Positions 1-64,000 of a stretch of 64,000 nt of DNA are shown piece after piece. Source of the stretch: Gracilimonas sp. Lineage in GTDB: Bacteria; Bacteroidota; Rhodothermia; Balneolales; Balneolaceae. The notes below the pieces were generated by a model that was not told where the DNA came from, did no database searches, and saw only the letters and a list, made by a program, of their open reading frames with translations. A program made the position numbers and the translations under genes. Location of the stretch: contig JAKURD010000015.1 in the NCBI GenBank assembly GCA_022450045.1, positions 16,767 to 80,766 of the forward strand, written 5' to 3'. How positions within the stretch are numbered: the first letter of the stretch is position 1; every line of letters begins with the position of its first letter.

Positions 1-627
1 GTAAACCTGGCTCAAACTACCATGCGCAGTGAGATCGGTAAAATGACGCTTGATGATACTTTTTCAGAGCGGGAAAAAATGAACGAGAACATCGTTCGTG
101 AAATTGACAAAGCGGCTGATCCCTGGGGGATCAAAGTAATGCGGTATGAGCTTAAGAACATCCGCCCTTCCGGTGAGATCATTGATACCATGGAGCGGCA
201 GATGGAAGCCGAACGTGAAAAACGTGCAGAGATCACCAATTCTGAAGGACACCGGCAGGCGCGTATTTATGAATCGGAAGGAGAACAGCAGAGTCAGGTT
301 TTGGTATCGGAAGCGAACCGGCAAAAGCGTATCAATGAAGCCAAAGGGCGAGCTAAAGAGATCGAGCTGGTAGCAACGGCAACTGCTCAGGGAATCCGGA
401 GGGTGGCTGAAGCTATTGAACGCCCCGGTGGTGAACTTGCCGTAAAAACGAAACTGGTTGAGCAGTACATCAAACAATTCGGAAATATCATTAAGAAAAC
501 CAATGTATCCGTACTTCCGACTGAAACTGCTAACCTGAAAACCTTTTTTGAAGGTGTAAGCACCATCAGCGATCACACCAAAGGTTCAGATTCAAGCCCA
601 TTTAATAAAACCAAAGCGAGTAATTAA
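1..627 (+). CDS. SPFH/slipin-family membrane protein, 5' end outside window
   Basis: The frame is already open at base 1. Its first residues (VNLAQTTM) align with an internal stretch of the next gene (VQLAQTTT), so the true start lies upstream and about 208 residues are visible. The visible part is the end of the SPFH (stomatin/prohibitin/flotillin) domain, with WGIKVMRYELKNI and MERQMEAEREKRAEI, followed by a long charged E/A/K-rich helix typical of the coiled-coil region, then a hydrophilic tail. Family knowledge: such proteins assemble into large rings or cages on the inner membrane and often work with NfeD-type or FtsH-type proteases. The gene is a paralogue of its neighbour 11 bp downstream, so the pair is probably one operon making a hetero-oligomer. 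The family call is firm and the partner role is inferred. Confidence 0.88.
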   Translation, partial: VNLAQTTMRSEIGKMTLDDTFSEREKMNENIVREIDKAADPWGIKVMRYELKNIRPSGEIIDTMERQMEAEREKRAEITNSEGHRQARIYESEGEQQSQVLVSEANRQKRINEAKGRAKEIELVATATAQGIRRVAEAIERPGGELAVKTKLVEQYIKQFGNIIKKTNVSVLPTETANLKTFFEGVSTISDHTKGSDSSPFNKTKASN

Positions 628-638
628 GGAGCATCATC

Positions 639-1580
639 ATGGAAATTTTAGAAACAATCAGTAAGGTCTTATTAGGATTATTTTCCATTTATGTGATGTA
701 CCAGTTTGTACGATCACTGCGCCTGGTGCCCAATCAGTTCGCTTTTATTGTGGAACGACTCGGTAACTACCACAAAACGTTGGGACCTGGATTTCACGCC
801 CTGATCCCTTTCATCGATAAAGTAGTGTATAAACAGGATCTGCGTGAAGAGACAATTGAAGTGGAGCCCCAGGAATGTTTCACCAAAGACAATGTAAAGG
901 TGGAAGTTGACGGAGTGATCTATCTAAGTGTTATGGATCCCGTGAACGCAAGTTATGGGACCACCAACTATCGGTACGCAGCGGTACAACTTGCTCAAAC
1001 CACCACCCGATCGGTCCTCGGAAATATGGAACTGGACGAGACGTTCGAAGAACGGGCCGCTATGAGTAAAGAAGTGGTTAAAGTTTTAAGTGAAGTAGAA
1101 CAATTATGGGGAATTAAAGTCCACCGATATGAGATCAAGAATATCATGACCCCGCGCACTGTCCAAAAAGCTATGGAACGGCAAATGACCGCCGAACGTG
1201 ATCGCCGTGCCATCATCGCTAAGTCTGAGGGTGTGAAAGGCTCTAAGATCAATGATGCGGAAGGTATTCGTGCAGAAATCATCAACATCTCAGAAGCTGA
1301 AATGCAGCGCCGGATCAACGAGGCGGAAGGATATGCTGAAGAGATCCTGTCTATTGCCGAAGCCACGGCAAAATCCATTGAGGAAGTAGCCAATGCCCTC
1401 TCCCAGCCAAAAGGAGCTGAAGCCATGAAACTCAAACTTTCTGAAAAATACCTGGACGTTCTATCCGGTTTGGGCCGCAATGAAAACAGCGTGATCCTGC
1501 CTAAGGATATTTCTAATTACGAGGCTTTGATGGAAGGACTTTCGTTGAAAGATCTGGACGAGGTGAAAAGCAAAAAATAG
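639..1580 (+). CDS. SPFH/stomatin-like (slipin/QmcA-type) protein
   Basis: This 313-residue protein has one N-terminal hydrophobic segment (about residues 7-25). The SPFH domain follows, with VPNQFAFIVERLGNYHKTL, GPGFHALIPFIDKV, a QECFTKDNVKVEVDGVIY stretch and WGIKVHRYEIKNI, and then an alanine/glutamate-rich coiled coil (about residues 180-265). Length and order match bacterial slipin/QmcA proteins. The start is supported by AAGGAG ending 7 bp before the ATG. Known role of the family: membrane-anchored scaffold that organises lipid domains or caps proteases. The substrate here is unknown. It lies 11 bp behind a paralogous SPFH gene, so the two are likely co-transcribed. No NfeD gene is seen downstream; one could lie upstream of the window. 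Confidence 0.92.
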   Translation: MEILETISKVLLGLFSIYVMYQFVRSLRLVPNQFAFIVERLGNYHKTLGPGFHALIPFIDKVVYKQDLREETIEVEPQECFTKDNVKVEVDGVIYLSVMDPVNASYGTTNYRYAAVQLAQTTTRSVLGNMELDETFEERAAMSKEVVKVLSEVEQLWGIKVHRYEIKNIMTPRTVQKAMERQMTAERDRRAIIAKSEGVKGSKINDAEGIRAEIINISEAEMQRRINEAEGYAEEILSIAEATAKSIEEVANALSQPKGAEAMKLKLSEKYLDVLSGLGRNENSVILPKDISNYEALMEGLSLKDLDEVKSKK

Positions 1581-1860
1581 TTATCTATCGGCCTGACGAA
1601 TAACCCGCCTGATCGATGGGTGGATTCGAGCAACTGAGCTTTAGCAATCGATCAGACAGCTCTTTGCAGGATTTGAAGTAACGAGGCAAGTCCAGCCGTC
1701 AGATCGTACACATGGTTTTTTCGACATCTCGGTCTGACCGATGATCGGATTCGAGCCACTAAGCCTGTTCTTCTTTAAGCATGTCTAACTTTTGAAGCTT
1801 AATTCATCGATCAGACCGGTGATCGGTCAGATCGAATTGGCTGCCATGTCTTGCAGGATC
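1581..1860. repeat. Non-coding stretch with degenerate GATC/GGTCAGA palindromic motifs
   Basis: No convincing gene lies between the SPFH gene and the lipoprotein gene at 2143. The first part holds several imperfect palindromes built from CGATCAGAC / GGTCAGATCG type words (about 1600-1660, 1690-1750 and 1808-1835). These resemble the hairpin words in the cores of the MITE-like elements at 2989 and 58757. No terminal inverted repeat was found here, so this may be a decayed element or an independent array of the same motif. Confidence 0.5.
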
Positions 1861-1960
1861 CTGTCCCTTTCCCTCTGGCACATTAATAATACATGGCAAC
1901 GCCGCAGGGCAAGGGAGCGCACGCTTTGGTGAGAGTTTTGGCTGGTAGTAAAATTTAGGC
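1861..1960. repeat. Palindromic intergenic repeat, copy 1
   Basis: The stretch starts with CTGTCCCTTTCCCT (1861-1874) and has a partly complementary arm, GCCGCAGGGCAAGGGAG, about 25 bp further on. It continues with a tail of about 50 bp (1910-1960) containing CTTTGGTGAGAGTTTTGGC. The same start word occurs at 2960-2973 and a similar tail at 3422-3473, so this is one of two diverged copies. The function is unknown. It carries no reading frame of note. Confidence 0.55.
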
Positions 1961-2142
1961 ATTACGGTTACATTCACTTTTCCCCTTTTGAACCATGATT
2001 TATGGGATTAAGGGATTTTTAATGATTCTACTCATCCATCATGGAAATCCTTCAATCAAGAAAATCATGGTCCGAAGTGATGCAATTACCACTTCCTCAA
2101 AAACACACAGAAATTCTCCCCAAATTTTTGCAGATTAAGGAC

Positions 2143-2601
2143 ATGAGGTTAAAGAATATATTTCAACACAACGTTTTACGGAAAACAAAGCTCATTCTGC
2201 TTGTTGCAATAGTGGCTTCGGGATGTGCCCCATCTATTTCTCAGTTTAACGAAACGGCTTACCGGCAGGCAGTGGAATTGAAAGTGCAGTCTCTGGCCCT
2301 GACTGATAAAGCCACTGAATCCTATGCCGGTCATGCGGCAGGAGCCGAAACTTTGCGGCAGGATTTACACACCGCCTACGAATATGCCAAAGGACGGCCC
2401 AATAATGAACTCAGCACGCGACAGTGGGAAATTATGATCGATCCCGAACGCAACCTGGTGGGCGGGTTGCTGGCACGATGGGAAGAAGAAGGTTCCCTTT
2501 CGCCGGTGTTTGTACGGGAGTTTCGCGGGGTGATATCCGATGCTTTTGATACCATCATAGGACTGGAAAGCGGTAAAATAAGACCGGAGGAGGTACAGTA
2601 A
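2143..2601 (+). CDS. Small predicted lipoprotein of unknown function
   Basis: I place the start at the ATG at 2143, preceded by TTAAGG. It gives a classic lipoprotein signal: basic start (MRLKNIFQHNVLRKTK), hydrophobic LILLVAIVAS, then a GC lipobox with Cys28. A longer frame from 2041 only adds a non-signal extension. The mature part (about 125 residues) is charged and mostly helical, with no family I recognise. The stop lies 2 bp before the next small gene, which has its own strong ribosome-binding site, so the two are probably one operon of envelope-associated proteins. The lipoprotein call is well supported and the function is unknown. Confidence 0.75.
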   Translation: MRLKNIFQHNVLRKTKLILLVAIVASGCAPSISQFNETAYRQAVELKVQSLALTDKATESYAGHAAGAETLRQDLHTAYEYAKGRPNNELSTRQWEIMIDPERNLVGGLLARWEEEGSLSPVFVREFRGVISDAFDTIIGLESGKIRPEEVQ

Positions 2602-2603
2602 TT

Positions 2604-2927
2604 ATGTTTGATTTTGATTCGTTTTTGGATACCCTTAAATCTGATTTAGGAGATGTGATAAAAGAATACGGGCAAGAGTATAAAGAAGATATTCTGAACG
2701 ATGCCGTAGATTTTGCCTCCAAAACCCAGAGTGATATTGAAAAATGGGCTGCACTGCTTAAAGAAGGTGAGCTCAGCCCAAAAGATTTTGAATTCCTGCT
2801 CAAAAGCAAAAAAGACCTGGCCGAAATGGAAACCCTCAAACAAAAAGGCCTCGCCCAAGCCAGGGTGGATAAACTGAAAGCGGATATTTTGGATACCATT
2901 GTGGGTTCGGTGAAGAAAGTGTTGTGA
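2604..2927 (+). CDS. Small helical acidic/lysine-rich protein of unknown function
   Basis: This 107-residue protein has no signal peptide or membrane segment. It is rich in D, E, K and L throughout (FDFDSFLDTLKSDLGDVIKE at the start, then KSKKDLAEMETLKQKGLAQA), which suggests an all-helical or coiled-coil fold. The start is supported by GGAGGAGG about 12 bp upstream of the ATG, across the end of the previous gene. It follows the lipoprotein gene with a 2 bp gap and the two should be co-expressed, so it may act with that lipoprotein. I do not recognise a family. Confidence 0.7.
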   Translation: MFDFDSFLDTLKSDLGDVIKEYGQEYKEDILNDAVDFASKTQSDIEKWAALLKEGELSPKDFEFLLKSKKDLAEMETLKQKGLAQARVDKLKADILDTIVGSVKKVL

Positions 2928-2959
2928 GGTTAGTTGCCCTGTCAAACAGGACCCTAACC

Positions 2960-3473
2960 CTGTCCCTTTCCCTAACGCACTATGTGGTTAACGTGAGTTC
3001 GAGATAAAGAATGTTAGAATAGCTGCAAAATCCATCTGCCGGATACTCCGTCCGATGGATGGGCTGATCGATGGTGCAGGCGTAGGGTGTTGGATTAGAA
3101 TACGAACCGAACGTGGGTGCCCTACCCAGGCAATCGGTCAGATGGACTTAGAGCCATCAGACCGGGGGGCAGGGCAATCAACCCCGAACCCGATCTGATG
3201 GATCACCCATCTGATCGATTATACAGACGCAGGATGTTGGATTAGGATACGAACAAGCTTAGGCCCCCAATCAAACAATCGGTCAGACAGACTTGGAGCC
3301 GTCAGATCGTACCTTAAAGGCTTTAGCGAGGATAATTATATCGAACTGACGTTAGTTATATTTTTGATGGTTTCAGCAATCTCTTTTTTCAAATAACTAT
3401 TCTGCATCAATCGGTATGCGTCAAGGGAAAGGGGACGCCTTGGTGAGGATTTTAGCAGTTGGTGACATTTAGC
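2960..3473. repeat. Palindromic intergenic repeat, copy 2, apparently interrupted by a MITE-like element
   Basis: The left part (2960-2980, CTGTCCCTTTCCCT then AACGCAC) matches copy 1 at 1861. The right part (3417-3473, with GCGTCAAGGGAAAGGGGACG and CCTTGGTGAGGATTTTAGC) matches the tail of copy 1 at 1910-1960. The two parts are also inverted complements of each other (GTCCCTTTCCCT against AGGGAAAGGGGAC). The element at 2989-3354 and about 60 bp of other sequence lie between them. This reads as a nested insertion, which is inference. Confidence 0.5.
2989..3354 (+). mobile_element. MITE-like element, long class (A1)
   Basis: This is a non-coding element of about 366 bp bounded by imperfect terminal inverted repeats. 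The left end is TAACGTGAGTTCGAGATAA and the right end is TTATATCGAACTGACGTTA. Inside are two tandem subunits, each with GCAGG..G.ATGTTGGATTAG.ATACGAAC followed by a hairpin (CGGTCAGATGG at 3135 with CCATCAGACCG at 3154; CGATCTGATGG at 3191 with CCATCTGATCG at 3207). It is homologous over most of its length to the element at 58757-59073. No transposase is encoded, so mobilisation would need an enzyme elsewhere. Confidence 0.7.
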
Positions 3474-3506
3474 AAAAAATTGGACCACGGTTAAAACTGA
3501 AAATAG

Positions 3507-3537
3507 TTCGATATTCCTTGTTCTGCATTCGATGTTC
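3507..3537. repeat. Short periodic GAA-type repeat
   Basis: Read on the minus strand this is GAACATCG AATGCAGA ACAAGGAA TATCGAA, a run of near 8-base units starting with GAA or AA. It makes a spurious minus-strand translation (KNIECRTRNIE) that I would not annotate as a gene. It sits in the non-coding gap before the phosphohexomutase gene. Significance unknown. Confidence 0.35.
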
Positions 3538-3633
3538 TTTAGGCGTCTCCCAATGTTTTCATGAAACACCTGCTTTTATTATTTATATTTCTCTTCTTCA
3601 ATACAGTATTCATCAACAAAGATATTTGAGATA

Positions 3634-5370
3634 ATGAACGCATTAGATCCTGCAGTACAATCCAAAATTGACCAATGGCTTAACGGTAGTTACGATGAAG
3701 AAACCAAGGCCGAGATCCGGCAAAAATTGGACAATGAGAAATTCGATGAGCTTACCGACGCGTTCTACAAAGACCTGGAGTTTGGTACCGGGGGACTCCG
3801 TGGTATCATGGGAGTCGGCTCAAACCGGGTAAATAAATATACCTTTGGAATGGCCACTCAGGGACTTTCAAACTTCCTGAAAAAGCAATATTCGGGAGAG
3901 CACATAAAAGTTGTAATAGCTCACGATTGCCGAAATAATTCAGTGGAATTAGCCAATGTAGTAGCTAATGTATTTTCTGCAAATGGCATTAAAGTGTACT
4001 TTTTTGATGCACTCCGCCCTACTCCTGAATTGTCTTTTGCCATTCGGGAGCTTGGCTGTAAAAGCGGTGTGATGCTGACGGCCTCTCACAATCCTAAAGA
4101 ATATAATGGCTACAAAGCATATGGTGCTGATGGCGGACAACTTGTGGCTCCCTACGACAAAATGGTGATGGAAGAAGTTCAAAAGATCGCTTCGGTCGAT
4201 GAGGTTAAGTTTGAGCGTGATAATAGCCTCATTGAAATGATTGGGGCTGAAATAGATGAGAAATACCTGGACGAGTTAGTGAAGCTGTCCGTTTCAAAAG
4301 ATGCTATTGAACGGCAAAAGAATATGAAGATCGTCTTCTCCCCCATCCACGGAACCTCCCGAAAGCTGGTGCCCGCTGCTTTGGAAAGATTTGGCTTTGA
4401 AAATGTGATCCTGGTAGAAGAGCAAATGTCTGCTGATGGAAACTTCCCGACCGTGATATATCCGAATCCGGAAGAGAAAGAAGCGCTGGATATGGCTCTC
4501 AATAAAGCCAAAAAAGTGGATGCGGACCTTGTGATGGCTACCGATCCGGATGCCGATCGGGTTGGGATCGCCGTTAAGAATCTTGATAATGAATTTGTGC
4601 TTTTGAATGGAAATCAAACCGGTGCACTCCTAATCAATTACATGCTTACCGCATGGGAACAGACAGGTAAGATCACCGGAAATGAATACATCGTAAAAAC
4701 GGTAGTTACTTCATATATCATCGACCGTATTGCAGAATCAAAAGGAGTAGAATGTTTTAACACCCTGACCGGTTTTAAGTACATCGGGGAATTGATGACT
4801 AAACTGGAGGGCAAGAAGCAGTTCATTGCAGGTGGGGAAGAAAGCTACGGATACCTGGTCGGGGAACATGTCCGGGATAAGGATGCCGTGATCTCATGTG
4901 CCATTATCGCCGAAATGGCGGCTTTTTATAAAGATCAGGGAAGCAGTTTATACGAAGCTCTGCTTGATATGTATGTAGAATATGGCTTATTCCGGGAAAA
5001 CCTTGCTTCCGTATATAAGGAAGGTAAATCCGGTGCTGAAGAAATTCAGAAAATAATGATGAATTTCCGCGCGAATCCTCCCAAGAAACTCGGTGGGTCT
5101 CAGGTTGTAACGGTTAAAGATTACCAAACCTCAAAAGAAAAAAATATCGCAACCGGAAAGATCACGGATATTGAGCTCCCAAAATCAAACGTACTTCAAT
5201 TTATTACGGAAGATGGTGCCATTGTATCTGTACGCCCTTCCGGAACGGAGCCGAAGATCAAGTTTTACTGCAGCGTAAATACCAACCTGATGAGTCCTGA
5301 AGATTACAGTCAGGCCGTTGAGACCCTTGATAAGAGAATTCAAGTCATGATCGAAGCGCTGCAAAACTAA
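3634..5370 (+). CDS. pgcA: Phospho-sugar mutase (phosphoglucomutase/phosphomannomutase family)
   Basis: This cytoplasmic enzyme of 578 residues interconverts hexose 1- and 6-phosphates and feeds glycogen, nucleotide sugars and the cell envelope. All family landmarks are present in order: the GTGGLRGIMGVG start loop (about 51-62), the catalytic phosphoserine loop TASHNPKEYNGYKAYG (Ser about 151), the Mg2+ loop DPDADRVG (about 304), the sugar-binding GGEESYGYLVG (about 400) and the phosphate-binding RPSGTEPKIKFY (about 534). The length matches the larger PgcA-like phosphoglucomutases rather than the 450-residue PMM/PGM type. It stands alone, with repeats upstream and an unrelated gene downstream. 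The enzyme class is secure; glucose versus mannose preference cannot be read from sequence alone. Confidence 0.93.
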   Translation: MNALDPAVQSKIDQWLNGSYDEETKAEIRQKLDNEKFDELTDAFYKDLEFGTGGLRGIMGVGSNRVNKYTFGMATQGLSNFLKKQYSGEHIKVVIAHDCRNNSVELANVVANVFSANGIKVYFFDALRPTPELSFAIRELGCKSGVMLTASHNPKEYNGYKAYGADGGQLVAPYDKMVMEEVQKIASVDEVKFERDNSLIEMIGAEIDEKYLDELVKLSVSKDAIERQKNMKIVFSPIHGTSRKLVPAALERFGFENVILVEEQMSADGNFPTVIYPNPEEKEALDMALNKAKKVDADLVMATDPDADRVGIAVKNLDNEFVLLNGNQTGALLINYMLTAWEQTGKITGNEYIVKTVVTSYIIDRIAESKGVECFNTLTGFKYIGELMTKLEGKKQFIAGGEESYGYLVGEHVRDKDAVISCAIIAEMAAFYKDQGSSLYEALLDMYVEYGLFRENLASVYKEGKSGAEEIQKIMMNFRANPPKKLGGSQVVTVKDYQTSKEKNIATGKITDIELPKSNVLQFITEDGAIVSVRPSGTEPKIKFYCSVNTNLMSPEDYSQAVETLDKRIQVMIEALQN

Positions 5371-5560
5371 GCCATTTTGGTTTTCGTAGGCAGGCCAAAA
5401 TATTCTTACTATAAATTTAACGGACTGCCCGATTTCTCTTTACTTTCATAGCTAAACCTCATTAATTATTTGACAAGAATTAACAGAGGCAGATGGAACA
5501 CTCAGCATATAATTATGTTGTGTAAGTAAATTAGTTACATCTATTAAACAGGAGAAAATT

Positions 5561-6706
5561 ATGAGTGTTGTAAACAGAGAAACGATTGAAAAGCTTATCA
5601 GCAAAACTCAGGATATCAATGTCACCATATTTATTCCTACTCATAAAAGAGGGGAAGAAGGAAAACAAGACGCGATCCGTTTAAAGAATATTATTCAAAA
5701 GGCTAAAAATGATCTTATTGAAAAGGGATGGAAGGATGCCCGGGTAGATGAATTATTCAAACCTGTAATTGCAAAAACGGAAGAAAATCAATTTTGGCTT
5801 CATCAGGAAAAAGGTTTGGCGATCTATGTTAATGAAGAATATTTCGATGTGTTTAAGATCCCGGTCAGTCCTAAGGAAAACTATTATATCTCTGAGAATT
5901 TTTTGATCACACCATTACTTGAGCTTCAGAATCATCACAATGACTATCACGTGCTGCTATTGAGCCAGAATGAAACGAAAATGTTTAAAATAGCACCGGA
6001 TAAAACTACTCAGATAACTTTTGAAAGTGTTCCCACAAGTATGGAGGAGCATCTTAAATACCATGTGCATGAGCGATCGGTGCAGCATCATTCAGGTGCC
6101 AGTGGTGGTGGCTCTGTATTCCATGGTCAGGGTGGCGAGCTGGACGAGAACAACAAAGAGCTTGAGCTGTTCCTGAAGCATATTGAAAATAAGGTTACCA
6201 AATATCTGAAGAAAGTGAATGGCCCACTGGTGCTTGCCGGACCCGATAAAATGGTATCCTATTACAAAAAGGCGAATAAATATTTTAATGTACTTGATGA
6301 ATATATTTCAGGAAACTGTGATACCAAGAGCATTCAGGAAGTTGAGGAAGAATCCTGGAGCATTGTAGAGTCATATTTCAGAGAGGAAATTCACAGTGAT
6401 ATTGATCGCTTCAATAACTTGCGAGGCAGCGAATTGATCTCCACTGATGTAAGTGATATCGTGAAAGGAGCTTATTTCGGTAAAGTTGACACGCTGTTTG
6501 TGCCTATGGGATTTCATCAGTACGGTATTTTTGATACTGAAAAAAATCAGGTCGAAATATCAGATAATTTAAACGGGAAAGCCGTTGATCTGATCAACTA
6601 TGCGGCCATATCAGCAATCCGCAATGGAAGTACATTATATGGACTTCAGCAATCTGAGGTACCAAATAACTCCGGACTGGCGGCTATTTATCGCTATAAG
6701 TCCTGA
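5561..6706 (+). CDS. baeRF-type protein (bacterial homologue of archaeo-eukaryotic release factor/Pelota fold)
   Basis: The 381-residue soluble protein begins with a TIFIPTHKRGEEGKQDAIRL motif close to the IYMPTHRTGPE-type start of the baeRF families. It ends with the matching TLFVPMGFHQYGIF and SGLAAIYRYKS signature. In the middle is a glycine/histidine-rich loop (HHSGASGGGSVFHGQGGELD, about residues 175-195). Family knowledge: baeRF proteins were recognised by comparative genomics as bacterial relatives of eRF1/Pelota with a proposed role in ribosome rescue; biochemical roles are largely untested. The start has GGAGAAA 6-7 bp before the ATG. No partner gene is adjacent. The family call is from memory of its motifs, so moderate confidence. 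Confidence 0.7.
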   Translation: MSVVNRETIEKLISKTQDINVTIFIPTHKRGEEGKQDAIRLKNIIQKAKNDLIEKGWKDARVDELFKPVIAKTEENQFWLHQEKGLAIYVNEEYFDVFKIPVSPKENYYISENFLITPLLELQNHHNDYHVLLLSQNETKMFKIAPDKTTQITFESVPTSMEEHLKYHVHERSVQHHSGASGGGSVFHGQGGELDENNKELELFLKHIENKVTKYLKKVNGPLVLAGPDKMVSYYKKANKYFNVLDEYISGNCDTKSIQEVEEESWSIVESYFREEIHSDIDRFNNLRGSELISTDVSDIVKGAYFGKVDTLFVPMGFHQYGIFDTEKNQVEISDNLNGKAVDLINYAAISAIRNGSTLYGLQQSEVPNNSGLAAIYRYKS

Positions 6707-6786
6707 TCTTTGACTCAAGTTCGGTTCGGATGATAATTTCTTAAAATTCCTGTGAAGAAGAATAAAAATTATTCGAAGCCGGACTT

Positions 6787-6980
6787 TAACGTCAGATCGA
6801 GATAAAAACTAAGGTAAAAAGATAAAAATGGATGCTTGCGGTCATTCCCGTGGAGACGGGAATCTAAGTGTGGCCATTACTTCTTTATTTGATACCTGGC
6901 CAACCATAGGATTCAAGCATTCGCTGCGAAATGACTATTCAACGTGTTCTACAGATGGTCTTAATATCGAATTCACGTTA
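6787..6980 (+). mobile_element. MITE-like element, short class (B1)
   Basis: This is a 194 bp non-coding element with ends TAACGTCAGATCGAGATAA and ATATCGAATTCACGTTA. Its core carries a perfect hairpin, ATTCCCGTGGAGACGGGAAT (6844-6863). It matches the elements at 48789-48982 (same orientation) and 59076-59270 (inverted) along its whole length. It ends 7 bp from the stop codon of the minus-strand gene at 6988. Confidence 0.75.
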
Positions 6981-6987
6981 TTTTAAT

Positions 6988-7716
6988 CTATACTTCAGGC
7001 TTTATTCTCAACCACACAATTATATCTTCCGATTCATCGCCTCTGGTTTGCAACATTCGTCCGGATTCTTTACCTATCCAATAGTAGTATTTACTCTTGG
7101 AGTTTTTCCTTGAGATCACATATCTGAGGGCTTCATAATCATTGCCGTGAAGTGTTATTTGTTCTTCACCCAGTTCCTCAATGGTAACTACATCCTTTTT
7201 ATTGTTTGAAGAATAAACCGCAATACTCCACTTACTCCCTTCCTCTTTATCAATACCATACACCAAGGTTGGAAGCCAGTGAGAATCGTATCTCAACTCG
7301 CTAAATTCAACAGAATAGCTGGTATCCTGATTTAACCCAAAACTACTTCTTCGTGCCCGAACACCAACTTTTTCAGTTCCCGTATAGTTAACTGTGATGT
7401 TTTGACGGTTTTGCATGACCGAACGATATTTAATTGGAATGAAGCTCTTGAGATCCAGAAGCAAGCTGTCTCTCATTGCAACTCGATGAAAATCTTGTGC
7501 ATAAGTAATCAATAATGTGCTATCACGTCTTTCAACTTTTTCAGTGATCGTACCTGCTGTTGTTTCTTCCCCATTCATTTCTCTTACATATTCATAGATC
7601 TGAATGCCATCCGTTACATTTTCGCCGGAGAGAACCGGAGCTTTTTTCTGTGCGAATACTTCAGTTCCTGCAATCAAAAATAAAACAAGCGCAATAAGCT
7701 TAGCTATACTTCTCAT
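6988..7716 (-). CDS. Secreted DUF3108-like protein
   Basis: The 242-residue protein has a clean signal peptide (MRSIAKLIALVLFLIAGTEVFAQ, cleavage after about residue 22). The mature part is rich in short beta-strands, with ITVNYTGTEKVG, VEFSELRYDSHWLPTLVYGI and LRYVISRKNSKSKYYYWIG. This layout, with a repeated mostly beta scaffold ending in a (Y/I)WIGKESGRML strand, resembles DUF3108 and related periplasmic outer-membrane-binding folds. It is the last gene of a minus-strand run, 58 bp after dprA. A MITE-like element abuts its 3' end. The function is unknown and the family assignment tentative. Confidence 0.6.
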   Translation of the reverse strand: MRSIAKLIALVLFLIAGTEVFAQKKAPVLSGENVTDGIQIYEYVREMNGEETTAGTITEKVERRDSTLLITYAQDFHRVAMRDSLLLDLKSFIPIKYRSVMQNRQNITVNYTGTEKVGVRARRSSFGLNQDTSYSVEFSELRYDSHWLPTLVYGIDKEEGSKWSIAVYSSNNKKDVVTIEELGEEQITLHGNDYEALRYVISRKNSKSKYYYWIGKESGRMLQTRGDESEDIIVWLRIKPEV

Positions 7717-7774
7717 GATAAATAAGATAATTTTTCTGTTATGAATACGGTACGAACTTAATGTTCTTCCGGAT

Positions 7775-8902
7775 CTATTTTAATTCGAAGATCTTACCGG
7801 CCCTTTGTTGAACCAGGCCTTCCATTTCAAGCTGCAATAAAGTAACCAAAAGTTGGCTCGTATTTACGCCTAATTCTTCGCTGAGATCATCGATCTGATA
7901 GGCCTGATTCTCCAAAGCTTCACAAATCTTCGCAGAAGGTTTATCCAGGCCCAGATCTCTCCAGTTCGGTTTTGGAGATTCATTTTCTATTTTAACTTGT
8001 TCATCGCCTTCATATTCTACCGGCAACTCTTCTAAAATATCATCTATTGTTTGAACAAGCTTGGCGGCCCCTCTTTTGATCAAATAATTACAGCCTGTTC
8101 CTGAGGGATTTCCCAAAGAATGGGGCACGGCAAATACTTCTCTGTTTTGATCAAGCCCAAGATCAGCTGTAATCATGCTTCCACCTTTTATGCCGGATTC
8201 AACTACCAAAACTCCCAGACTCATTCCACTTACAATCCTATTCCTGACCGGGAAATTCACTGCATCTGGATTAGTTCCCAATGGATATTCTGTGATCACG
8301 GCCCCTCCGCTTTTTACGATATTATTGGCAAGGGCGGTGTTTTTCTTAGGATACAAATTGTCGATACCTGAACCTAATACAGCTACTGTAGATGCCTTAT
8401 GTTCAAGGGCGGTTTTATGTGCAATGGAGTCGATGCCATAGGCCAATCCGCTAAAGATACACATTCCCTGATCGGCTAATTCCCCGGTTAATTTTTCTGC
8501 CATGGTACGTCCGTATGCAGATGTATTCCTGGTCCCAACCACCGCAATTCCGGGTTTTGAAAGTGCTTCAGGATTCCCCTTCATCCAAAATAAAACGGGA
8601 GGATCGTAAATTTGCTTTAGTAAAGGCGGGTAATCAGAGTCCGCCATGGTAATGATCTTTGAACCGCTTTTTTCAGTTTCAGCAAGTATCTGATCCACTT
8701 TATCCCAATCATCGAAAGAAAGCAAGGATAAAGCTGACGCCTCTCCTATTCCTTCTACAGTTCGAAGTTTCCGCTTGCTTAGCCGGAAGATCTCTTCTGG
8801 ATCTTCAATATGTTTAAGCAAGTTAAAAACCCGGCGGCAACCAAAGCCCGGGATAATGCTAAGTGCGGTAAGTACCCTAAGTTTCTTGTTGTTCTTTTGC
8901 AT
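7775..8902 (-). CDS. dprA: DNA-processing protein DprA
   Basis: DprA binds single-stranded DNA taken up during natural transformation and loads RecA on it. The 375-residue protein has an N-terminal helix-hairpin region (RKLRTVEGIGEASALSL), then the Rossmann-like core with GTRNTSAYGR, SGLAYGIDSIAHKTAL, GSGIDNLYPKKN, NFPVRNRIVSGMS and GGSMITADLGLDQNREVFAVP. A C-terminal winged-helix (DML1-like) domain follows (about 310-375). It starts inside the end of obg (26 bp overlap), so translation is probably coupled. DprA does not by itself prove competence, since it is nearly universal. Confidence 0.95.
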   Translation of the reverse strand: MQKNNKKLRVLTALSIIPGFGCRRVFNLLKHIEDPEEIFRLSKRKLRTVEGIGEASALSLLSFDDWDKVDQILAETEKSGSKIITMADSDYPPLLKQIYDPPVLFWMKGNPEALSKPGIAVVGTRNTSAYGRTMAEKLTGELADQGMCIFSGLAYGIDSIAHKTALEHKASTVAVLGSGIDNLYPKKNTALANNIVKSGGAVITEYPLGTNPDAVNFPVRNRIVSGMSLGVLVVESGIKGGSMITADLGLDQNREVFAVPHSLGNPSGTGCNYLIKRGAAKLVQTIDDILEELPVEYEGDEQVKIENESPKPNWRDLGLDKPSAKICEALENQAYQIDDLSEELGVNTSQLLVTLLQLEMEGLVQQRAGKIFELK

Positions 8903-9875
8903 ATTGAATCAATTCCCAAAGTTTCTCTCTCAGTTCATCGACGCCGTGACCGGTTGCCGAAGAAATAGGAATAACGGGAATTTCATCATCAAAGTGAAGT
9001 TCTTCTTCAAGCTCAAACCCTTGTTTTAAATCCATCTTTGTGATGGCAAGTACACGGGGTTTATCTAATAAGTCTTTTCGATAAGATTTGAGCTCATTGA
9101 GCAGGGCATGGTATTCGTACTCTATGTCTGTCATAGCGCTTACCATGAAGAGCAGTACATTATTTCGCTCGATATGTCTCAGGAATTGAATCCCCAGGCC
9201 TTTTCCTTCATGGGCTTCTTCAATGATTCCCGGAATATCCGCCATTACAAAACTTCGATAATCTTCGAATTTAACCACTCCCAGATTAGGTTCCAGCGTG
9301 GTAAATGGGTAATCTGCGATTTTTGGTTTGGCGTGAGACAGGGCTGAAAGTAAGGTGCTTTTCCCCGCATTTGGGAATCCTACCAAACCGACATCCGCAA
9401 TAAGTTTAAGCTCTAATTCAACAACACGTTCTTCACCGGGTTTTCCCTCCTGTGCATGTTGCGGGGTCTGATTGGTTGAGCTCTTAAAATGCCAGTTTCC
9501 CAATCCACCCTTACCTCCTTTAGCTATCACAAGCTCTTGTTCATGTTCGGTGATCTCGCCTAATCGCTCTTTGGTTTCGGCATCAAAAACTACCGTTCCC
9601 AATGGGACTTCCAGCCTCTGCGATTCACCGTCGGCACCTGTACGGCGCTGCTTTGAGCCATGCTCAGCCGGCTTTGCCTTGATATATTTTCGATACCTCA
9701 GGTCAAGAATGGTATTCAACTGTTCATTTCCTACCAGAATCACATCTCCGCCTTTACCCCCGTCCCCTCCGTCCGGACCGCCTTTGGGAACATACTTCTC
9801 CCTTCTAAAGTGACGAGAACCATCTCCACCTCGTCCGGCTGTAACATAAATTTTGGCGTAATCAGCGAAGCGCAT
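8877..9875 (-). CDS. obgE: GTPase Obg/CgtA
   Basis: This essential ribosome-associated GTPase acts in 50S assembly and stress control. The 332 residues contain the glycine-rich OBG fold (GRGGDGSRHFRREKYVPKGG, then GGDGGKGGDVILVG, about 1-158). The G domain follows with G1 GFPNAGKSTLLSAL, a TTLEPNLGVV switch, G3 DIPGIIEEAHEGKGLG and G4 ITKMDL. It ends after the G domain without the C-terminal OCT domain of some Gram-positive Obg proteins. The ATG at 9875 starts the conserved MRFADYAKIYV. It overlaps dprA downstream by 26 bp. Confidence 0.96.
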   Translation of the reverse strand: MRFADYAKIYVTAGRGGDGSRHFRREKYVPKGGPDGGDGGKGGDVILVGNEQLNTILDLRYRKYIKAKPAEHGSKQRRTGADGESQRLEVPLGTVVFDAETKERLGEITEHEQELVIAKGGKGGLGNWHFKSSTNQTPQHAQEGKPGEERVVELELKLIADVGLVGFPNAGKSTLLSALSHAKPKIADYPFTTLEPNLGVVKFEDYRSFVMADIPGIIEEAHEGKGLGIQFLRHIERNNVLLFMVSAMTDIEYEYHALLNELKSYRKDLLDKPRVLAITKMDLKQGFELEEELHFDDEIPVIPISSATGHGVDELREKLWELIQYAKEQQET

Positions 9876-9934
9876 GGTGTTTTTCTAAATGATTGATACT
9901 GAAGGTAATTCCCGTTCAGTAAATAAATTGGTAA

Positions 9935-12109
9935 TTAAAGATTCTCTAAAATGAATTCTGTCATCAAACGGTAAAGATGCCTTCTGGCATTTCCACCATA
10001 AATACTATGAGCTTTATTTGGATAGATCATCGTTTCAAACTGCACATCAGCTGCCACAAGTGCATCTATCATTTCAATGGTATTTTGATAATGCACATTA
10101 TCATCTCCCGTACCGTGTACCAACAAATATGAACCCTCGATCTGTCCTGCTTTTGTTATGGGAGCCCCTTCATTATAGCCTTCGGGGTTCAGTTGCGGCG
10201 TTTGCATAAAGCGTTCGGTGTAAATTGTGTCGTAATATTTCCAATCCGTTACCGGGGCGACTGCAATGGCTGCACTGAAAACATCCGAACCCTCAGCCAG
10301 AACCAGTGAAGACATATACCCGCCATAACTCCATCCCCAAATTCCTATTCGGCCTTCATCTATATAGGGAAGTTGAGCCAGGGTTTTTGCCGCTTCAACT
10401 TGATCGGCAGTTTCCAGTTGTCCTAATTTCTTGTAAGTCTGCTTTTTGAAATCCCTTCCGCGGGCGCCTGTTCCACGGTTATCTACAGAAACAACAATAT
10501 ATCCCTCACTCACAAGATATTGATGCCACATGGGCCGTTGTCCACTTTCAAAGTTACGGGTTACCGTTTGGCTTCCCGGTCCGCCATACACATACATCAG
10601 CATCGGATATTTTTGGGTTGAATCGAAATCTACCGGTTTCATCATATAGGCATTCAACTCCGCTCCGGTTACATTCAGGGTCATAAATTCTTTTTGAACA
10701 AACTCGTATTCATTCAGTTTCTGAGCTAATTCTGCATTGGCCTCCAGCGTTCTTACTTCATTTCCTTTTTGACGGTGAAGGGATACTTCGGCAGGTTTGT
10801 TGTAATCCGACCAGCTGTCGATATAATATTTAAAATCACGGCTCATGTTGATGGTATGCCAGCCTTCGCCTTCCGTAAGTTTTTGCTTTCTTTTGCCATC
10901 CACGCGAACACTGTATAAATGTCTTTCAAGAGGTGACTCTTCCGCACTTACATAAAACAGGAGGTAATTTCGCTCATTATGACCAATGAAATTAGTAACA
11001 TCCCATTCCCCTTCTGTAACCTGCTGAAGCTCTTGCCCCTGCATATCATAAAGGTAAATATGGTTGTAGCCATCCTTGTCGCTGGTAGTGATAAATTGTT
11101 CGCCATTCTCGAGGAAATAGAGATCATCATGAACATCGATCCATGTTTCACTTTCCTCGGATAGAATTACACTTGAGCTTCCGGTTTCGGCATCCGCAAA
11201 AAGCAGATCTTGTTTATTCTGAAGACGATTCATCCTTCTGATCGCCAAAAGATCATTGTCGTTTGTCCAGTTGATTCTCGGAATATATTGATCCGTTTCT
11301 TCCCCAATATCCATACTTATCGTTTCACCGGAATCAACATGGTACACATGGATGGAAACAATAGAATTCTCCTCTCCTGCTTTAGGATACTTAAACTTAA
11401 CTGCTTCCGGGTATAGGCCACCCCATTCTGTCATAAAGAATTCATTTACCCGCTCCTCATCAAACCGGTAAAAAGCAATACGATCACCATCCGGTGACCA
11501 AAACCATGCTTTTGCAAAACCAAACTCTTCTTCATACACCCAATCAGCTGCACCGTTTATGATCTTGTTGAACTCACCATTTTCGGTGATCTGAGTTTCG
11601 GTTCCGGTTTGCAGATCAACCCAAAACAGATTATTGTCTCGTACAAAAGCAACCCGATCTCCCTGCGGGGAAAGTTCAGCATATTGTTGTTTTTCATCAG
11701 AATCGGTTAACTTTGAAAGTTCTCCGGAATTCATATCATATACAAAATAATTCTCGCGGGTACTACGCCTCCAGATCTGCTCTACATCCGTACGGATAAG
11801 CAATTTTGATTCATCTGCTGAGAATTGGTAACCCTGAATATTGAATGGCTTTTCTCCACTGCTTCCCTCAAAATCATCCCCATTAAAAAGAACCTGCTCA
11901 GTGCCATCCAAAATATTGAAACGGATGATCTTATTATCTCGGGTAGCCGAGTAGTATTCACCATCATTCATCCATCGTATATTTTGCACGTTATTTGAAG
12001 AAAAAGTATCATCAAAAACATGCTCAAATTCGATGGGCTTCTTATCCTGGGCAATAGCCGTAACGGAGCACATTGCAAATAACAGAATCGAAAGTTTCAG
12101 TATTTTCAT
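9935..12109 (-). CDS. Dipeptidyl-peptidase IV-like serine peptidase (family S9B), exported
   Basis: The 724-residue protein starts with a signal peptide (MKILKLSILLFAMCSVTAIAQ) and should be periplasmic. Residues about 30-480 form the DPPIV-type beta-propeller, with repeated WSPDGDRIAFYRF/LSPQGDRVAFVRD-like blades and the DWVYEEEFGF loop typical of DPPIV Glu-Glu substrate binding. The C-terminal alpha/beta hydrolase domain has the nucleophile motif GWSYGGY (Ser about 594), the acid in VHGTGDDNVHYQN and the histidine in NKAHSIYGG. The expected reaction is release of X-Pro/X-Ala dipeptides from peptides during scavenging. It lies 60 bp downstream of obg on the opposite side of accD in the same-strand run. 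Confidence 0.93.
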   Translation of the reverse strand: MKILKLSILLFAMCSVTAIAQDKKPIEFEHVFDDTFSSNNVQNIRWMNDGEYYSATRDNKIIRFNILDGTEQVLFNGDDFEGSSGEKPFNIQGYQFSADESKLLIRTDVEQIWRRSTRENYFVYDMNSGELSKLTDSDEKQQYAELSPQGDRVAFVRDNNLFWVDLQTGTETQITENGEFNKIINGAADWVYEEEFGFAKAWFWSPDGDRIAFYRFDEERVNEFFMTEWGGLYPEAVKFKYPKAGEENSIVSIHVYHVDSGETISMDIGEETDQYIPRINWTNDNDLLAIRRMNRLQNKQDLLFADAETGSSSVILSEESETWIDVHDDLYFLENGEQFITTSDKDGYNHIYLYDMQGQELQQVTEGEWDVTNFIGHNERNYLLFYVSAEESPLERHLYSVRVDGKRKQKLTEGEGWHTINMSRDFKYYIDSWSDYNKPAEVSLHRQKGNEVRTLEANAELAQKLNEYEFVQKEFMTLNVTGAELNAYMMKPVDFDSTQKYPMLMYVYGGPGSQTVTRNFESGQRPMWHQYLVSEGYIVVSVDNRGTGARGRDFKKQTYKKLGQLETADQVEAAKTLAQLPYIDEGRIGIWGWSYGGYMSSLVLAEGSDVFSAAIAVAPVTDWKYYDTIYTERFMQTPQLNPEGYNEGAPITKAGQIEGSYLLVHGTGDDNVHYQNTIEMIDALVAADVQFETMIYPNKAHSIYGGNARRHLYRLMTEFILENL

Positions 12110-12182
12110 AAAAATATTCTGGGTTTAAAAAAGAAAAGAACGCTATTCGCATTCTTTTCGGTATTAAGTATTTGGAAAAAAA

Positions 12183-13028
12183 TTAGTTTTTGTGAAGAAC
12201 CAATTTGAGCAGTTTTGTTAGCTTTGTTTTCATCTTGGTCCTTGGCACTATAAAATCAAGAAAGCCGTGTTCTAATAAATATTCAGACGTCTGGAACCCT
12301 TCCGGAAGATCCCTCCCGATGGTTTGCCTGATAACACGAGGGCCTGCAAATCCAATCAAAGCTCCGGGTTCGGCTATATTAAAATCACCCAGCATGGCAT
12401 AACTTGCAGTTACCCCACCGGTTGTAGGATCAGTCATGTAAGAGATATATGGTACCTTGGCTTCCTCCAGCTGAGCCAGTTTTGCGGATGTTTTCGCCAT
12501 CTGCATTAAACTGAGAACACTTTCCATCATCCGGGCACCACCTGTTTGAGAGATAATAATAAGCGGTATCTTGTTCTCGCGGGCATGATCAATAGCAATT
12601 CCAAGTCGCTCTCCCACAACCGAGCCCATACTTCCTCCTATAAAAGAGAAATCCATGCAGGCTACCACAAGATCGAGCTTGTTCATTTTTCCTACTCCAA
12701 CCCGAGCTGCATCTGAAAGGCCGGTTTTATCCTGATATTCTTTCAGACGGTCTTTATACTTCTTACGATCTTCAAACTCAAGAGGATCGGTAGGCTGTAT
12801 TTCCTGTCCCAGCTCTTTGAATTTTCCGTTATCAAAAATAATTTCAAAATACTTTTCACTTCCAATCCTAAAGTGATATCCGCTAAGCGGGTCAACCCAA
12901 AGATTATCTTCCAGTTCACGCTTATGGATGGTCTCACCGGTAGTAGGAACTTTGATCCAAACCCCTTCCGGCATTTCTTTTCGGGTGTTGGTCTGAATGT
13001 TTTCGTCTTTTCTTTTAAACCACGACAT
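12183..13028 (-). CDS. accD: Acetyl-CoA carboxylase carboxyltransferase beta subunit, zinc-ribbon cysteines absent
   Basis: AccD pairs with AccA to move CO2 from carboxybiotin to acetyl-CoA, the first step of fatty-acid synthesis. The carboxyltransferase core is typical: [55 protein letters not shown] and [20 protein letters not shown]. The usual N-terminal four-cysteine zinc ribbon is present only as a cysteine-free remnant. Where CPxCG would be there is VPTTGE (27-32), and where CPxCxxH would be there is VDPLSGYH (45-52). The framework ([14 protein letters not shown]) is intact. From memory, cysteine-free AccD is usual in Bacteroidota relatives, so this is probably a lineage trait, not decay. 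accA is not in the window. Confidence 0.95.
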
Positions 13029-13110
13029 ATGCTTCTTTTTATGTTTTTTCAGAACCTTAAAATAAAGATTCTGATGCTTAATTCTGAATCTGTTTTGGTT
13101 AGAATCAGAC

Positions 13111-13767
13111 TTACATTTTTGAATTATTGACCAGGCTGCTTTTCAAATAATTGGATTCAAGTTCTTCTGCGGTCGTTCCCATGAAATGATCATCTTTTGC
13201 GGGACTATTGAACAGATGGATCAACTGCCTGGCTGATATCCTGGATTCTTCCAGAATGGTAAGCTCCTTTAACTTTTCGGCATCCAATCTGTTAACTCCG
13301 GTCCCGATGATCTGATCGCCGGGTTTGATCAACCCATTTATTTCATCAAGTTCCAGGATCCCGGATTTCGTTAATACTTCTAACCGCTCCCTTTTTTCAA
13401 ACTTTTGATGATATAAGTGTTTTCTTCTGGCGTTGATCACAGCGTGCACCGTTCCTGCCTCAGCAGCCAAAGCAAACCCTGCGAGCGTATTCCCCGCATA
13501 GATCTTTACATCCAAACCAAACAACATTCCTTTAACGGCACTTGCAGCTATTCGGAGTCCGGTATAAGAACCGGGACCTGAGCTCACCAAAACGGTATCC
13601 AGATCTTTCAGTTGAAACGCATGCTCCTCCATTAGCTCCCGAATAAAGGTAAAGATCAATTCGGAATGGGAACCCTTTCGCCCGGTTCGTTTTTCGAATA
13701 TCTCCCCTTGTGCATTTAGGAAGACAATGGAACAAATATTGGTAGCAGTTTCAACAGCAAGTATCAT
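13111..13767 (-). CDS. tsaB: tRNA N6-threonylcarbamoyladenosine synthesis protein TsaB
   Basis: TsaB is the non-catalytic partner of TsaD in making the t6A37 modification of tRNAs reading ANN codons. The 218-residue length and motifs fit: [10 protein letters not shown] at the start, [36 protein letters not shown] and [14 protein letters not shown], which are the ASKHA-fold landmarks of TsaB/YeaZ. It lies between pyrC (27 bp gap) and accD on the same strand, so it is likely in one transcription unit with them. tsaD, tsaC and tsaE are not in the window. Confidence 0.93.
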
Positions 13768-13794
13768 GCATTCCCTGAGATCGAAGTATTATTT

Positions 13795-15075
13795 TTATCG
13801 GAGTTCGTTAAGTACCAATTGCCCTTTATTGAAAATCCCAACCGCACGCCCGGTGAGTTTTTCATTTAAATACGGAGAATTTTTAGATTTTGAGCGCACA
13901 TTATTAGGGGTGAACGTCCATTCTTCATTCGTATTGAAAAATGTCAGATTAGCTTTAGCGCCTTCTTTGATCTCCGGGATATGAAGACTCAGGATCTCCC
14001 GTGGCTTATATACCAATTTATCCATCAACTGCTGTAGATCAAGTTTCTTGGTTTGAAAGAGTCTTTTGTTCGAAATTGCCCAGGCTGTCTCCAGTCCAAT
14101 TATGCCATTTGGAGCATACATGAATTCCACTTCTTTTTCCTCAATGGCATGTGGCGCATGATCGGTACAAATGGCGTCAATGGTTCCGTCAACTAAGCCT
14201 TCCACCATCGCATCCACATCCTCCTGTGTTCGCAGCGGCGGGTGCATCTTAAAATTCGTATTGAAATTCGTGCGATCAATTTCTTCATCCGTCAGATCAA
14301 AATGGTGGGCACAAACTTCTGTTGTAACCTTGATGCCTTTTTTCTTGGCTTGCCTCACCAAATCTACCCCTTCCTTCGTACTGATGTGAGCAACATGGAT
14401 ATGTCCGCCGATATACTCCGCAAGTAAAATATCACGTGCAATCATTACCTCTTCTGCAATACCGGGCGTTCCATCCAAGCCAAGCCGGGTTGAAACTTTA
14501 CCTTCATTCATATGTCCGGGACGGGAAAGCGCCAGATCTTCCTCATGATTGATGATCGGCATTCCCAGCATCGAAGAATATTCGAGCGCCACACGCATAA
14601 CCTGAGAATCATACACCGGATCACCATCATCACTGAAAGCCACTGCCCCGCCCTCTTTCATGTCTGCCATTTCTGCTATGGATTCCCCTTTACGCTCTTT
14701 GGTTACACACGCGATCGGATGCACATCAACCGGTAATTTTTCTGCTTTTTTAATGATGTATTCTACCACATCACGGGTATGCGTAGCCGGCTTGGTATTG
14801 GGCATACAAGCTACCGCGGTAAAGCCTCCAAAAGCTGCTGCATCGCATCCCGTTTTTATCGTTTCCTTGTGCTCAAAACCGGGTTCGCGCAGGTGAACAT
14901 GCATATCCATCCATCCCGGAGAAACATAAGCGCCTTTAAAATCATGCGTATCTTCACCTTTTGCTGCTTTCAGTCCGGAGCCGATCTCTTTGATCACTCC
15001 CTCCCCAATGCGAAGGTCAACGGTATCTTTACCTTTATGAGCGTTGCTGACTGGCTTTACATTTTTGAGGAGCAT
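13795..15075 (-). CDS. pyrC: Dihydroorotase
   Basis: This enzyme closes carbamoyl-aspartate to dihydroorotate in pyrimidine synthesis. The 426-residue length and metal-binding motifs are those of class I dihydroorotase: MDMHVHLREPGFEHKE (HxH), CMPNTKP, INHEEDLALS, HVAHISTKEGVDLV, VTTEVCAHHFDLTDEE and ICTDHAPHA with the catalytic Asp. Allantoinase is the main look-alike. The GFEHKETIKTG loop and the presence of another pyrimidine gene (pyrD) in the window favour PyrC. It leads a minus-strand run pyrC-tsaB-accD. Confidence 0.92.
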   Translation of the reverse strand: MLLKNVKPVSNAHKGKDTVDLRIGEGVIKEIGSGLKAAKGEDTHDFKGAYVSPGWMDMHVHLREPGFEHKETIKTGCDAAAFGGFTAVACMPNTKPATHTRDVVEYIIKKAEKLPVDVHPIACVTKERKGESIAEMADMKEGGAVAFSDDGDPVYDSQVMRVALEYSSMLGMPIINHEEDLALSRPGHMNEGKVSTRLGLDGTPGIAEEVMIARDILLAEYIGGHIHVAHISTKEGVDLVRQAKKKGIKVTTEVCAHHFDLTDEEIDRTNFNTNFKMHPPLRTQEDVDAMVEGLVDGTIDAICTDHAPHAIEEKEVEFMYAPNGIIGLETAWAISNKRLFQTKKLDLQQLMDKLVYKPREILSLHIPEIKEGAKANLTFFNTNEEWTFTPNNVRSKSKNSPYLNEKLTGRAVGIFNKGQLVLNELR

Positions 15076-15266
15076 AGGTGTGATTTTGGCTTAAAAGTTC
15101 GACCGCAAATATACCGTCTTTCTGCCCTAAACCACAAAAGAGAGAAAGAATGAATTCCTTCTCTTTCCGAAAGGACATATAGCCGCAAAGAATTACGATC
15201 TTTCCAAAGAATGCCTGTCTTCCATTGCGCGGGCGAAGTCCTCAAGGACTTCTTTTGAAAAAATTT

Positions 15267-15710
15267 TTAACGTCGCATCACCACAAAATCCCCTTCAAAT
15301 TCAGCCAGTACGTCTTCGCTATTCTTAATCTTTGCCTTCAATGTGATACGTGCCTTCCCAAAACGTCCGTACATCTCCATAAACTTTTCAATGGCCTCTT
15401 TTTCAGGGATAATGAGCTCAGAAGTAAAATCATCTTTCACGGGTTTTATATAATTGGTTGCGCTTCGCCCGATCACGATACGAGGCACCGATTCTTCCTC
15501 GTTGAACAACATTCGCAAATAAGACCACCCGGTGGTGATCAACAGACTGCTGATACTTCCTCCAAATGCCGTTGAACGATGATTGATGTTATTTGACAAC
15601 GGAGCTTCAAATTTCACCTCATCCTGCGAAAATGAAACGACCTTCACTCCCAATGCTTTGGTAATAGGGATATGTTTATAAAGGTATTGTTCGATCTCTG
15701 TTTTGGTCAT
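15267..15710 (-). CDS. Putative thioesterase, YiiD C-terminal-like hotdog fold
   Basis: The 147-residue single-domain protein starts with KHIPITKALGVKVVSFSQDEVKFEAPLSNNIN and has the central hotdog helix HRSTAFGGSISSLLITTGW. This pattern (N-H-x-x-T-A-F-G-G-S) is that of the YiiD_C/thioesterase group, distinct from the C-terminal GNAT of E. coli YiiD. The expected activity is hydrolysis of a short acyl-CoA or acyl-ACP; the substrate is not predictable. It is separated from pyrC by about 190 bp without a gene, so it is probably transcribed on its own. Confidence 0.8.
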   Translation of the reverse strand: MTKTEIEQYLYKHIPITKALGVKVVSFSQDEVKFEAPLSNNINHRSTAFGGSISSLLITTGWSYLRMLFNEEESVPRIVIGRSATNYIKPVKDDFTSELIIPEKEAIEKFMEMYGRFGKARITLKAKIKNSEDVLAEFEGDFVVMRR

Positions 15711-15911
15711 TGGATTGAATATATATTATTAAAGGATTGAAATCTTTCTGCAGGCCTGAAGACATTGGCTTGTTAATTTCCATGCCTGAAAATATAACAA
15801 ATGATGTTATCCCCCTATCAACTTTCAACTTTCAAAAACCACTCACTTTACCACTTCATCACTCTTTTTAAACCTCTATATTTAACCTCGACTTTGAACT
15901 GAAATTCACCC

Positions 15912-17114
15912 ATGTCCGACAAACAGATCCCATTTCTATTCGATATCCCCACCGTATCGCAGCTCACCGATAAGATCAAAAATGTATTGGAGCAGAATTT
16001 CATCGATATTTTGGTGGAAGGCGAAACCAGTAATGTGAATCAAAGCAGGAACGGGCATTATTATTTTACGCTGAAGGATTCCGAGGCTTCCCTGCCCTGC
16101 GTGATCTGGCGAAGTACCGCTCAGCGACTTGATATCAACCTAACCGACGGGCAGCAAATCGTGGTCGGAGGAGATATTCAGGTATATGCTCCTCACGGCC
16201 GATATCAAATGATTGTGAGTTTGGTTCAGCAGGCTGGTATAGGGAAACTCCAGCAGGCGTTTGAAAAGCTGAAAGCAAAATTAAAAGAAGAAGGTTTATT
16301 TGAAGACCGGCACAAAACGCCTCTCCCTAAATTTCCCGAACGCATTGGAGTGGTAACTTCAGCTACCGGAGCTGCCTTTCAGGATATTCGTTCTACTCTT
16401 GAGAAACGATGGCCTCTCGCTACCGTTAAACTCTATCACGCCAGCGTGCAGGGAATGAATGCAGCGCCTGAGATTGTGAAAGGAATCGAGTATTTCTCTT
16501 CCCAAAAAAATGTAAATGTGGTCATTATCGGACGGGGCGGCGGTTCACTGGAAGACCTTTGGCCTTTCAATGAGGAAGCAGTGGCTCGCGCTGTTTTTGC
16601 GAGTGAGATTCCCATCATCAGTGCGGTAGGACATGAAGTCGATTTTTCCATCTCTGATTTCATAGCTGATGCCCGTGCCGCTACCCCGACCCAGGCGGCA
16701 GTGGTTGCCGTTCCTGATATCAATGAAATTCGATTTTTAGTGGAGGATTATTCCAAACGACTGGAAATGAATACCACAGGAGCCATTCAGCTTTATAAGG
16801 AGAAAGTAGCAAACATGGCGAAGTCGCACGCCTTGTTAGCAGTTAAACAGAAAATGGAATCGGCTCGGTCACGAATTCTCACACTCGATCAAAACCTGAA
16901 ACACCGAACAGAAACCTTATTCAGAAACCACAAAGAGAAACTAACCGGGTATAAGCACATCCTGGATAAGAAAAATCTAAACGGGCCGCTTGAAAAAGGC
17001 TTTGCTCGAATCTGGCAAGGAGATAAATGGATCCGGTCTTCAGTTTCTATGGCAGATGAAAAAGACTTTGATATTGAATGGAGCGACGGAAAGAAAAAAA
17101 TAAAAAGACTTTAA
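15912..17114 (+). CDS. xseA: Exodeoxyribonuclease VII large subunit
   Basis: XseA is the catalytic subunit of exonuclease VII, which degrades single-stranded DNA to oligonucleotides. The 400 residues hold the OB-fold (about 15-110; EGETSNVNQSRNGHYYFTLK), the catalytic domain with RIGVVTSATGAAFQDI, IIGRGGGSLEDLWPFNEE and SAVGHEVDFSISDFIADARA ATPTQAA, then a coiled-coil region with the C-terminal cap. The active complex needs the small subunit XseB, but no xseB follows, because pheA runs head-on into xseA. Their stop codons overlap in the palindrome TTAA (17111-17114). Confidence 0.94.
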   Translation: MSDKQIPFLFDIPTVSQLTDKIKNVLEQNFIDILVEGETSNVNQSRNGHYYFTLKDSEASLPCVIWRSTAQRLDINLTDGQQIVVGGDIQVYAPHGRYQMIVSLVQQAGIGKLQQAFEKLKAKLKEEGLFEDRHKTPLPKFPERIGVVTSATGAAFQDIRSTLEKRWPLATVKLYHASVQGMNAAPEIVKGIEYFSSQKNVNVVIIGRGGGSLEDLWPFNEEAVARAVFASEIPIISAVGHEVDFSISDFIADARAATPTQAAVVAVPDINEIRFLVEDYSKRLEMNTTGAIQLYKEKVANMAKSHALLAVKQKMESARSRILTLDQNLKHRTETLFRNHKEKLTGYKHILDKKNLNGPLEKGFARIWQGDKWIRSSVSMADEKDFDIEWSDGKKKIKRL

Positions 17115-18250
17115 CTCTCCTGCTTTGGATAACAACCCAATATCTTTAGTTCTTCGGCCTTAGCAGCAAGCTTTTCAAGCCCGTTTGAGACTTCCTCGTC
17201 TTCAATATTTCCATGAATATCGAGGTAGAATGAATATCTGAACGGCTCATTCATTCTTGGGCGCGATTCCAGCTTCGCCATATTGATCTTGTGGTTGTGC
17301 AGGATATTCAGGCATTCGATGAGTGAACCTTCTTCATTGGAAGTGACCATCATCAATGATGTTTTCGCGGGGATCTGAATATCTACCTTCACAGGCTCTC
17401 TGGCAGCCACTACAAAGCGGGTATAATTTTCACGCTGATTTGCAATGTCATTTTCAATCACGTGTAACCCATACAGATCTGCAGCATGGGCGCCGGCGAT
17501 AGCTGCCTGGGTGATATCTCCGTCTTCCAGGATCTTTTTAGCCGACATAGCCGTATCCAGGTATGATTCCACTTTACAGCGCGGTAATCTGGATAAGAAC
17601 GATGTGCACTGAGCAATGGCCTGGGGATGAGATAAAATCCGTCGGATCTTTGAAAGCTCAACCGGCTCTACTGACATCAGGCAATGCACCACTTTCAAGA
17701 TCTCCTCACCCACAATATGCACATTCTCCTTTCCTACAATATCATAGGTATCGTTGATGGAACCCGCCGTAGTGTTCTCTATCGGCAAGATCGCATAATC
17801 CACTTTCTCCTCCATCAGCGCCTGCGCAGCCTGTTGAAACGTGTCATACCCAATGGCATCTACTTTAGAGTACCGCTCACTGAAGTGGCGAGAAGCCGCA
17901 AGATGACTGTAAGCCCCATCCGTACCCTGATAAGAAACCCGGATCTGGTCACCGTCTGCTTTTTCATTCTGATGATCGACCAAGGAATGGGTTTGAAATC
18001 GCACCGAATTGGTGATGATCTCCCGAAATAAATGTTCCGCATAATACCGGTCTAAACCAACCTCATGTGCAAGGTCCCGAATATGATTCAGCAGCAGCTC
18101 CTCCCGTTCCAGATCACGAATGCCCTGTTCGTTCTTAAGTTTCAGCTCTGAGACTTTCTTCACCAGATCCTGTCGCTTAGCCAGTGCTTTTAAGATCGTG
18201 CGGTCAGTATCATCCAGCTTCTTGCGGATGGAATCTAAATTATCAGACAT
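17111..18250 (-). CDS. pheA: Bifunctional chorismate mutase/prephenate dehydratase (P-protein)
   Basis: The enzyme converts chorismate to prephenate and then phenylpyruvate for phenylalanine synthesis. The 379 residues contain an AroQ chorismate mutase (about 1-95; LDSIRKKLDDTDRTILKALAKR), then prephenate dehydratase (about 105-285) with YQGTDGAYSHLAA, YAILPIENTTAGSINDTYDI, LSHPQAIAQC and YTRFVV. A C-terminal ACT regulatory domain follows (about 298-375; ESRPRMNEPFRYSFYLDI), which is where phenylalanine feedback acts in the family. Its last codons overlap those of convergent xseA. No leader peptide or attenuator was seen upstream. Confidence 0.95.
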   Translation of the reverse strand: MSDNLDSIRKKLDDTDRTILKALAKRQDLVKKVSELKLKNEQGIRDLEREELLLNHIRDLAHEVGLDRYYAEHLFREIITNSVRFQTHSLVDHQNEKADGDQIRVSYQGTDGAYSHLAASRHFSERYSKVDAIGYDTFQQAAQALMEEKVDYAILPIENTTAGSINDTYDIVGKENVHIVGEEILKVVHCLMSVEPVELSKIRRILSHPQAIAQCTSFLSRLPRCKVESYLDTAMSAKKILEDGDITQAAIAGAHAADLYGLHVIENDIANQRENYTRFVVAAREPVKVDIQIPAKTSLMMVTSNEEGSLIECLNILHNHKINMAKLESRPRMNEPFRYSFYLDIHGNIEDEEVSNGLEKLAAKAEELKILGCYPKQES

Positions 18251-18319
18251 GTTTTACATATTCTTTTGAGTGAGTAGTGCAAAGTAGTAAATGTGTGGCC
18301 TTTTTAAAGGACCAATTCT

Positions 18320-19408
18320 TTATTCATCTTCATGCCAGCCAAACCTTCTCTGTAAGGAGTCTATGGTTAAGGAATGCCGTTCGGTGCCTCGTGTACCCAA
18401 GAGAAAACCAACGGGTTTAAGGCTTTCAACGTTTTCACACACGATCTTGAATAATCCCAGGTAAGGGATAATTATAAGCATGCCCGGCAGTCCCCATACC
18501 ATACCGGCGGCTATAAGTGAGAAGATAATCACCAGCGGGTTTATCTCTACATAGGAACCGGTGATATTCGGGGTGAGAATATTATTTTCAATGAATTGTA
18601 CGATCAAAAATTGAATGATCACCGCAATTGCTAAAGAAGGGCTTTGGGTTCCCAATACGAATAAAAGTACAACCCCATACCCAAGTACGGTTCCCAAATA
18701 AGGTATGAGATTGAACAGTGCGGCAATCACGCCAAATAGTAAAGCATATTCAATGCCGATTAAATAAAACCCAAGGGAATTTAATCCTACCAGAATAAAG
18801 CAGACGATCAAAAGTCCTTTTAGATATCGTGGAACCACCTCAGAAGCCTGATCAATAATGTTTTGCACGGTATCTTCTTGCTGGCTGTCGATAAGCATGG
18901 AAATAAAATCCCGAAATTTATTCCGATAAAAGAGCAGGAGAAAAGTGTAAACCGGTAATAAACCGATACTAAGCAGAGTGTTTGTTGTGGCATTGAAAAG
19001 TTGTGAGATGTATTGCCCTGTTTCTCCAAGATCTCTTATGAAACCGTCTATTCCATCACTGGAAATACCGGTAAATGCTGTAATGGAACCTAATATGGAC
19101 TGTAGATTGCCTTCAAACTGTTCTTTGATCTTCGGAAAGTCTTCTGTGAAGTTAGCCGATAAAGCACTAACGCTAAATATGATGCCTGCTAAAAACACGA
19201 TAAACCCGATCACTACGATCAGGTTTGTCACTATTCTCGGCACTTTGTGTTTTTCCAGCCAATCGGCGTATGGGAATAAAAGATAAGCCAGCATTATGCT
19301 CAGAAAAAGGGGCACCAACAGCTGCTGAGTCAGTATTAAGGCAGCAACTGTTAAAAATAGAAACGCCAGCCAGATGGCGGATCGAAGTAAAAGCGGGTAT
19401 TTTTTCAT
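18320..19408 (-). CDS. AI-2E family (YdiK/PerM-like) membrane permease
   Basis: The 362-residue protein has about eight hydrophobic segments. Two lie at the N terminus (LRSAIWLAFLFLTVAALIL, LLVPLFLSIMLAYLLFPY), followed by a soluble insert of about 70 residues with TGISSDGIDGFIRDLGE. A C-terminal block carries YLIGIEYALLFGVIAALFNLIPYLGTVLGYG and ENNILTPNITGSYVEINPLVII, the family signature. Members include exporters linked to AI-2, Na+(Li+)/H+ exchange and others, so the substrate is not predictable. It is probably monocistronic: a 490 bp gap lies upstream and pheA is 69 bp downstream on the same strand. Confidence 0.9.
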   Translation of the reverse strand: MKKYPLLLRSAIWLAFLFLTVAALILTQQLLVPLFLSIMLAYLLFPYADWLEKHKVPRIVTNLIVVIGFIVFLAGIIFSVSALSANFTEDFPKIKEQFEGNLQSILGSITAFTGISSDGIDGFIRDLGETGQYISQLFNATTNTLLSIGLLPVYTFLLLFYRNKFRDFISMLIDSQQEDTVQNIIDQASEVVPRYLKGLLIVCFILVGLNSLGFYLIGIEYALLFGVIAALFNLIPYLGTVLGYGVVLLFVLGTQSPSLAIAVIIQFLIVQFIENNILTPNITGSYVEINPLVIIFSLIAAGMVWGLPGMLIIIPYLGLFKIVCENVESLKPVGFLLGTRGTERHSLTIDSLQRRFGWHEDE

Positions 19409-19613
19409 AAAAAATTATATAAATATGTAGTAGTGTTGAGTCATCTGTGAAATGTCGGCAAGGGTTGCAACCCCTTGTCTCAGGTTACACTTCCCTTCCC
19501 ATAGCCTACTCACATTATGTACCTATTCCCTGTTTGGATTGGTAACAGATAACCACCTACCGGTATTCTACCCGGCAACTGAACATGGCCATGATGCCAG
19601 ACTCTTAAAGTAA
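19409..19613. other. Intergenic gap with one strong palindrome
   Basis: No gene is seen. A 19-base palindrome, CAAGGGTTGCAACCCCTTG, lies at 19459-19477, upstream of the AI-2E-family gene. It could be an operator or a hairpin in the leader. The remainder looks like degraded sequence behind the outer-membrane gene remnant at 19614. Confidence 0.35.
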
Positions 19614-19832
19614 TTAGTTAAAGAACTGATTCAATATCGACTTGGGTTTATTTCCTCCAAGTGGTATTCGGGCCGTTATGTTCCAGGTATTTCCCTTTTC
19701 ACTTAGCCTTCCTTTAGGATAGTAAAATCTTGTATAATCAAAAGCGAGGTAGCCCAGATCAATTCCAAATCCACCGGTTTGAATCGTATAGGGTAAGTTT
19801 AGTTCTGACGTTACACTTTCGCAGAGAATGAG
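19614..19832 (-). pseudogene. 3' remnant of an outer-membrane beta-barrel protein gene
   Basis: Reading the minus strand towards the stop at 19614-19616 gives about 70 codons without interruption and with no start codon. The translation is strikingly protein-like: SVTSELNLPYTIQTGGFGID, then LGYLAFDYTRFYYPKGRLSE, then KGNTWNITARIPLGG and a terminal ILNQFFN. The alternating polar/aromatic pattern is that of the last strands of an outer-membrane barrel. It lies just beyond the pgk terminator hairpin, and an in-frame stop precedes it. I read it as the truncated end of a lost gene. The exact family is not recognised. Confidence 0.5.
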
Positions 19833-19841
19833 TCAAGAACA

Positions 19842-19870
19842 AAAAAGCCGGATATAGTGCCCGGCTTTTT
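19842..19870 (-). terminator. Intrinsic terminator of pgk
   Basis: The stem AAAAAGCCGG (19842-19851) pairs with CCGGCTTTTT (19861-19870) around a 9-base loop. On the minus strand it is followed by a T-run. It sits 30 bp past the pgk stop codon. Confidence 0.8.
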
Positions 19871-19900
19871 AAAACATATCCATTCATATTCACTATTCTC

Positions 19901-21094
19901 TTACTTATCCGTCAGTGCCGATACCCCCGGCAACTCTTTCCCTTCCAGATATTCCAGGCTTGCACCACCTCCGGTTGAAACGTGTGATACCTTATCACTC
20001 AAGCCCGCTTGCTTGATAGCTGCAGCTGAATCTCCACCCCCAATGATAGTTGTTGCCCCGAACTTAGTTGCTTCCGCAAGAGCCTCTGCCACGGCAAAAG
20101 TTCCATCTGCAAAATTCTCCATTTCAAAAACTCCCATTGGTCCGTTCCAAACCACAGTTTTTGCCGATTTGATCACATTACCAAATGCCAGTGCTGACTG
20201 TGGGCCAATATCGAGTGCCATCCATCCGTCTTCGATACCGTCTTCATCTACTACTTTATGCTCCGCTTTATTGTTAAATTCTCTGGCAACTACAGAATCC
20301 AATGGCAACATAAATTTTACGCCGGTTTTCTCTGCTTTTTGCAACAGCTCTTTAGCAAGATCTACCTTGTCTTCCTCTACTAAGGAGTTCCCTACCGGCC
20401 AACCTTTGGCTTTGTAAAAAGTATAGGTCATGCCGCCGCCTATAATGATAGAATCAACTTTGGTAAGCAGATTTTCAATTACTCCGATTTTATCAGAAAC
20501 TTTTGCTCCACCCAGAATAGCTACAAATGGCCGGCCAGGATCGTTTATACTTTCTTCCAGATACTTGATCTCTTTCTCCAGTAAAAAGCCGGAAACCGCC
20601 GGTTGCAGGTATCTTGTAACTCCTGCCACGGAAGCGTGAGCACGGTGTGAACTTCCAAAGGCATCATTTACAAACAGATCTCCGTGAGCAGCCAGTTTTT
20701 TACTGAATTCCTCATCATTCTCTTTCTCTTCGGAATGAAAGCGCACGTTTTCGAGCACAACAATTTCACCGAATTCAGCTTTGGCTATTACGGATTCGGC
20801 TTTTTCTCCGATGCAGTCCTCAGCAAAATGTACTTTTGCATCTACCAATGCAGCCAGATGATCAGCTGCGGGTTTTAGAGAAAATTCAGGATCGTATTCC
20901 CCTGCCGGCCGACCGAGATGACTTGTTAAGATCAACAGTCCTCCATTCTCCACTACATGATTGATGGATGGCAGCGCCTGCACAATACGATTGTCATCTG
21001 TGATCTTACCATTTTCGATCGGTACGTTGAAATCCACGCGCATCAAAACTTTTTTATCTTTTACTTCGATATCGTTGAGAGTGAGTTTAGCCAT
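19901..21094 (-). CDS. pgk: Phosphoglycerate kinase
   Basis: Pgk makes ATP from 1,3-bisphosphoglycerate in glycolysis. The 397-residue protein begins at the ATG at 21094 ([25 protein letters not shown]). A TTG 6 bp upstream would add only two residues. Motifs: [104 protein letters not shown] and [12 protein letters not shown] terminator hairpin follows. It is probably monocistronic, and divergent from the cysteine desulfurase gene. gapA is not adjacent. Confidence 0.96.
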
Positions 21095-21246
21095 GATCAA
21101 ACAATTAAATTATGTTTTGAATTCGGCTTGAAGGTACCAAGATCTAATCATGAAATGAAGTTTTGATAAACCCTTTTTCAGCCCTGCTTTTCACCCATAA
21201 TTTGGATATTTTCCTACACTAAAAATTAATTCAACTTATCCTATTC

Positions 21247-22407
21247 ATGCGAACGGTTTACTTTGATCATGCAGCAACCACCCCTTTAGACGAAAGAGTA
21301 CTTGAAACCATGCTTCCCTTCCTTAAAGACAATTATGGGAACGCTAATTCACCTCATCACCTTGGCCAAAAATCAAAAGTGATCGTAGAAGATGCCCGTG
21401 AAAAAGTAGCCGCTTTGATAGGTGCTGAGCCATCCGAGATCATCTTTACGAGTGGGGGTACCGAAAGTGATAATGCTGTTATTAAAGGTGTTTTGGCTGT
21501 TTCCGGAGATAAAAATGAAGTTATTACTTCTGAGCTCGAACATCATGCGGTGCTGCATACCGTGGAGCTTGCCAAGATACAGGGGGTGAAACCGGTATTT
21601 GCCAAAGCACGAAATTGCGGGACTATAACGGCAGATGCTGTAAAAGAAGTGATCACTGACAAAACAGCATTGGTTACTATCATGCATGTGAATAATGAGA
21701 TCGGAACCATTAATCCCCTGAAAGAAATTACTGACGTCTGTAAAGAACATGGTTTGCTATTTCATTCTGACACCGTTCAAAGCCTGGGTAAAATGCCCAT
21801 CAACGTGAAAGATCTGGGAGTTGATTTCCTGAGCGGAAGCGCCCATAAGATCTACGGGCCGAAGGGAACCGGTATTATGTATGTAAAAAATGGTTCACGA
21901 TGGATTCCTTGGATGAACGGCGGTTCCCAGGAAAGACGCCGACGTGGCGGAACATTAAACGTGCCTGGTATTGTAGGATTCGCAAAAGCACTTGAATTGG
22001 CTGTTGAAGAAATGGACGAGCATCAAAAACATTTCAAAAAGTTACGGTCTCTCCTTTTGGAATTGATGGATGAGAAACTGGATTTCAAATACACGGTAAA
22101 TGGTCCAAAAGATAAGGGAGTACCACATATTGTCAATCTTTCTTTTAGTGATCAAGAAGACCATTACATTGACGGCGAAATGCTGCTGCTGAATCTGGAT
22201 ATTGAAGGCATTTGTGCTTCTAACGGTTCTGCTTGTACTTCTGGTGCTGTTGAGCCTTCGCATGTGCTGAATGGTATTGGCATGGAGGAAGGTCTTGCCA
22301 AGTCAAGCATTCGTATCAGCTTTGGAAAACAGAATACCGAAGAAGATGTCAAGTACTTCGTTGAAACGCTGGATACTGTCCTGAACCGAATGTTTTCTTT
22401 AGCATGA
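21247..22407 (+). CDS. Cysteine desulfurase (NifS/IscS family)
   Basis: This PLP enzyme takes sulfur from cysteine for Fe-S clusters or tRNA thiolation. The 386 residues show YFDHAATTPLDERVLE at the start, FTSGGTESDNAVIKG, ELEHHAVLHT, HSDTVQSLGKMPI and the PLP lysine in GSAHKIYGPKG. The active-site cysteine is in CASNGSACTSGAVEPSHVL, and IRISFGKQNTEEDV is near the end. No iscU, iscR or thiI lies beside it, so the acceptor cannot be assigned. The LOG-family gene overlaps its stop by 4 bp (ATGA), implying translational coupling. Confidence 0.93.
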   Translation: MRTVYFDHAATTPLDERVLETMLPFLKDNYGNANSPHHLGQKSKVIVEDAREKVAALIGAEPSEIIFTSGGTESDNAVIKGVLAVSGDKNEVITSELEHHAVLHTVELAKIQGVKPVFAKARNCGTITADAVKEVITDKTALVTIMHVNNEIGTINPLKEITDVCKEHGLLFHSDTVQSLGKMPINVKDLGVDFLSGSAHKIYGPKGTGIMYVKNGSRWIPWMNGGSQERRRRGGTLNVPGIVGFAKALELAVEEMDEHQKHFKKLRSLLLELMDEKLDFKYTVNGPKDKGVPHIVNLSFSDQEDHYIDGEMLLLNLDIEGICASNGSACTSGAVEPSHVLNGIGMEEGLAKSSIRISFGKQNTEEDVKYFVETLDTVLNRMFSLA

Positions 22408-22958
22408 AAAAACATATTTGTGTGTATTGCGGCTCACGAAAAGGCAACTATCCTAAATTCCCTGAAATAGCAAAACAAGCCGGAAGAGAAATTGCCCAAA
22501 GAAATTGGGGAATAGTTTATGGAGGAGGAAGAGTAGGTATAATGGGAGAAATTGCGAATGCGGCTCTTACCGAAGGCGGAGATGTTATCGGAGTGATCCC
22601 AACCCAACTTAAAAATCGTGAAGCAGCTCATAAAGGCCTCACAGATCTCCACGAGACACAAGATATGCACACGCGAAAAGCTCTCATGGAGTCTTTATCA
22701 GATGCCTTTCTCGTTCTTCCCGGAGGATTTGGAACCCTTGATGAATTCTTTGAGATCTTAACCTGGCGGCAGCTTGGAATCCATAATAAACCCATATTTT
22801 TAATGAATGTGGATGGCTATTTCGATGGGCTCTTACAGTACACCAAAAATGCCGTGGAGCATGATTTCATCCACAAAGAAAGCTTATCATTGTTCCATGT
22901 CTGTGATGATCTGGATTCCTTTTTGCAGCAGCTGGAACGATTTTTTGAACTGAGTTGA
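22404..22958 (+). CDS. LOG-family protein (nucleoside 5'-monophosphate phosphoribohydrolase)
   Basis: The 184-residue protein carries the two LOG signatures: VYGGGRVGIMGEIANAAL (GGGxxGxMG) and PGGFGTLDEFFEILTWRQLG (PGGxGTxxE). Characterised members release free base from cytokinin-type or other nucleoside monophosphates. In bacteria without plant hosts the role is probably nucleotide salvage or stress. It begins inside the end of the cysteine desulfurase gene (ATGA overlap). The start MKKHICVYCGSRKGN is the usual one. Confidence 0.92.
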   Translation: MKKHICVYCGSRKGNYPKFPEIAKQAGREIAQRNWGIVYGGGRVGIMGEIANAALTEGGDVIGVIPTQLKNREAAHKGLTDLHETQDMHTRKALMESLSDAFLVLPGGFGTLDEFFEILTWRQLGIHNKPIFLMNVDGYFDGLLQYTKNAVEHDFIHKESLSLFHVCDDLDSFLQQLERFFELS

Positions 22959-23001
22959 TTTTGTTTGCCAATGGATCACTAAAATACTTAAGTGATATTT
23001 A

Positions 23002-23361
23002 ATGGCTAAAAAGAAACAAAATCATCCACTTCCTCCCTGTCCTTCCACTCCAAATTGTGTGAGAATTTCCCGGGATTTTAAAGCCGGAATAGAAGAAGTC
23101 TTTGAAATACTCATCCATATTTTTGAAGATGAAGCACACAAATTTGAAGTCATTGATCCCAGGCGGATAGAACTTCATGCCGTCTATCGCATTCCGGTTT
23201 TCGGATTTAAAGATGATGTAGATGTAATTCTGGAAGAGACTGAAGGAGTAACCACGGTTTTTATCCGAAGCGCCAGCCGTGTTGGAGCATATGACCTTGG
23301 GGTAAACAGGCGAAGGGTAAAGAGAATATTCGGAAAGTTAACATCAATGATAAGCGACTAA
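23002..23361 (+). CDS. DUF1499-family protein
   Basis: The 119-residue protein opens with a CPSTPNCVRI motif (residues about 13-22) and continues with a compact alpha/beta region ending VFIRSASRVGAYDLGVNRRRVKRI. The CPxTPNCV start and the SRSRxGxxDLGxNRxRxxxI end are typical of DUF1499. No signal peptide is present. It follows the LOG gene after 43 bp and precedes a small membrane protein, so it may belong to the same operon. The molecular function is not known. Confidence 0.85.
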   Translation: MAKKKQNHPLPPCPSTPNCVRISRDFKAGIEEVFEILIHIFEDEAHKFEVIDPRRIELHAVYRIPVFGFKDDVDVILEETEGVTTVFIRSASRVGAYDLGVNRRRVKRIFGKLTSMISD

Positions 23362-23407
23362 TTTTCGCTATATTCTAAATGAAATTTAAAAACTAACAGA
23401 TAGGAAT

Positions 23408-23848
23408 ATGTACACCGGTTTACTTCACGCACATTCAGGACTTAGATGGATCGTTTTAGTTTTAATTGTCTGGGCTTTATTCAAAGCCATTTCGGGTTGG
23501 AGCGGACAGAAAGAATATCAGAAATCAGATCGGCTTTCTGCACTTTTAGCACTGATCTTTACTCATATTCAGTTATTGATCGGACTGGTTCTTTATTTCA
23601 TCAGCCCTAAAGTCTCCTTTGAATCCGGAGTGATGGAAAGTTCAGTTCTCAGGTTCTATACTGTGGAGCACATTAGCATGATGATCATAGCAATAGCTCT
23701 TATTACCATTGGTTTCAGTACAGCAAAACGCATGGAAGCCTCTCTCGAAAAACACAAGAGGATCGCCATTACTTATGGTCTCGGCCTTCTGCTGATTCTT
23801 GCTTCTATCCCATGGCCTTTCCGCGGTTTGGGAACCGGCTGGTTTTAA
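23408..23848 (+). CDS. Small four-helix membrane protein, cytochrome-b-like
   Basis: The 146-residue protein has four hydrophobic helices (about 12-28, 43-65, 85-103 and 122-138). Histidines lie at helix edges: LLHAHSGLRW (8 and 10), FTHIQLLIG (about 52) and VEHISMMII (about 89), a spacing that could ligate haem. Homologues I recall in Bacteroidota relatives are named hypothetical or cytochrome B. The C terminus ends with a WPFRGLGTGWF motif. Electron transport is a guess from the histidines. It converges on the symporter gene. Confidence 0.65.
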   Translation: MYTGLLHAHSGLRWIVLVLIVWALFKAISGWSGQKEYQKSDRLSALLALIFTHIQLLIGLVLYFISPKVSFESGVMESSVLRFYTVEHISMMIIAIALITIGFSTAKRMEASLEKHKRIAITYGLGLLLILASIPWPFRGLGTGWF

Positions 23849-23899
23849 AACAAAGTGAATTCAATACAGAGTACTTTCTATTTTCTTTAGCAATAGACA

Positions 23900-23929
23900 T
23901 GGTCAGACGGCTTAAAGCCAGTCTGACCA
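23900..23929. terminator. Strong hairpin between convergent genes
   Basis: TGGTCAGAC (23900-23908) pairs with GTCTGACCA (23921-23929), with an inner GGCTT/AAGCC pairing. It lies between convergent genes (ends at 23848 and 24026) and could stop transcription both ways, although the T-run is weak. The words resemble the hairpins inside the long MITE-like elements (GGTCAGATGG/CCATCAGACC), so it may instead be a REP-like unit. Confidence 0.5.
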
Positions 23930-24025
23930 TTCTTGACGAGTTTGCAGGTTAATAAAGCAGAGCATATCCATCAGAGGGGGTATCCGTCAGATGGATTTTC
24001 TAAAACATTTTTATCCCTATTCACT

Positions 24026-25792
24026 TTATTGTGGATACCTGATACTCTCCACCATTTCCTGTACCTCTTCCGGAGGTTCCGGGAAGATCATTCCTACTGC
24101 AAACGCAACCAGAAGGTTGAGAATCATTCCAAGGGTGCCAATTCCCTCCGGTGAAATTCCAAACCACCAGTATTCAGGAGAATTAACTTCAGGGAAGGCG
24201 ATCTTGAAGAAGATCACATAGCCGAGTGTGAACAACAGACCGGCAATCATCCCTGCTACAGCTCCCTGCCGATTCATTTTCTTATAGAAGATCCCCAGAA
24301 TAATAGCCGGGAAGAAAGAAGCCGCGGCAAGTCCAAAGGCTATTGCCACTACCTCAGCAACAAAACCCGGGGGATTAATTCCAAAGTATCCCGCTACGAT
24401 AACAGCTCCCCCCGCAGAGATACGCGCCCACATCAACTCACTTTTATCTGAAATATCTGTTTTGATCTGCTTTTTGATGAGATCATGAGATACGGCCGTA
24501 GAGATCACCAATAGCAGTCCTGCCGCAGTTGAAAGGGCCGCTGCCAGTCCTCCGGCAGCTACTAATCCTGCAACCCATGCGGGTAGATTCGCGATCTCGG
24601 GATTTGCCAAAACCATGATATCCCTGTCCACATAGAGTTCATTGGGTCCTTCAACAGGTGCGTTATTAACTTTAACTTCCCCAAAGTTACCACGAACGAT
24701 CTCTCCGTCAACATTCCTCTTAATATCGGGAAGCCCGCTTATAGCCTCTCCGGGAGCATATGTTATAATACCATCTTCGTTTTTATCTATCCAGGTAAGC
24801 AATCCCGTTTCTTCCCAAACACTGAACCATTTAGGCATTTCTACGTACTCTTCCTCGTTTACAGTTTCCATGAGATTGTATTTGGCGAAGGCAGCAATGG
24901 AGGGTGCGGTGGTATAAAGGATCGCGATAAAGATCAACGCATAACCTACAGAGATACGGGCATCTTTCACTTTGGGAACCGTGAAGAAACGAACGATCAC
25001 ATGGGGAAGCCCTGCCGTACCAATCATCAAAGCTGCCGTGATAAAAAAGACATCCTGCATGCTCTTGGTTCCGCTTGTGTAAGCTGCAAAACCAAGTTCG
25101 GTATGAAGCTCATCCAGTTTTTCCAGAAGATACTGTCCGGAACCATCCGCCAGAGTTGACCCGAATCCAAGCTGAGGAATCGGATTCCCTGTCAGCTGAA
25201 AAGAGATGAAAAAAGCCGGTACCATGAAGGCAAAGATCAATACGCAATATTGAGCTACCTGGGTATAAGTAATTCCTTTCATTCCTCCCAACACCGCATA
25301 GAAAAACACGATCGCCATTCCAATGAGGACACCAATATCGATGTTCACTTCCAGGAATTTGGAGAATACCAATCCCACCCCGCGCATCTGTCCGGCTACA
25401 TAAGTGAAGGAAACGATCAGCGCACAAATAACCGCTATAGTTCGTGCAAAGTTGGAATAGTACCGGTCACCAATAAAATCAGGAATGGTAAACTTGCCAA
25501 ATTTCCGAAGATATGGAGCCAGCAAAAGTGCCAGTAAAACGTATCCGCCGGTCCAGCCCATCAGATAAACCGAACCGTCATAGCCCATAAATGAAATAAG
25601 GCCGGCCATGGAGAGAAATGAGGCTGCCGACATCCAGTCGGCTGCGGTAGCCATACCGTTTGTGATCGGGTTAACGTGAGCGCCGGCGATGTAAAAGTCA
25701 CTGGTGGAAGCGGCTTTCGCCCATATCGCGATTCCAATATAAAGCGTGAAGGTGATTCCAACTAAAATATAGGTCCAAACCTGAACATCCAT
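24026..25792 (-). CDS. Large Na+/solute (acetate-type) symporter
   Basis: The 588-residue sodium:solute symporter has about 13 membrane helices. It starts TYILVGITFTLYIGIAIWAK, then FYIAGAHVNPITNGMATAADWMSAASFLSM, the GYVLLALLLAPYLRKFGKFTIPDFI core and an AALSTAAGLLLVISTAVSHDL helix. A hydrophilic insert (about 300-395) is characteristic of the large subfamily paired with a DUF4212 small subunit. Relatives include acetate permease ActP. The partner gene lies 2 bp upstream. Likely substrates are short carboxylates, but this is inference. Confidence 0.9.
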   Translation of the reverse strand: MDVQVWTYILVGITFTLYIGIAIWAKAASTSDFYIAGAHVNPITNGMATAADWMSAASFLSMAGLISFMGYDGSVYLMGWTGGYVLLALLLAPYLRKFGKFTIPDFIGDRYYSNFARTIAVICALIVSFTYVAGQMRGVGLVFSKFLEVNIDIGVLIGMAIVFFYAVLGGMKGITYTQVAQYCVLIFAFMVPAFFISFQLTGNPIPQLGFGSTLADGSGQYLLEKLDELHTELGFAAYTSGTKSMQDVFFITAALMIGTAGLPHVIVRFFTVPKVKDARISVGYALIFIAILYTTAPSIAAFAKYNLMETVNEEEYVEMPKWFSVWEETGLLTWIDKNEDGIITYAPGEAISGLPDIKRNVDGEIVRGNFGEVKVNNAPVEGPNELYVDRDIMVLANPEIANLPAWVAGLVAAGGLAAALSTAAGLLLVISTAVSHDLIKKQIKTDISDKSELMWARISAGGAVIVAGYFGINPPGFVAEVVAIAFGLAAASFFPAIILGIFYKKMNRQGAVAGMIAGLLFTLGYVIFFKIAFPEVNSPEYWWFGISPEGIGTLGMILNLLVAFAVGMIFPEPPEEVQEMVESIRYPQ

Positions 25793-25794
25793 GA

Positions 25795-26052
25795 TCAGTC
25801 CTCCTGCACGTTAAATTCCTGATCCAGTTTGTTCATCAGATATACGTACACAAAGATGAGTATCACAAAAGTATAAATGGCCCCTTGCTGGGCAAACCAG
25901 AATCCGAGCTTGAATCCGGCTATCTGAATTTCATTTAATAAAGGGGTGAGCAATATCCCAAATCCGTAAGAAACCACGAACCAGATACTCAAAAGTATCC
26001 CCAGGTATTTCAAATTCTTTTTCCAATATCCTTTCAGGTCCCGTTCTGACAT
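25795..26052 (-). CDS. DUF4212 small subunit of Na+/solute symporter
   Basis: The 85-residue membrane protein has two helices (about 15-35 and 52-73). The signature is ERDLKGYWKKNLKYLGILLS at the start, and GFWFAQQGAIYTFVILIFVYVYLMNKLD. This is the DUF4212 family, regularly encoded just before the large symporter. The stop is 2 bp from the symporter start, so the two are translationally coupled. Confidence 0.93.
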   Translation of the reverse strand: MSERDLKGYWKKNLKYLGILLSIWFVVSYGFGILLTPLLNEIQIAGFKLGFWFAQQGAIYTFVILIFVYVYLMNKLDQEFNVQED

Positions 26053-26160
26053 ACTCTTGTAACCTCTATAGTTTTATTCCGGCTAAGTATGCAGGATTTG
26101 GAGGAAGGAATCAAATGGAGAAATTTCACTGAGAAGTCATCAAAAATATACAGAAATAAA

Positions 26161-26197
26161 AAAGCCATCAGCCTGAAATCATCCTGCTGATGGCTTT
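26161..26197 (-). terminator. Intrinsic terminator after the E1 dehydrogenase gene
   Basis: AAAGCCATCAG (26161-26171) pairs perfectly with CTGATGGCTTT (26187-26197). On the minus strand it comes 17 bp past the E1 stop and is followed by a T-rich run. It separates that gene from the symporter operon. Confidence 0.85.
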
Positions 26198-26213
26198 ATC
26201 TTAAAGAATAGAT

Positions 26214-28634
26214 CTAATAAATAGGGGGATATTGCTGTGGATCGGCTTCCCGCATAATTCCGTAAACGCTTTCGAAAATATCTTCCGCATTGGGCTTGCT
26301 AAAATAATCTCCGTCAGACGCATAAGCCGGACGATGATCATGTGCAGTTAAACATCTGGGCTCAGAATCGAGATTGAAATAACCATTCTGCTCTTCCAGC
26401 ACCTTCTGCGTGATATAGGCAGAAGCTCCACCCGGAACATCTTCATCCACAACCAATAATCGATTGGTCTTACTAAGTGATTTCCCGATCACATGATCAA
26501 GGTCGAATGGCAGTAATGTCCTAACGTCGATCAGTTCCACAGAAATTCCGGCGTCTTCAAACTGAGGCAGCAGGCTTTCTACAATATTAAATGTGGAGCC
26601 GTAAGAAACGACTGTGATATCGGTTCCTTCATTCACAACTTCCGGCTTCCCAAGCGGAGTCGTAAATTCTCCGATGTTGGATGGCATATTTTCTTTGAGG
26701 CGATAGCCGTTAAGGGGTTCTACAATGATTGCAGGATCATCTCCCTGAATCAGTGTGTTATAGAAACCGGCCGCTTCCGTCAGGTTCCTCGGTACACATA
26801 AATGAACTCCGCGCGCTCCGTTAATGATCATCCCCATTGGTGAGCCTGAGTGCCAGATCCCTTCCAACCTGTGGCCACGAGTTCGAATTATAAGAGGCGC
26901 AGCCTGCCCCCCTTTTGTTCGATATCGGAGCGTGGCTAAATCATCAGAAATTCCCTGAAAGCAATACAACAGATAGTCCAGATATTGAATCTCGGCAATC
27001 GGGCGCAACCCACGAATAGACATTCCAATTCCCTGACCTAAAATAGTTGCTTCACGGATACCGGCATCGCTTACACGGATCTCACCGTATGTATCCTGCA
27101 TGCCCTCAAGGCCTTTATTGACATCACCCAGTTTCCCGGAATCTTCGCCAAAAACAAGAGTGTTCGGGTGTTTCTCAAATAGCTTGTCGAAATTTTCACG
27201 AATTACCATACGGCCATCTACCCGCTTTGGCTTTTCCTCATACTCAGGTTTTATTTCATCAACGTTTAGCGGTGACTTAGGGGTTTCACTGTATAGATGA
27301 GAATTATATCGTTCTGCGTTTTCCTCAAGCGAATTGCTGACCCATTCCATCAATTCCTCTCGGGCTGAACTTTGCTTGCCTGCTGTGACCACTAAAGATT
27401 TCCGGGCTGCAGATAGAATATCTTTTCGGATAGCTGTGGGATAATTCTTCAGATTTTTAGCATACTCGCCGAGCTTCTCAACTCCGGATTCTTCTCTTAA
27501 CTTATTAATGAGTTCAACCACGGTTGCTTTCTCTTCCTTAATCGGGTCCATAAACGCTTTCCAGGCCGCTGTTTTGGCCTCATTCACCTCGTCGCGGGCT
27601 TCCTCTTCCAGCTCATCCAGCTTCTTCTTGGCAGCGATCTTGTTATCAAGAATCCACTTTCTGAATCGTGCAAGGCAGCAATATTCTTCTTCAAATTTTA
27701 ATCGTTCTTCATTTTTATATCGTTCATGCGAACCGGAAGTTGAATGCCCCTGGGGCTGCGTAACTTCCTGAACGTGAACCAATACCGGTACATGTTCTTC
27801 CCGGGCGATCTTAGCAGCTTTTTCGTAGGTCTCGATCAAGGCCTCATAATCCCACGCTTTTACGGTCAAGATCTCGTATCCATCCTTATCTTCAGTACGC
27901 TGAAATCCGCTTAGTACTTCAGAGATGCTTTCCTTGGTGGTTTGATATTTCTTAGCGACAGAGATTCCAAAACCATCATCCCATACTGAAACAACCATCG
28001 GAATTTGAAGCACACCGCCGGCGTTGATCGTTTCCCAAAATACACCTTCCGAAGTACTTGCATCACCTATCGTCCCAAAAGCGATCTCATTTCCATTGTT
28101 GGAAAATTTCTTCCACTCTTTGCCCTTCAGTGCCTTTTCATTCCTATAAACCTTTGAGGCTTGGGCTAACCCCAAAAGACGAGCCATTTGCCCGGCTGTG
28201 GGAGAAATATCGGAAGACGTATTCTTTGTTTTGGTTTGATCTACCCAGTTTCCTTCTTCATCAATAAGACGGCTGGCAAAATGCGAATTCATCTGACGAC
28301 CTGCAGAACTGGGATCGGCTTCAACATCGGCATGAGCATAAAGCTGAGCAAACAGCTGCTGCGGAGTCACATGATCAATAGCTAACATTATGGTTTGATC
28401 GCGATAATAACCGGAGCGAAAATCACCCTCCTGAAATTGTTTGGCCAATGCGATCTGCGGGATCTCTTTCCCATCTCCGAAAATTCCAAATTTGGCTTTA
28501 CCCGTAAGCACTTCCTTTCTTCCGATCAACGACATATGCCGACTAACCCAGCCTAATTTGAAATCAGCTAAGATCTCCTTCTTCCGAGCAGCGGTAAACT
28601 TTTTCTTTGTCGTCTTTTCTTTTGTTTGAGCCAT
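26214..28634 (-). CDS. Fused alpha/beta E1 component of a 2-oxoacid (branched-chain type) dehydrogenase
   Basis: The 806-residue thiamine-diphosphate enzyme joins E1-alpha (about 1-410) and E1-beta (about 465-806) in one chain. In the alpha part, DQTIMLAI, DPSSAGRQMNSHF, the TPP motif GDASTSEGVFWETINAGG and VSVWDDGFGISVAK are seen. In the beta part, VFGEDSGKLGDVNKGLEGM, DAGIREATILGQGIGM, IRTRGHRLEGIWHSGSPMG and VVDEDVPGGASAYI are seen. The usual reaction is oxidative decarboxylation of branched 2-oxoacids or pyruvate with separate E2 and E3 subunits, which are not adjacent. Fused E1 is common in Bacteroidota relatives. A palindrome, AAAAGCGCTTTT (28694), lies upstream. Confidence 0.9.
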   Translation of the reverse strand: MAQTKEKTTKKKFTAARKKEILADFKLGWVSRHMSLIGRKEVLTGKAKFGIFGDGKEIPQIALAKQFQEGDFRSGYYRDQTIMLAIDHVTPQQLFAQLYAHADVEADPSSAGRQMNSHFASRLIDEEGNWVDQTKTKNTSSDISPTAGQMARLLGLAQASKVYRNEKALKGKEWKKFSNNGNEIAFGTIGDASTSEGVFWETINAGGVLQIPMVVSVWDDGFGISVAKKYQTTKESISEVLSGFQRTEDKDGYEILTVKAWDYEALIETYEKAAKIAREEHVPVLVHVQEVTQPQGHSTSGSHERYKNEERLKFEEEYCCLARFRKWILDNKIAAKKKLDELEEEARDEVNEAKTAAWKAFMDPIKEEKATVVELINKLREESGVEKLGEYAKNLKNYPTAIRKDILSAARKSLVVTAGKQSSAREELMEWVSNSLEENAERYNSHLYSETPKSPLNVDEIKPEYEEKPKRVDGRMVIRENFDKLFEKHPNTLVFGEDSGKLGDVNKGLEGMQDTYGEIRVSDAGIREATILGQGIGMSIRGLRPIAEIQYLDYLLYCFQGISDDLATLRYRTKGGQAAPLIIRTRGHRLEGIWHSGSPMGMIINGARGVHLCVPRNLTEAAGFYNTLIQGDDPAIIVEPLNGYRLKENMPSNIGEFTTPLGKPEVVNEGTDITVVSYGSTFNIVESLLPQFEDAGISVELIDVRTLLPFDLDHVIGKSLSKTNRLLVVDEDVPGGASAYITQKVLEEQNGYFNLDSEPRCLTAHDHRPAYASDGDYFSKPNAEDIFESVYGIMREADPQQYPPIY

Positions 28635-28693
28635 TGTAAAATTTTTGTTCTGGTTTAGGGAAGCGCCCGTCTAAAAGGGGTGATAGTATACGG

Positions 28694-28705
28694 AAAAGCG
28701 CTTTT
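28694..28705. promoter_or_regulatory. Palindrome AAAAGCGCTTTT upstream of the E1 gene
   Basis: A perfect 12-base palindrome lies 60 bp upstream of the E1 start. Similar words, AAAGCGCTTT (45600-45609) and AAGCGCTT with a T-run (50676-50683), occur in two other promoter regions. The shape resembles LacI/GalR-family operators. No such regulator lies in the window. Confidence 0.3.
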
Positions 28706-28818
28706 TTATGAAACAGTCCCCACTGCCTCTATCGTTCTTTTCACGTTAAATCTGAGTTAACTTTGAGTTTAGAATTAACCGGACAGACTGGATAGCCGTG
28801 CGACCACTCCTCATTAAT

Positions 28819-30210
28819 TTACTCAGTAAATCCGCCTTTCGTCATCTTGATCGGATCGAGTGCTTTATCAAGCTCCTCATCCGAAAGGTCCGTCATTTCC
28901 TTAGCCACCTCTTTCAAAGGCCGGATTTCTGCGAATGCCTTCTTTGCGATCTTCGCGGCCAGATCATATCCGATGATCGGGTTCAGCGCTGTTACCAAAA
29001 TTGGATTGCGTCCAACCATATCTGCGATAGCCTCTTTCTTCACCTTCAATCTTGATACTGACCGATCCGCCAGGTTTCTTGCCGCATTCGCCAGTATTTC
29101 AATGGATTCAAGAAGGTTATGAGCCACTACAGGCAACATCACGTTCAGTTCAAAATTTCCGGCCTGACCTCCAATAGTTATGGCTGAGTCATTTCCAATT
29201 ACTTGTGCACACACCATAGTGAGTGATTCTTCAATTACTGGGTTCACTTTTCCGGGCATAATGGATGAGCCGGGTTGAAGAGCAGCCAGTTCAACCTCAC
29301 CAATCCCGCTATTCGGGCCTGAATTCATCCAGCGCAGATCGTTGCCAATCTTCATCAAGCTAACAGCGATGGTTTTCAGCTGACCGCTGAGTTCAACGGG
29401 AGCATCTACCGTAGCCTGAGCTTCAAAATGATTTTCAGCTTCACTGAATTTTTCGCTGGTCAGTTCTGAGATCTTCGCTGCAAAGTTCTTACCAAAATCT
29501 TTGTGGGTATTGAGCCCGGTTCCTACCGCAGTACCACCTTGCGGTAACTCTGAAATTCTTTCAAGTGCAGATTCAACGCGGTTGACACCCAACTCAACCT
29601 GACGGGCATATCCGCTGAATTCCTGCTCGATAGTTACCGGCATTGCATCCATAAGATGTGTTCGGCCGGTTTTCACTACGTCAGAATATTCTTTGCCTTT
29701 TTTGAGAAAAGTTTCCTGAAGATGCTTAAGTGCCGGAATCAAATTATTATTTACGGCTTTTACCGCAGCAACCCGAATGGTCGTTGGAATCACATCATTG
29801 GAACTTTGTCCATAGTTGATATGGTCGTTCGGATGGATATTTACATCCAGGTTCTTTTTAAGCTCATTCGCTCTATGGGCAATTACCTCATTGGCATTCA
29901 TATTAGTTGATGTGCCAGAACCGGTCTGAAAGATATCGATCACAAATTCTTTGTCATGAAGCCCTTCTATAACTTCTTGTGAGGCCGCCTGGATGGCACT
30001 TGCAACCGCTTCATCAATCAGTCCTAATTCAGCGTTTACCGCAGCAGCGGTTTTCTTTACATAGCCCAAAGCTTCAATAAATTCACGGCTGAATTTTATT
30101 CCGCTAACCGGAAAATTATCGTGTGCGCGTTGGGTTTGAGCTCCATACAAAGCATCTTTTGGCACTTTAACTTCACCCATGGAGTCTTTCTCAATACGAA
30201 ATTCGCTCAT
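28819..30210 (-). CDS. fumC: Class II fumarate hydratase
   Basis: FumC hydrates fumarate to L-malate in the TCA cycle and needs no metal. The 463 residues carry KVPKDALYGAQTQRAHDNFP, GSGTSTNMNANEVIAHRA, HPNDHINYGQSSNDVIPT, VKTGRTHLMDAMPVT, LPQGGTAVGTGLNTH and the superfamily signature GSSIMPGKVNPV. Aspartase is related, but GQSSNDVIPT and ALYGAQTQRA fit fumarase. It is probably monocistronic; the flanking gaps are 184 and about 150 bp. Confidence 0.95.
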   Translation of the reverse strand: MSEFRIEKDSMGEVKVPKDALYGAQTQRAHDNFPVSGIKFSREFIEALGYVKKTAAAVNAELGLIDEAVASAIQAASQEVIEGLHDKEFVIDIFQTGSGTSTNMNANEVIAHRANELKKNLDVNIHPNDHINYGQSSNDVIPTTIRVAAVKAVNNNLIPALKHLQETFLKKGKEYSDVVKTGRTHLMDAMPVTIEQEFSGYARQVELGVNRVESALERISELPQGGTAVGTGLNTHKDFGKNFAAKISELTSEKFSEAENHFEAQATVDAPVELSGQLKTIAVSLMKIGNDLRWMNSGPNSGIGEVELAALQPGSSIMPGKVNPVIEESLTMVCAQVIGNDSAITIGGQAGNFELNVMLPVVAHNLLESIEILANAARNLADRSVSRLKVKKEAIADMVGRNPILVTALNPIIGYDLAAKIAKKAFAEIRPLKEVAKEMTDLSDEELDKALDPIKMTKGGFTE

Positions 30211-30361
30211 TTGTATAACTTCTTTTTGTTTGTTGATTTATGTCCTGAACGAAGTACGTTCAGAACTTGCTTAGCAAATATGAATAGATTTCAAGCCCCA
30301 AAAAGATAAGGAAAAAGTATGTAGATATTGAGAAATGGATGTTAAACTTAGAACAGTAAAC

Positions 30362-31486
30362 TCAAAGCTCTTTTGAGTACATTCGGTAGGTTTTGTCGAG
30401 CGTGCCCCCTATGCGTTCAGCAACGTGGATCATCTCAGGATTTGTCTCCAATATCCAGCTCATTTCAGAAGACGTTTTATTTTGCCCTTTCAGTCCGTTT
30501 TGAATAGATCGATGGTGCAGCAAGGCGTCGATACCTTTGCCTTGATACTCAGGCAAAACTCCCATCAAGGCTGTGCGAAGGCTTTTTAGCTTTCTTTTTT
30601 TCCACAACAACTTAAAAATCCCAAACGGAAACAGTCTTCCATCCATCGTTTTCAGGATCTCATTTATATTCGGCAGGCCTATAGAAAACCCCACAGGTTT
30701 TCCCTTTATCTCTGCCATATGAGCAAAATCAGTATCAATGATCATTTTAAGATCTTTACCGGCCGCTTCAAATTCCTTTTCAGAAAGCGGAATAAATCCC
30801 CAGTTGTTTTTCCATGCCTCATTAAAGATTTCCCTTATTATCTTGATCTCTGATTCCATTTTCTTCAAATTGAGCGGACGTATTACAAGATCAGGCACAC
30901 GATGCTTTACAATATCCATCGCCCGGTTTATTCGATCTAAAGAAACAGTTTCCGTATCTACCATATAAGCATACATATCCATTTCCTTTGAAAAGCCACA
31001 GCTTAAAATAAGCTCGTCATAATAGGAAAAGTTATACGGCATCATGATGAAGGGGTCCTTGTCAAAACCATCGACCAGAACTCCGATCGTATCCATCATG
31101 CTTGGGCTCGCCGGCCCCAATACTTTATTCATCCCTTTGTCTCTCAACCAGTCTGAAGCTACACGAAATAATAAATTTGCCGTATGCTGATCATTTATGC
31201 ATTCAAAAAAACCAAAATGACCGGTTTTTGTCCCGTGAAATTCATTAAACCGATGATCCACTATAGCGGCAATGCGGCCCACTTCTTTATCATCCTTTTC
31301 AGCTAAAAAAAGAGCTATTTCAGCATTGTCAAAAAAAGGATTTTTTTTAGGATCGATCAGTTTTTTCTGATCCATTCTAAGCGGAGGCACCCAATGCTCT
31401 TCATCTTTATAGAACTTATATATGAAATCAGTAAATCGTTTTCTTTCTTCTTTAGTAGAAACGATGGTTACTCCTGAACTATTCAT
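30362..31486 (-). CDS. GNAT-fold acyltransferase, candidate bacterial ceramide synthase
   Basis: The 374-residue protein begins RFTDFIYKFYKDEEHWVPPL and carries KKNPFFDNAEIALFLAEKD, VGRIAAIVDHRFNEFH, GHFGFFECINDQHTANLLF and MNKVLGPASPSMMDTIGVLV, then MMPYNFSYYDELILSCGF. This is the widespread GNAT-like acyl-CoA N-acyltransferase group whose members have been called bacterial ceramide synthase (bCerS) in Caulobacter-type pathways. It lies 20 bp downstream of the serine palmitoyltransferase-like gene, so both are in one operon. N-acylation of a sphingoid base is therefore a good hypothesis. The fold is more certain than the substrate. Confidence 0.65.
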   Translation of the reverse strand: MNSSGVTIVSTKEERKRFTDFIYKFYKDEEHWVPPLRMDQKKLIDPKKNPFFDNAEIALFLAEKDDKEVGRIAAIVDHRFNEFHGTKTGHFGFFECINDQHTANLLFRVASDWLRDKGMNKVLGPASPSMMDTIGVLVDGFDKDPFIMMPYNFSYYDELILSCGFSKEMDMYAYMVDTETVSLDRINRAMDIVKHRVPDLVIRPLNLKKMESEIKIIREIFNEAWKNNWGFIPLSEKEFEAAGKDLKMIIDTDFAHMAEIKGKPVGFSIGLPNINEILKTMDGRLFPFGIFKLLWKKRKLKSLRTALMGVLPEYQGKGIDALLHHRSIQNGLKGQNKTSSEMSWILETNPEMIHVAERIGGTLDKTYRMYSKEL

Positions 31487-31506
31487 ATAATCTTCGCAGG
31501 ATTAGT

Positions 31507-32745
31507 TTATTCAATTGCTGAGTGACCATTTCTGTCAATGACACCATGTTTAAGTCCAACTTTTCGGAAAGCTTCTAAAATCTGATCAAGATGCTCATCG
31601 GTATGGCTGGCCATATAACTCGTTCTAAGTAAAGACTGTCCCTGTGGTACAGCCGGTGGGACAACGGCATTAGTATAAACTCCTTCTTCAAAAAGATCTT
31701 TCCAGAATTTGAAACAGTTCATCATTTCACCAATCACCACGGGAATGATAGGACTTTGACTGCTCCATACATTGAAACCTAATCCACGAAGTTCCTTGCG
31801 CATATAATTAGCAATTACTTCAAGTCGTTCCAGTCTCCAGGGTTCTTCCTCCAAAATTTCAAGTGCTTTTAGCACCGTAGCCACATTAGCGGGTGGCATA
31901 GATGCACTAAAAATATGAGCGGGGGACTTGTGCCGGATATATTCAATAACAGGCCGGTCACCTACTAAAAACCCACCCAAAGAGGCAAATGATTTTGAGA
32001 AAGTACCACTGATTAAATCCACTTCATCTGTAAGGTCAAACACTGAAGCAGATCCACGACCGCCTTTACCAATAACTCCAATGGCGTGAGCATCATCCAG
32101 ATAAAGCCGGGCGTTAAACTCTTTTGCCAGTTTTATTAATTCCGGTACTTTTGCCAATGTCCCCGACATGGAGAAAACACCATCCGTTACAATGATTTTC
32201 CCGGCATCAGGGGCAGCTCGTTCAAGCAATTTTCTCAGGTGATCCATATCATTATGTTGATACCGGACTGTTTTTGCATTAGCTGCAAGTGTCCCCATGA
32301 CGATACATGCATGGTTATCCTTGTCAGAGAAAATAATATCATTACGATCAGCTATAGTCTGGATAGAACCTTCATTGGTTTGATATCCAGTACTAAATAG
32401 CACGCACCCTTCTTTGCCCATAAAGTTTGCGAGTTTTTCTTCCAACTCCAGATGGCTGTCGAGTGTACCATTTAGATATCTGGAACCGGTACATCCCGTT
32501 CCGTATTTGGTAAGCGCCTCTTGTGCTGCTTTAATGGTACGCTGATCATTAGTAAGCCCCAGATAGTTATTGGAACCGGCCATGATCACCCTTTTGCCTT
32601 CAATTTCTACAACAGTCCCGTCTGTGGCTTCAAGTGGTTTAAAATAAGGATAGAGCCCCATTTCTTTTATTTCATCCGCCTTCGTGAAATTGAAAGCTTT
32701 GGAAAAAATATCTGATGTTGTGGCACTGGATTTTTGGTCGGCCAT
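31507..32745 (-). CDS. spt: Serine palmitoyltransferase-like alpha-oxoamine synthase
   Basis: This PLP enzyme has 412 residues. Motifs: GSNNYLGLTNDQRTIKAA, GTGCTGSRYLNGTLDSHLEL, FSTGYQTNEGSI, DGVFSMSGTLAKVPELI, YLDDAHAIGVIGKGGRGSA and the PLP lysine in GTFSKSFASLGGF (Lys251). It also has FSASMPPANVAT and the C-terminal VPPAVPQGQSLLRTSYMASHT. The family includes KBL, BioF, HemA and SPT. The TFSKSFASLGG, FSASMPPA and PAVP...LLR..YMA.HT pattern fits SPT, which condenses serine with palmitoyl-CoA to 3-ketodihydrosphingosine. Operon position with the bCerS-like gene and nearby glycosyltransferases supports sphingolipid synthesis. BioF is the main alternative, but no other bio gene is nearby. Confidence 0.75.
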   Translation of the reverse strand: MADQKSSATTSDIFSKAFNFTKADEIKEMGLYPYFKPLEATDGTVVEIEGKRVIMAGSNNYLGLTNDQRTIKAAQEALTKYGTGCTGSRYLNGTLDSHLELEEKLANFMGKEGCVLFSTGYQTNEGSIQTIADRNDIIFSDKDNHACIVMGTLAANAKTVRYQHNDMDHLRKLLERAAPDAGKIIVTDGVFSMSGTLAKVPELIKLAKEFNARLYLDDAHAIGVIGKGGRGSASVFDLTDEVDLISGTFSKSFASLGGFLVGDRPVIEYIRHKSPAHIFSASMPPANVATVLKALEILEEEPWRLERLEVIANYMRKELRGLGFNVWSSQSPIIPVVIGEMMNCFKFWKDLFEEGVYTNAVVPPAVPQGQSLLRTSYMASHTDEHLDQILEAFRKVGLKHGVIDRNGHSAIE

Positions 32746-32948
32746 TCGCTAATTCCTTAACAAAGATTCTAAATAAATATCAAAATATAGCCAGTATTAA
32801 ATTTCAATCAAATTTCAGAAAAGATACTGTTAACTACCGGCTGCTGACATAGGTTAAAAATTATCGTGTAAAAGATAAGAAAATTATTGGTCTGCTACTG
32901 AATTACATCTCAATTTTCTTATCCATGTGCGCTAAGTAAATATTTTTA

Positions 32949-34121
32949 TTAAGAACTTTGGTTTTTATCCAATAATTCCTGATATCTTTTAAATAACAAC
33001 TCAAAGTGTTCTCGCATGGTTACAATATCTTTTTCAGCCGCTATTTTTGTAGCATTAACTAATTTTTTTCTGTCTTTTTTAACTAACCTGAGGAGGTTTT
33101 CAGTGAAGGATCTGGCATTCCCGGTTTCATAGGTTTCACCAATATCAGAATTTGTTATATCAGCCGCTCCCCCCCTGTCGGGCACTAACACCGGCAGCCC
33201 ACTGCACACTGCTTCAGCAACTACAATGCCATAGGTTTCTGCAGCAGAACCGTGAACAAAATAATCTGAGGACGCCAGTATATCAGCCAACTGATCCCGG
33301 TTATCTGTAAACCCCATCACCTTAACATGATCAGATTTACTTGCTTTTCGGTTCACATATGCACGGATCGGTCCGTCACCAAAGATCATAAGCGCCATGG
33401 GTGCTTTTTTTGATGCGGCTTTGAAACCGTCAATAATGGTACCCAATCTCTTTTCCGGATGATGCCTGCTGATAGCGATCATCAAATGGGCTGATTTCGG
33501 AAGACCAAAGTCAGCCAGTAATGTTGTTCTTAATCCTTCATCTCTTCGCTGTGGTGAGAAGAAATCCTTATTGATCCCAAATGGAACCGGGATTGGGTTA
33601 TGAACCCCATAGCTGCCAATTCTATCGGCGAGCCACTCTCCACTTACCACCGTGGCATCAAAACGATTGCTTAGATTTTGAAGGTATTTCCAGTAAAAAC
33701 CAAACAACTTATCGACCCACTCAAATCCAAAAGTGCTCCCAAAAAATGTATGGGGATAGGCTGCAACGGGATCTTGATGAAAAATAAAAGTTTTCACTGC
33801 ATCCCCTTTCCAGCGGCCTGCAAACCAACCTCCCGTCCATGGGGACGACCCTTCTACAATATCGGGTTTCTCCTGATCCAGAATCTTATGAACAGCCTTT
33901 TCTCTCCATAAGAGATAGTAACGCCAATCCACCGGAAGTCGGGGACCTTTCACCCATATCACGCGGCCTCCATACCTTTCTTCTTCGCCCCAATCTTTTC
34001 CGGGAGCCACCACCACTACTTCATGCCCCATTTCGGACCCAAATTTCAGCTTTTGGTTGATATAAGTTTTAACCCCGCCACCCTGATCTGTATAAAATTC
34101 TGCTATGTCAACGATCTTCAT
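32949..34121 (-). CDS. GT4-family glycosyltransferase
   Basis: The 390-residue GT-B protein starts MKIVDIAEFYTDQGGGVKTY (glycine-rich acceptor loop). Its C-terminal nucleotide-sugar domain has AISRHHPEKRLGTIIDGF, MIFGDGPIRAYV, VKVMGFTDNRDQLADILA and the retaining E-x7-E motif in GSAAETYGIVVAEAVCSGLP. The upstream GT4 gene ends 18 bp before its start. The two probably act in sequence on one acceptor. A glycosphingolipid or mannosyl-lipid product is an inference from neighbouring spt, acyltransferase and SDR genes. The donor sugar is not predictable. Confidence 0.85.
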   Translation of the reverse strand: MKIVDIAEFYTDQGGGVKTYINQKLKFGSEMGHEVVVVAPGKDWGEEERYGGRVIWVKGPRLPVDWRYYLLWREKAVHKILDQEKPDIVEGSSPWTGGWFAGRWKGDAVKTFIFHQDPVAAYPHTFFGSTFGFEWVDKLFGFYWKYLQNLSNRFDATVVSGEWLADRIGSYGVHNPIPVPFGINKDFFSPQRRDEGLRTTLLADFGLPKSAHLMIAISRHHPEKRLGTIIDGFKAASKKAPMALMIFGDGPIRAYVNRKASKSDHVKVMGFTDNRDQLADILASSDYFVHGSAAETYGIVVAEAVCSGLPVLVPDRGGAADITNSDIGETYETGNARSFTENLLRLVKKDRKKLVNATKIAAEKDIVTMREHFELLFKRYQELLDKNQSS

Positions 34122-34139
34122 CTAATTAATAATGTCTTT

Positions 34140-35300
34140 TTAGAAATAATTTTTAGGTGCAGGTTCATTCAACGCTTCTTTATAATTGTCTGTCAGACGA
34201 CCGTTAATTTCACCCCATTCATAGTTCAGTGCTTTTTGGCGAGAAGCTTTGCTCATTTTATTTCTGAGATCTTTATCTGAAACTATGAGCGAAAGCTTCT
34301 TCGCAAAGTCATCTTTATTTTCAGGTTCAGCGAGGCAACCATTCACACCATGCTCAACAAGTGATTTACTGCCGGCAGCATCTGCGACTAAGCACGGTAA
34401 TCCGCTGCTCATGGCTTCAAGTGTTACATTCCCAAAGGTTTCGGTGTGTGAAGGGAACAAAAAAATATCGCTGCTTGCATAGGCTTTGGCAAGGTCTTCA
34501 TCTTCCAGGAACCCGGTATATTTTGCCTCCGGCATCAGTGCTTGTAATTCTTCTTTGGCGGGTCCGTCTCCTACTACTAATGCTTTTACCCCTTTATTAT
34601 TAGCTGCCATTTGTTGCACGCTATATCGAAAGGTATCCAGCTCTTTTTCCCACACTAACCGCGAGACAAAGGTAACCACAATGTCATCTTCAGAAAACCC
34701 AAGTGAGTTGCGCCATGCTTCATCCCTTTTTTTCGGAGAGAATAAATTGGTATCCACGCCCCGGGCCCAGATCCTCATGTCCGTATCAAAACCTTGCGGA
34801 ATCAGCTCCTCGATCATAGACTTTGATGGTACATATACATGGGTGCATGAATTGTAGAACCAGCTTAAATATCTCCAGGCAAAAAATTCAATGGCCGTTA
34901 AACCATAGTACTTAAAATAGCTGGTAAAATGAGTATGGTAAGATCCAACCACCTGAACACTATTTTTCTGAGCCCACTTCAATGCTCTCAAACCGCCAAG
35001 ATCCGGAGTTGCTATATGTATGAGCGTTGGGTTGAATGCTTCCAGTTCCTTCTCAGCCTGAACAGATATTCCGGTTGTAACTCTGTATTCCCCCCGGCCT
35101 GAGACCGGCATCCTTATGGAAGGCAGTGTAACCAATCTTCCGTTATGTTCCAGTTCCGGCTCATCAATGGTAGGCCCAAATACCAACACAGGAATACCCT
35201 GCCCTTCCAAAAACTTTACCAGACGATTTAAAGTGAGGGAAACACCGTCTTTGATGTGGTTATAATTACCTGTAAAAAGGGCAACTCGTAATTCTTTCAT
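34140..35300 (-). CDS. GT4-family glycosyltransferase (MgtA/alpha-mannosyltransferase-like)
   Basis: The 386-residue GT-B protein opens RVALFTGNYNHIKDGVSLTL and has HIATPDLGGLRALKWA, GSYHTHFTSYFKYYGLTAIE, WARGVDTNLFSPKKRDEAWR, FVSRLVWEKELDTF, LVVGDGPAKEELQAL and FPSHTETFGNVTLEAMSSGLP with the E-x7-E motif. The HTHFTSY and RGVD..LF.P..R pattern is that of lipid-directed alpha-mannosyl/glucosyl transferases. It is first in a two-gene minus operon and divergent from the SDR gene (103 bp apart). Confidence 0.87.
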   Translation of the reverse strand: MKELRVALFTGNYNHIKDGVSLTLNRLVKFLEGQGIPVLVFGPTIDEPELEHNGRLVTLPSIRMPVSGRGEYRVTTGISVQAEKELEAFNPTLIHIATPDLGGLRALKWAQKNSVQVVGSYHTHFTSYFKYYGLTAIEFFAWRYLSWFYNSCTHVYVPSKSMIEELIPQGFDTDMRIWARGVDTNLFSPKKRDEAWRNSLGFSEDDIVVTFVSRLVWEKELDTFRYSVQQMAANNKGVKALVVGDGPAKEELQALMPEAKYTGFLEDEDLAKAYASSDIFLFPSHTETFGNVTLEAMSSGLPCLVADAAGSKSLVEHGVNGCLAEPENKDDFAKKLSLIVSDKDLRNKMSKASRQKALNYEWGEINGRLTDNYKEALNEPAPKNYF

Positions 35301-35403
35301 AAATATTTAAAAGCAGACGGCATATTTGTATCTTAAGAGCCCTGCGATGATTCTTGCTATTACATCTATTCATTCCAAATAATTTTTAAATATAAGGAAA
35401 TTA

Positions 35404-36378
35404 ATGAAAGCCTTTGTAACCGGAGGAACAGGTTTTATTGGAAGTCACTTAGTAGAAGCTATCATCAATTCAACCGATTATGATGAAGTTCGATGTTTGG
35501 TAAGAAGTGAACCAAAATGGCTTTCGGGCTTATCTTTCAAAACCATAGAGGGAGATCTCAACGACCTGAAAGCATTAGGCAAGGGGTTGGAAGGAGCTGA
35601 TGTACTTTTCCATGTAGCCGCAATCGTGAAAGCTCCTTCAAAAAAGGAGTTTACTCAAGCGAATGTGGATGCTACCGAAAACCTCGTTCGTCTTGCTCAG
35701 AAGAAAGGAGTTAAAAATATTGTTATTCTTTCCTCCCTGGCAGCAGCAGGACCAAGTAACGGTTCGCCCAAAAAAGAAGGGCAACCCATGGAGCCTGTGA
35801 GCATGTACGGGAAATCAAAAATGGAGATGGAGGCGAGGGTAAAAACCGCAGCGTCAAAAAATGACAGTATCAAGATCATTCGCCCCCCGGCCGTATATGG
35901 ACCGCGGGAAGACCAGATCTATTCTTTCTTTAAATCCTGTAGCAAAGGTATTTGCCCAATTGTAGGAGATGGGAACAATCCCAGAATATCCATGGTCTAT
36001 GTGAGTGATCTTGTTGACGGAATATTACTGGCTGCCGGTAAAAAGGACACCGGTGTTCATACGTATTTTATTTCCGGTGAAGGTGTATATTCCTGGAATG
36101 AGATCAAGGGAATTACCTCTAAAGTATTGGGGAAAAAATTGATTCCGCTTAAAATAAAACCAAGTATCGTCAAAAAGGTAGCCGGTGTTATTGAAAATGC
36201 TGCATCATTATTCGGAGTATATCCCGTTGTAAACAAGGAAAAAGCTAATGAGCTTATTTTAGAGTGGACTTGTACCTCCGAAAAAGCTGAAAAAGAATTA
36301 AATTACCGTCCGAAAGTGTCTTTGGATGAAGGTATTTCAAGAACAATCCACTGGTATAAAATACATAACTGGTTATAG
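35404..36378 (+). CDS. NAD-dependent epimerase/dehydratase-type SDR, candidate ceramide/3-ketosphinganine reductase (CerR)
   Basis: The extended SDR of 324 residues has the Rossmann GGTGFIGSHLVEAI at the start, DVLFHVAAIVKAPS, NIVILSSLAAAGPS and the catalytic Tyr/Lys in VSMYGKSKMEMEAR. It also has IRPPAVYGPREDQIYSFFKS and a C-terminal LNYRPKVSLDEGI. Bacterial sphingolipid pathways use an SDR of this epimerase-like class (CerR) to reduce the 3-keto group. With spt and the acyltransferase 3-5 kb away the assignment is plausible but not decisive, because this family is broad. A start with AAGGAAA 4 bp upstream is clear. The next gene starts 1 bp after the stop. Confidence 0.7.
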   Translation: MKAFVTGGTGFIGSHLVEAIINSTDYDEVRCLVRSEPKWLSGLSFKTIEGDLNDLKALGKGLEGADVLFHVAAIVKAPSKKEFTQANVDATENLVRLAQKKGVKNIVILSSLAAAGPSNGSPKKEGQPMEPVSMYGKSKMEMEARVKTAASKNDSIKIIRPPAVYGPREDQIYSFFKSCSKGICPIVGDGNNPRISMVYVSDLVDGILLAAGKKDTGVHTYFISGEGVYSWNEIKGITSKVLGKKLIPLKIKPSIVKKVAGVIENAASLFGVYPVVNKEKANELILEWTCTSEKAEKELNYRPKVSLDEGISRTIHWYKIHNWL

Positions 36379-36379
36379 T

Positions 36380-37921
36380 ATGATGAATAGCACTGCTAAG
36401 ATCACGCTCTTTTTAATTTCTTTCCTTCTTTTAGGGTTCAATATTCAGGCTCAGGAAAAAATTGTTCAGGATTACAGCCGTCTCATGGAAATCCCGGAAG
36501 TTGTGGCTATGGAAAGCTCACCCACTCATCTATATATTCTTTCGGATAAAGAAGGCATGGCTGTTTTTCGAGCCTACCCCGATTCACTTCAATGGCTCTA
36601 TACGTCTTCCGGTATGCAGCGCAGGGGAAATAAAATCATGAGTGATATTCGTTTTGCTTATTTATTCGGCGATTCAAACCGCCTGACTGTACTTGAACCT
36701 ACTTCCCCACTCGGTGTCTATTCCTCAACCTATCTTCCGGGCTCCCCTAAAGCCGCAGCCCGAATAGATAACAGATTATATATTGCTTTGGGTGAACGCG
36801 GACTCGGAATGGTTTTACTTGATACTCCTGAGACCATTGACACTAATCCGGTTTTTGTAGCTGAAGGTGAAATTTCGGGGGCATCCGTACTTGATATTCG
36901 TTCCACAGAATTCAGCAACCAGCTTTTCGTACTTACTGATGAGCCTTCTTTACTTATTTTTGATCAGGAAGATTCCGCTTTGTCATTGTCACGTGAGATC
37001 GATATCCGAACTTCACTTTCCCATATTTTTATTGATGAAGAAGAGGTTTGGGGAAGTACTGAAAACGGAGAGATCTATGAAATACGATCAACCGGTATCG
37101 GGAAACGTATTGGCGTCACCAATGAAGAAATTCAAAATATCGTCCGGTGGAATGACCGCATTTTTGCAAGAACAATTTCCGGCCGGGTTTGGGTAACTGA
37201 CAGTGACGGATCTTTAGGCATCTGGAAAAATGACCAGGATGCCGGTAACCACATAGCAAATAGTACCCATAAACTATGGATCTCAGAAAATAACACCATC
37301 TCTACTGCTCTTCTGAGAGTCGATTCTTTGAATTCAGATCAAGTCGCAGCTGCCGATTTTAAGATCAAAGAGATCCCAAATCAGATTATCACTTATCCCA
37401 GCCCCCTGATATTGAGTCTTGAGATGGAAGCAAATTATCCGGCCGATGAAGTTGACTTTTCATACAGATCCAATGTTGGCAATGCAAAGATCAGAAAACA
37501 GGGATTTTTTTGGCAGCCTAACGTAAATCAGGTTGGAAATCATTGGTTCAATATTGTTGCTACTAATGCTGAAGGCGAATCTGACAGTACTCGTTTTGTA
37601 GTGGATGTTCGATCTTTTAATTCACCTCCGCGATTCAGTCCTGTGCGTTCTGCAAGTATTGCAGTGAATGAAGAATATGTGGTTCAATTCTCAGCTACCG
37701 ATCCCGACAGTCCGCATAATTCGTTAGTCAGATACATCGGAGTTGATATGCCTGACGGAGCTTCCATCAATGAGAAAACAGGGAAATTTACCTGGACCCC
37801 TACGGAACGGCAGGTTGGAGAAACAACTTTTAAGATCATTGCAACCGACAGGCTTGGTGCCGCGTCCTCTATTGATGTCACCCTTAAAGTTCTGGACATC
37901 GTACGCGATAGTGAAGAGTAA
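36380..37921 (+). CDS. Secreted protein with propeller-like region and cadherin/Ig-like C-terminal repeats
   Basis: I use the ATG at 36380, directly after the SDR stop. It gives the signal peptide MMNSTAKITLFLISFLLLGF with an IQAQ cleavage site. An upstream frame only overlaps the SDR gene. Residues about 30-330 look like repeated beta blades (SPTHLYILSDKEGMAVFRA, IDNRLYIALGERGLGMVLLD, WNDRIFARTISGRVWVTD). The last 170 residues hold two dystroglycan/cadherin-like or He_PIG-type units, the second ending INEKTGKFTWTPTERQVGE TTFKIIATDRLGA. It is probably a periplasmic or surface protein. The function is unknown. Confidence 0.7.
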   Translation: MMNSTAKITLFLISFLLLGFNIQAQEKIVQDYSRLMEIPEVVAMESSPTHLYILSDKEGMAVFRAYPDSLQWLYTSSGMQRRGNKIMSDIRFAYLFGDSNRLTVLEPTSPLGVYSSTYLPGSPKAAARIDNRLYIALGERGLGMVLLDTPETIDTNPVFVAEGEISGASVLDIRSTEFSNQLFVLTDEPSLLIFDQEDSALSLSREIDIRTSLSHIFIDEEEVWGSTENGEIYEIRSTGIGKRIGVTNEEIQNIVRWNDRIFARTISGRVWVTDSDGSLGIWKNDQDAGNHIANSTHKLWISENNTISTALLRVDSLNSDQVAAADFKIKEIPNQIITYPSPLILSLEMEANYPADEVDFSYRSNVGNAKIRKQGFFWQPNVNQVGNHWFNIVATNAEGESDSTRFVVDVRSFNSPPRFSPVRSASIAVNEEYVVQFSATDPDSPHNSLVRYIGVDMPDGASINEKTGKFTWTPTERQVGETTFKIIATDRLGAASSIDVTLKVLDIVRDSEE

Positions 37922-37949
37922 TTTCCATTCAAAATCATAACAACGCATC

Positions 37950-39020
37950 TTGCAAAATTCTGATTTTTCTTTTCATCTGTTAAAATGGTATCAAGATCAT
38001 AAAAGACAAATGCCCTGGCGGGGTGAACCCGACCCGTACAAGATCTGGATCTCAGAGATCATGCTTCAGCAAACACGGGTTGATCAAGCAACTCCTTATT
38101 TCAGAAATTTTATTTCTCTTTTTCCTACTGTTTATGATCTGGCCAATGCTGATCAACAGGAGGTATTGAAAGCTTGGGAAGGCCTCGGGTATTACAGCAG
38201 AGCACGCAATTTACACGCAGCTGCTAAGATGGTAGTTCAGGAATATGATGAAAAACTGCCGGAATCCTACGATGAGATCATTAAACTGAAAGGCGTGGGG
38301 CCTTACACAGCCGCTGCTGTAACCAGTATCGCCTTCAACAAACCCAATGCAGTTGTTGACGGAAATGTAATACGTGTACTTACCCGCTATTTTGGCATTG
38401 AGGACGACACCCGAAGCACCAAAACCCTCAACAAAGTTCAGGAATTTGCCAGTACACTTATTGACGAACATCAGCCCGGCGATTTTAATCAGGCATTGAT
38501 GGAGCTTGGTTCTGAAGTATGCACACCAGCAAATCCTGATTGTACAAATTGTCCTGTTCAGGGCGGATGTATAGCTTCTAAAATAGCGAAAACAGATGTT
38601 ATTCCGTATAAATCACCCGCCAAGAAAAAACCTCACCATACCATCGGGGTTGGAATCATAGAACGCAAAGACGGAAAGTTGTTAATTGCCCTGAGGCCGG
38701 AAAATGCCATGTTGGGCGGACTTTGGGAATTCCCAGGTGGAAAACAGAAAGAAGATGAGCCTATTCAAAAAACGGTGGAGCGTGAGCTCAAAGAAGAACT
38801 CGGAGTTGAGGTAAAAGCTTACAAAGAACTGATGAGTTTAAAACATACCTATTCTCACTTTTCTATTACTATGCACGCATGGTTTTGTACGCTTATAACG
38901 GGAACGCCGAAGCCTAAAGAAAGTCAGGAAGTCCGGTGGGTAACACGGGAAGAACTGGAGCAATATCCCTTCCCAAGAGCCAACAAAGTGCTTACTGAAA
39001 AGCTTATAAAAGAATCCTGA
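37950..39020 (+). CDS. mutY: A/G-specific adenine glycosylase MutY
   Basis: MutY removes adenine opposite 8-oxoguanine. The 356 residues start RQMPWRGEPDPYKIWISEIM LQQTRV (catalytic Glu in SEIMLQQT). The helix-hairpin-helix LKGVGPYTAAAVTSIAFNKP is followed by VVDGNVIRVLTR with the catalytic Asp, the 4Fe-4S loop CTPANPDCTNCPVQGGC (C-x6-C-x2-C-x5-C), and a C-terminal NUDIX-like domain (WEFPGGKQKEDEP, RELKEELGV) that reads 8-oxoG. No ATG is available, so the start is a TTG at 37950 without a clear ribosome-binding site. It converges on a methyltransferase gene; the two stop codons share the palindrome TGATCA. Confidence 0.94.
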   Translation: MQNSDFSFHLLKWYQDHKRQMPWRGEPDPYKIWISEIMLQQTRVDQATPYFRNFISLFPTVYDLANADQQEVLKAWEGLGYYSRARNLHAAAKMVVQEYDEKLPESYDEIIKLKGVGPYTAAAVTSIAFNKPNAVVDGNVIRVLTRYFGIEDDTRSTKTLNKVQEFASTLIDEHQPGDFNQALMELGSEVCTPANPDCTNCPVQGGCIASKIAKTDVIPYKSPAKKKPHHTIGVGIIERKDGKLLIALRPENAMLGGLWEFPGGKQKEDEPIQKTVERELKEELGVEVKAYKELMSLKHTYSHFSITMHAWFCTLITGTPKPKESQEVRWVTREELEQYPFPRANKVLTEKLIKES

Positions 39021-39632
39021 TCATTTTATAGCAACTCCACATACGTGTGGGATGATCGGCACAAATACCGTTCTGCTCTCAAATTCTTGCATTTCAACTT
39101 TGCTAAAATGTGCATTCTGTATCACTTTTCCGGTGTCTCGGCTAACATGGCAGCCGTCAAAAACCCACTTCCAGGGCCTTTCTACTATATGTTGAACTTT
39201 GCAGATCCAGGTGTCTCTCTCGGCTTTCACATGTTCCAGGAAAGCAAATTTTCCCTCTTCTTTCAGCACTCTTCTGATCTCGGAAATCACTTTTACCGGG
39301 TTTTCTGCTGAACATAAAACCAGGCTTCCAAATACCATGTCCACCGATTCCTCTTTTAGATTCATAGTCCCGGCTCCGTAATTATGGATCTCCACCTCTA
39401 TTCCATAATACCTTGCTCTTCTGTTAAGCAACTCATTGAATGATCTCTTTGGCTCTATCACAATTACTTTTGTGCCCGGCCTTAGATATCTGAAATTGGC
39501 ACCGTAACCCGCCCCAATTTCAACCACAGTATCAGGATGGTCTTTTAGCAACTTTCGCTTTCGGTCACCGTATCGGGCGTGCATATATCTATCTACCAAT
39601 AAAAAGAACCATTCGTTGATTTTTTGAATCAA
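39021..39632 (-). CDS. Class I SAM-dependent methyltransferase (METTL7/UbiE-like)
   Basis: The 203-residue protein has motif I VVEIGAGYGANFRYL, the acidic end of strand 2 IVIEPKRS, motif IV DMVFGSLVLCSAENP, then EIRRVLKEEGKFAFLEHV and HIVERPWKWVFDGCHVSRDT. The last pattern resembles the METTL7-type thiol/lipid methyltransferases. The start is a TTG at 39632; an in-frame ATG 16 codons in (MHARYGDRK) is a possible alternative. The substrate is unknown. The 3' end abuts mutY with no spacer. Confidence 0.8.
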   Translation of the reverse strand: MIQKINEWFFLLVDRYMHARYGDRKRKLLKDHPDTVVEIGAGYGANFRYLRPGTKVIVIEPKRSFNELLNRRARYYGIEVEIHNYGAGTMNLKEESVDMVFGSLVLCSAENPVKVISEIRRVLKEEGKFAFLEHVKAERDTWICKVQHIVERPWKWVFDGCHVSRDTGKVIQNAHFSKVEMQEFESRTVFVPIIPHVCGVAIK

Positions 39633-39736
39633 TTTGTCTGAGTTTTGTTTGTATGTTTGAGCACTTACCGGATAACCCCTTCATGTTATTGTCGATTACG
39701 TAAAAACTCTAATCTCAACAAACTTAGCTTATTTCA

Positions 39737-40585
39737 TTGACCCGTAAAAGAAAAAGGTATAAAACCATTTCTAAGAAAAAACTTCTGAAACTGAAATCCT
39801 TTCTGGATGATCTGGTAGTTAACATCGAACAGCCTGATTACATCAATGATGACCCGGTACAATTCATGCATGCTTTTGAGGATAAAAATGATAAAGAGTT
39901 AGCAGGCTTTTTTGCCGCAACCATGGCCTGGGGCAGGCGGGATATCGTAAATGCGAAAGTTGAAGATCTGCTTCAGCGTATGGATTATAAGCCATATGAG
40001 TTTATTCAGAATTATTCTGATAGTGATGCCCACGTTTTTGAAGGGTTTAAACACCGGACTTTTAAACCCATAGACGTGCACTGGCTGACAAAAACACTTC
40101 AATCTATCTTGTTGAAATTTCGAACCTTTGAAAGATTTTGGGATTTTTGTGCCGAACAAGCTAAAGTTCAAAAAAGGGAATTGATCGCAGTCTTTCACGA
40201 TCAATTCTTTACTCTACATCCCGAGATACCACAGCGAGTACGGAAACATGTTTCCAATCCCGAAAAGAACAGCTCCGCTAAGCGCTTATATATGTATTTG
40301 AGGTGGGTCATTCGAAAGAACAGCCCTGTCGATCCGGGTACTATGAGTTTTATAAGTCCTTCTGAATTAAAAATTCCTTTAGATGTTCATGTAGCCCGCC
40401 AAGCACGTAAGCTGGGGCTTCTGTCTCGAAAACAAAATGATTGGAAAGCGGTACTTGAACTAACGAAGAAAATGAAAATTCTGGATCCTGAAGATCCTGC
40501 AAAATATGACTATGCCCTTTTTGGCATTGGTGTATTAAGATCAGGCATACCTGATGAGCTGATAATAAATAAGCGGGTTGAGTAA
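39737..40585 (+). CDS. TIGR02757-family protein
   Basis: The 282-residue protein has KSFLDDLVVNIEQPDYINDD P at the start, FFAATMAWGRRDIVNAKVEDLL, a KNSSAKRLYMYLRWVIRKNS PVD segment and SELKIPLDVHVARQARKLGL L, and ends KYDYALFGIGV. These match the TIGR02757/DUF2400 family frequent in Bacteroidota, which looks like a helix-hairpin-helix DNA-glycosylase relative without its catalytic or Fe-S motifs. The start is a TTG at 39737 since no ATG fits. Activity unproven. It precedes rpsU by 99 bp on the same strand. Confidence 0.85.
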   Translation: MTRKRKRYKTISKKKLLKLKSFLDDLVVNIEQPDYINDDPVQFMHAFEDKNDKELAGFFAATMAWGRRDIVNAKVEDLLQRMDYKPYEFIQNYSDSDAHVFEGFKHRTFKPIDVHWLTKTLQSILLKFRTFERFWDFCAEQAKVQKRELIAVFHDQFFTLHPEIPQRVRKHVSNPEKNSSAKRLYMYLRWVIRKNSPVDPGTMSFISPSELKIPLDVHVARQARKLGLLSRKQNDWKAVLELTKKMKILDPEDPAKYDYALFGIGVLRSGIPDELIINKRVE

Positions 40586-40684
40586 CAATTTCAATATTCT
40601 GCTTATTTTAAAACAGCGAAAGAGTTTGTATATTAGGCATTCCCGATTATGGGGCAAAAATTAAAAGAAAGGATGTGATACTTC

Positions 40685-40879
40685 ATGTTAGGAGTCGAAG
40701 TAAAAGACAACGAAAGTGTTGATCGCGCAATAAATCGCTTTAAGAAACTGGTATCCCGGTCACGTGTTCTCAACGAATACAAAGATCGACAGCAGTACAC
40801 GAAGCCTTCATTTGAGCGACGTGAAGCTTTGAAAAAAGCCAAGCGAGAACAGAGACGTCGCAATCGCGACAACTTCTAA
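40685..40879 (+). CDS. rpsU: 30S ribosomal protein S21
   Basis: The 64-residue basic protein has the S21 pattern: VEVKDNESVDRAINRFKKLV, then RREALKKAKREQRRRNRDNF at the C terminus. S21 binds near the anti-Shine-Dalgarno end of 16S rRNA and helps initiation. The ribosome-binding site (GAAAGGA, about 15 bp upstream) is further from the ATG than usual. A terminator hairpin follows within 50 bp and lies partly inside radA. Confidence 0.95.
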   Translation: MLGVEVKDNESVDRAINRFKKLVSRSRVLNEYKDRQQYTKPSFERREALKKAKREQRRRNRDNF

Positions 40880-40898
40880 GCGAAGTGTAACGAATTCG

Positions 40899-40927
40899 AG
40901 CCCTCCGGTTTTACCTGAGGGCTTTTT
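40899..40927 (+). terminator. Intrinsic terminator of rpsU, overlapping the 3' end of radA
   Basis: AGCCCTCCGG (40899-40908) pairs with CCTGAGGGCT (40914-40923), with one mismatch, followed by TTTTTT. The right arm and T-run are also the last codons of minus-strand radA (IKKALR and stop), so one sequence serves both. Confidence 0.8.
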
Positions 40928-42248
40928 TTATGGCCTCATGTAAATACCTGATCCCATTCTTTTGTTTGGAGCCGGGCATTACCAGGTCTTTATAGCCTAA
41001 TTTTTTTGCCTCTTTTTCACGCTGTTCCAAATGAGGAACCGTCCGTATTTCTCCTCCAAGCCCAACCTCTCCAATAAATGCCATGTGTGAAGCGATAGGC
41101 TCATCCATTAAACTTGATACGAGTGCACAGCAAACTCCCAGGTCCCCGGCGGGATCATTTAGCTTAAATCCACCCGCAATATTCAGGTAAACATCATGAT
41201 TGGAAAAATTCTTACCTACTCTTTTTTCCAACACTGCCAACAGCAGTGCCAGCCTGTTTCTGTCAAAACCGTTAGCGGTTCGCTGTGGCGATCCATAAGA
41301 TGAGGGGGTTACAAGCGCCTGCACCTCTATCAAAAGCGGGCGTGTTCCTTCCATCGTGCATACAACGGCATTCCCGCTTATTCCTGTAGTTTTATCTGAA
41401 ATAAAAAGTTCAGAAGGATTGGAAACCTCGATCAACCCATCCGATTTCATTTCAAATACTCCAACCTCCTGGGCCGCTCCAAATCGATTTTTGAGACTCC
41501 TAAGTAAACGATAAGTGTACTGCTTGTCTCCTTCAAACTGAAGAACTGTATCTACCATGTGCTCTAAAACTCGCGGTCCGGCGATATCTCCTTCCTTGGT
41601 CACATGCCCGATCACAAGTGTGGTAATATTTTTTTTCTTTGCAAGTTGCTGAAATAATGCCGCGCATTCTTTTACCTGCTGAATACTTCCCGGCATACTC
41701 GAGAGCTCTGTCCTGTACACGGTTTGAATGGAATCTACAATGAGCAGGTCGGGCTGCATTTTCTGAGCTTCAGCAATGATGTTATCCACCTGGGTTTCAT
41801 TGTATATCAACAATTTGTTCGATTCTACGCCAAGCCTGGCTGCGCGTTGTTTGATCTGTCCGGCCGATTCTTCCCCGGCACAATACAGTATGGTTAATTC
41901 AGGATTTGCCTTAGCTATTTGCAGCGTAAGGGTGCTTTTTCCAACTCCGGGCTCTCCTCCTATCAAAACATAAGAACCCGGTAAAAACCCTCCACCTAAT
42001 ACCCGGTCAAGTTCCGAGATATTACTTCTAAATCTTGATTTCTCTGAAGTTTCTACATCCTCGAGTTTCTGAGGTGCTGCCGTTGATTCCAATCCCTCTA
42101 CTTTCGCTTTATGGGATGATGAGGATTTTTTAGAGACCGTTTTTTCAGAAAAAGTATTCCACTCTCCACATGAAGGACAGGATCCATTCCATTTTGGTGA
42201 AACATATCCGCAATTAGAACACTCAAATTGAGTTTTCACTTTTGCCAT
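40911..42248 (-). CDS. radA: DNA repair protein RadA/Sms
   Basis: RadA is a RecA-related ATPase that drives branch migration in recombination. The 445 residues have a four-cysteine zinc finger (CSNCGYVSPKWNGSCPSCGEW, first 30 residues), Walker A GGEPGVGKSTL, Walker B LLIVDSIQTV, the RadA-specific LKNRFGAAQEVG and a Lon-like C-terminal domain (FIGEVGLGGEIRTVPHLEQR). The zinc finger is intact, unlike in AccD and L31. It is coupled to the upstream membrane-protein gene with a 1 bp gap. Confidence 0.96.
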   Translation of the reverse strand: MAKVKTQFECSNCGYVSPKWNGSCPSCGEWNTFSEKTVSKKSSSSHKAKVEGLESTAAPQKLEDVETSEKSRFRSNISELDRVLGGGFLPGSYVLIGGEPGVGKSTLTLQIAKANPELTILYCAGEESAGQIKQRAARLGVESNKLLIYNETQVDNIIAEAQKMQPDLLIVDSIQTVYRTELSSMPGSIQQVKECAALFQQLAKKKNITTLVIGHVTKEGDIAGPRVLEHMVDTVLQFEGDKQYTYRLLRSLKNRFGAAQEVGVFEMKSDGLIEVSNPSELFISDKTTGISGNAVVCTMEGTRPLLIEVQALVTPSSYGSPQRTANGFDRNRLALLLAVLEKRVGKNFSNHDVYLNIAGGFKLNDPAGDLGVCCALVSSLMDEPIASHMAFIGEVGLGGEIRTVPHLEQREKEAKKLGYKDLVMPGSKQKNGIRYLHEAIKKALR

Positions 42249-42249
42249 A

Positions 42250-43293
42250 TCAATCCTGCTGGGTTACTTCTACAACTTTCTGATTGATGTACCAGGTAGT
42301 GGCCATAATTCCCAATCCCACACTGATGTAATAACTGATGATCCTCCATAAAAATACGGCAAGGCCGATAAATCCTTCACGGGAAATTAGCGGGCCTTGA
42401 AATAATACAAACAACCCTTCCACACCACCGCTTCCACCCGGAGTAGGCACAACCAGAAAAGCGAGGTTCATGGCAAGGCTTCGTAATACGGATAACACTT
42501 CCGGTGCAGGAAGTAAACTGAGTACTACGATCGTAGGTAAAGCGATTCTCATAATCCATGACATTGTCGATAGAAAAAAAGCTTTCATTAGAAAGCTGAA
42601 TGGTTTTTTCCTCAGTTGATGTGCATATTGCTCGAGGTTTTCAGCTTCAATTTCGATCTTATCACTCATTTTTCTGAGCACAGGAAGTTTGAATACTACT
42701 TTAACTACTTTTTTTATGGCAGCCGGATTTCTAAGAACACCATAAGCAAGAACACTGGCATAACTGAGAAGTCCCACATAGAGCAACCCCATCGAAACAT
42801 CTCCTACCAAGCCAACTTCAGCCGGCACCACTTCATAAAATATTCCGGCAAACAAAAGAATTGGAATGGCCATGGCAAACCAAAGCTGATCAAGTAACAC
42901 TCCATATAATATAATAGCTCCAGCGTCTCCTAATTTAAGACCTTCCTTGGTCATGGCATAAGTTGCCATAGGAGCTCCGCCAATAGTAGATGGGGTTACA
43001 GCGGAAGTGAAATCCCAAGCCAATACAACTCGGACTGAAGCGAACCAGTTCAGCTTCTTCTCCGATAGAAACCGGATCTTGGCAGCTGCAAACCAAACTC
43101 TTAGTAATGAAACCACTATGGCAATCACCAGTCCCGGTAGCCTTTTAGGTGCAAGGTGCTCCAATACGCCCGGCGTGTAGGTCCAGTAGATCACTCCTGC
43201 CATAGTCGCTAAACTCAAGGTAATAGAGATGATCAAGTATTTCCTGGATAGCAGGGATTGTGGCTGCTTAATATGTTTTGTTTCGCTACTCAA
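42250..43293 (-). CDS. Lysylphosphatidylglycerol synthase TM-region/UPF0104-family membrane protein
   Basis: The 347-residue protein has about eight membrane helices. It includes IAIVVSLLRVWFAAAKIRFL, AWDFTSAVTPSTIGGAPMATYAM, KEGLKLGDAGAIILYGVLLD Q and VVPTPGGSGGVEGLFVLF, the hallmark loops of the flippase-like domain also found N-terminal in MprF. No aminoacyl-transfer domain is present, so it is a stand-alone flippase-like protein of unknown lipid substrate. The start is TTG at 43293 with AGGA 7 bp upstream. It is the first gene of a unit with radA. Confidence 0.88.
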   Translation of the reverse strand: MSSETKHIKQPQSLLSRKYLIISITLSLATMAGVIYWTYTPGVLEHLAPKRLPGLVIAIVVSLLRVWFAAAKIRFLSEKKLNWFASVRVVLAWDFTSAVTPSTIGGAPMATYAMTKEGLKLGDAGAIILYGVLLDQLWFAMAIPILLFAGIFYEVVPAEVGLVGDVSMGLLYVGLLSYASVLAYGVLRNPAAIKKVVKVVFKLPVLRKMSDKIEIEAENLEQYAHQLRKKPFSFLMKAFFLSTMSWIMRIALPTIVVLSLLPAPEVLSVLRSLAMNLAFLVVPTPGGSGGVEGLFVLFQGPLISREGFIGLAVFLWRIISYYISVGLGIMATTWYINQKVVEVTQQD

Positions 43294-43327
43294 ATAATAT
43301 CCTGAATCAGAATGGCTTAGATAAAAA

Positions 43328-43357
43328 AAGCCTTACAGGCCATTTCCTGCAAGGCTT
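43328..43357 (-). terminator. Intrinsic terminator of the aldolase gene
   Basis: AAGCCTTACAGG pairs with CCTGCAAGGCTT (one bulge) around CCATTT. On the minus strand it is followed by a T7 run. It lies 18 bp past the aldolase stop. Confidence 0.85.
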
Positions 43358-43374
43358 AATGTGTTTTCTGCTCG

Positions 43375-44451
43375 TTATGCAAGTGTGATCTTATCATTGA
43401 GGTAAACGTCCTGAATCATATTCAGAAGTTTAACCCCTTCCTTAAGTGGTCTTTGAAATGCTTTCCGCCCACTTATAAGCCCCATTCCACCGGCACGCTT
43501 GTTGATGATAGCTGTTTTAACCGCATCGGCAAAATCATTGGTACCGGAAGCACCACCTGAGTTGATCAAACCGGCGCGTCCCATAAAACAATTAGCAACC
43601 TGATATCGAGTCAGGTCAATCGGATGATCTGAACTAAGTTCAGAATAAATTCGCTCATCCAGTTTTCCGTAACTTGAATCACCGGAATTCAATGCTTTAT
43701 AACCGCCGTTATTTGTGGGCTGCTTCTGCTTGATGATGTCTGCACCAAGAGTAGTACCAATATGATTCGCTTGTCCGGTAAGGTCAGCTGAAGCATGATA
43801 ATCAACACCATCAACTTTAAATGCACTGTTTCGTGTATAACACCAAAGGATAGTTGCCATACCAAGTTCGTGAGCATAAGCAAAAGCTTGGGCTACTTCC
43901 TGAATTTGTCGGTTAGATTCTTCAGAGCCGAAATAGATAGTGGCCCCGACAGCGGCAGCTCCCATATCATAAGCCTGATCGATGGTGCCAAACATGATCT
44001 GATCATAATTGTTCGGATAAGTCAACAACTCATTGTGATTGATCTTTACTATGAAAGGAATTTTGTGAGCATATTTTCTGGATACAGAAGCAAGTGCACC
44101 AAATGTAGAGGCAACGGCATTACAGCCAGCTTCCATCGCTAACTTCACAATGTTCTCTGGATCAAAATAATCCGGATTTTTTGCAAAAGAGGCTCCGGCT
44201 GAATGTTCAATTCCCTGGTCAACAGGCAGTATTGACAGATACCCGGTTCCACCTAAACGCCCGTTATTTAATAATCTTTGAAGATTTTGAAGCACCCGGT
44301 TATTGCGATCAGAATGATACCAAACGTCATCTACATAACTTTTGCCCGGCTTAATCAGCCGATCTTTATTGATTGTTTTACATTTATGATCAAGAAGATC
44401 CGAAGCTTCATCCCCCAGAAGTTCTTCGATACTGTTTATTCCAAGTGACAT
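43375..44451 (-). CDS. fbaB: Class I fructose-bisphosphate aldolase (DhnA/FbaB type)
   Basis: The Schiff-base aldolase splits fructose 1,6-bisphosphate in glycolysis or gluconeogenesis. The 358 residues show [76 protein letters not shown] and an [16 protein letters not shown] phosphate-binding loop. This is the prokaryotic class I family, not the zinc-dependent class II. It has its own terminator and stands alone. Pgk, pyruvate kinase and a phosphohexomutase are elsewhere in the window, so glycolytic genes are scattered. Confidence 0.92.
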
Positions 44452-44575
44452 AATTAATTTTTCCCTTTTTAAATTTGTTTTTATGAGTGAGTAAGTGGGC
44501 AGAAAATATAAGCCTAAATGAGGGAAATGGCTAAAGAGAAGTTTTAGGAAAAATGAGAAAAGAATAATTCGTTAC

Positions 44576-45487
44576 TCAGGAATTGAGCTTTTGAAGCTGA
44601 TATTGCTTTGGAGTTATACCGGTGTAATCTTTGAATAGCTTTATAAAGTGACTCAGGCTTGAGAATCCTAGCTTGTAGCTTACATCCGTCACATTGTTAT
44701 CAGACTGTAATAGTAATTGCGAAGCTCTTTTGATTCGTTCTTTGTTAATATACTCTATGGGACTCATGCCAAATTCATTCTTAAAGTACCGGTAAAAGGA
44801 GGCTTTACTCATGCAAGCCACATCCGATATCTTTTGCACAGAAATACTTTGGTTTAGGTTATTCTGGATGAAATCAATGGCAGCAGCAAGACCATTTTTT
44901 GTGATATGATTGCGGTAGTTTTTTAGGAATAAATTCCTTGATTCCGTTTGAAGCATATGCACTATCAGCTCCGAGATATTCAAATCTACGAGCAGATCGC
45001 GCTGCTTGTGCTCTTCCGTAAAAATATGAAACATCTTTCGGATTAAGAGATTCACTGATTCCGTATTTGAGAAATGAACCGAGCTTTTAGCATCATATTC
45101 CCATTCACCGGAAACCGAGCTGCGAGGCAGTGTTTCATTCATTTTAGCCACGATATCATTCACACGAGTTAATGGAAATTCAACTGTAATACACTTAGTT
45201 GGCTCATCCATTTTGGCTTCAGGAAAATCAATATAAATAGTTTGATTGGGTGGGAGCACCAATGATTCACTGGGTAGGAAATCGAAAGGTTTCTCTTCAT
45301 CGGAATGAATGATCTTTTTACCCGAAATCATTCCGCAATACATAGGGCTTGTTGCATGTAGTTCCACACGGTTCGCTTCTTGATATGTATCGTAAACTGA
45401 AAATACGGCCCCTTCACCTGCATAACTTGTTCTGTTCTCGACCAATTTTTGTGGCTCGGGATAATTAGAAGCGGTTCCAATACTCAT
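44576..45487 (-). CDS. AraC-family transcriptional regulator
   Basis: The regulator has about 303 residues from the ATG at 45487 (a TTG 27 bp upstream is an alternative). The N-terminal half is a sensory beta domain without a clear family. The C-terminal 100 residues are the double helix-turn-helix: SVQKISDVACMSKASFYRYF KNEFGMSPIEYINKERI, then VTDVSYKLGFSSLSHFIKLF KDYTGITPKQYQ. It is divergent from the aldehyde dehydrogenase gene with two palindromes between. It probably controls that operon in response to an alcohol or aldehyde, which is inference from position. Confidence 0.9.
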   Translation of the reverse strand: MSIGTASNYPEPQKLVENRTSYAGEGAVFSVYDTYQEANRVELHATSPMYCGMISGKKIIHSDEEKPFDFLPSESLVLPPNQTIYIDFPEAKMDEPTKCITVEFPLTRVNDIVAKMNETLPRSSVSGEWEYDAKSSVHFSNTESVNLLIRKMFHIFTEEHKQRDLLVDLNISELIVHMLQTESRNLFLKNYRNHITKNGLAAAIDFIQNNLNQSISVQKISDVACMSKASFYRYFKNEFGMSPIEYINKERIKRASQLLLQSDNNVTDVSYKLGFSSLSHFIKLFKDYTGITPKQYQLQKLNS

Positions 45488-45599
45488 AGTTAATCGTTTG
45501 ATTTTTTCCGACAAGCTACTTTAATCATTATATATAAAGACCTTTTTAAAACCAAATTGAGAGGATTCCGGCACTTTTTGCGACTATAAGTCAAGATTG

Positions 45600-45642
45600 A
45601 AAGCGCTTTTCTGTGTATTAATTAAATGAACACTTTAATTAA
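45600..45642. promoter_or_regulatory. Two palindromes in the araC-type/ALDH divergent promoter region
   Basis: AAAGCGCTTT (45600-45609) is a perfect palindrome. TTAATTAAA and TTTAATTAA (45618-45626 and 45634-45642) form a perfect 9-base inverted repeat around a 7-base spacer, just upstream of the ALDH start. Either could be an operator for the divergent regulator. The AT-rich repeat could also be incidental. Confidence 0.4.
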
Positions 45643-45657
45643 CTTATGGAGTCCAAC

Positions 45658-47160
45658 ATGTTACACGAACGCCCATCTTTTAAAGATAAATACGACAACT
45701 TTATTGGAGGTAAATTTGTACCTCCGGTTGATGGTGAATATTTCGATAATATTTCGCCCGTTGACGGAAAACCGTTCACCAAAGTAGCCCGGTCTAACGA
45801 GAAGGATATTGAAAAAGCGTTAGATGCTGCCCATAAAGCAGCACCTGATTGGGGCAGTTCATCGGCTGCGGAACGTGCTTCTGTATTATTGAAGGTTGCT
45901 GATTTTATTGAAGAAAACCTTGAATACCTGGCACGGGTAGAAACCATCGAAAATGGCAAGCCGATTCGGGAAACCATGAATGCCGATCTTCCCCTTGTTG
46001 TGGATCACTATCGATATTTTGCCGCAGCCATTAGAACTCAGGAAGGCGGTATTTCTGAACATGATGCTCACACCGTCTCCATCAACCTTCCAGAGCCACT
46101 TGGCGTTGTAGGCCAGATTATCCCGTGGAATTTCCCATTATTGATGGCCGCCTGGAAAATTGCACCTGCTTTAGCTGCTGGTAATTGCACCGTGGTGAAA
46201 CCGGCTGAACAAACACCCGCAAGTATCATGGTCATGCTGGAATTAGTTGGTGATATTATCCCGGATGGCGTTTTAAATGTAGTTAATGGATTTGGAGTCG
46301 AAGCCGGTCAGCCTCTTGCCACCTCTGAGCGTATTTCGAAGGTAGCTTTCACCGGAGAGACTACTACAGGACGGCTAATCATGCAATATGCCTCTGAAAA
46401 CCTCATTCCGGTTACGCTGGAGCTTGGTGGTAAGAGCCCGAATGTATTCTTCGAGAGCATCATGGATGAAGATGATGACTATTTTGATAAGTGTTTAGAA
46501 GGCGCCGCTCTATTTGCATTGAATCAAGGAGAAGTATGTACGTGTCCATCCAGAATTCTTGTTCAGGAATCTATAGCTGATGCCTTTACTGAACGCGTAG
46601 TTGAACGCGTTAAAGCAATCAAAATGGGCCATCCTTTGGATGACGAAACCATGGTGGGAGCACAGGCTTCCAACGATCAATACGAAAAAATCCTTAACTA
46701 CTTTGATGTAGGTAAAGAAGAAGGAGCTAAAATATTGGTTGGCGGCGGAAAAGCGGATGTGGGAAGCAACGGTATTTCCAACGGATACTATATTCAGCCT
46801 ACGATCTTTTCCGGAAACAACAATATGCGTGTTTTCCAGGAAGAAATTTTTGGGCCGGTAACTTCACTTACCACCTTTAAAGATTTTGATGAAGCCATCG
46901 AAATTGCCAACGATACACTATATGGATTAGGAGCTGGTGTTTGGACACGTGATGCGCATGAGCTTTATCAGGCACCGCGAGCTATTAAAGCGGGTCGTGT
47001 TTGGGTGAATTGCTATCACACCTACCCCGCTCACGCTGCTTTCGGTGGCTATAAGAAGTCTGGCTTTGGCCGCGAAAATCATAAAATGATGCTCAGCCAT
47101 TACCAACAAACCAAAAACATGCTGGTTTCTTACGATAAGAAAGCTATGGGTTTCTTCTAA
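45658..47160 (+). CDS. NAD-dependent aldehyde dehydrogenase (ExaC/AldB/acetaldehyde type)
   Basis: The enzyme of about 500 residues oxidises an aldehyde to the acid. I prefer the ATG at 45658, since GGAG sits 6 bp upstream. The ATG at 45646 would bury that site. Motifs: [63 protein letters not shown], the catalytic Glu in [10 protein letters not shown] and the catalytic Cys in [13 protein letters not shown], where the CTCPSR form marks the ExaC/AldB subgroup. A DUF779 gene follows, a pairing seen often in other genomes. Physiological substrates are likely acetaldehyde or similar. Confidence 0.93.
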
Positions 47161-47184
47161 ACAGCAACGTGTATTCCTAAGTGG

Positions 47185-47215
47185 TCCTCTGCCATTCTAA
47201 AGGCAGGGGATTTTT
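47185..47215 (+). terminator. Hairpin between ALDH and DUF779 genes
   Basis: TCCTCTGCC (47185-47193) pairs with GGCAGGGGA (47202-47210), with one mismatch, and is followed by TTTTT. It could terminate part of the transcription and lower DUF779 expression, or stabilise the ALDH mRNA. Confidence 0.65.
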
Positions 47216-47240
47216 CTAATTTAACCTTAAGAATAGATTT

Positions 47241-47612
47241 ATGCCTACCCAACGTGTATTAATTACGGAAGATGCTAAAAAAGTAATGAATGAAGTTCGC
47301 GAAAAACATGGCGAGCTCATGTTTCACCAAAGCGGTGGTTGTTGCGACGGATCATCCCCAATGTGCTATAAAAAAGGTCAATTCCGAACTGGAAAGAGCG
47401 ATATAAAGCTTGGCGAGGTAAACGGTGCTGAGTTCTGGATGGCTAAAGACCAATTCAAATACTGGCAATACATGCAATTAACTTTAGATGTAAAACCCGG
47501 ACGCGGTTCCAGCTTTTCTCTTGAAATTCCAATGGGCGTGCGGTTTTTGATCAAGTCCAAAATGTTCACCGAAGAACAGCTTGAAGATTTAGAAGAGCTT
47601 GTATCAGGCTAA
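47241..47612 (+). CDS. DUF779 protein, partner of aldehyde dehydrogenase
   Basis: The 123-residue protein has the family core HGELMFHQSGGCCDGSSPMC Y (about 27-47) with three cysteines and a histidine, then EVNGAEFWMAKDQFKYWQYM and GRGSSFSLEIPMGVRFLIKS. DUF779 genes commonly follow ExaC/AdhA-type aldehyde dehydrogenases. The cysteine/histidine cluster suggests metal binding or a redox role. The molecular function is not established. It lies 80 bp after the dehydrogenase with a hairpin between. Confidence 0.9.
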   Translation: MPTQRVLITEDAKKVMNEVREKHGELMFHQSGGCCDGSSPMCYKKGQFRTGKSDIKLGEVNGAEFWMAKDQFKYWQYMQLTLDVKPGRGSSFSLEIPMGVRFLIKSKMFTEEQLEDLEELVSG

Positions 47613-47756
47613 GTTTTTTGTCAAAATTTGCTCTCCCCTATTTTTAGCTTCTTACATTGACCATAGCTTCGAAGGCTATCATTATGAATACCCATTAGAA
47701 TCCTCAAGAAAAAGCCTTATTTTTGTTAATCTAATTTCTCATTCAATTTTTTTCTG

Positions 47757-48746
47757 ATGAACATCGGGCCTATCGAATTACCTGATCAACCTTTGTTTCT
47801 TGCTCCCATGGAAGATGTCACCGACTCTCCATTCCGACAAATATGCCGGAAGAAAGGAGCCGATATTGTATTTACTGAATTTATAAGCTCAGAGGCACTT
47901 ATTCGCGACTCCGATATTGCCATGCACAAAATGGATTTCGATGAGATGGAACGACCATTTGGTGTCCAGATCTTTGGCGGCCGTGAAGAAGCTATGGAGG
48001 GTGCTGCAAAAGTGGCTGAAAATAATAATCCTGACCTGGTTGATATTAATTTTGGATGTCCGGTGTATAAAGTAGTTAAGAAGGGAGCAGGAGCAGGATG
48101 CCTTAAAGATCTTGCAATGATGGAACGTATGGCAGGTACCGTAGTTGATGCCGTCGAAAATAAACCCGTAACTGTGAAAACACGTCTTGGCTGGGATGAT
48201 AATACCATCAAAATTCAGGAAGTGGCACTGATGCTTCAAAAACTTGGTGTGAAAGCGCTGACCGTTCATGCGCGCACCCGTGCCCAAAAATATAAAGGAG
48301 ATGCCCGCTGGGAATGGCTTAAAAAGCTTAAGGATACGCCCGGCCTTGAGATTCCAATTATAGGAAACGGCGATGTAACTTCCCCTGAGTTAGCCAAGAA
48401 AATGTTTGAAGAAACAGGCGTTGATGGAGTTATGATCGGACGGGGAGCTATCGGAAATCCCTGGATCTTCGAGCGAACCCGTCATTATCTCGAAACCGGT
48501 GAGTTACTACCCGACCCAACGGTACGACAACGAGTGGAGCTTTGCGCTAAACAACTACAGCTTTCTGTGAAGCAGCACGGAGAACGCTATGGCGTCATCA
48601 TCATGAAAAAACATTATGGCCAATATCTTAAAGGAGTTCGGAACGGTAAGAACCTCCGCATGGATTTAATGCAGCATGATGAAATGGATCCGATCCTCGA
48701 GCTGCTCTATAACTTTGATGAGGCAGAAATCCACGCAGTAGCTTGA
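47757..48746 (+). CDS. dusB: tRNA-dihydrouridine synthase (DusB-like)
   Basis: The flavoenzyme reduces uridines in tRNA to dihydrouridine. The 329 residues carry LAPMEDVTDSPFRQICRKKG, TEFISSEALIRDS, VQIFGGREEAM, DINFGCPVYKVVKKGAGAGC LKD with the catalytic Cys, KTRLGWDD, VHARTRAQKYKGDARWEW, IGNGDVTSPE and GVMIGRGAIGNPW. The C-terminal helical domain is of DusB length. A MITE-like element begins 42 bp past the stop. Confidence 0.93.
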   Translation: MNIGPIELPDQPLFLAPMEDVTDSPFRQICRKKGADIVFTEFISSEALIRDSDIAMHKMDFDEMERPFGVQIFGGREEAMEGAAKVAENNNPDLVDINFGCPVYKVVKKGAGAGCLKDLAMMERMAGTVVDAVENKPVTVKTRLGWDDNTIKIQEVALMLQKLGVKALTVHARTRAQKYKGDARWEWLKKLKDTPGLEIPIIGNGDVTSPELAKKMFEETGVDGVMIGRGAIGNPWIFERTRHYLETGELLPDPTVRQRVELCAKQLQLSVKQHGERYGVIIMKKHYGQYLKGVRNGKNLRMDLMQHDEMDPILELLYNFDEAEIHAVA

Positions 48747-48788
48747 GTAATAAAGTAGATCCAATCAACAAATGTATAAAAATTACTT

Positions 48789-48982
48789 TAACGTCAGTTT
48801 GAGATAAGAACTAAGTCAAAAGGATAAAATGGATGCTTAAGGTCCTTCCCGTGGAGACGGAAATCTAAGTGTTGCCATTCATTCAGTATCCGATACCGGA
48901 CAAACCATAGGGTTTCGGGCATTCGCTGCGAAATGACCCTTCAAAGCCTTCAACAGATGGTCTTTATATCAAATTCGCGTTA
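48789..48982 (+). mobile_element. MITE-like element, short class (B2)
   Basis: This is a 194 bp non-coding element. It runs from TAACGTCAGTTTGAGATAA to TATCAAATTCGCGTTA, in the same orientation as the copy at 6787 and the same length. The core hairpin is TTCCCGTGGAGACGGAAA (48845-48862). It lies between dusB and a small membrane-protein gene. Confidence 0.75.
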
Positions 48983-49063
48983 CTTCATCACTTTACTACT
49001 CTTTCTGAATCTTTTGGGGCTTGGCATCGTAATCATAGTAACACTTTAACAGATCCAATAAAC

Positions 49064-49267
49064 ATGTTTACACGATTGGCAAGACTTTTCAATTCTCTCA
49101 TTGGCGCATCCGTGGTTGCTGCCTCTCCCCTTAAAGCTATCACCGGGATCGTAATTAGTATTATTCTGCCCTATTTACTGTATGCTTTTTTAGGAGGATT
49201 TGGAATCGCTCTTGCTTTGGCAGGCCTGATATGGGGCTCAATCTGGCTGACCAAGAAAAAAGAATGA
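49064..49267 (+). CDS. Small hydrophobic membrane protein
   Basis: The 67-residue protein has a basic start (MFTRLARLF) and two hydrophobic stretches (about 15-33 and 36-60; LPYLLYAFLGGFGIALALAG LIWG), ending in WLTKKKE. The composition and positive ends are credible for a real small membrane protein, but I know no family. The ribosome-binding site is weak. It lies just after a MITE-like element and converges on serS. Confidence 0.5.
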   Translation: MFTRLARLFNSLIGASVVAASPLKAITGIVISIILPYLLYAFLGGFGIALALAGLIWGSIWLTKKKE

Positions 49268-49297
49268 GGAATTAAGTAGTTCTACACACACTAAAAA

Positions 49298-50566
49298 CTA
49301 TAAATACTCTCTTCCTATAAACGGCTTCAGCACTTCTGGAATCCTTACTTTTCCATTCTCTTCCTGATAAGCCTCCAGTAACGCAGACACTACTCTTGGT
49401 AATGCCAAACCGGATCCATTCAGTGTATGCAGGATCTCGATCTCCTTCTCATCTTTACGATACCTCAGTTGCATACGCCGGGCCTGAAAACTCTCAAAAT
49501 TAGAGCATGAACTAACTTCCAGCCACCTTTTTTGTCCCGGACTCCAAACCTCCAGATCATACTTTTTACTTTGGGTGAAGCCCATATCACCGGTACACAT
49601 AAGTAACGTTCGGTATGAGAGCTCAAGCGCTTCTAATAATCCCTCTGCGTGTTCACGGAGACTTTCAAGTTCATCATAGGAATCTTCCGGCCTCACGATC
49701 TTGACCAGCTCAACCTTATCAAACTGGTGTAAACGGTTCAGCCCTCGTACATCTTTTCCGTAGGAACCCGCTTCCCGTCTCCAGCATGGGGTATGGCATA
49801 CGTATTTTTTAGGTATATCTTTATTTTCGAGGATCTCATCCCTGTGATAGTTAGTAACCGGAACCTCAGCCGTTGGAATGTTAAAGAACCCATCGCGTGG
49901 AATTTCATACATCATATCCTCTTTATCCGGAATTTGTCCGGTACCGCGAGCTGAATCTTCATTCACGAAATACGGAGCCTGCATTTCAATGTATCCGGCT
50001 TTAGCAGCCTCGTTTATGAAATAGTTGATCAAAGCTCTTTGAAGTTGAGCTACTCCCCCAACGTAAAAAGGGAAACCGGCTCCCGTAACTTTTACCCCAC
50101 GCTCAAAATCTACCCAGCCATGTCGTTCAGTAAGTTCCCAGTGGGGTTTTCTCCATTCACTTTCATTTGGAGTACCCCATGTTTTAAAAATTTCGTTGTC
50201 CTCTTCTGTTACACCTACCGGTACGCTTGGGTGGGGTACATTAGGGATCCGGAGTAATAAATTATCCCGCTCAATTCTCAACTTTTTAACCTCTTCCTCA
50301 ATTTCCTTGATCTGCTCTTTCATTGCAGAGGTTTCTTTGATGATCTCTTGAGCTTCCTCTTTCTTACCCTGGCTCATCAACTGTCCGATCTTACCCGACT
50401 TGGTATTACTTTCACTACGCAAAAGATCTCCCTCATGCACTTTTGCTCTCCACTCTTCATCCGCTGAAAGTACTTTTTCCACCACAGAAGTGTCTTTCTC
50501 ACCTTTATTTGTAATAGCTTTTTCTACCTGTTCGCGATTTTCCCTGATGAAACTAATATCAAGCAT
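49298..50566 (-). CDS. serS: Seryl-tRNA synthetase
   Basis: SerS charges tRNA-Ser. I start it at the ATG at 50566 (MLDISFIRENREQVEKAI), the conserved N terminus. A longer frame adds 34 unrelated residues. The 422-residue protein has the N-terminal coiled-coil arm (about 30-105), motif 2 CHTPCWRREAGSYGKDVRGL and motif 3 LNGSGLALPRVVSALLEAYQ, plus EVSSCSNFESFQARRMQLRY. It is divergent from the Lrp gene. Confidence 0.96.
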   Translation of the reverse strand: MLDISFIRENREQVEKAITNKGEKDTSVVEKVLSADEEWRAKVHEGDLLRSESNTKSGKIGQLMSQGKKEEAQEIIKETSAMKEQIKEIEEEVKKLRIERDNLLLRIPNVPHPSVPVGVTEEDNEIFKTWGTPNESEWRKPHWELTERHGWVDFERGVKVTGAGFPFYVGGVAQLQRALINYFINEAAKAGYIEMQAPYFVNEDSARGTGQIPDKEDMMYEIPRDGFFNIPTAEVPVTNYHRDEILENKDIPKKYVCHTPCWRREAGSYGKDVRGLNRLHQFDKVELVKIVRPEDSYDELESLREHAEGLLEALELSYRTLLMCTGDMGFTQSKKYDLEVWSPGQKRWLEVSSCSNFESFQARRMQLRYRKDEKEIEILHTLNGSGLALPRVVSALLEAYQEENGKVRIPEVLKPFIGREYL

Positions 50567-50757
50567 GGTATATTTGGTTATCGGATTGTTAATTAAGAAT
50601 TCAAAGATAAGAGGTATTCGCCTTTTTGTTATATCTTTTTTGGATGAAAATTCAATAAGAAAGAGCATTTTATGGAAGCGCTTTTTATATTGATTACCTA
50701 AATAATTAAGGCTACCATTCGACGTTCAAAGAAATTTTAGGTAAATAAGCACAAATC

Positions 50758-51243
50758 ATGAGTCAATTATTAGACGAAACCGACCTTACCATTCTCAATC
50801 ATTTACAGGAAAATGGCAGGGCACAGCGTAATACCATTGCGGAGATCGTAAACCTTTCTGTACCCTCGGTTTCAGAGCGGATGAAAAAGCTCGAAGAACG
50901 TGGCCTTATCGAAGGATACAAAGCCATCCTAAACAGTAAAAAATTTCATTTTGATATCACTGCCTTCATCTTTGTTCAAGTTGACGGTTCTGAGAATTAT
51001 CAAAATTTTGTAGAAAAAGCTTCCGGTGAAGTTGAAATCCTTGAATGCCATTCTATAACCGGAGACGGTTCTCATTTCCTTAAGGTAAGAACAAAAAATA
51101 CCGGCTCTTTTGAGAGCCTGCTTTCCAGAGTTCAAGCCTGGGAAGGAGTAAGTAAAACACGGTCTAACCTGGTTCTATCCAGCTTTAAAGAGACACGTTT
51201 CATTCCGGTGGAACATGCCGCCGAGCTTATAAAAAAGCAGTAA
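50758..51243 (+). CDS. Lrp/AsnC-family transcriptional regulator
   Basis: The 161-residue protein has an N-terminal winged helix (DETDLTILNHLQENGRAQRN TIAEIVNLSVPSVSERMKKLEERGLI) and a C-terminal RAM/AsnC domain (ITAFIFVQVDGSENYQNFV, VEILECHSITGDGSHFLKV). The family binds amino acids and forms octamers on DNA. It may act on the divergent serS promoter or on distant genes. The C-terminal tail (FIPVEHAAELIKKQ) is slightly longer than usual. Confidence 0.92.
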   Translation: MSQLLDETDLTILNHLQENGRAQRNTIAEIVNLSVPSVSERMKKLEERGLIEGYKAILNSKKFHFDITAFIFVQVDGSENYQNFVEKASGEVEILECHSITGDGSHFLKVRTKNTGSFESLLSRVQAWEGVSKTRSNLVLSSFKETRFIPVEHAAELIKKQ

Positions 51244-51388
51244 TAACCGCCAAATCATTTCACCTCACTTTACGTTTACTTACTAAAGTAAGAATCATTA
51301 ACTTACGTCATTCTGACAGTAAAAATAATAGGCCTGATTGTCCTTTTAAAATTCGGATATTCAGGCTTAACCTTGATATATAGACTTT

Positions 51389-52681
51389 ATGGATCGCGAA
51401 GTTTTTCAGGAACAATTTGGATTACTCGGCACCTCCGAAGCCATGCGGCAGGTGATCGATAAAATTATGCAGGTGGCAAAAACCGATATTACGGTTACCC
51501 TTCAGGGAGAAAGCGGCGTTGGTAAAGATGTGACTGCACGAGCCATTCACGCTATGAGTGAGCGCAGCAGAAATAACCTGGTGATCGTAAACTGTGGCGC
51601 TATTCCGGAAGGTATTATTGAAAGTGAACTTTTCGGACATGAAAAAGGAGCTTTTACCGGTGCCGAAACCTCACGTGAAGGATATTTTGAGAAGGCCAAC
51701 GGCGGCACCATTTTTCTTGATGAGATCGGGGATACTCCTAAGAATGTACAGGTTAAATTGCTCCGGGTTCTCGAAAATGGCGAATTTTTCAGAGTAGGGT
51801 CAAGCAAAGTCCAAACTACGGATGTACGCGTGGTAGCTGCAACCAATCAGGACCTTTGGAAAATGGTAAAAGAAGGGGCTTTTCGGGAAGACCTCTATTA
51901 TCGGTTAGATACCGTTCAGATCAAGCTTCCTCCGCTAAGAGACCGCCCGGAAGATATCATCCCGATCTTTAAAAAATTTGTAGAAGAATATTCTGCCCGT
52001 TATGACTCTGTATTCAAAGGATTTTCTGATGAAGCCCGGGAATTATTGATCTCCTATCGCTGGCCCGGTAATGTTCGGGAACTACGAAATGTAGCCGAAC
52101 AATTAGTGGTTCTCGAAAAATCTCAATTCATTGACAAAAAAAAGCTTCAGAAATATTTGAAAGGTCGGCAGCATGAAGGAAGTGCAGATAACCTCCCGAT
52201 GGTGGCCGGCCGAAACCGGGAACACAGTTCTTCTGATTCGGACGAAGGATTTAACCGCAAAGACCGTGAGCTGGTGTATCGGGCACTCGTAGAATTACGA
52301 AATGATATCGCTGATGTAAAAAAAATGTTCGCTAACTTTCTTTACTCCACTTTCAACACAAAAGCCCTGAAAGCCTTACCCGCTTCGGTACGGGATGAAG
52401 TTGACAAAACAGAAGTCTCCGGGGTTAATGTAAACCTTGGTGACCATGCCACACTTGGTATGCAATCGATGCCTGATGAAACGGATATTGAAGAGTCTGA
52501 AGATACCGAACTAAGTGATTTTCTTAAGGACAATAAAATTCCCTCCATTGAGGAAGCTGAAAAATTTCTTATTCAGCAAGCTCTCAAACGTTTTGACGGT
52601 AACCGCAGAAAAGCCTCAGAAACACTGGGCGTGAGTGAACGAACCCTTTACAGGAAACTGGATCAATATGGCTTGGACTAA
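51389..52681 (+). CDS. Sigma-54-dependent transcriptional activator without receiver domain
   Basis: The 430-residue AAA+ activator starts directly with the ATPase domain (about 8-240). It shows Walker A GESGVGKD, the sigma-54 contact loop EKGAFTGAE, Walker B GGTIFLDEIGD and the RWPGNVRELRN sensor. A linker of about 150 residues and a C-terminal Fis-type HTH (RRKASETLGVSERTLYRKL) follow. No N-terminal receiver, GAF or PAS domain is present, so control must come from elsewhere (PspF-like organisation). The lptE-like gene starts inside its last codons, which ties envelope assembly to its expression. Confidence 0.93.
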   Translation: MDREVFQEQFGLLGTSEAMRQVIDKIMQVAKTDITVTLQGESGVGKDVTARAIHAMSERSRNNLVIVNCGAIPEGIIESELFGHEKGAFTGAETSREGYFEKANGGTIFLDEIGDTPKNVQVKLLRVLENGEFFRVGSSKVQTTDVRVVAATNQDLWKMVKEGAFREDLYYRLDTVQIKLPPLRDRPEDIIPIFKKFVEEYSARYDSVFKGFSDEARELLISYRWPGNVRELRNVAEQLVVLEKSQFIDKKKLQKYLKGRQHEGSADNLPMVAGRNREHSSSDSDEGFNRKDRELVYRALVELRNDIADVKKMFANFLYSTFNTKALKALPASVRDEVDKTEVSGVNVNLGDHATLGMQSMPDETDIEESEDTELSDFLKDNKIPSIEEAEKFLIQQALKRFDGNRRKASETLGVSERTLYRKLDQYGLD

Positions 52682-53183
52682 AACTTGGATCCTGATCGCT
52701 TTATGTGCAGGTTTTTTATTCAGCGGATGTCTCCGTTATAGCTTTACAGGTGCTTCCATCCCCCCCGGTGTCGATACCATTTATATTCCTTTCTTTCCTG
52801 ACCAATCTAACAGTGGACTTGGAGACCTCAGTAACAGGCTAAACCAGATCCTCATCAATCGCTTTGTGAACCAAAGCAGGCTGCAACTGGCCAATAACGA
52901 AGCTGATGCTGACGCTGTACTTGATGGCATCATAACTTCTTATTCCAACCGCCCATTCAGTATTGGGGGAAATGAACAAGCCAATGAAAACCAGGTTTCT
53001 ATAACAGTAAGAGCAACTTTTCTTTATACTTCTAATGATGAACCTGAGTGGACTAATTCATTTACCGGAAGTTTTACTTATGACCCTTCTGAAAATCCCA
53101 TTGAGGGAGAAAATTCAGCTGCCAACGGGGCCCTGGAACAAATAGCTAATAATATGTTCAATGATGCGGTAAGTAATTGGTAA
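52668..53183 (+). CDS. lptE: LptE-like outer-membrane lipoprotein
   Basis: The start at 52668 gives MAWTKTWILIALCAGFLFSG C, a lipoprotein signal with lipobox SGC (Cys21). An upstream in-frame ATG would ruin it. The mature part (RYSFTGASIPPGVDTIYIPF F, LNQILINRFVNQSRLQLA, ADAVLDGIITSYSNRPFSI) is the LptE pattern of Bacteroidota relatives, which plugs LptD in lipopolysaccharide export to the outer membrane. It overlaps the activator gene by 14 bp and precedes a TPR-like gene. Confidence 0.85.
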   Translation: MAWTKTWILIALCAGFLFSGCLRYSFTGASIPPGVDTIYIPFFPDQSNSGLGDLSNRLNQILINRFVNQSRLQLANNEADADAVLDGIITSYSNRPFSIGGNEQANENQVSITVRATFLYTSNDEPEWTNSFTGSFTYDPSENPIEGENSAANGALEQIANNMFNDAVSNW

Positions 53184-53239
53184 TTTACTTTGATTGTAAG
53201 GCCGCTTCACTTTATTATTGCTAATCCTTAACCATTTTT

Positions 53240-53851
53240 ATGCAACAACTTCCTTTCAACATACCTAAGTCTCTCACTTCCTTTGTGGATAAGTTTGAAG
53301 AGGACCCTGAAAAGGTCACTCAAAAGCTAAAGAAACACCTGCATAAACGCGGGCCGGATGCGGTGGGTCATTTTTTACTTTCCTGGTTTTATCACCTTCA
53401 GAACAAAAACAAGAAAGCTGTAACACAAGCACTAAAAGCAAAAACCTATGCCCCGGGAAGCCCCCTGATGGAGCACCTGCATTATTTTTTAGTCCATCCG
53501 GAAAAATTTGAAGCTGCCATTCCTGTTCATTCTTATACTTCTTCAAAAGTGAAGCTGCAGCAGGGATCCCGAACATCCCCTATTCTTGATCTTGACCGCC
53601 TGATCGAGATGCTGGAACAGGTTGAGTCTAAACGAATACAGGTTCCAGCAGATGATGAGCCTTTTGATGATTCAGATCTCAGTAAAGAAGCCGAACAAGT
53701 AGATGACCTGGTATCAGAGACCTTGGCTAAGATCCATACCAAACAAGGCCGCAAAAAAGAGGCCGTTAAAATGTACGAGCGGCTTATCGATAAGAACAGT
53801 GATAAAGCGGATCACTATAAGGAACAGATCGAAAAGTTAAAGAAAGCCTGA
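53240..53851 (+). CDS. TPR-like protein of unknown function
   Basis: The 203-residue soluble protein has helical repeats: an N-terminal LTSFVDKFEEDPEKVTQKLK, GHFLLSWFYHLQNKNKKAV TQALKAKTYAPGSP, and a C-terminal TPR-like unit (LAKIHTKQGRKKEAVKMYERLID KNSDKADHYKEQI). A low-complexity acidic linker lies between (VPADDEPFDDSDLSKEAEQV). It follows lptE by 56 bp and is probably co-transcribed, so it may act in the same process. No family recognised beyond TPR. Confidence 0.75.
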   Translation: MQQLPFNIPKSLTSFVDKFEEDPEKVTQKLKKHLHKRGPDAVGHFLLSWFYHLQNKNKKAVTQALKAKTYAPGSPLMEHLHYFLVHPEKFEAAIPVHSYTSSKVKLQQGSRTSPILDLDRLIEMLEQVESKRIQVPADDEPFDDSDLSKEAEQVDDLVSETLAKIHTKQGRKKEAVKMYERLIDKNSDKADHYKEQIEKLKKA

Positions 53852-53861
53852 TTTTCTTTGG

Positions 53862-54485
53862 CTATTTAACGAACGGATTATGTTGTTTCTCGTGGCCTAT
53901 TGAAGTTTTAGGACCGTGACCGGGATAGACAATTGTTTCATCCGGCAATACATAAAGCTTTTCTTTGATACTTTTTTCAAGCACTTCAAAATCACCTTTA
54001 TATAAATCCGTTCTGCCAATGCTTTCCTTGAAAAGTGCATCTCCAGCGATCACTAATTCCTCAGCCTTAAAATACAATGAGACATGATCAGGCGAGTGTC
54101 CAGGGGTATATAAACAGGTGAACGAAAAGTTACCGATCTCAAATGTTCCTTCAGAAATAAGTACCTCAGGTTCAAAATCAAAGCCACCCTGATTGATGCC
54201 AAACATCTGCGCCTGACTTCCAAAATTACTCCACAGAAATCGATCTTCATTGCACAAATATACAGGAACGTCAAAATCACGGAGAACGCGATTCAACCCT
54301 AACACATGATCCACATGTGCATGAGTTAAAACAATGGCTTTGAGCTGTCCGGTTAGGGATTCTTTGAATTTTTGATACTCCGGCTCCCTTGAAAATCCGG
54401 GATCAATGAGCAGATGCTGCTCCCCCTCGGTTAGTAAATGTGTGTTTTCTAAAAATGGGCCTACTTCAAATATTTGTACTTCCAT
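53862..54485 (-). CDS. Metallo-beta-lactamase-fold hydrolase (glyoxalase II-like)
   Basis: The 207-residue protein has the metal-binding THAHVDHVLGLN (HxHxDH), a GHSPDHVSLYFKAEELVIAG D motif with His and Asp, and a final VYPGHGPKTSIGHEKQHNPF V. This is the small GloB/YcbL-like group that hydrolyses thioesters such as S-lactoylglutathione or related compounds. The substrate here is not known. It converges on the TPR-like gene and is followed upstream by rpmE on the same strand. Confidence 0.9.
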   Translation of the reverse strand: MEVQIFEVGPFLENTHLLTEGEQHLLIDPGFSREPEYQKFKESLTGQLKAIVLTHAHVDHVLGLNRVLRDFDVPVYLCNEDRFLWSNFGSQAQMFGINQGGFDFEPEVLISEGTFEIGNFSFTCLYTPGHSPDHVSLYFKAEELVIAGDALFKESIGRTDLYKGDFEVLEKSIKEKLYVLPDETIVYPGHGPKTSIGHEKQHNPFVK

Positions 54486-54500
54486 ATTTCAAAAATAAAA

Positions 54501-54529
54501 AAAGGATGCACCTGAAAGATACATCCTTT
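54501..54529 (-). terminator. Intrinsic terminator of rpmE
   Basis: AAAGGATG (54501-54508) pairs perfectly with CATCCTTT (54522-54529). On the minus strand a T7-rich run follows. It separates rpmE from the MBL hydrolase gene. Confidence 0.85.
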
Positions 54530-54548
54530 AGTAAAATGTTCGCGCTGC

Positions 54549-54770
54549 TTACTTATCTTCACCTTTACCATATCGACGCTTGAAGCGGTCAACACGGCCG
54601 GCTGTAGAAGTAAATGTATTGCTTTTCGTATAGAATGGATGGTTTTTAGAATCAACCTCACTGCGATAAACGCCGTCTTTAACGTCCATGGTGCTGCGGG
54701 TTGTAATTTCGGTACCATCACTCATCAATACCTTAATTTCTTTGTAATCTGGATGAATTCCTTTTTTCAT
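54549..54770 (-). CDS. rpmE: 50S ribosomal protein L31, cysteine-free form
   Basis: The start at 54770 gives the invariant MKKGIHPDY. A longer frame adds nine unlikely residues. The 73-residue protein has HPFYTKSNTFTSTAGRVDRF KRRYG at the C terminus, as in L31. The zinc-binding cysteines of the common form are absent: the CxC/CxxC pair is replaced by VLMSDGT (14-20) and VDSKNHPFY (39-47). It is therefore the zinc-independent (C-) form. No second L31 gene lies in the window. It has its own terminator. Confidence 0.92.
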   Translation of the reverse strand: MKKGIHPDYKEIKVLMSDGTEITTRSTMDVKDGVYRSEVDSKNHPFYTKSNTFTSTAGRVDRFKRRYGKGEDK

Positions 54771-54842
54771 AATCGTGTGCTTGCTTGAAATTTGCAAAGG
54801 CTTTAAATATAAGCTTAACTTAAGCTGAATTCAACGAAATTA

Positions 54843-56330
54843 TTACTCAAATTCATCGAAGCCTTCATCGCTGTAATCTCCCAAAGATGAGAACATAGAA
54901 CCAAGCATATCAGAGTATAAAGTTTGGTCGTCAAGGTCTTGCTTACTGAGCATTGAATTCTGATGCAGGGCTTCCAAAACGAAATCCATCCAAATGGATT
55001 TTTCGTTCTTTGGGATCTCCTCACTGTATTTATCTACCAATTCTTTCAGGCCTTTCACCCCTTTCAGAGCGGCTTCATACTCTTTATTTGAGAGTGTATC
55101 CGTGATGTTGATCTCATTGCCATCAGCAAACCAATCGGTGACAGCCTTATATACTGATTTCTGTTCTTCTGATTTTGACTGCGGGTCCGGAAAATGCACC
55201 TTGAACGTTTTGCTGATCGCTTTACCAAGAATATGCTTCGCCACACTGATCGCTCCCTCCTGTTCTCCTTCATACACCAGCTCGATCTTTCCGGTTAGCG
55301 CAGGAACCATATGATACAGATCAGCGATTCGTACCGAAGTTTCCTTTTCATCATTTAGAATTGCCCTGCGCTCAGCCGAGGAAACCACTTGTTCTAAAGC
55401 AGTAATCGTCATCCGGGTTGAAACTCCACTTTTTTGATCCACATATTCTGATTCCCGGGCTTCAAAAGCTGCTCTCTCAATGGTCTGTCTGAAGAGATCC
55501 GGTATATGGATCTTGATCCTGCTCTCGCGTTCCTGCCAGGCTTCCTGCCTGGTTATCTCCATCCCGATACCCATCTCTTTGGGATAATGGGTGATGATCT
55601 GTGAATCAATACGATCTTTCAGTGGAGTAATGATGTTTCCCCGATTGGTATAATCTTCGGGGTTTGCAGAAAATGCCATAGCAATATCGAGCGGAATGCG
55701 CACATTAAATCCCCTAATTTGAATATCACGCTCCTGCATGATGTTAAGTAGCGCCACCTGGATTCTGGGTTGAAGATCAGGCAGCTCATTGATCACAAAG
55801 ATCCCGCGATTGGTCCGGGGAATAAGCCCAAAATTGATCACATTTTGGTCTGCCAAAGTCAGTTTTTTAGTAGCAGCTTTGATCGGATCAATATCACCGA
55901 TCAGGTCTGCAACCGTTGTATCAGGAGTAGCCAGTTTTTCTCCGTAACGGAATGAGCGGTGAAGCCAGTCTATCGGGGTTTCGTCTCCTTTTTCTTCTAT
56001 AAGATTCTTAGCAAATTTTGAAAGCGGATTGAATGGATCATCATTGATCTCCGATCCCTTGACAATGGGGATGTACTCATCCATGAAGTTAACCATCAGC
56101 CTCAGGATCCGGGTTTTTGCCTGCCCCCGCAATCCCAGCAAAATCATGTCATGCTTTGATAATAATGCGTGCTGAATCTGTGGTAAAACGGTCTTTTCAT
56201 ATCCTAAAATACCGGGAAACAATTCTTCTTTATTCCTGATCTTATTGATCAAATTCCGGCGGATCTCTTCTTTGACCGAAACCGATTCCCAACCACTTTT
56301 CTTGAGCTCACCTAAGGTAGATGCCTTCAT
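54843..56330 (-). CDS. MoxR/magnesium-chelatase-like AAA+ ATPase
   Basis: The 495-residue protein has LLGLRGQAKTRILRLMVNF at the P-loop (GxxGxAKT, without the usual GK) and a Walker B of GIFVINELPDLQPRIQVALL with Asn before Glu instead of Asp. MAFSANPEDYTNRGNIITPL KDRI is the sensor region. The C-terminal half is helical. I recall the same features (RGQxKTR, NELPD) in homologues annotated as magnesium chelatase, so they are family traits. Partners are usually VWA-domain proteins; none is adjacent. The role is unknown, perhaps chaperone-like. Confidence 0.85.
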   Translation of the reverse strand: MKASTLGELKKSGWESVSVKEEIRRNLINKIRNKEELFPGILGYEKTVLPQIQHALLSKHDMILLGLRGQAKTRILRLMVNFMDEYIPIVKGSEINDDPFNPLSKFAKNLIEEKGDETPIDWLHRSFRYGEKLATPDTTVADLIGDIDPIKAATKKLTLADQNVINFGLIPRTNRGIFVINELPDLQPRIQVALLNIMQERDIQIRGFNVRIPLDIAMAFSANPEDYTNRGNIITPLKDRIDSQIITHYPKEMGIGMEITRQEAWQERESRIKIHIPDLFRQTIERAAFEARESEYVDQKSGVSTRMTITALEQVVSSAERRAILNDEKETSVRIADLYHMVPALTGKIELVYEGEQEGAISVAKHILGKAISKTFKVHFPDPQSKSEEQKSVYKAVTDWFADGNEINITDTLSNKEYEAALKGVKGLKELVDKYSEEIPKNEKSIWMDFVLEALHQNSMLSKQDLDDQTLYSDMLGSMFSSLGDYSDEGFDEFE

Positions 56331-56398
56331 TCTTTTTTTATCTGATGTGAATTTTCTTGTGTGTGTTTATAACCCTTATTACAAAGTCTTCATTCAGG

Positions 56399-57667
56399 TT
56401 ATTCATCCTTCGCTAAAATATTTGTGATTGCACGGGTTTTGATCAAGGTTTCTTCCCATTCAGCTTTAGGATCAGAGTCACTGGTAATAGCCCCGCCCAC
56501 CGGATACACAAGTTTATTTTCCTCAATGATCGCCGTTCTTATGATGACATTAAAATCGAAATCGTCATCGGGTTTTATATATCCCAATGCCCCGGAATAG
56601 ATCCCTCTTTGATAATTTTCATACTCTTCAATGGCACGCATTGCAGCGATCTTGGGAGCACCGGTCATGGAGCCCATCGGGAAACATGCTTTTATTACCT
56701 CAATGCTGTCAGCTTCATCCTTCACTTCGCACTCCACCGTTGACACCATCTGGTGAACTGTTTCAAAGCTCTGTATCTCAAACAACCCTGATACTTTCAC
56801 ACTGTTCTTCACGGATATCCGGCTCAGGTCATTTCTCACCAGATCTACGATCATGAGATTTTCTGCCCGCTCTTTTTCTGAACTTCTTAGCTTTTCAATG
56901 TTTTGATCTGCGTTTTTTCCCGGCTCTCTGGGAATGGTTCCCTTTATGGGCTGAGACCAGACTTTTTTCCCTTTTCGAGCCAGAAATCGCTCCGGGGAAG
57001 CACAGCAAACTGACAGATCATCCAAAGTTAAATATCCCCCAAAAGGAACCGGCCCGGTATTTTTCATGGATCTATAAAGTGCAAAACTGTCTCCCTTAAA
57101 TGTAAATTCAACCGGATGGGAAAGGTTTACCTCGTAATACCCTCCTTCAAAAATGTCGTTTTGGGCCTTCTTTACCAAATTCAGATATGCAGATTCCTCC
57201 ATTCTATTCGATAGTTCGATTGTGAAGTCTTTTCCAGCCTCGGGAGATTCCCTTTCATCTGGCAGCTCTCCTTTCAGAATATTGAACGAACCGTCTTTAT
57301 TGAACTCTAACAACAAGCCCGGAACTATAAAATACATATCGGGGGCTTTATTCAATTTTGGATTGTCTGAACTTAGATCTTCCAAAAAATTTTTAAGATC
57401 GTAGCCAAGATACCCAAAGAGCCAATCGTCATGTTCCTCTCTGAATTCCTGAAGTGCAGTCCAGGGATTTGAATGAATCACACTTTTTTCTTCTTTCTGA
57501 ATATGGATCTCACCGCCATATGCTTTTATGGCTGCTTCCGGGAGTGCCGCAAGATAACTTTTGGTGCTTGCCGGATGATCATCCATTTGTGATTCCAGCC
57601 ACACCACAGTCCCTTTCTCCTTTAGGCGGAAGATCAAATTCGATATGTAATGCTCATTTTTTTGCAT
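56399..57667 (-). CDS. pabB: Aminodeoxychorismate synthase component I
   Basis: The chorismate-binding enzyme of 422 residues is used for 4-aminobenzoate (folate) synthesis. It has WLFGYLGYDLKNFLEDL, GGYYEVNLSHPVEF, CASPERFLARKGKKVWSQPI KGT and VDLVRNDLSR. It also has FPMGSMTGAPKIAAMRAIEE and GALGYIKPDDDFDFNVIIRT A. The PIKGT lysine is the PabB nucleophile and argues against TrpE. The glutamine amidotransferase partner and pabC are not adjacent. It is divergent from pyrD (67 bp apart). Confidence 0.9.
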   Translation of the reverse strand: MQKNEHYISNLIFRLKEKGTVVWLESQMDDHPASTKSYLAALPEAAIKAYGGEIHIQKEEKSVIHSNPWTALQEFREEHDDWLFGYLGYDLKNFLEDLSSDNPKLNKAPDMYFIVPGLLLEFNKDGSFNILKGELPDERESPEAGKDFTIELSNRMEESAYLNLVKKAQNDIFEGGYYEVNLSHPVEFTFKGDSFALYRSMKNTGPVPFGGYLTLDDLSVCCASPERFLARKGKKVWSQPIKGTIPREPGKNADQNIEKLRSSEKERAENLMIVDLVRNDLSRISVKNSVKVSGLFEIQSFETVHQMVSTVECEVKDEADSIEVIKACFPMGSMTGAPKIAAMRAIEEYENYQRGIYSGALGYIKPDDDFDFNVIIRTAIIEENKLVYPVGGAITSDSDPKAEWEETLIKTRAITNILAKDE

Positions 57668-57734
57668 GATTTCAGGCGAACGAGTATAAGGGTTCTTTCA
57701 CTCTTTTTGAACGTTTTTTCGTATCATTATAGCA

Positions 57735-58775
57735 ATGATCTACGAAAAGCTTATTAAACCGATTTTATTTAAAAAAGATGCCGAACAAGCTCACGAATGG
57801 GCTCTTAAACTGGCATCATTGACCAACCGTTCACGGCTTTTGCAAGAATTTATCTCGCGGGTTTTCAGAAATTCTGACTCGGGTCTGGAGCAGGAATTAT
57901 TTGGGCTCACTTTTCCCAACCCCATTGGGCTTGCAGCAGGATTTGATAAGAACGGAACAACACCACGAGCCATGCAGGCTTTGGGCTTCGGTTTTGTTGA
58001 AGTCGGAAGCATCACGGCAAAGCCATCATCAGGAAATCCCAGGCCGAGAGCATTCAGAATTCCCGAAGATCACTCACTCATCAACAGGATGGGATTGAAT
58101 AATGAAGGGGCTGATAGAATTACCGAACGACTTTCCAATTTGAACCTGGATATTCCGCTTGGGGTGAATATCGCCAAAACCAACGATCCTTCTATTCACG
58201 GTGATGCCGCCCTTCAGGATTACCTATACAGCTATGTAAAAGCTCAGCCGGTGGCTGACTACATCACCGTAAATATTTCCTGCCCTAATACCGGAGAGGG
58301 CAAAACTTTTGAAAGTCCTCAGGCTTTGCATGATCTTTTAGAAACTCTTGAGCCCGCAAAAGAGGACCGAAAGCCCACGCTTATAAAATTCACCGTAGAT
58401 ATTGATAAGCCGGCTCTGAAAAAATTAATCACTATCTGTGAAAACTTTGGAATCTCCGGGTATGTTGCCTCCAATACCTCGTCTGTGAGAGAAGGGCTAA
58501 ATACACCAAACCCTATTCTGGATTCCATTGGAAATGGAGGGATAAGCGGAAGGGCTATTCAAAAACGAAGTACCCAAGTGGTACGCTGGATAAGAGAAAT
58601 AGCAGGAAAAGAGAAACCCATTATCGGTGTGGGCGGAATTGACAGTCCTGAAGCAGCATTAGAAAAATTAGAAGCCGGAGCAGATCTCCTTCAACTTTAT
58701 ACCGGACTGGTTTACAAGGGTCCCGGGTTGGTGCGATCCATTAAAAAGAAACTAACTAGCGTGAATTCGAAATAA
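57735..58775 (+). CDS. pyrD: Dihydroorotate dehydrogenase (quinone), class 2
   Basis: PyrD oxidises dihydroorotate to orotate at the inner face of the membrane using quinone. The 346 residues have an amphipathic N terminus (LIKPILFKKDAEQAHEWALK L), GLAAGFDKNGTTPRAMQALG FGFVEVGSIT, NRMGLNNEGADRI, VNISCPNTG with the catalytic serine region, and GVGGIDSPEAALEKLEAGAD LLQLYTGLVYKGP. The last residues (S-V-N-S-K) and the TAA stop are read from the left end of a MITE-like element (58757 on), so the natural C terminus has been replaced. This tail is beyond the active site. Confidence 0.94.
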   Translation: MIYEKLIKPILFKKDAEQAHEWALKLASLTNRSRLLQEFISRVFRNSDSGLEQELFGLTFPNPIGLAAGFDKNGTTPRAMQALGFGFVEVGSITAKPSSGNPRPRAFRIPEDHSLINRMGLNNEGADRITERLSNLNLDIPLGVNIAKTNDPSIHGDAALQDYLYSYVKAQPVADYITVNISCPNTGEGKTFESPQALHDLLETLEPAKEDRKPTLIKFTVDIDKPALKKLITICENFGISGYVASNTSSVREGLNTPNPILDSIGNGGISGRAIQKRSTQVVRWIREIAGKEKPIIGVGGIDSPEAALEKLEAGADLLQLYTGLVYKGPGLVRSIKKKLTSVNSK

Positions 58776-59073
58776 AGAATGTTAGAATAGCTGCAAGATC
58801 CGTCTGATGTATGGGCTGATTGATGGGGTAGGCGCAGAATGTTGGATTAGGTTAAGGAAAAGACGCAGGTGCCCTAATCAGACAATCGGTCAGATGGACC
58901 TGGAGCCATCAGACCGAGAGGCAGTGCAAACAGCCACGGATTCGATCTGATGGAAACCCCATCTGATCGATGACACAGGTCCCGGATGTTGGAGTAGGAT
59001 AAGAACAAGCTTGGGTGCTCACAAGCATCCATTTTTGTCCTTTTAACTTAGTTCTTATCTCGAACTCACGTTA
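58757..59073 (+). mobile_element. MITE-like element, long class (A2)
   Basis: The element is about 317 bp. It runs from TAGCGTGAATTCGAAATAA, inside the pyrD 3' end, to TTATCTCGAACTCACGTTA. It matches the element at 2989 through AAGAATGTTAGAATAGCTGC, the hairpins CGGTCAGATGG/CCATCAGACCG (58887/58906) and CGATCTGATGG/CCATCTGATCG (58943/58959), and GGATAAGAACAAGCTT. Its right 60 bp match the left ends of the short class. The next element starts 2 bp later. Confidence 0.75.
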
Positions 59074-59075
59074 AC

Positions 59076-59270
59076 TAACGTGAATTCGATATAAAGATCA
59101 CCGGTTGAACACGTTGAATGGTCAGTTCGCACCGAGTGCCCGAAATCCTATGGTTGGTCAGGTATCGAATGCTGAATGAATGGCAAACATTGGATTCCCG
59201 TCTCCACGGGAATGACCACAGGCAACCATTTTTATCCTTTTCATTTATTCCCTATTTCGAACTCACGTTA
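59076..59270 (-). mobile_element. MITE-like element, short class (B3), inverted
   Basis: This 195 bp element is the reverse complement of the B1/B2 type. It runs from TAACGTGAATTCGATATAA to TTTCGAACTCACGTTA with hairpin ATTCCCGTCTCCACGGGAAT (59193-59212). Only AC separates it from the A2 element. It ends 7 bp past the stop codon of the minus-strand gene at 59278. Confidence 0.75.
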
Positions 59271-59277
59271 ACTAAAT

Positions 59278-62010
59278 CTAATTTGAGCGGTTGACAGGGA
59301 ACACTACCTCATATGCGAGCGAAATAGCCTGCCCTTCATAAAGAACTGGTTCAAAACTAAGAGATCCCTCGATCTGCTGGGTAAAGTTATTTTTTAATGC
59401 TTCCGGCACCTCTTCCGTCAGCAAACTATATTCTTCAATAATTCCTCTATGGTTCACTTTAAAGTGATACCGTAACTCGTTGATAGCATAATCACCTGTG
59501 ATATTTACCCTATTTATAAAAGTCTGCATTCCTCCCCTCACTGTCAGTTCTTCTCTAATATCTTCACAGCTCTTGTAACCATCGTGTGTAATTTTGGCTG
59601 TTGCCCTCTCTTTGTTTTTATTTTCAACCTGTTTTTCTTCCGTTTCGGGATACTTAATTTCTTGATGTAATCTTACTACTCTCGGCTGTAATTTTGAATC
59701 AGGAAACATTTCCAAAAATGTATCCATAACCGTTCTTGCACTGTCCCAATACATCCCCTCATATGGAAAAGCATTTGATATATCCGGTTTCTGCAAGGTT
59801 GAATCCATCAGTCCCTGATATTGTAACCTGTGATCCCTCGTCACTGTAGTATCATCCAACATGGCTCTGGCAGAGTCTTGCAGAGCCTCAAATTCTTTCA
59901 GAGCCGCCTCACGTTCTTCATTCAGTTTTATCCATCTTTTTATCTTATTCTGATACATTGAATCCTCCTTGGCTGCAGTAATATATAACTGAATAGACTC
60001 GAATTGCGCTCTTGGGGCCACTTCATGAGAACTAAAACTCAGCGAAAAATCCAGCAACCGCTCCGCTTTTTCTGCAAAATCTAAACTGTCGTCATCAAGA
60101 ATTAGCGAATATCTTTGAACAGGATCAACTTCACTCCGGGTCTCTTGCGCATCTCCTGATTCAATACCATACTGTTCAGCCAGGCGTTGTGCATAGATAG
60201 TTTGAGGGTAATCACTGATTAACCGGTATGCGTATTCTTGTGCTTTTTGTTCATTTCCCTCAATGAAATGCAATTCTGATAATGAGTACAATGAAAGTAT
60301 CTTTATGTTGTCATCTGAAGGCCTTTCAATAGCTTTTTTAAAATAATGAACGGCGCTATCCGGCATATTCAGTGATAAGAAAAACAGATTACCAAGTTCA
60401 TAATCATAAGCTGCGATTCTCTGGCGCACCGAATCCTGTGCTTCTTCAGTGAAGGGAACCCGGCTGAGGTCAATTTCTATATTGAACAATTCTGACTCTA
60501 CAGCCAACAGCTCATCCTCTTCAATTTCATTGCTGTATGTTGAAGCCCGGATCATGCTTCTCACCCTCCAGTTGTCAGCCAGCGGTCGGTCTCCCCAGGC
60601 AGCATAAAACTGCTGCCGGGCATTTTGCTGCAATACCGGGCTATTTTCATTCAAGAATCCATTGGTTGTATTTTGTGTGGTTTGGCCTTCGTTCTCTTTA
60701 TCAACCATCACTAACTGATCTCTTTGCTGTTGCTGCTGCTCCCTTTGTTCTTCCAACTCCTGAATTCTTCGGAGCCTGATCTCCGCCAATACCGAATCCA
60801 GTTCTACTTGTGAAAGTTGCCCTAATAATAGCAAACTATCCTGCAGTGAGATTTCAGACTTGATTCTTGCATAATTACCAAATGACTCTGCCAATGACTG
60901 CGCCTCAAAGTTTTCAGGAAGTCTTTCGGCAGCTACATTTACCTGAGCAGCTGAATCATAATAGGCCGCTGCTCTTGAAAAATTATCATAGCCAAAGCGG
61001 TAAATTTCAGCCAGCCCGTAATAAGCCCTTGCCTTGATTTCTGCCGGTGGCTGGCTATTTCTATTGTGCAACACATTATTATACAGATTCTGGGCTTGTC
61101 TGTAATTTTGGCGTTCGTGTTCGGTGCGCGCAAGCTCAAAGTCCAGTTCAGACCTATATTCTACGTTCTTATCATCTCGGATCATATCGTCGAAAATGCT
61201 GAAGGCAAGATCGTTACGGCCCAGTTTACGTGCTACTTCAGCCCTTTTTCGTTGAGCCAGATACTGAACCCTATATTCCGAAAAGTGATTCTGAACCTCC
61301 TCATAGGCCCGGTAGGCTGCTTCTGGTTCATTTAGTTTTTCATATAACTGTCCCAGGAGAAAATACCCCCGCTCTCTGTATCCCTTTTCGTTAAGATCAG
61401 GTAAAGCTTCTGTAAGCTGCTCCACGGCGGCCCGCCAGTTCTCCAATACAACTTGGTGCTGCGCTAATAATGCCTGAGCTTCAGCTTTATGTCTTTTACT
61501 CCAAAGACCTTCATAATCGTTGAGCTGTTCATTTAGAAAAGCCACACCCTCCGAATAAAGCTCCATATCCAGAAAAACCCTTCCCTGCCAAAGGGATGAT
61601 TGAAACTGCATTTCAGGATCATCAGTTGTAATATACAGCTCTCGAAATTTTTGACCAGCAGAGAAGTATTCCTGGCGGTAATAGTATGACTTCCCAATAA
61701 GATATATGGCATCATCTACCCACTTTGTATCATCATGCCGACGTAAAATATCGGCTGCTTTTTGTATGGCTTTATCAAAATCCTGAGCACCTGCATTCAC
61801 AGGTGCGGGATGTATCCGAATGGGGTAAAACGGATTATATTCCCTGTTCTGAGCCAGGTTTTTTGTCAGTCCGGCCTCAAAACTTTTCTCAGCATTATAG
61901 AATGTATTGTAGTATGCGTTAAAATTCTTCCAGTTTGATTTCAGTGATGTACTGCATCCAGTCATCAAAACTAAAACTGAGATCCATAAAATAATGTTTC
62001 GCATACCCAT
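59278..62010 (-). CDS. PorW/SprE-like TPR lipoprotein with TonB-like C terminus
   Basis: The 910-residue protein begins MGMRNIILWISVLVLMTGCS T, a lipoprotein signal with Cys19. KSNWKNFNAYYNTFYNAEK follows, a pattern close to the start of PorW/SprE, the type IX secretion/gliding TPR lipoproteins. Many TPR-like helical pairs follow (about 60-640; DDAIYLIGKSYYYRQEYFSA, EIKARAYYGLAEIYRFGYDN). A Q-rich stretch lies near residue 415. The last 90 residues are beta-rich with YAINELRYHFKVNHRGII and SLSFEPVLYEGQAISLAYEV VFPV, like a TonB C-terminal domain. It probably bridges the outer membrane in a secretion or envelope machine; exact role inferred. Confidence 0.7.
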   Translation of the reverse strand: MGMRNIILWISVLVLMTGCSTSLKSNWKNFNAYYNTFYNAEKSFEAGLTKNLAQNREYNPFYPIRIHPAPVNAGAQDFDKAIQKAADILRRHDDTKWVDDAIYLIGKSYYYRQEYFSAGQKFRELYITTDDPEMQFQSSLWQGRVFLDMELYSEGVAFLNEQLNDYEGLWSKRHKAEAQALLAQHQVVLENWRAAVEQLTEALPDLNEKGYRERGYFLLGQLYEKLNEPEAAYRAYEEVQNHFSEYRVQYLAQRKRAEVARKLGRNDLAFSIFDDMIRDDKNVEYRSELDFELARTEHERQNYRQAQNLYNNVLHNRNSQPPAEIKARAYYGLAEIYRFGYDNFSRAAAYYDSAAQVNVAAERLPENFEAQSLAESFGNYARIKSEISLQDSLLLLGQLSQVELDSVLAEIRLRRIQELEEQREQQQQQRDQLVMVDKENEGQTTQNTTNGFLNENSPVLQQNARQQFYAAWGDRPLADNWRVRSMIRASTYSNEIEEDELLAVESELFNIEIDLSRVPFTEEAQDSVRQRIAAYDYELGNLFFLSLNMPDSAVHYFKKAIERPSDDNIKILSLYSLSELHFIEGNEQKAQEYAYRLISDYPQTIYAQRLAEQYGIESGDAQETRSEVDPVQRYSLILDDDSLDFAEKAERLLDFSLSFSSHEVAPRAQFESIQLYITAAKEDSMYQNKIKRWIKLNEEREAALKEFEALQDSARAMLDDTTVTRDHRLQYQGLMDSTLQKPDISNAFPYEGMYWDSARTVMDTFLEMFPDSKLQPRVVRLHQEIKYPETEEKQVENKNKERATAKITHDGYKSCEDIREELTVRGGMQTFINRVNITGDYAINELRYHFKVNHRGIIEEYSLLTEEVPEALKNNFTQQIEGSLSFEPVLYEGQAISLAYEVVFPVNRSN

Positions 62011-62034
62011 AATGTTATGCTTTAACGAAGCATG

Positions 62035-63468
62035 TTATTCGATCGTGCTTACTTTGATCATATTGGTTCGCCCACGCTTGGCGATTGGCATCCCGGTAGC
62101 CACAATAATGCGGTCACCTTGTTTGACCATACCATTATCTTTCAAATAATCTTCCATCATCTTCACACTCTGGTCGGTATCAAAAAGTTCGTCCATTCGC
62201 ACAGAATAAACCCCCCAGATCAAGTTTAACTGACGCCGCACTTTTTGATTCTCCGTAAATGCCACGATCGGTACTTTGGGCCTGAATTTAGCAATACGCC
62301 GGGCTGTATTGCCTGAATGAGTTATGGTACTGATTGTTTTAGCCTCTACATTATCCGCAATGGTTACACAGGAGTAAGCCAAAGATTCGATTACCTGCTT
62401 TTCTTTCCATTCCGGTTTCCTGTACTCCAAACTGTTATAGAGCTGAGGGCGATTATCTTCAATAGACCGGCAAATTCTATCCATTACATTTACCGCCTCC
62501 ATAGGATAAGCGCCGGCAGCAGTTTCACCCGAAAGCATTACAGCATCCGTTCCATCAAGCACCGCATTTGCAACATCTGAACTTTCAGCTCTTGTGGGAC
62601 GAGGATTTGAGATCATGGAATCCAGCATTTGTGTGGCGGTAATTACCGGTTTCCCTGCCATTCTGCATTTCTCTATGATCATTTTCTGAACAACAGGCAC
62701 TTGCTCTGTGGGAATCTCAATACCAAGGTCACCCCTTGCGACCATAATTCCATCGGCTTCTTCAATGATCTCGTCGATCACATCAAGAGCTTCAGGTTTT
62801 TCGATCTTGGCAATAATTCCGGCCTGACTTCCTGCAGCCCGTACTCTTGAAATGATGTCTCTTACATCTTTAGCCGTACGTACAAATGAGAGTGCGATAT
62901 AATCCACATCCTGGGTAAGTCCAAATTCAAGATCCTTTATGTCTTTTTCAGTCAGAGATGGGATTGATATCCTCACGTTCGGGAGGTTCACTCCTTTTCG
63001 GGATTTAAGCACCCCTCCTGTCACGACCTTAGCCTGAAGCGAGTCGGGATATTTTTCAGTTACCTTGAATTCCAGTAAGCCATCATCAAGCAGAATAGAA
63101 TTTCCGGGTTCAGCCTCATGGATCAAACTCTTATAGTCGATGGGAATTACTTCTTTCGTTCCCTCTACCTCTTCAGCTGTGATCTTTACAGAAGATCCGG
63201 TCTCGAGCTCTTGACCGCCATCCTTCATCTGTCCCACTCTTATTTTCGGCCCTTGCAGATCCATCAGCACAGGAATACTGTACTTGTATTTTTTTGCCGC
63301 TTTCCGAATATTTTTGATAACCTTGGCATGGCCGGAATGAGTTCCATGGGAAAAATTTACCCTGGCTACATTCATTCCATGTAATAACAATTCTTCAATT
63401 TTCTCTTGAGTGTTACAACTTGGACCAATGGTACAAACTATTTTGGTCCTGCGTCTTGCAGAAATCAT
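62035..63468 (-). CDS. pyk: Pyruvate kinase
   Basis: Pyk makes pyruvate and ATP from phosphoenolpyruvate. The 477 residues show RTKIVCTIGPSCNTQEKIEE, NVARVNFSHGTHSGH, LMDLQGPKIRVG, the catalytic region GIIAKIEKPEALDVIDEI, DGIMVARGDLGIEIP and SGETAAGAYPMEAVNVMDRI. The C-terminal allosteric domain (about 350-477) is present. It lies 25 bp upstream of the TPR lipoprotein gene on the same strand, so they may be co-transcribed. Confidence 0.95.
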   Translation of the reverse strand: MISARRRTKIVCTIGPSCNTQEKIEELLLHGMNVARVNFSHGTHSGHAKVIKNIRKAAKKYKYSIPVLMDLQGPKIRVGQMKDGGQELETGSSVKITAEEVEGTKEVIPIDYKSLIHEAEPGNSILLDDGLLEFKVTEKYPDSLQAKVVTGGVLKSRKGVNLPNVRISIPSLTEKDIKDLEFGLTQDVDYIALSFVRTAKDVRDIISRVRAAGSQAGIIAKIEKPEALDVIDEIIEEADGIMVARGDLGIEIPTEQVPVVQKMIIEKCRMAGKPVITATQMLDSMISNPRPTRAESSDVANAVLDGTDAVMLSGETAAGAYPMEAVNVMDRICRSIEDNRPQLYNSLEYRKPEWKEKQVIESLAYSCVTIADNVEAKTISTITHSGNTARRIAKFRPKVPIVAFTENQKVRRQLNLIWGVYSVRMDELFDTDQSVKMMEDYLKDNGMVKQGDRIIVATGMPIAKRGRTNMIKVSTIE

Positions 63469-63615
63469 AAAGAGTGACTATTTAAGTGAGTAAGTTTAAA
63501 CGTTATACTAAAGATAGGCTAAATGTGGTTATTATTGTGAAATGTTTTTTTAAAAACTTTGTTTGATATAATAAGTTCCTATTTAATAATTACACTTTTG
63601 GGTTAAATTCACACT

Positions 63616-64000
63616 ATGCGTTTGAGATCAAAAAGATTGCCCTTGTTATCCGCTTTACTTTTAGCAACTTTAGTAACGGGATGCTCAAATACCTATCACG
63701 ACAACATTGACCGTGGTGAGGGCTACAACTACCGAGCCGGCTACCCTGAACTCCGCCTGGCAGCTACCGGTTTTATAGACGAATTGGGAGATTCTCACAT
63801 CATTGTTTCCGGTGATATTGTGAAAGGAAGCCTTGTTTATTCCAGGCAAAATGATACTCTCACAGCGAATATAGAACTTGAGATCCGGATCCTGCGTGAT
63901 GAGAGCAATGAAGTCGTGGTGCAGGATACCTATCGGGATTCCATCTCGGATACAAATGAACGCATCGTAACCAGCCAGGATGTAAAAAAGTTTGAGCATG
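63616..64000 (+). CDS. Predicted lipoprotein, 3' end outside window (possible GWxTD-type)
   Basis: The frame opens at ATG 63616 and is still open at the window end, giving about 128 residues. It starts MRLRSKRLPLLSALLLATLV T then GCSN, a lipoprotein signal with lipobox VTGC (Cys23). The visible mature part is beta-rich (LRLAATGFIDELGDSHIIVS, SLVYSRQNDTLTANIELEIR ILRDESNEVVVQDTYRDSIS). This resembles the N-terminal part of GWxTD-domain proteins of Balneolota/Rhodothermota, but the naming motif would lie outside the window. It is divergent from pyk. Confidence 0.75.
   Translation, partial: MRLRSKRLPLLSALLLATLVTGCSNTYHDNIDRGEGYNYRAGYPELRLAATGFIDELGDSHIIVSGDIVKGSLVYSRQNDTLTANIELEIRILRDESNEVVVQDTYRDSISDTNERIVTSQDVKKFEH

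Follow-up and report, generated by a model that had tools for sequence, protein, structure and literature searches.

We found that five short elements in the window, the stretch of 64,000 nucleotides analysed here and part of contig C7, are MITEs of a large non-autonomous family, and that the host (genome G000, 3.5 Mb in 71 contigs) carries more than 100 short gene-free elements of this kind. These MITEs very probably form a family with IS982-type ends, end modules that have been reassorted between elements, and REP-type cores that were multiplied as passengers. Each such non-autonomous element thus seems to combine two unrelated systems of mobile DNA, one nested in the other. An initial annotation of the window had described the five elements from sequence alone; its observation is confirmed and its interpretation supported, with the corrections given below.

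Limits, copies and target duplications of the elements

The elements, together with the duplication that surrounds the last two, are:

2991–3352, forward strand: MITE of class CD, 362 bp; left end C, right end D; termini with 0 and 2 mismatches
6789–6978, forward strand: MITE of class AB, 190 bp; recognised by end matches and alignment
48791–48980, forward strand: MITE of class AB, 190 bp; near-perfect duplication TACTTTA/TACTTCA
58753–58758, no strand: target duplication TAACTA, with further copies at 59072–59077 and 59269–59274
58759–59071, forward strand: MITE of the chimeric class AC, 313 bp; left end C, right end A; perfect TAACTA duplication
59078–59268, reverse strand: MITE of class AB, 191 bp; flanked on both sides by TAACTA

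The exact inverted ends of all five are ACGTGAGTTCGAGATAA; the TA just outside them on either side is part of the target duplication, not of the element. Five elements with shared inverted ends had been proposed initially, and all ten ends were found, although their exact positions lie 2 bp inside the limits first given. With up to 3 mismatches, TTAACGTGAGTTCGAGATAA matched the window seven times compared to 0 matches in 100 shuffles, while a relaxed end pattern recovered 10/10 predicted ends and one extra match, where shuffled sequence gave a mean of 2.73; a chance origin of these termini is excluded. The division into a long and a short class stood only in part: the three short (AB) elements do align end to end, at 80–82% identity, but the long class splits into CD (362 bp) and AC (313 bp). 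As had also been proposed, no protein is encoded. The longest complete ORF per element is 24–52 amino acids, below the 95th percentile of shuffles in 5/5, and a tRNA scan of the window returned 0 genes. With terminal inverted repeats, lengths under about 500 bp and no coding capacity, the window elements have the features of MITEs.

Across the host genome, termini with up to 3 mismatches were found 128 times in forward and 116 times in reverse orientation (244 in all), against 0 and 1 in the control. When a short and a long element served as queries, 41 and 46 matches were obtained in the best 40 of 129 and the best 40 of 139 candidates. Our host catalogue comprises 90 loci of ~3 kb, 400 kb of contig C1 and the window, and is a sample of the 3.5 Mb genome. 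The C1 sample and the window (464 kb) contain 23 elements that could be paired, with ends less than 520 bp apart. None of these (0/23) lies more than half inside a gene proxy, the proxies being ORFs rather than annotations and covering 83% and 86% of the C1 sample and the window, respectively. Median pairwise identity is 85% for AB, 78% for CD and 86% for AC, with 3/39 AB, 10/23 CD and 1/15 AC elements left out of the alignments as truncated or atypical. Because these medians are 78–86%, yet the closest AB and AC pairs are 98.4% identical, we consider the copies to be mostly old and some of them younger. A search of viral contigs gave 0 matches.

The flanks of the window elements read TGGTTA/TAGTTA (2991 element), GACTTTA/TATTTTA (6789 element, a decayed pair in which 2/7 positions differ), TACTTTA/TACTTCA (48791 element) and TAACTA/TAACTA for both the 58759 and the 59078 element, and are exact only in these last two. 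Among 79 elements, exact duplications of 6, 7 and 8 bp were present in 23, 11 and 1, respectively, where shuffling of the right flanks gave chance levels of 2.95, 0.42 and 0.035. The duplications are 6–8 bp long, most with TA at both their ends. Such lengths rule out the TA-only duplication of the Tc1/IS630 type.

Two empty sites end exactly at the element limits, which fixes the ends independently. At one (L062), a CD element interrupts a ~180-bp element of another class with duplication of TATCTA, and uninterrupted copies of the interrupted element are present in C1 (two aligned, plus further matches). At the other (L020), an AB element interrupts a CD element with duplication of TATTTTA, the empty copy reading CATTTTA. 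The initial annotation had called the elements MITE-like, a description that the target duplications and empty sites bear out, and had made the family depend on further copies elsewhere in the genome and on homology that stops at the proposed ends; the genome-wide termini provide the former and the two empty sites the latter. Within the window, the AC and AB elements at 58759–59268 stand in the order TAACTA, AC element, TAACTA, AB element, TAACTA. Because TAACTA stands on both sides of the AB element, this element was probably inserted into the existing target duplication of the preceding AC element.

End modules and the IS982 connection

Clustering of the 70 bp at each end resolved 158 ends into four types (groups of 55, 40, 39 and 24), and the 79 elements pair them as AB (39), CD (23), AC (15), AD (1) and BC (1). 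The four subterminal types reassort between elements. Modular exchange had been suggested from the right end of the 58759–59071 element, whose last ~50 bp we found to be 83–90% identical to the short class at its left end; the element is an AC chimera, and the suggestion holds. AC copies are uniform in length (311–322 bp in 14/15) and several have duplications of their own, so AC has probably been amplified as a unit after a single founding event. In the BC case (L073), the left part of a CD element runs into an AB body at GATAAGAAC, which the CD and A consensus have in common; the AB left end is missing and a D end is present downstream. A second CD–AB fusion (L065) also lacks the intervening ends. 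Given these two structures, deletion between adjacent elements is the likely route of fusion. Such deletions, arising through microhomology or same-site insertion, would unite ends of different parents, and the AC chimera could then have been amplified as a family of its own. Reassorting ends would in this way offer a route by which new MITE families arise from old adjacent ones.

Where the ends come from is suggested by GTDB genome contigs scanned for the end motif, in which single matches may be due to chance. Among the matches listed, at least three elements of ~1 kb have both ends and an ORF: L205 (1029 bp, Bacteroidetes GSL.Bin13), L169 (Galbibacter) and L139 (Bacteroidales). Both L205 and L169 encode transposases of the IS982 family (NF033520; 2.5e-74 and 4e-77), and L139 resembles both by tblastn. 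L205 has 0 mismatches at both ends, and transposase and ends identical to it are present in a member of the Balneolaceae, the host's own family (L251 in G106), apparently at the same locus. This IS and the MITE A ends have 20 identical bp in common, so the ends match those of an IS982-family IS. Its duplication, TAAATA, is of the same TA...TA kind as in the MITEs, as seen in one IS copy only, with no clear target duplication at L169. Close to other IS982 genes or gene fragments, too, one or two such ends were seen. A full-length IS with the same terminal repeats, raised in the initial annotation, is therefore found intact in the family (L205/L251) but not in the host assembly.

Within the Balneolaceae, 50/92 genomes carry such ends with up to 2 mismatches, and an IS982 gene was detected in 5/92 over the cut-off and in 16/92 at E 0.001. 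The protein search found no IS982 transposase in any of 10 genomes of the genus, the host and nine others; the host assembly had no match at E 0.001 and the host sample none that was convincing even at E 10. An autonomous partner in the same genome, usual for MITEs and not strictly required, was accordingly not found in G000, either because the family is an orphan or because of an assembly gap. The single-contig genome G058 likewise has 11 termini and no IS982 match. Because of this absence throughout the genus, the host family looks orphaned, and we infer its mobiliser from other genomes.

One could suppose that another DDE transposase still in the genome, for example an IS5-like one, mobilises the ends and shares only the motif, and the 98.4% identity of some copies in an assembly lacking an IS982 transposase would fit such an arrangement. 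We nevertheless regard it as unlikely. The ~1-kb coding elements with both ends (L139, L169 and L205, among the matches listed) are all IS982-type, and a repeated IS may have dropped out of an assembly in 71 contigs. As for longer intervals between ends, the genes within a pair 3.8 kb apart (L158), whose ends we read as unrelated to each other, do not look like transposases, and neither, by eye, do the ORFs within two C1 pairs 943 and 1460 bp apart. Under the IS982 reading that we prefer, an IS982 transposase acting in trans would recognise any two inward-facing ends and move the DNA between them.

Palindromes in the cores

The cores contain palindromes of REP type, which had not been seen in the initial annotation:

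3030–3060, forward strand: REP-type hairpin CCATCTG..CCGATGG in the CD element, by-eye likeness to RAYT-flanking hairpins of G057, G059 and G062
3135–3164, forward strand: RAYT-type REP hairpin CGGTCAGATGG..CCATCAGACCG, unit 1 (CD element), hairpin pattern match
3191–3217, reverse strand: RAYT-type REP hairpin CGATCAGATGG..CCATCAGATCG (CD element), hairpin pattern match
3280–3309, forward strand: RAYT-type REP hairpin, unit 2 (CD element), hairpin pattern match
6842–6864, forward strand: dRS3/CGTC-like palindrome TCATTCCCGTGGAGACGGGAATC (AB); other AB copies at 48843–48865, forward, and 59193–59215, reverse
6908–6934, reverse strand: inverted partner palindrome of GTCATT type (AB); other copies at 48910–48936, reverse, and 59122–59148, forward
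58887–58916, forward strand: RAYT-type REP hairpin (AC element), hairpin pattern match
58943–58969, reverse strand: RAYT-type REP hairpin of a second type (AC element), hairpin pattern match

A palindrome of A, B or CD type was present in 75/76 host elements compared to 5/145 windows of equal length 900 bp away, controls that may themselves overlap other elements; this 76-element set and the 79-element set used for duplications have different mismatch limits. Among similar elements of other genomes, 8/59 carry palindromes (control windows, 0/105), and because so few do, the REP cargo appears to be lineage-limited. A search of the family with one AB and one CD element gave many matches to the middle only.

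The CD core is built of units spaced ~146 bp with hairpins CGGTCAGATGG-CCATCAGACCG and CGATCTGATGG-CCATCTGATCG. In the window element at 2991–3352 these appear as an internal direct repeat with a spacing of 145–147 bp; the 146-bp units were not reported by Tandem Repeats Finder. At C1:375585–376838 in the host, two groups of CD hairpins also flank a 202-aa ORF, the RAYT-like gene at L247:15882–16490. This ORF matches the REP-associated tyrosine transposase model NF047646 (4.2e-18; 65.6 bits, under the curated cut-off of 80), and weakly Y1_Tnp (3.4e-4) and the solved TnpArep chain 4er8 (0.0021). A Y1_Tnp search missed the RAYT at C1:376 kb at the threshold used, and the gene was recognised from the sequence itself. 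Relatives of the protein are found in 63/92 family genomes. Among 30 RAYT loci, CD-type hairpins stand on both sides in G000, G026, G057, G059 and G062, one or two weak hairpins are present in G102, G089 and G032, and there are none at 22/30; reversed controls gave 0 in 30/30.

The inner stems of 133 hairpins have 386/399 pairs complementary, compared to a mean of 296 and a maximum of 318 when the 3' arm is shuffled, a count that is inflated by related copies. In a check for a GTAG-like tag at one end, GYAG was found at a 4-nt offset in 40/145 host-set hairpin matches, a raw count in which orientations and hairpin types are mixed. Tag counts are given for the host only; the rows for relatives, which took in some host loci a second time, are left aside. 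RNA folding against shuffles gave z -4.1 for one CD, -4.9 for one AC and -1.4 for one AB element; the palindromes alone could explain the stronger CD and AC folding. Compensatory change was seen in 3/77 pairs of the AC alignment, and in 0/20 consensus pairs of the AB class, for which a conserved RNA is unsupported.

Since the CD and AC cores are filled with RAYT-associated palindromes, the RAYT system might have produced the entire element together with its ends, comparable to the RAYTs flanked by long TIRs that the accessible text of PMC3733652 describes as TIRtrons. Several observations make this very improbable. The palindromes at the host RAYT locus have no MITE terminus within 420 bp, and in 30 Y1 loci no more than two end matches, both single and weak, were seen. 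The ends are those of IS982 elements, and the MITEs make 6–8 bp target duplications, which HUH Y1 transposition is not known to do. We therefore retain the reading of IS982-type ends around REP-type cargo.

The AB core is an inverted pair of palindromes, GTCATTCCCGTGGAGACGGGAATC and GTCATTTCGCGGCGAATGCCCGAAATC. The dRS3 pattern is ATTCCC-N8-GGGAAT, which we take ATTCCCGTGGAGACGGGAAT to fit, and in the AB core a palindrome of this form is arranged in inverted dimers. A CGTC or TGTC tag is not a feature of AB; the bases before TCATT in the host A palindromes are GG in 23/41, AG in 9/41 and TG in 1/41. In the C1 and window sample, 14/14 A-type palindromes lie within 420 bp of a MITE end, one of them beside and not clearly inside an element. 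AB-type pairs without a MITE end (up to 4 mismatches, 500 bp) were found at one locus each in G004, G005, G006, G009 and G013, where the MITE ends may be too decayed for recognition. No array of GTCATT palindromes was present at 60 Y1/RAYT loci, with one single match in L362; besides this GTCATT-like hairpin, the 30 loci of the Y1_Tnp search showed no more than scattered weak hairpin matches. A GTCATT pair also occurs in a further MITE class, whose ends, ACCTGAGTTCGATTA, are similar to the right end of an IS982 element present five times in G042; E class MITEs are outside the 79-element set.

The cores also bear on whether these are ordinary MITEs that arose by internal deletion, with cores of IS remains or random filler and coincidental palindromes. 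This is the standard MITE origin, as for MITECca01 of Cardinium (PMC9769881). A derivative of this sort does exist elsewhere: L185 (~450 bp) has both ends with 1 mismatch, encloses an IS982 transposase fragment and looks like an IS982 deletion derivative. Furthermore, 51/59 elements in other genomes lack such hairpins. For the host family, however, this origin is already disfavoured, and we would give it little weight. The host has no convincing IS982 protein match, and the same cores are found next to a RAYT gene or, in relatives, on their own. Compared with seven IS982 sequences, the true parent not being among them, the cores have no DNA in common beyond ~40 bp of the end, save one 15-bp match, and it is for this reason that we speak of IS982-type ends rather than of deletion derivatives.

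For the passenger reading, REP units would have entered, or become enclosed by, IS982 ends and then multiplied with them. That IS982 ends captured two unrelated REP systems, one RAYT-type and one dRS3/CGTC-like, and spread both genome-wide is a more tentative proposal, which we consider somewhat less likely than not. If true, DDE-type MITEs would be a second, RAYT-independent way for REPs to proliferate, and REP pairs enclosed by DDE-transposon ends and duplications would offer a testable route for the spread of CGTC/dRS3-like REPs.

Comparison with known systems

IS982-derived MITEs as such are already known. MITECca01 of Cardinium cOegib (~240 bp, 169 copies) is derived from the IS982 element ISCca4 (PMC9769881). 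Like the host MITEs, it is of IS982 type and has no transposase gene, a high copy number and a mostly intergenic placement. Cardinium still has intact copies of the parental IS, and the accessible text of that report describes two similar MITEs; in contrast, no parent was found in the host assembly, and the host MITEs have REP-type cores and four end modules that can be exchanged. The initial suggestion that the elements are undescribed may hold for the family, of which we found no report among the titles and abstract openings of the open-access literature, but does not hold for the kind.

With REPINs and RAYT-associated REPs, as characterised in the accessible parts of PMC3116915 and PMC3733652, the host palindromes share inverted pairing, a position on both sides of a RAYT and covarying stems. 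Unlike in those systems, each of the 14 A-type palindromes in the C1 and window sample has a DDE-type MITE end no more than 420 bp away. For CGTC/dRS3-like REPs, the same portions of PMC3733652 report an occurrence in five phyla and an apparent lack of a dedicated transposase. The AB core resembles CGTC-1 REPs and Neisseria dRS3 in its inverted dimers of a dRS3-fitting palindrome, but differs in that GTC is usually preceded by G or A in place of C, and in that the pair lies inside a MITE. REP dimers regularly associated with longer palindromes have been described in A. variabilis and H. neapolitanus (PMC3733652), and the host likewise has REP dimers inside longer palindromic sequence. For those two species the accessible text does not assign the outer palindrome to any transposon family, whereas in the host it is an IS982 end with target duplications. 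We found no open-access paper on REPs within MITEs; what is new here is the presence of REP palindromes inside IS982-type MITE cores, and the unusual part is that REPs ride in DDE-type MITEs.

Repeats and an ORF beside the window elements

By eye, another repeat is present in the window in two copies, at 1740-1935 and 2920-3440, in both of which a REP hairpin is followed by CCCTTTCCCT and, further on, by AAGGGA. The copy at 2920-3440 seems to be a target interrupted by the CD element (the MITE at 2991-3352), and insert-free copies similar to this repeat were found in two fetched loci, L328 and L315, at 75-76% identity. Solitary REP-type hairpins, without MITE ends, lie at 1728-1834 and 23901-23994.

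An ORF at 57735-58775, which from its sequence we take to resemble dihydroorotate dehydrogenase, has its 3' end within the AC element, the MITE at 58759-59071 (overlap 58759-58775), and the MITE end provides its last residues and stop codon.

Further MITE-like elements

A further MITE class of ~180 bp, with ends ACCTGAGTTCGATTA and a GTCATT palindrome pair within, was observed in loci L229-L248 of host contig C1. Its termini gave 12 matches in the 400 kb sampled from this contig, versus 0 in the reversed control.

Example copies of the class with ends ACCTGAGTTCGATTA
C1:41953-42132
C1:193051-193230

At locus L072, a CD element is interrupted by a different MITE-like element (1751-2014) with ends CCAATAGCGTCCTAAACGTT.

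IS982-type end pairs in other genomes

Among the matches listed, other genomes (mostly loci L123-L219) also contain IS982-type end pairs 110-500 bp apart. Host-type palindromes (A, B or CD) were lacking from 51 of these 59 listed elements, and the palindrome-free pairs listed came from Bacteroidota, Cyanobacteria, Chloroflexi and others. The published record may understate how widely IS982-type MITEs are distributed; some of the end pairs may reflect chance.
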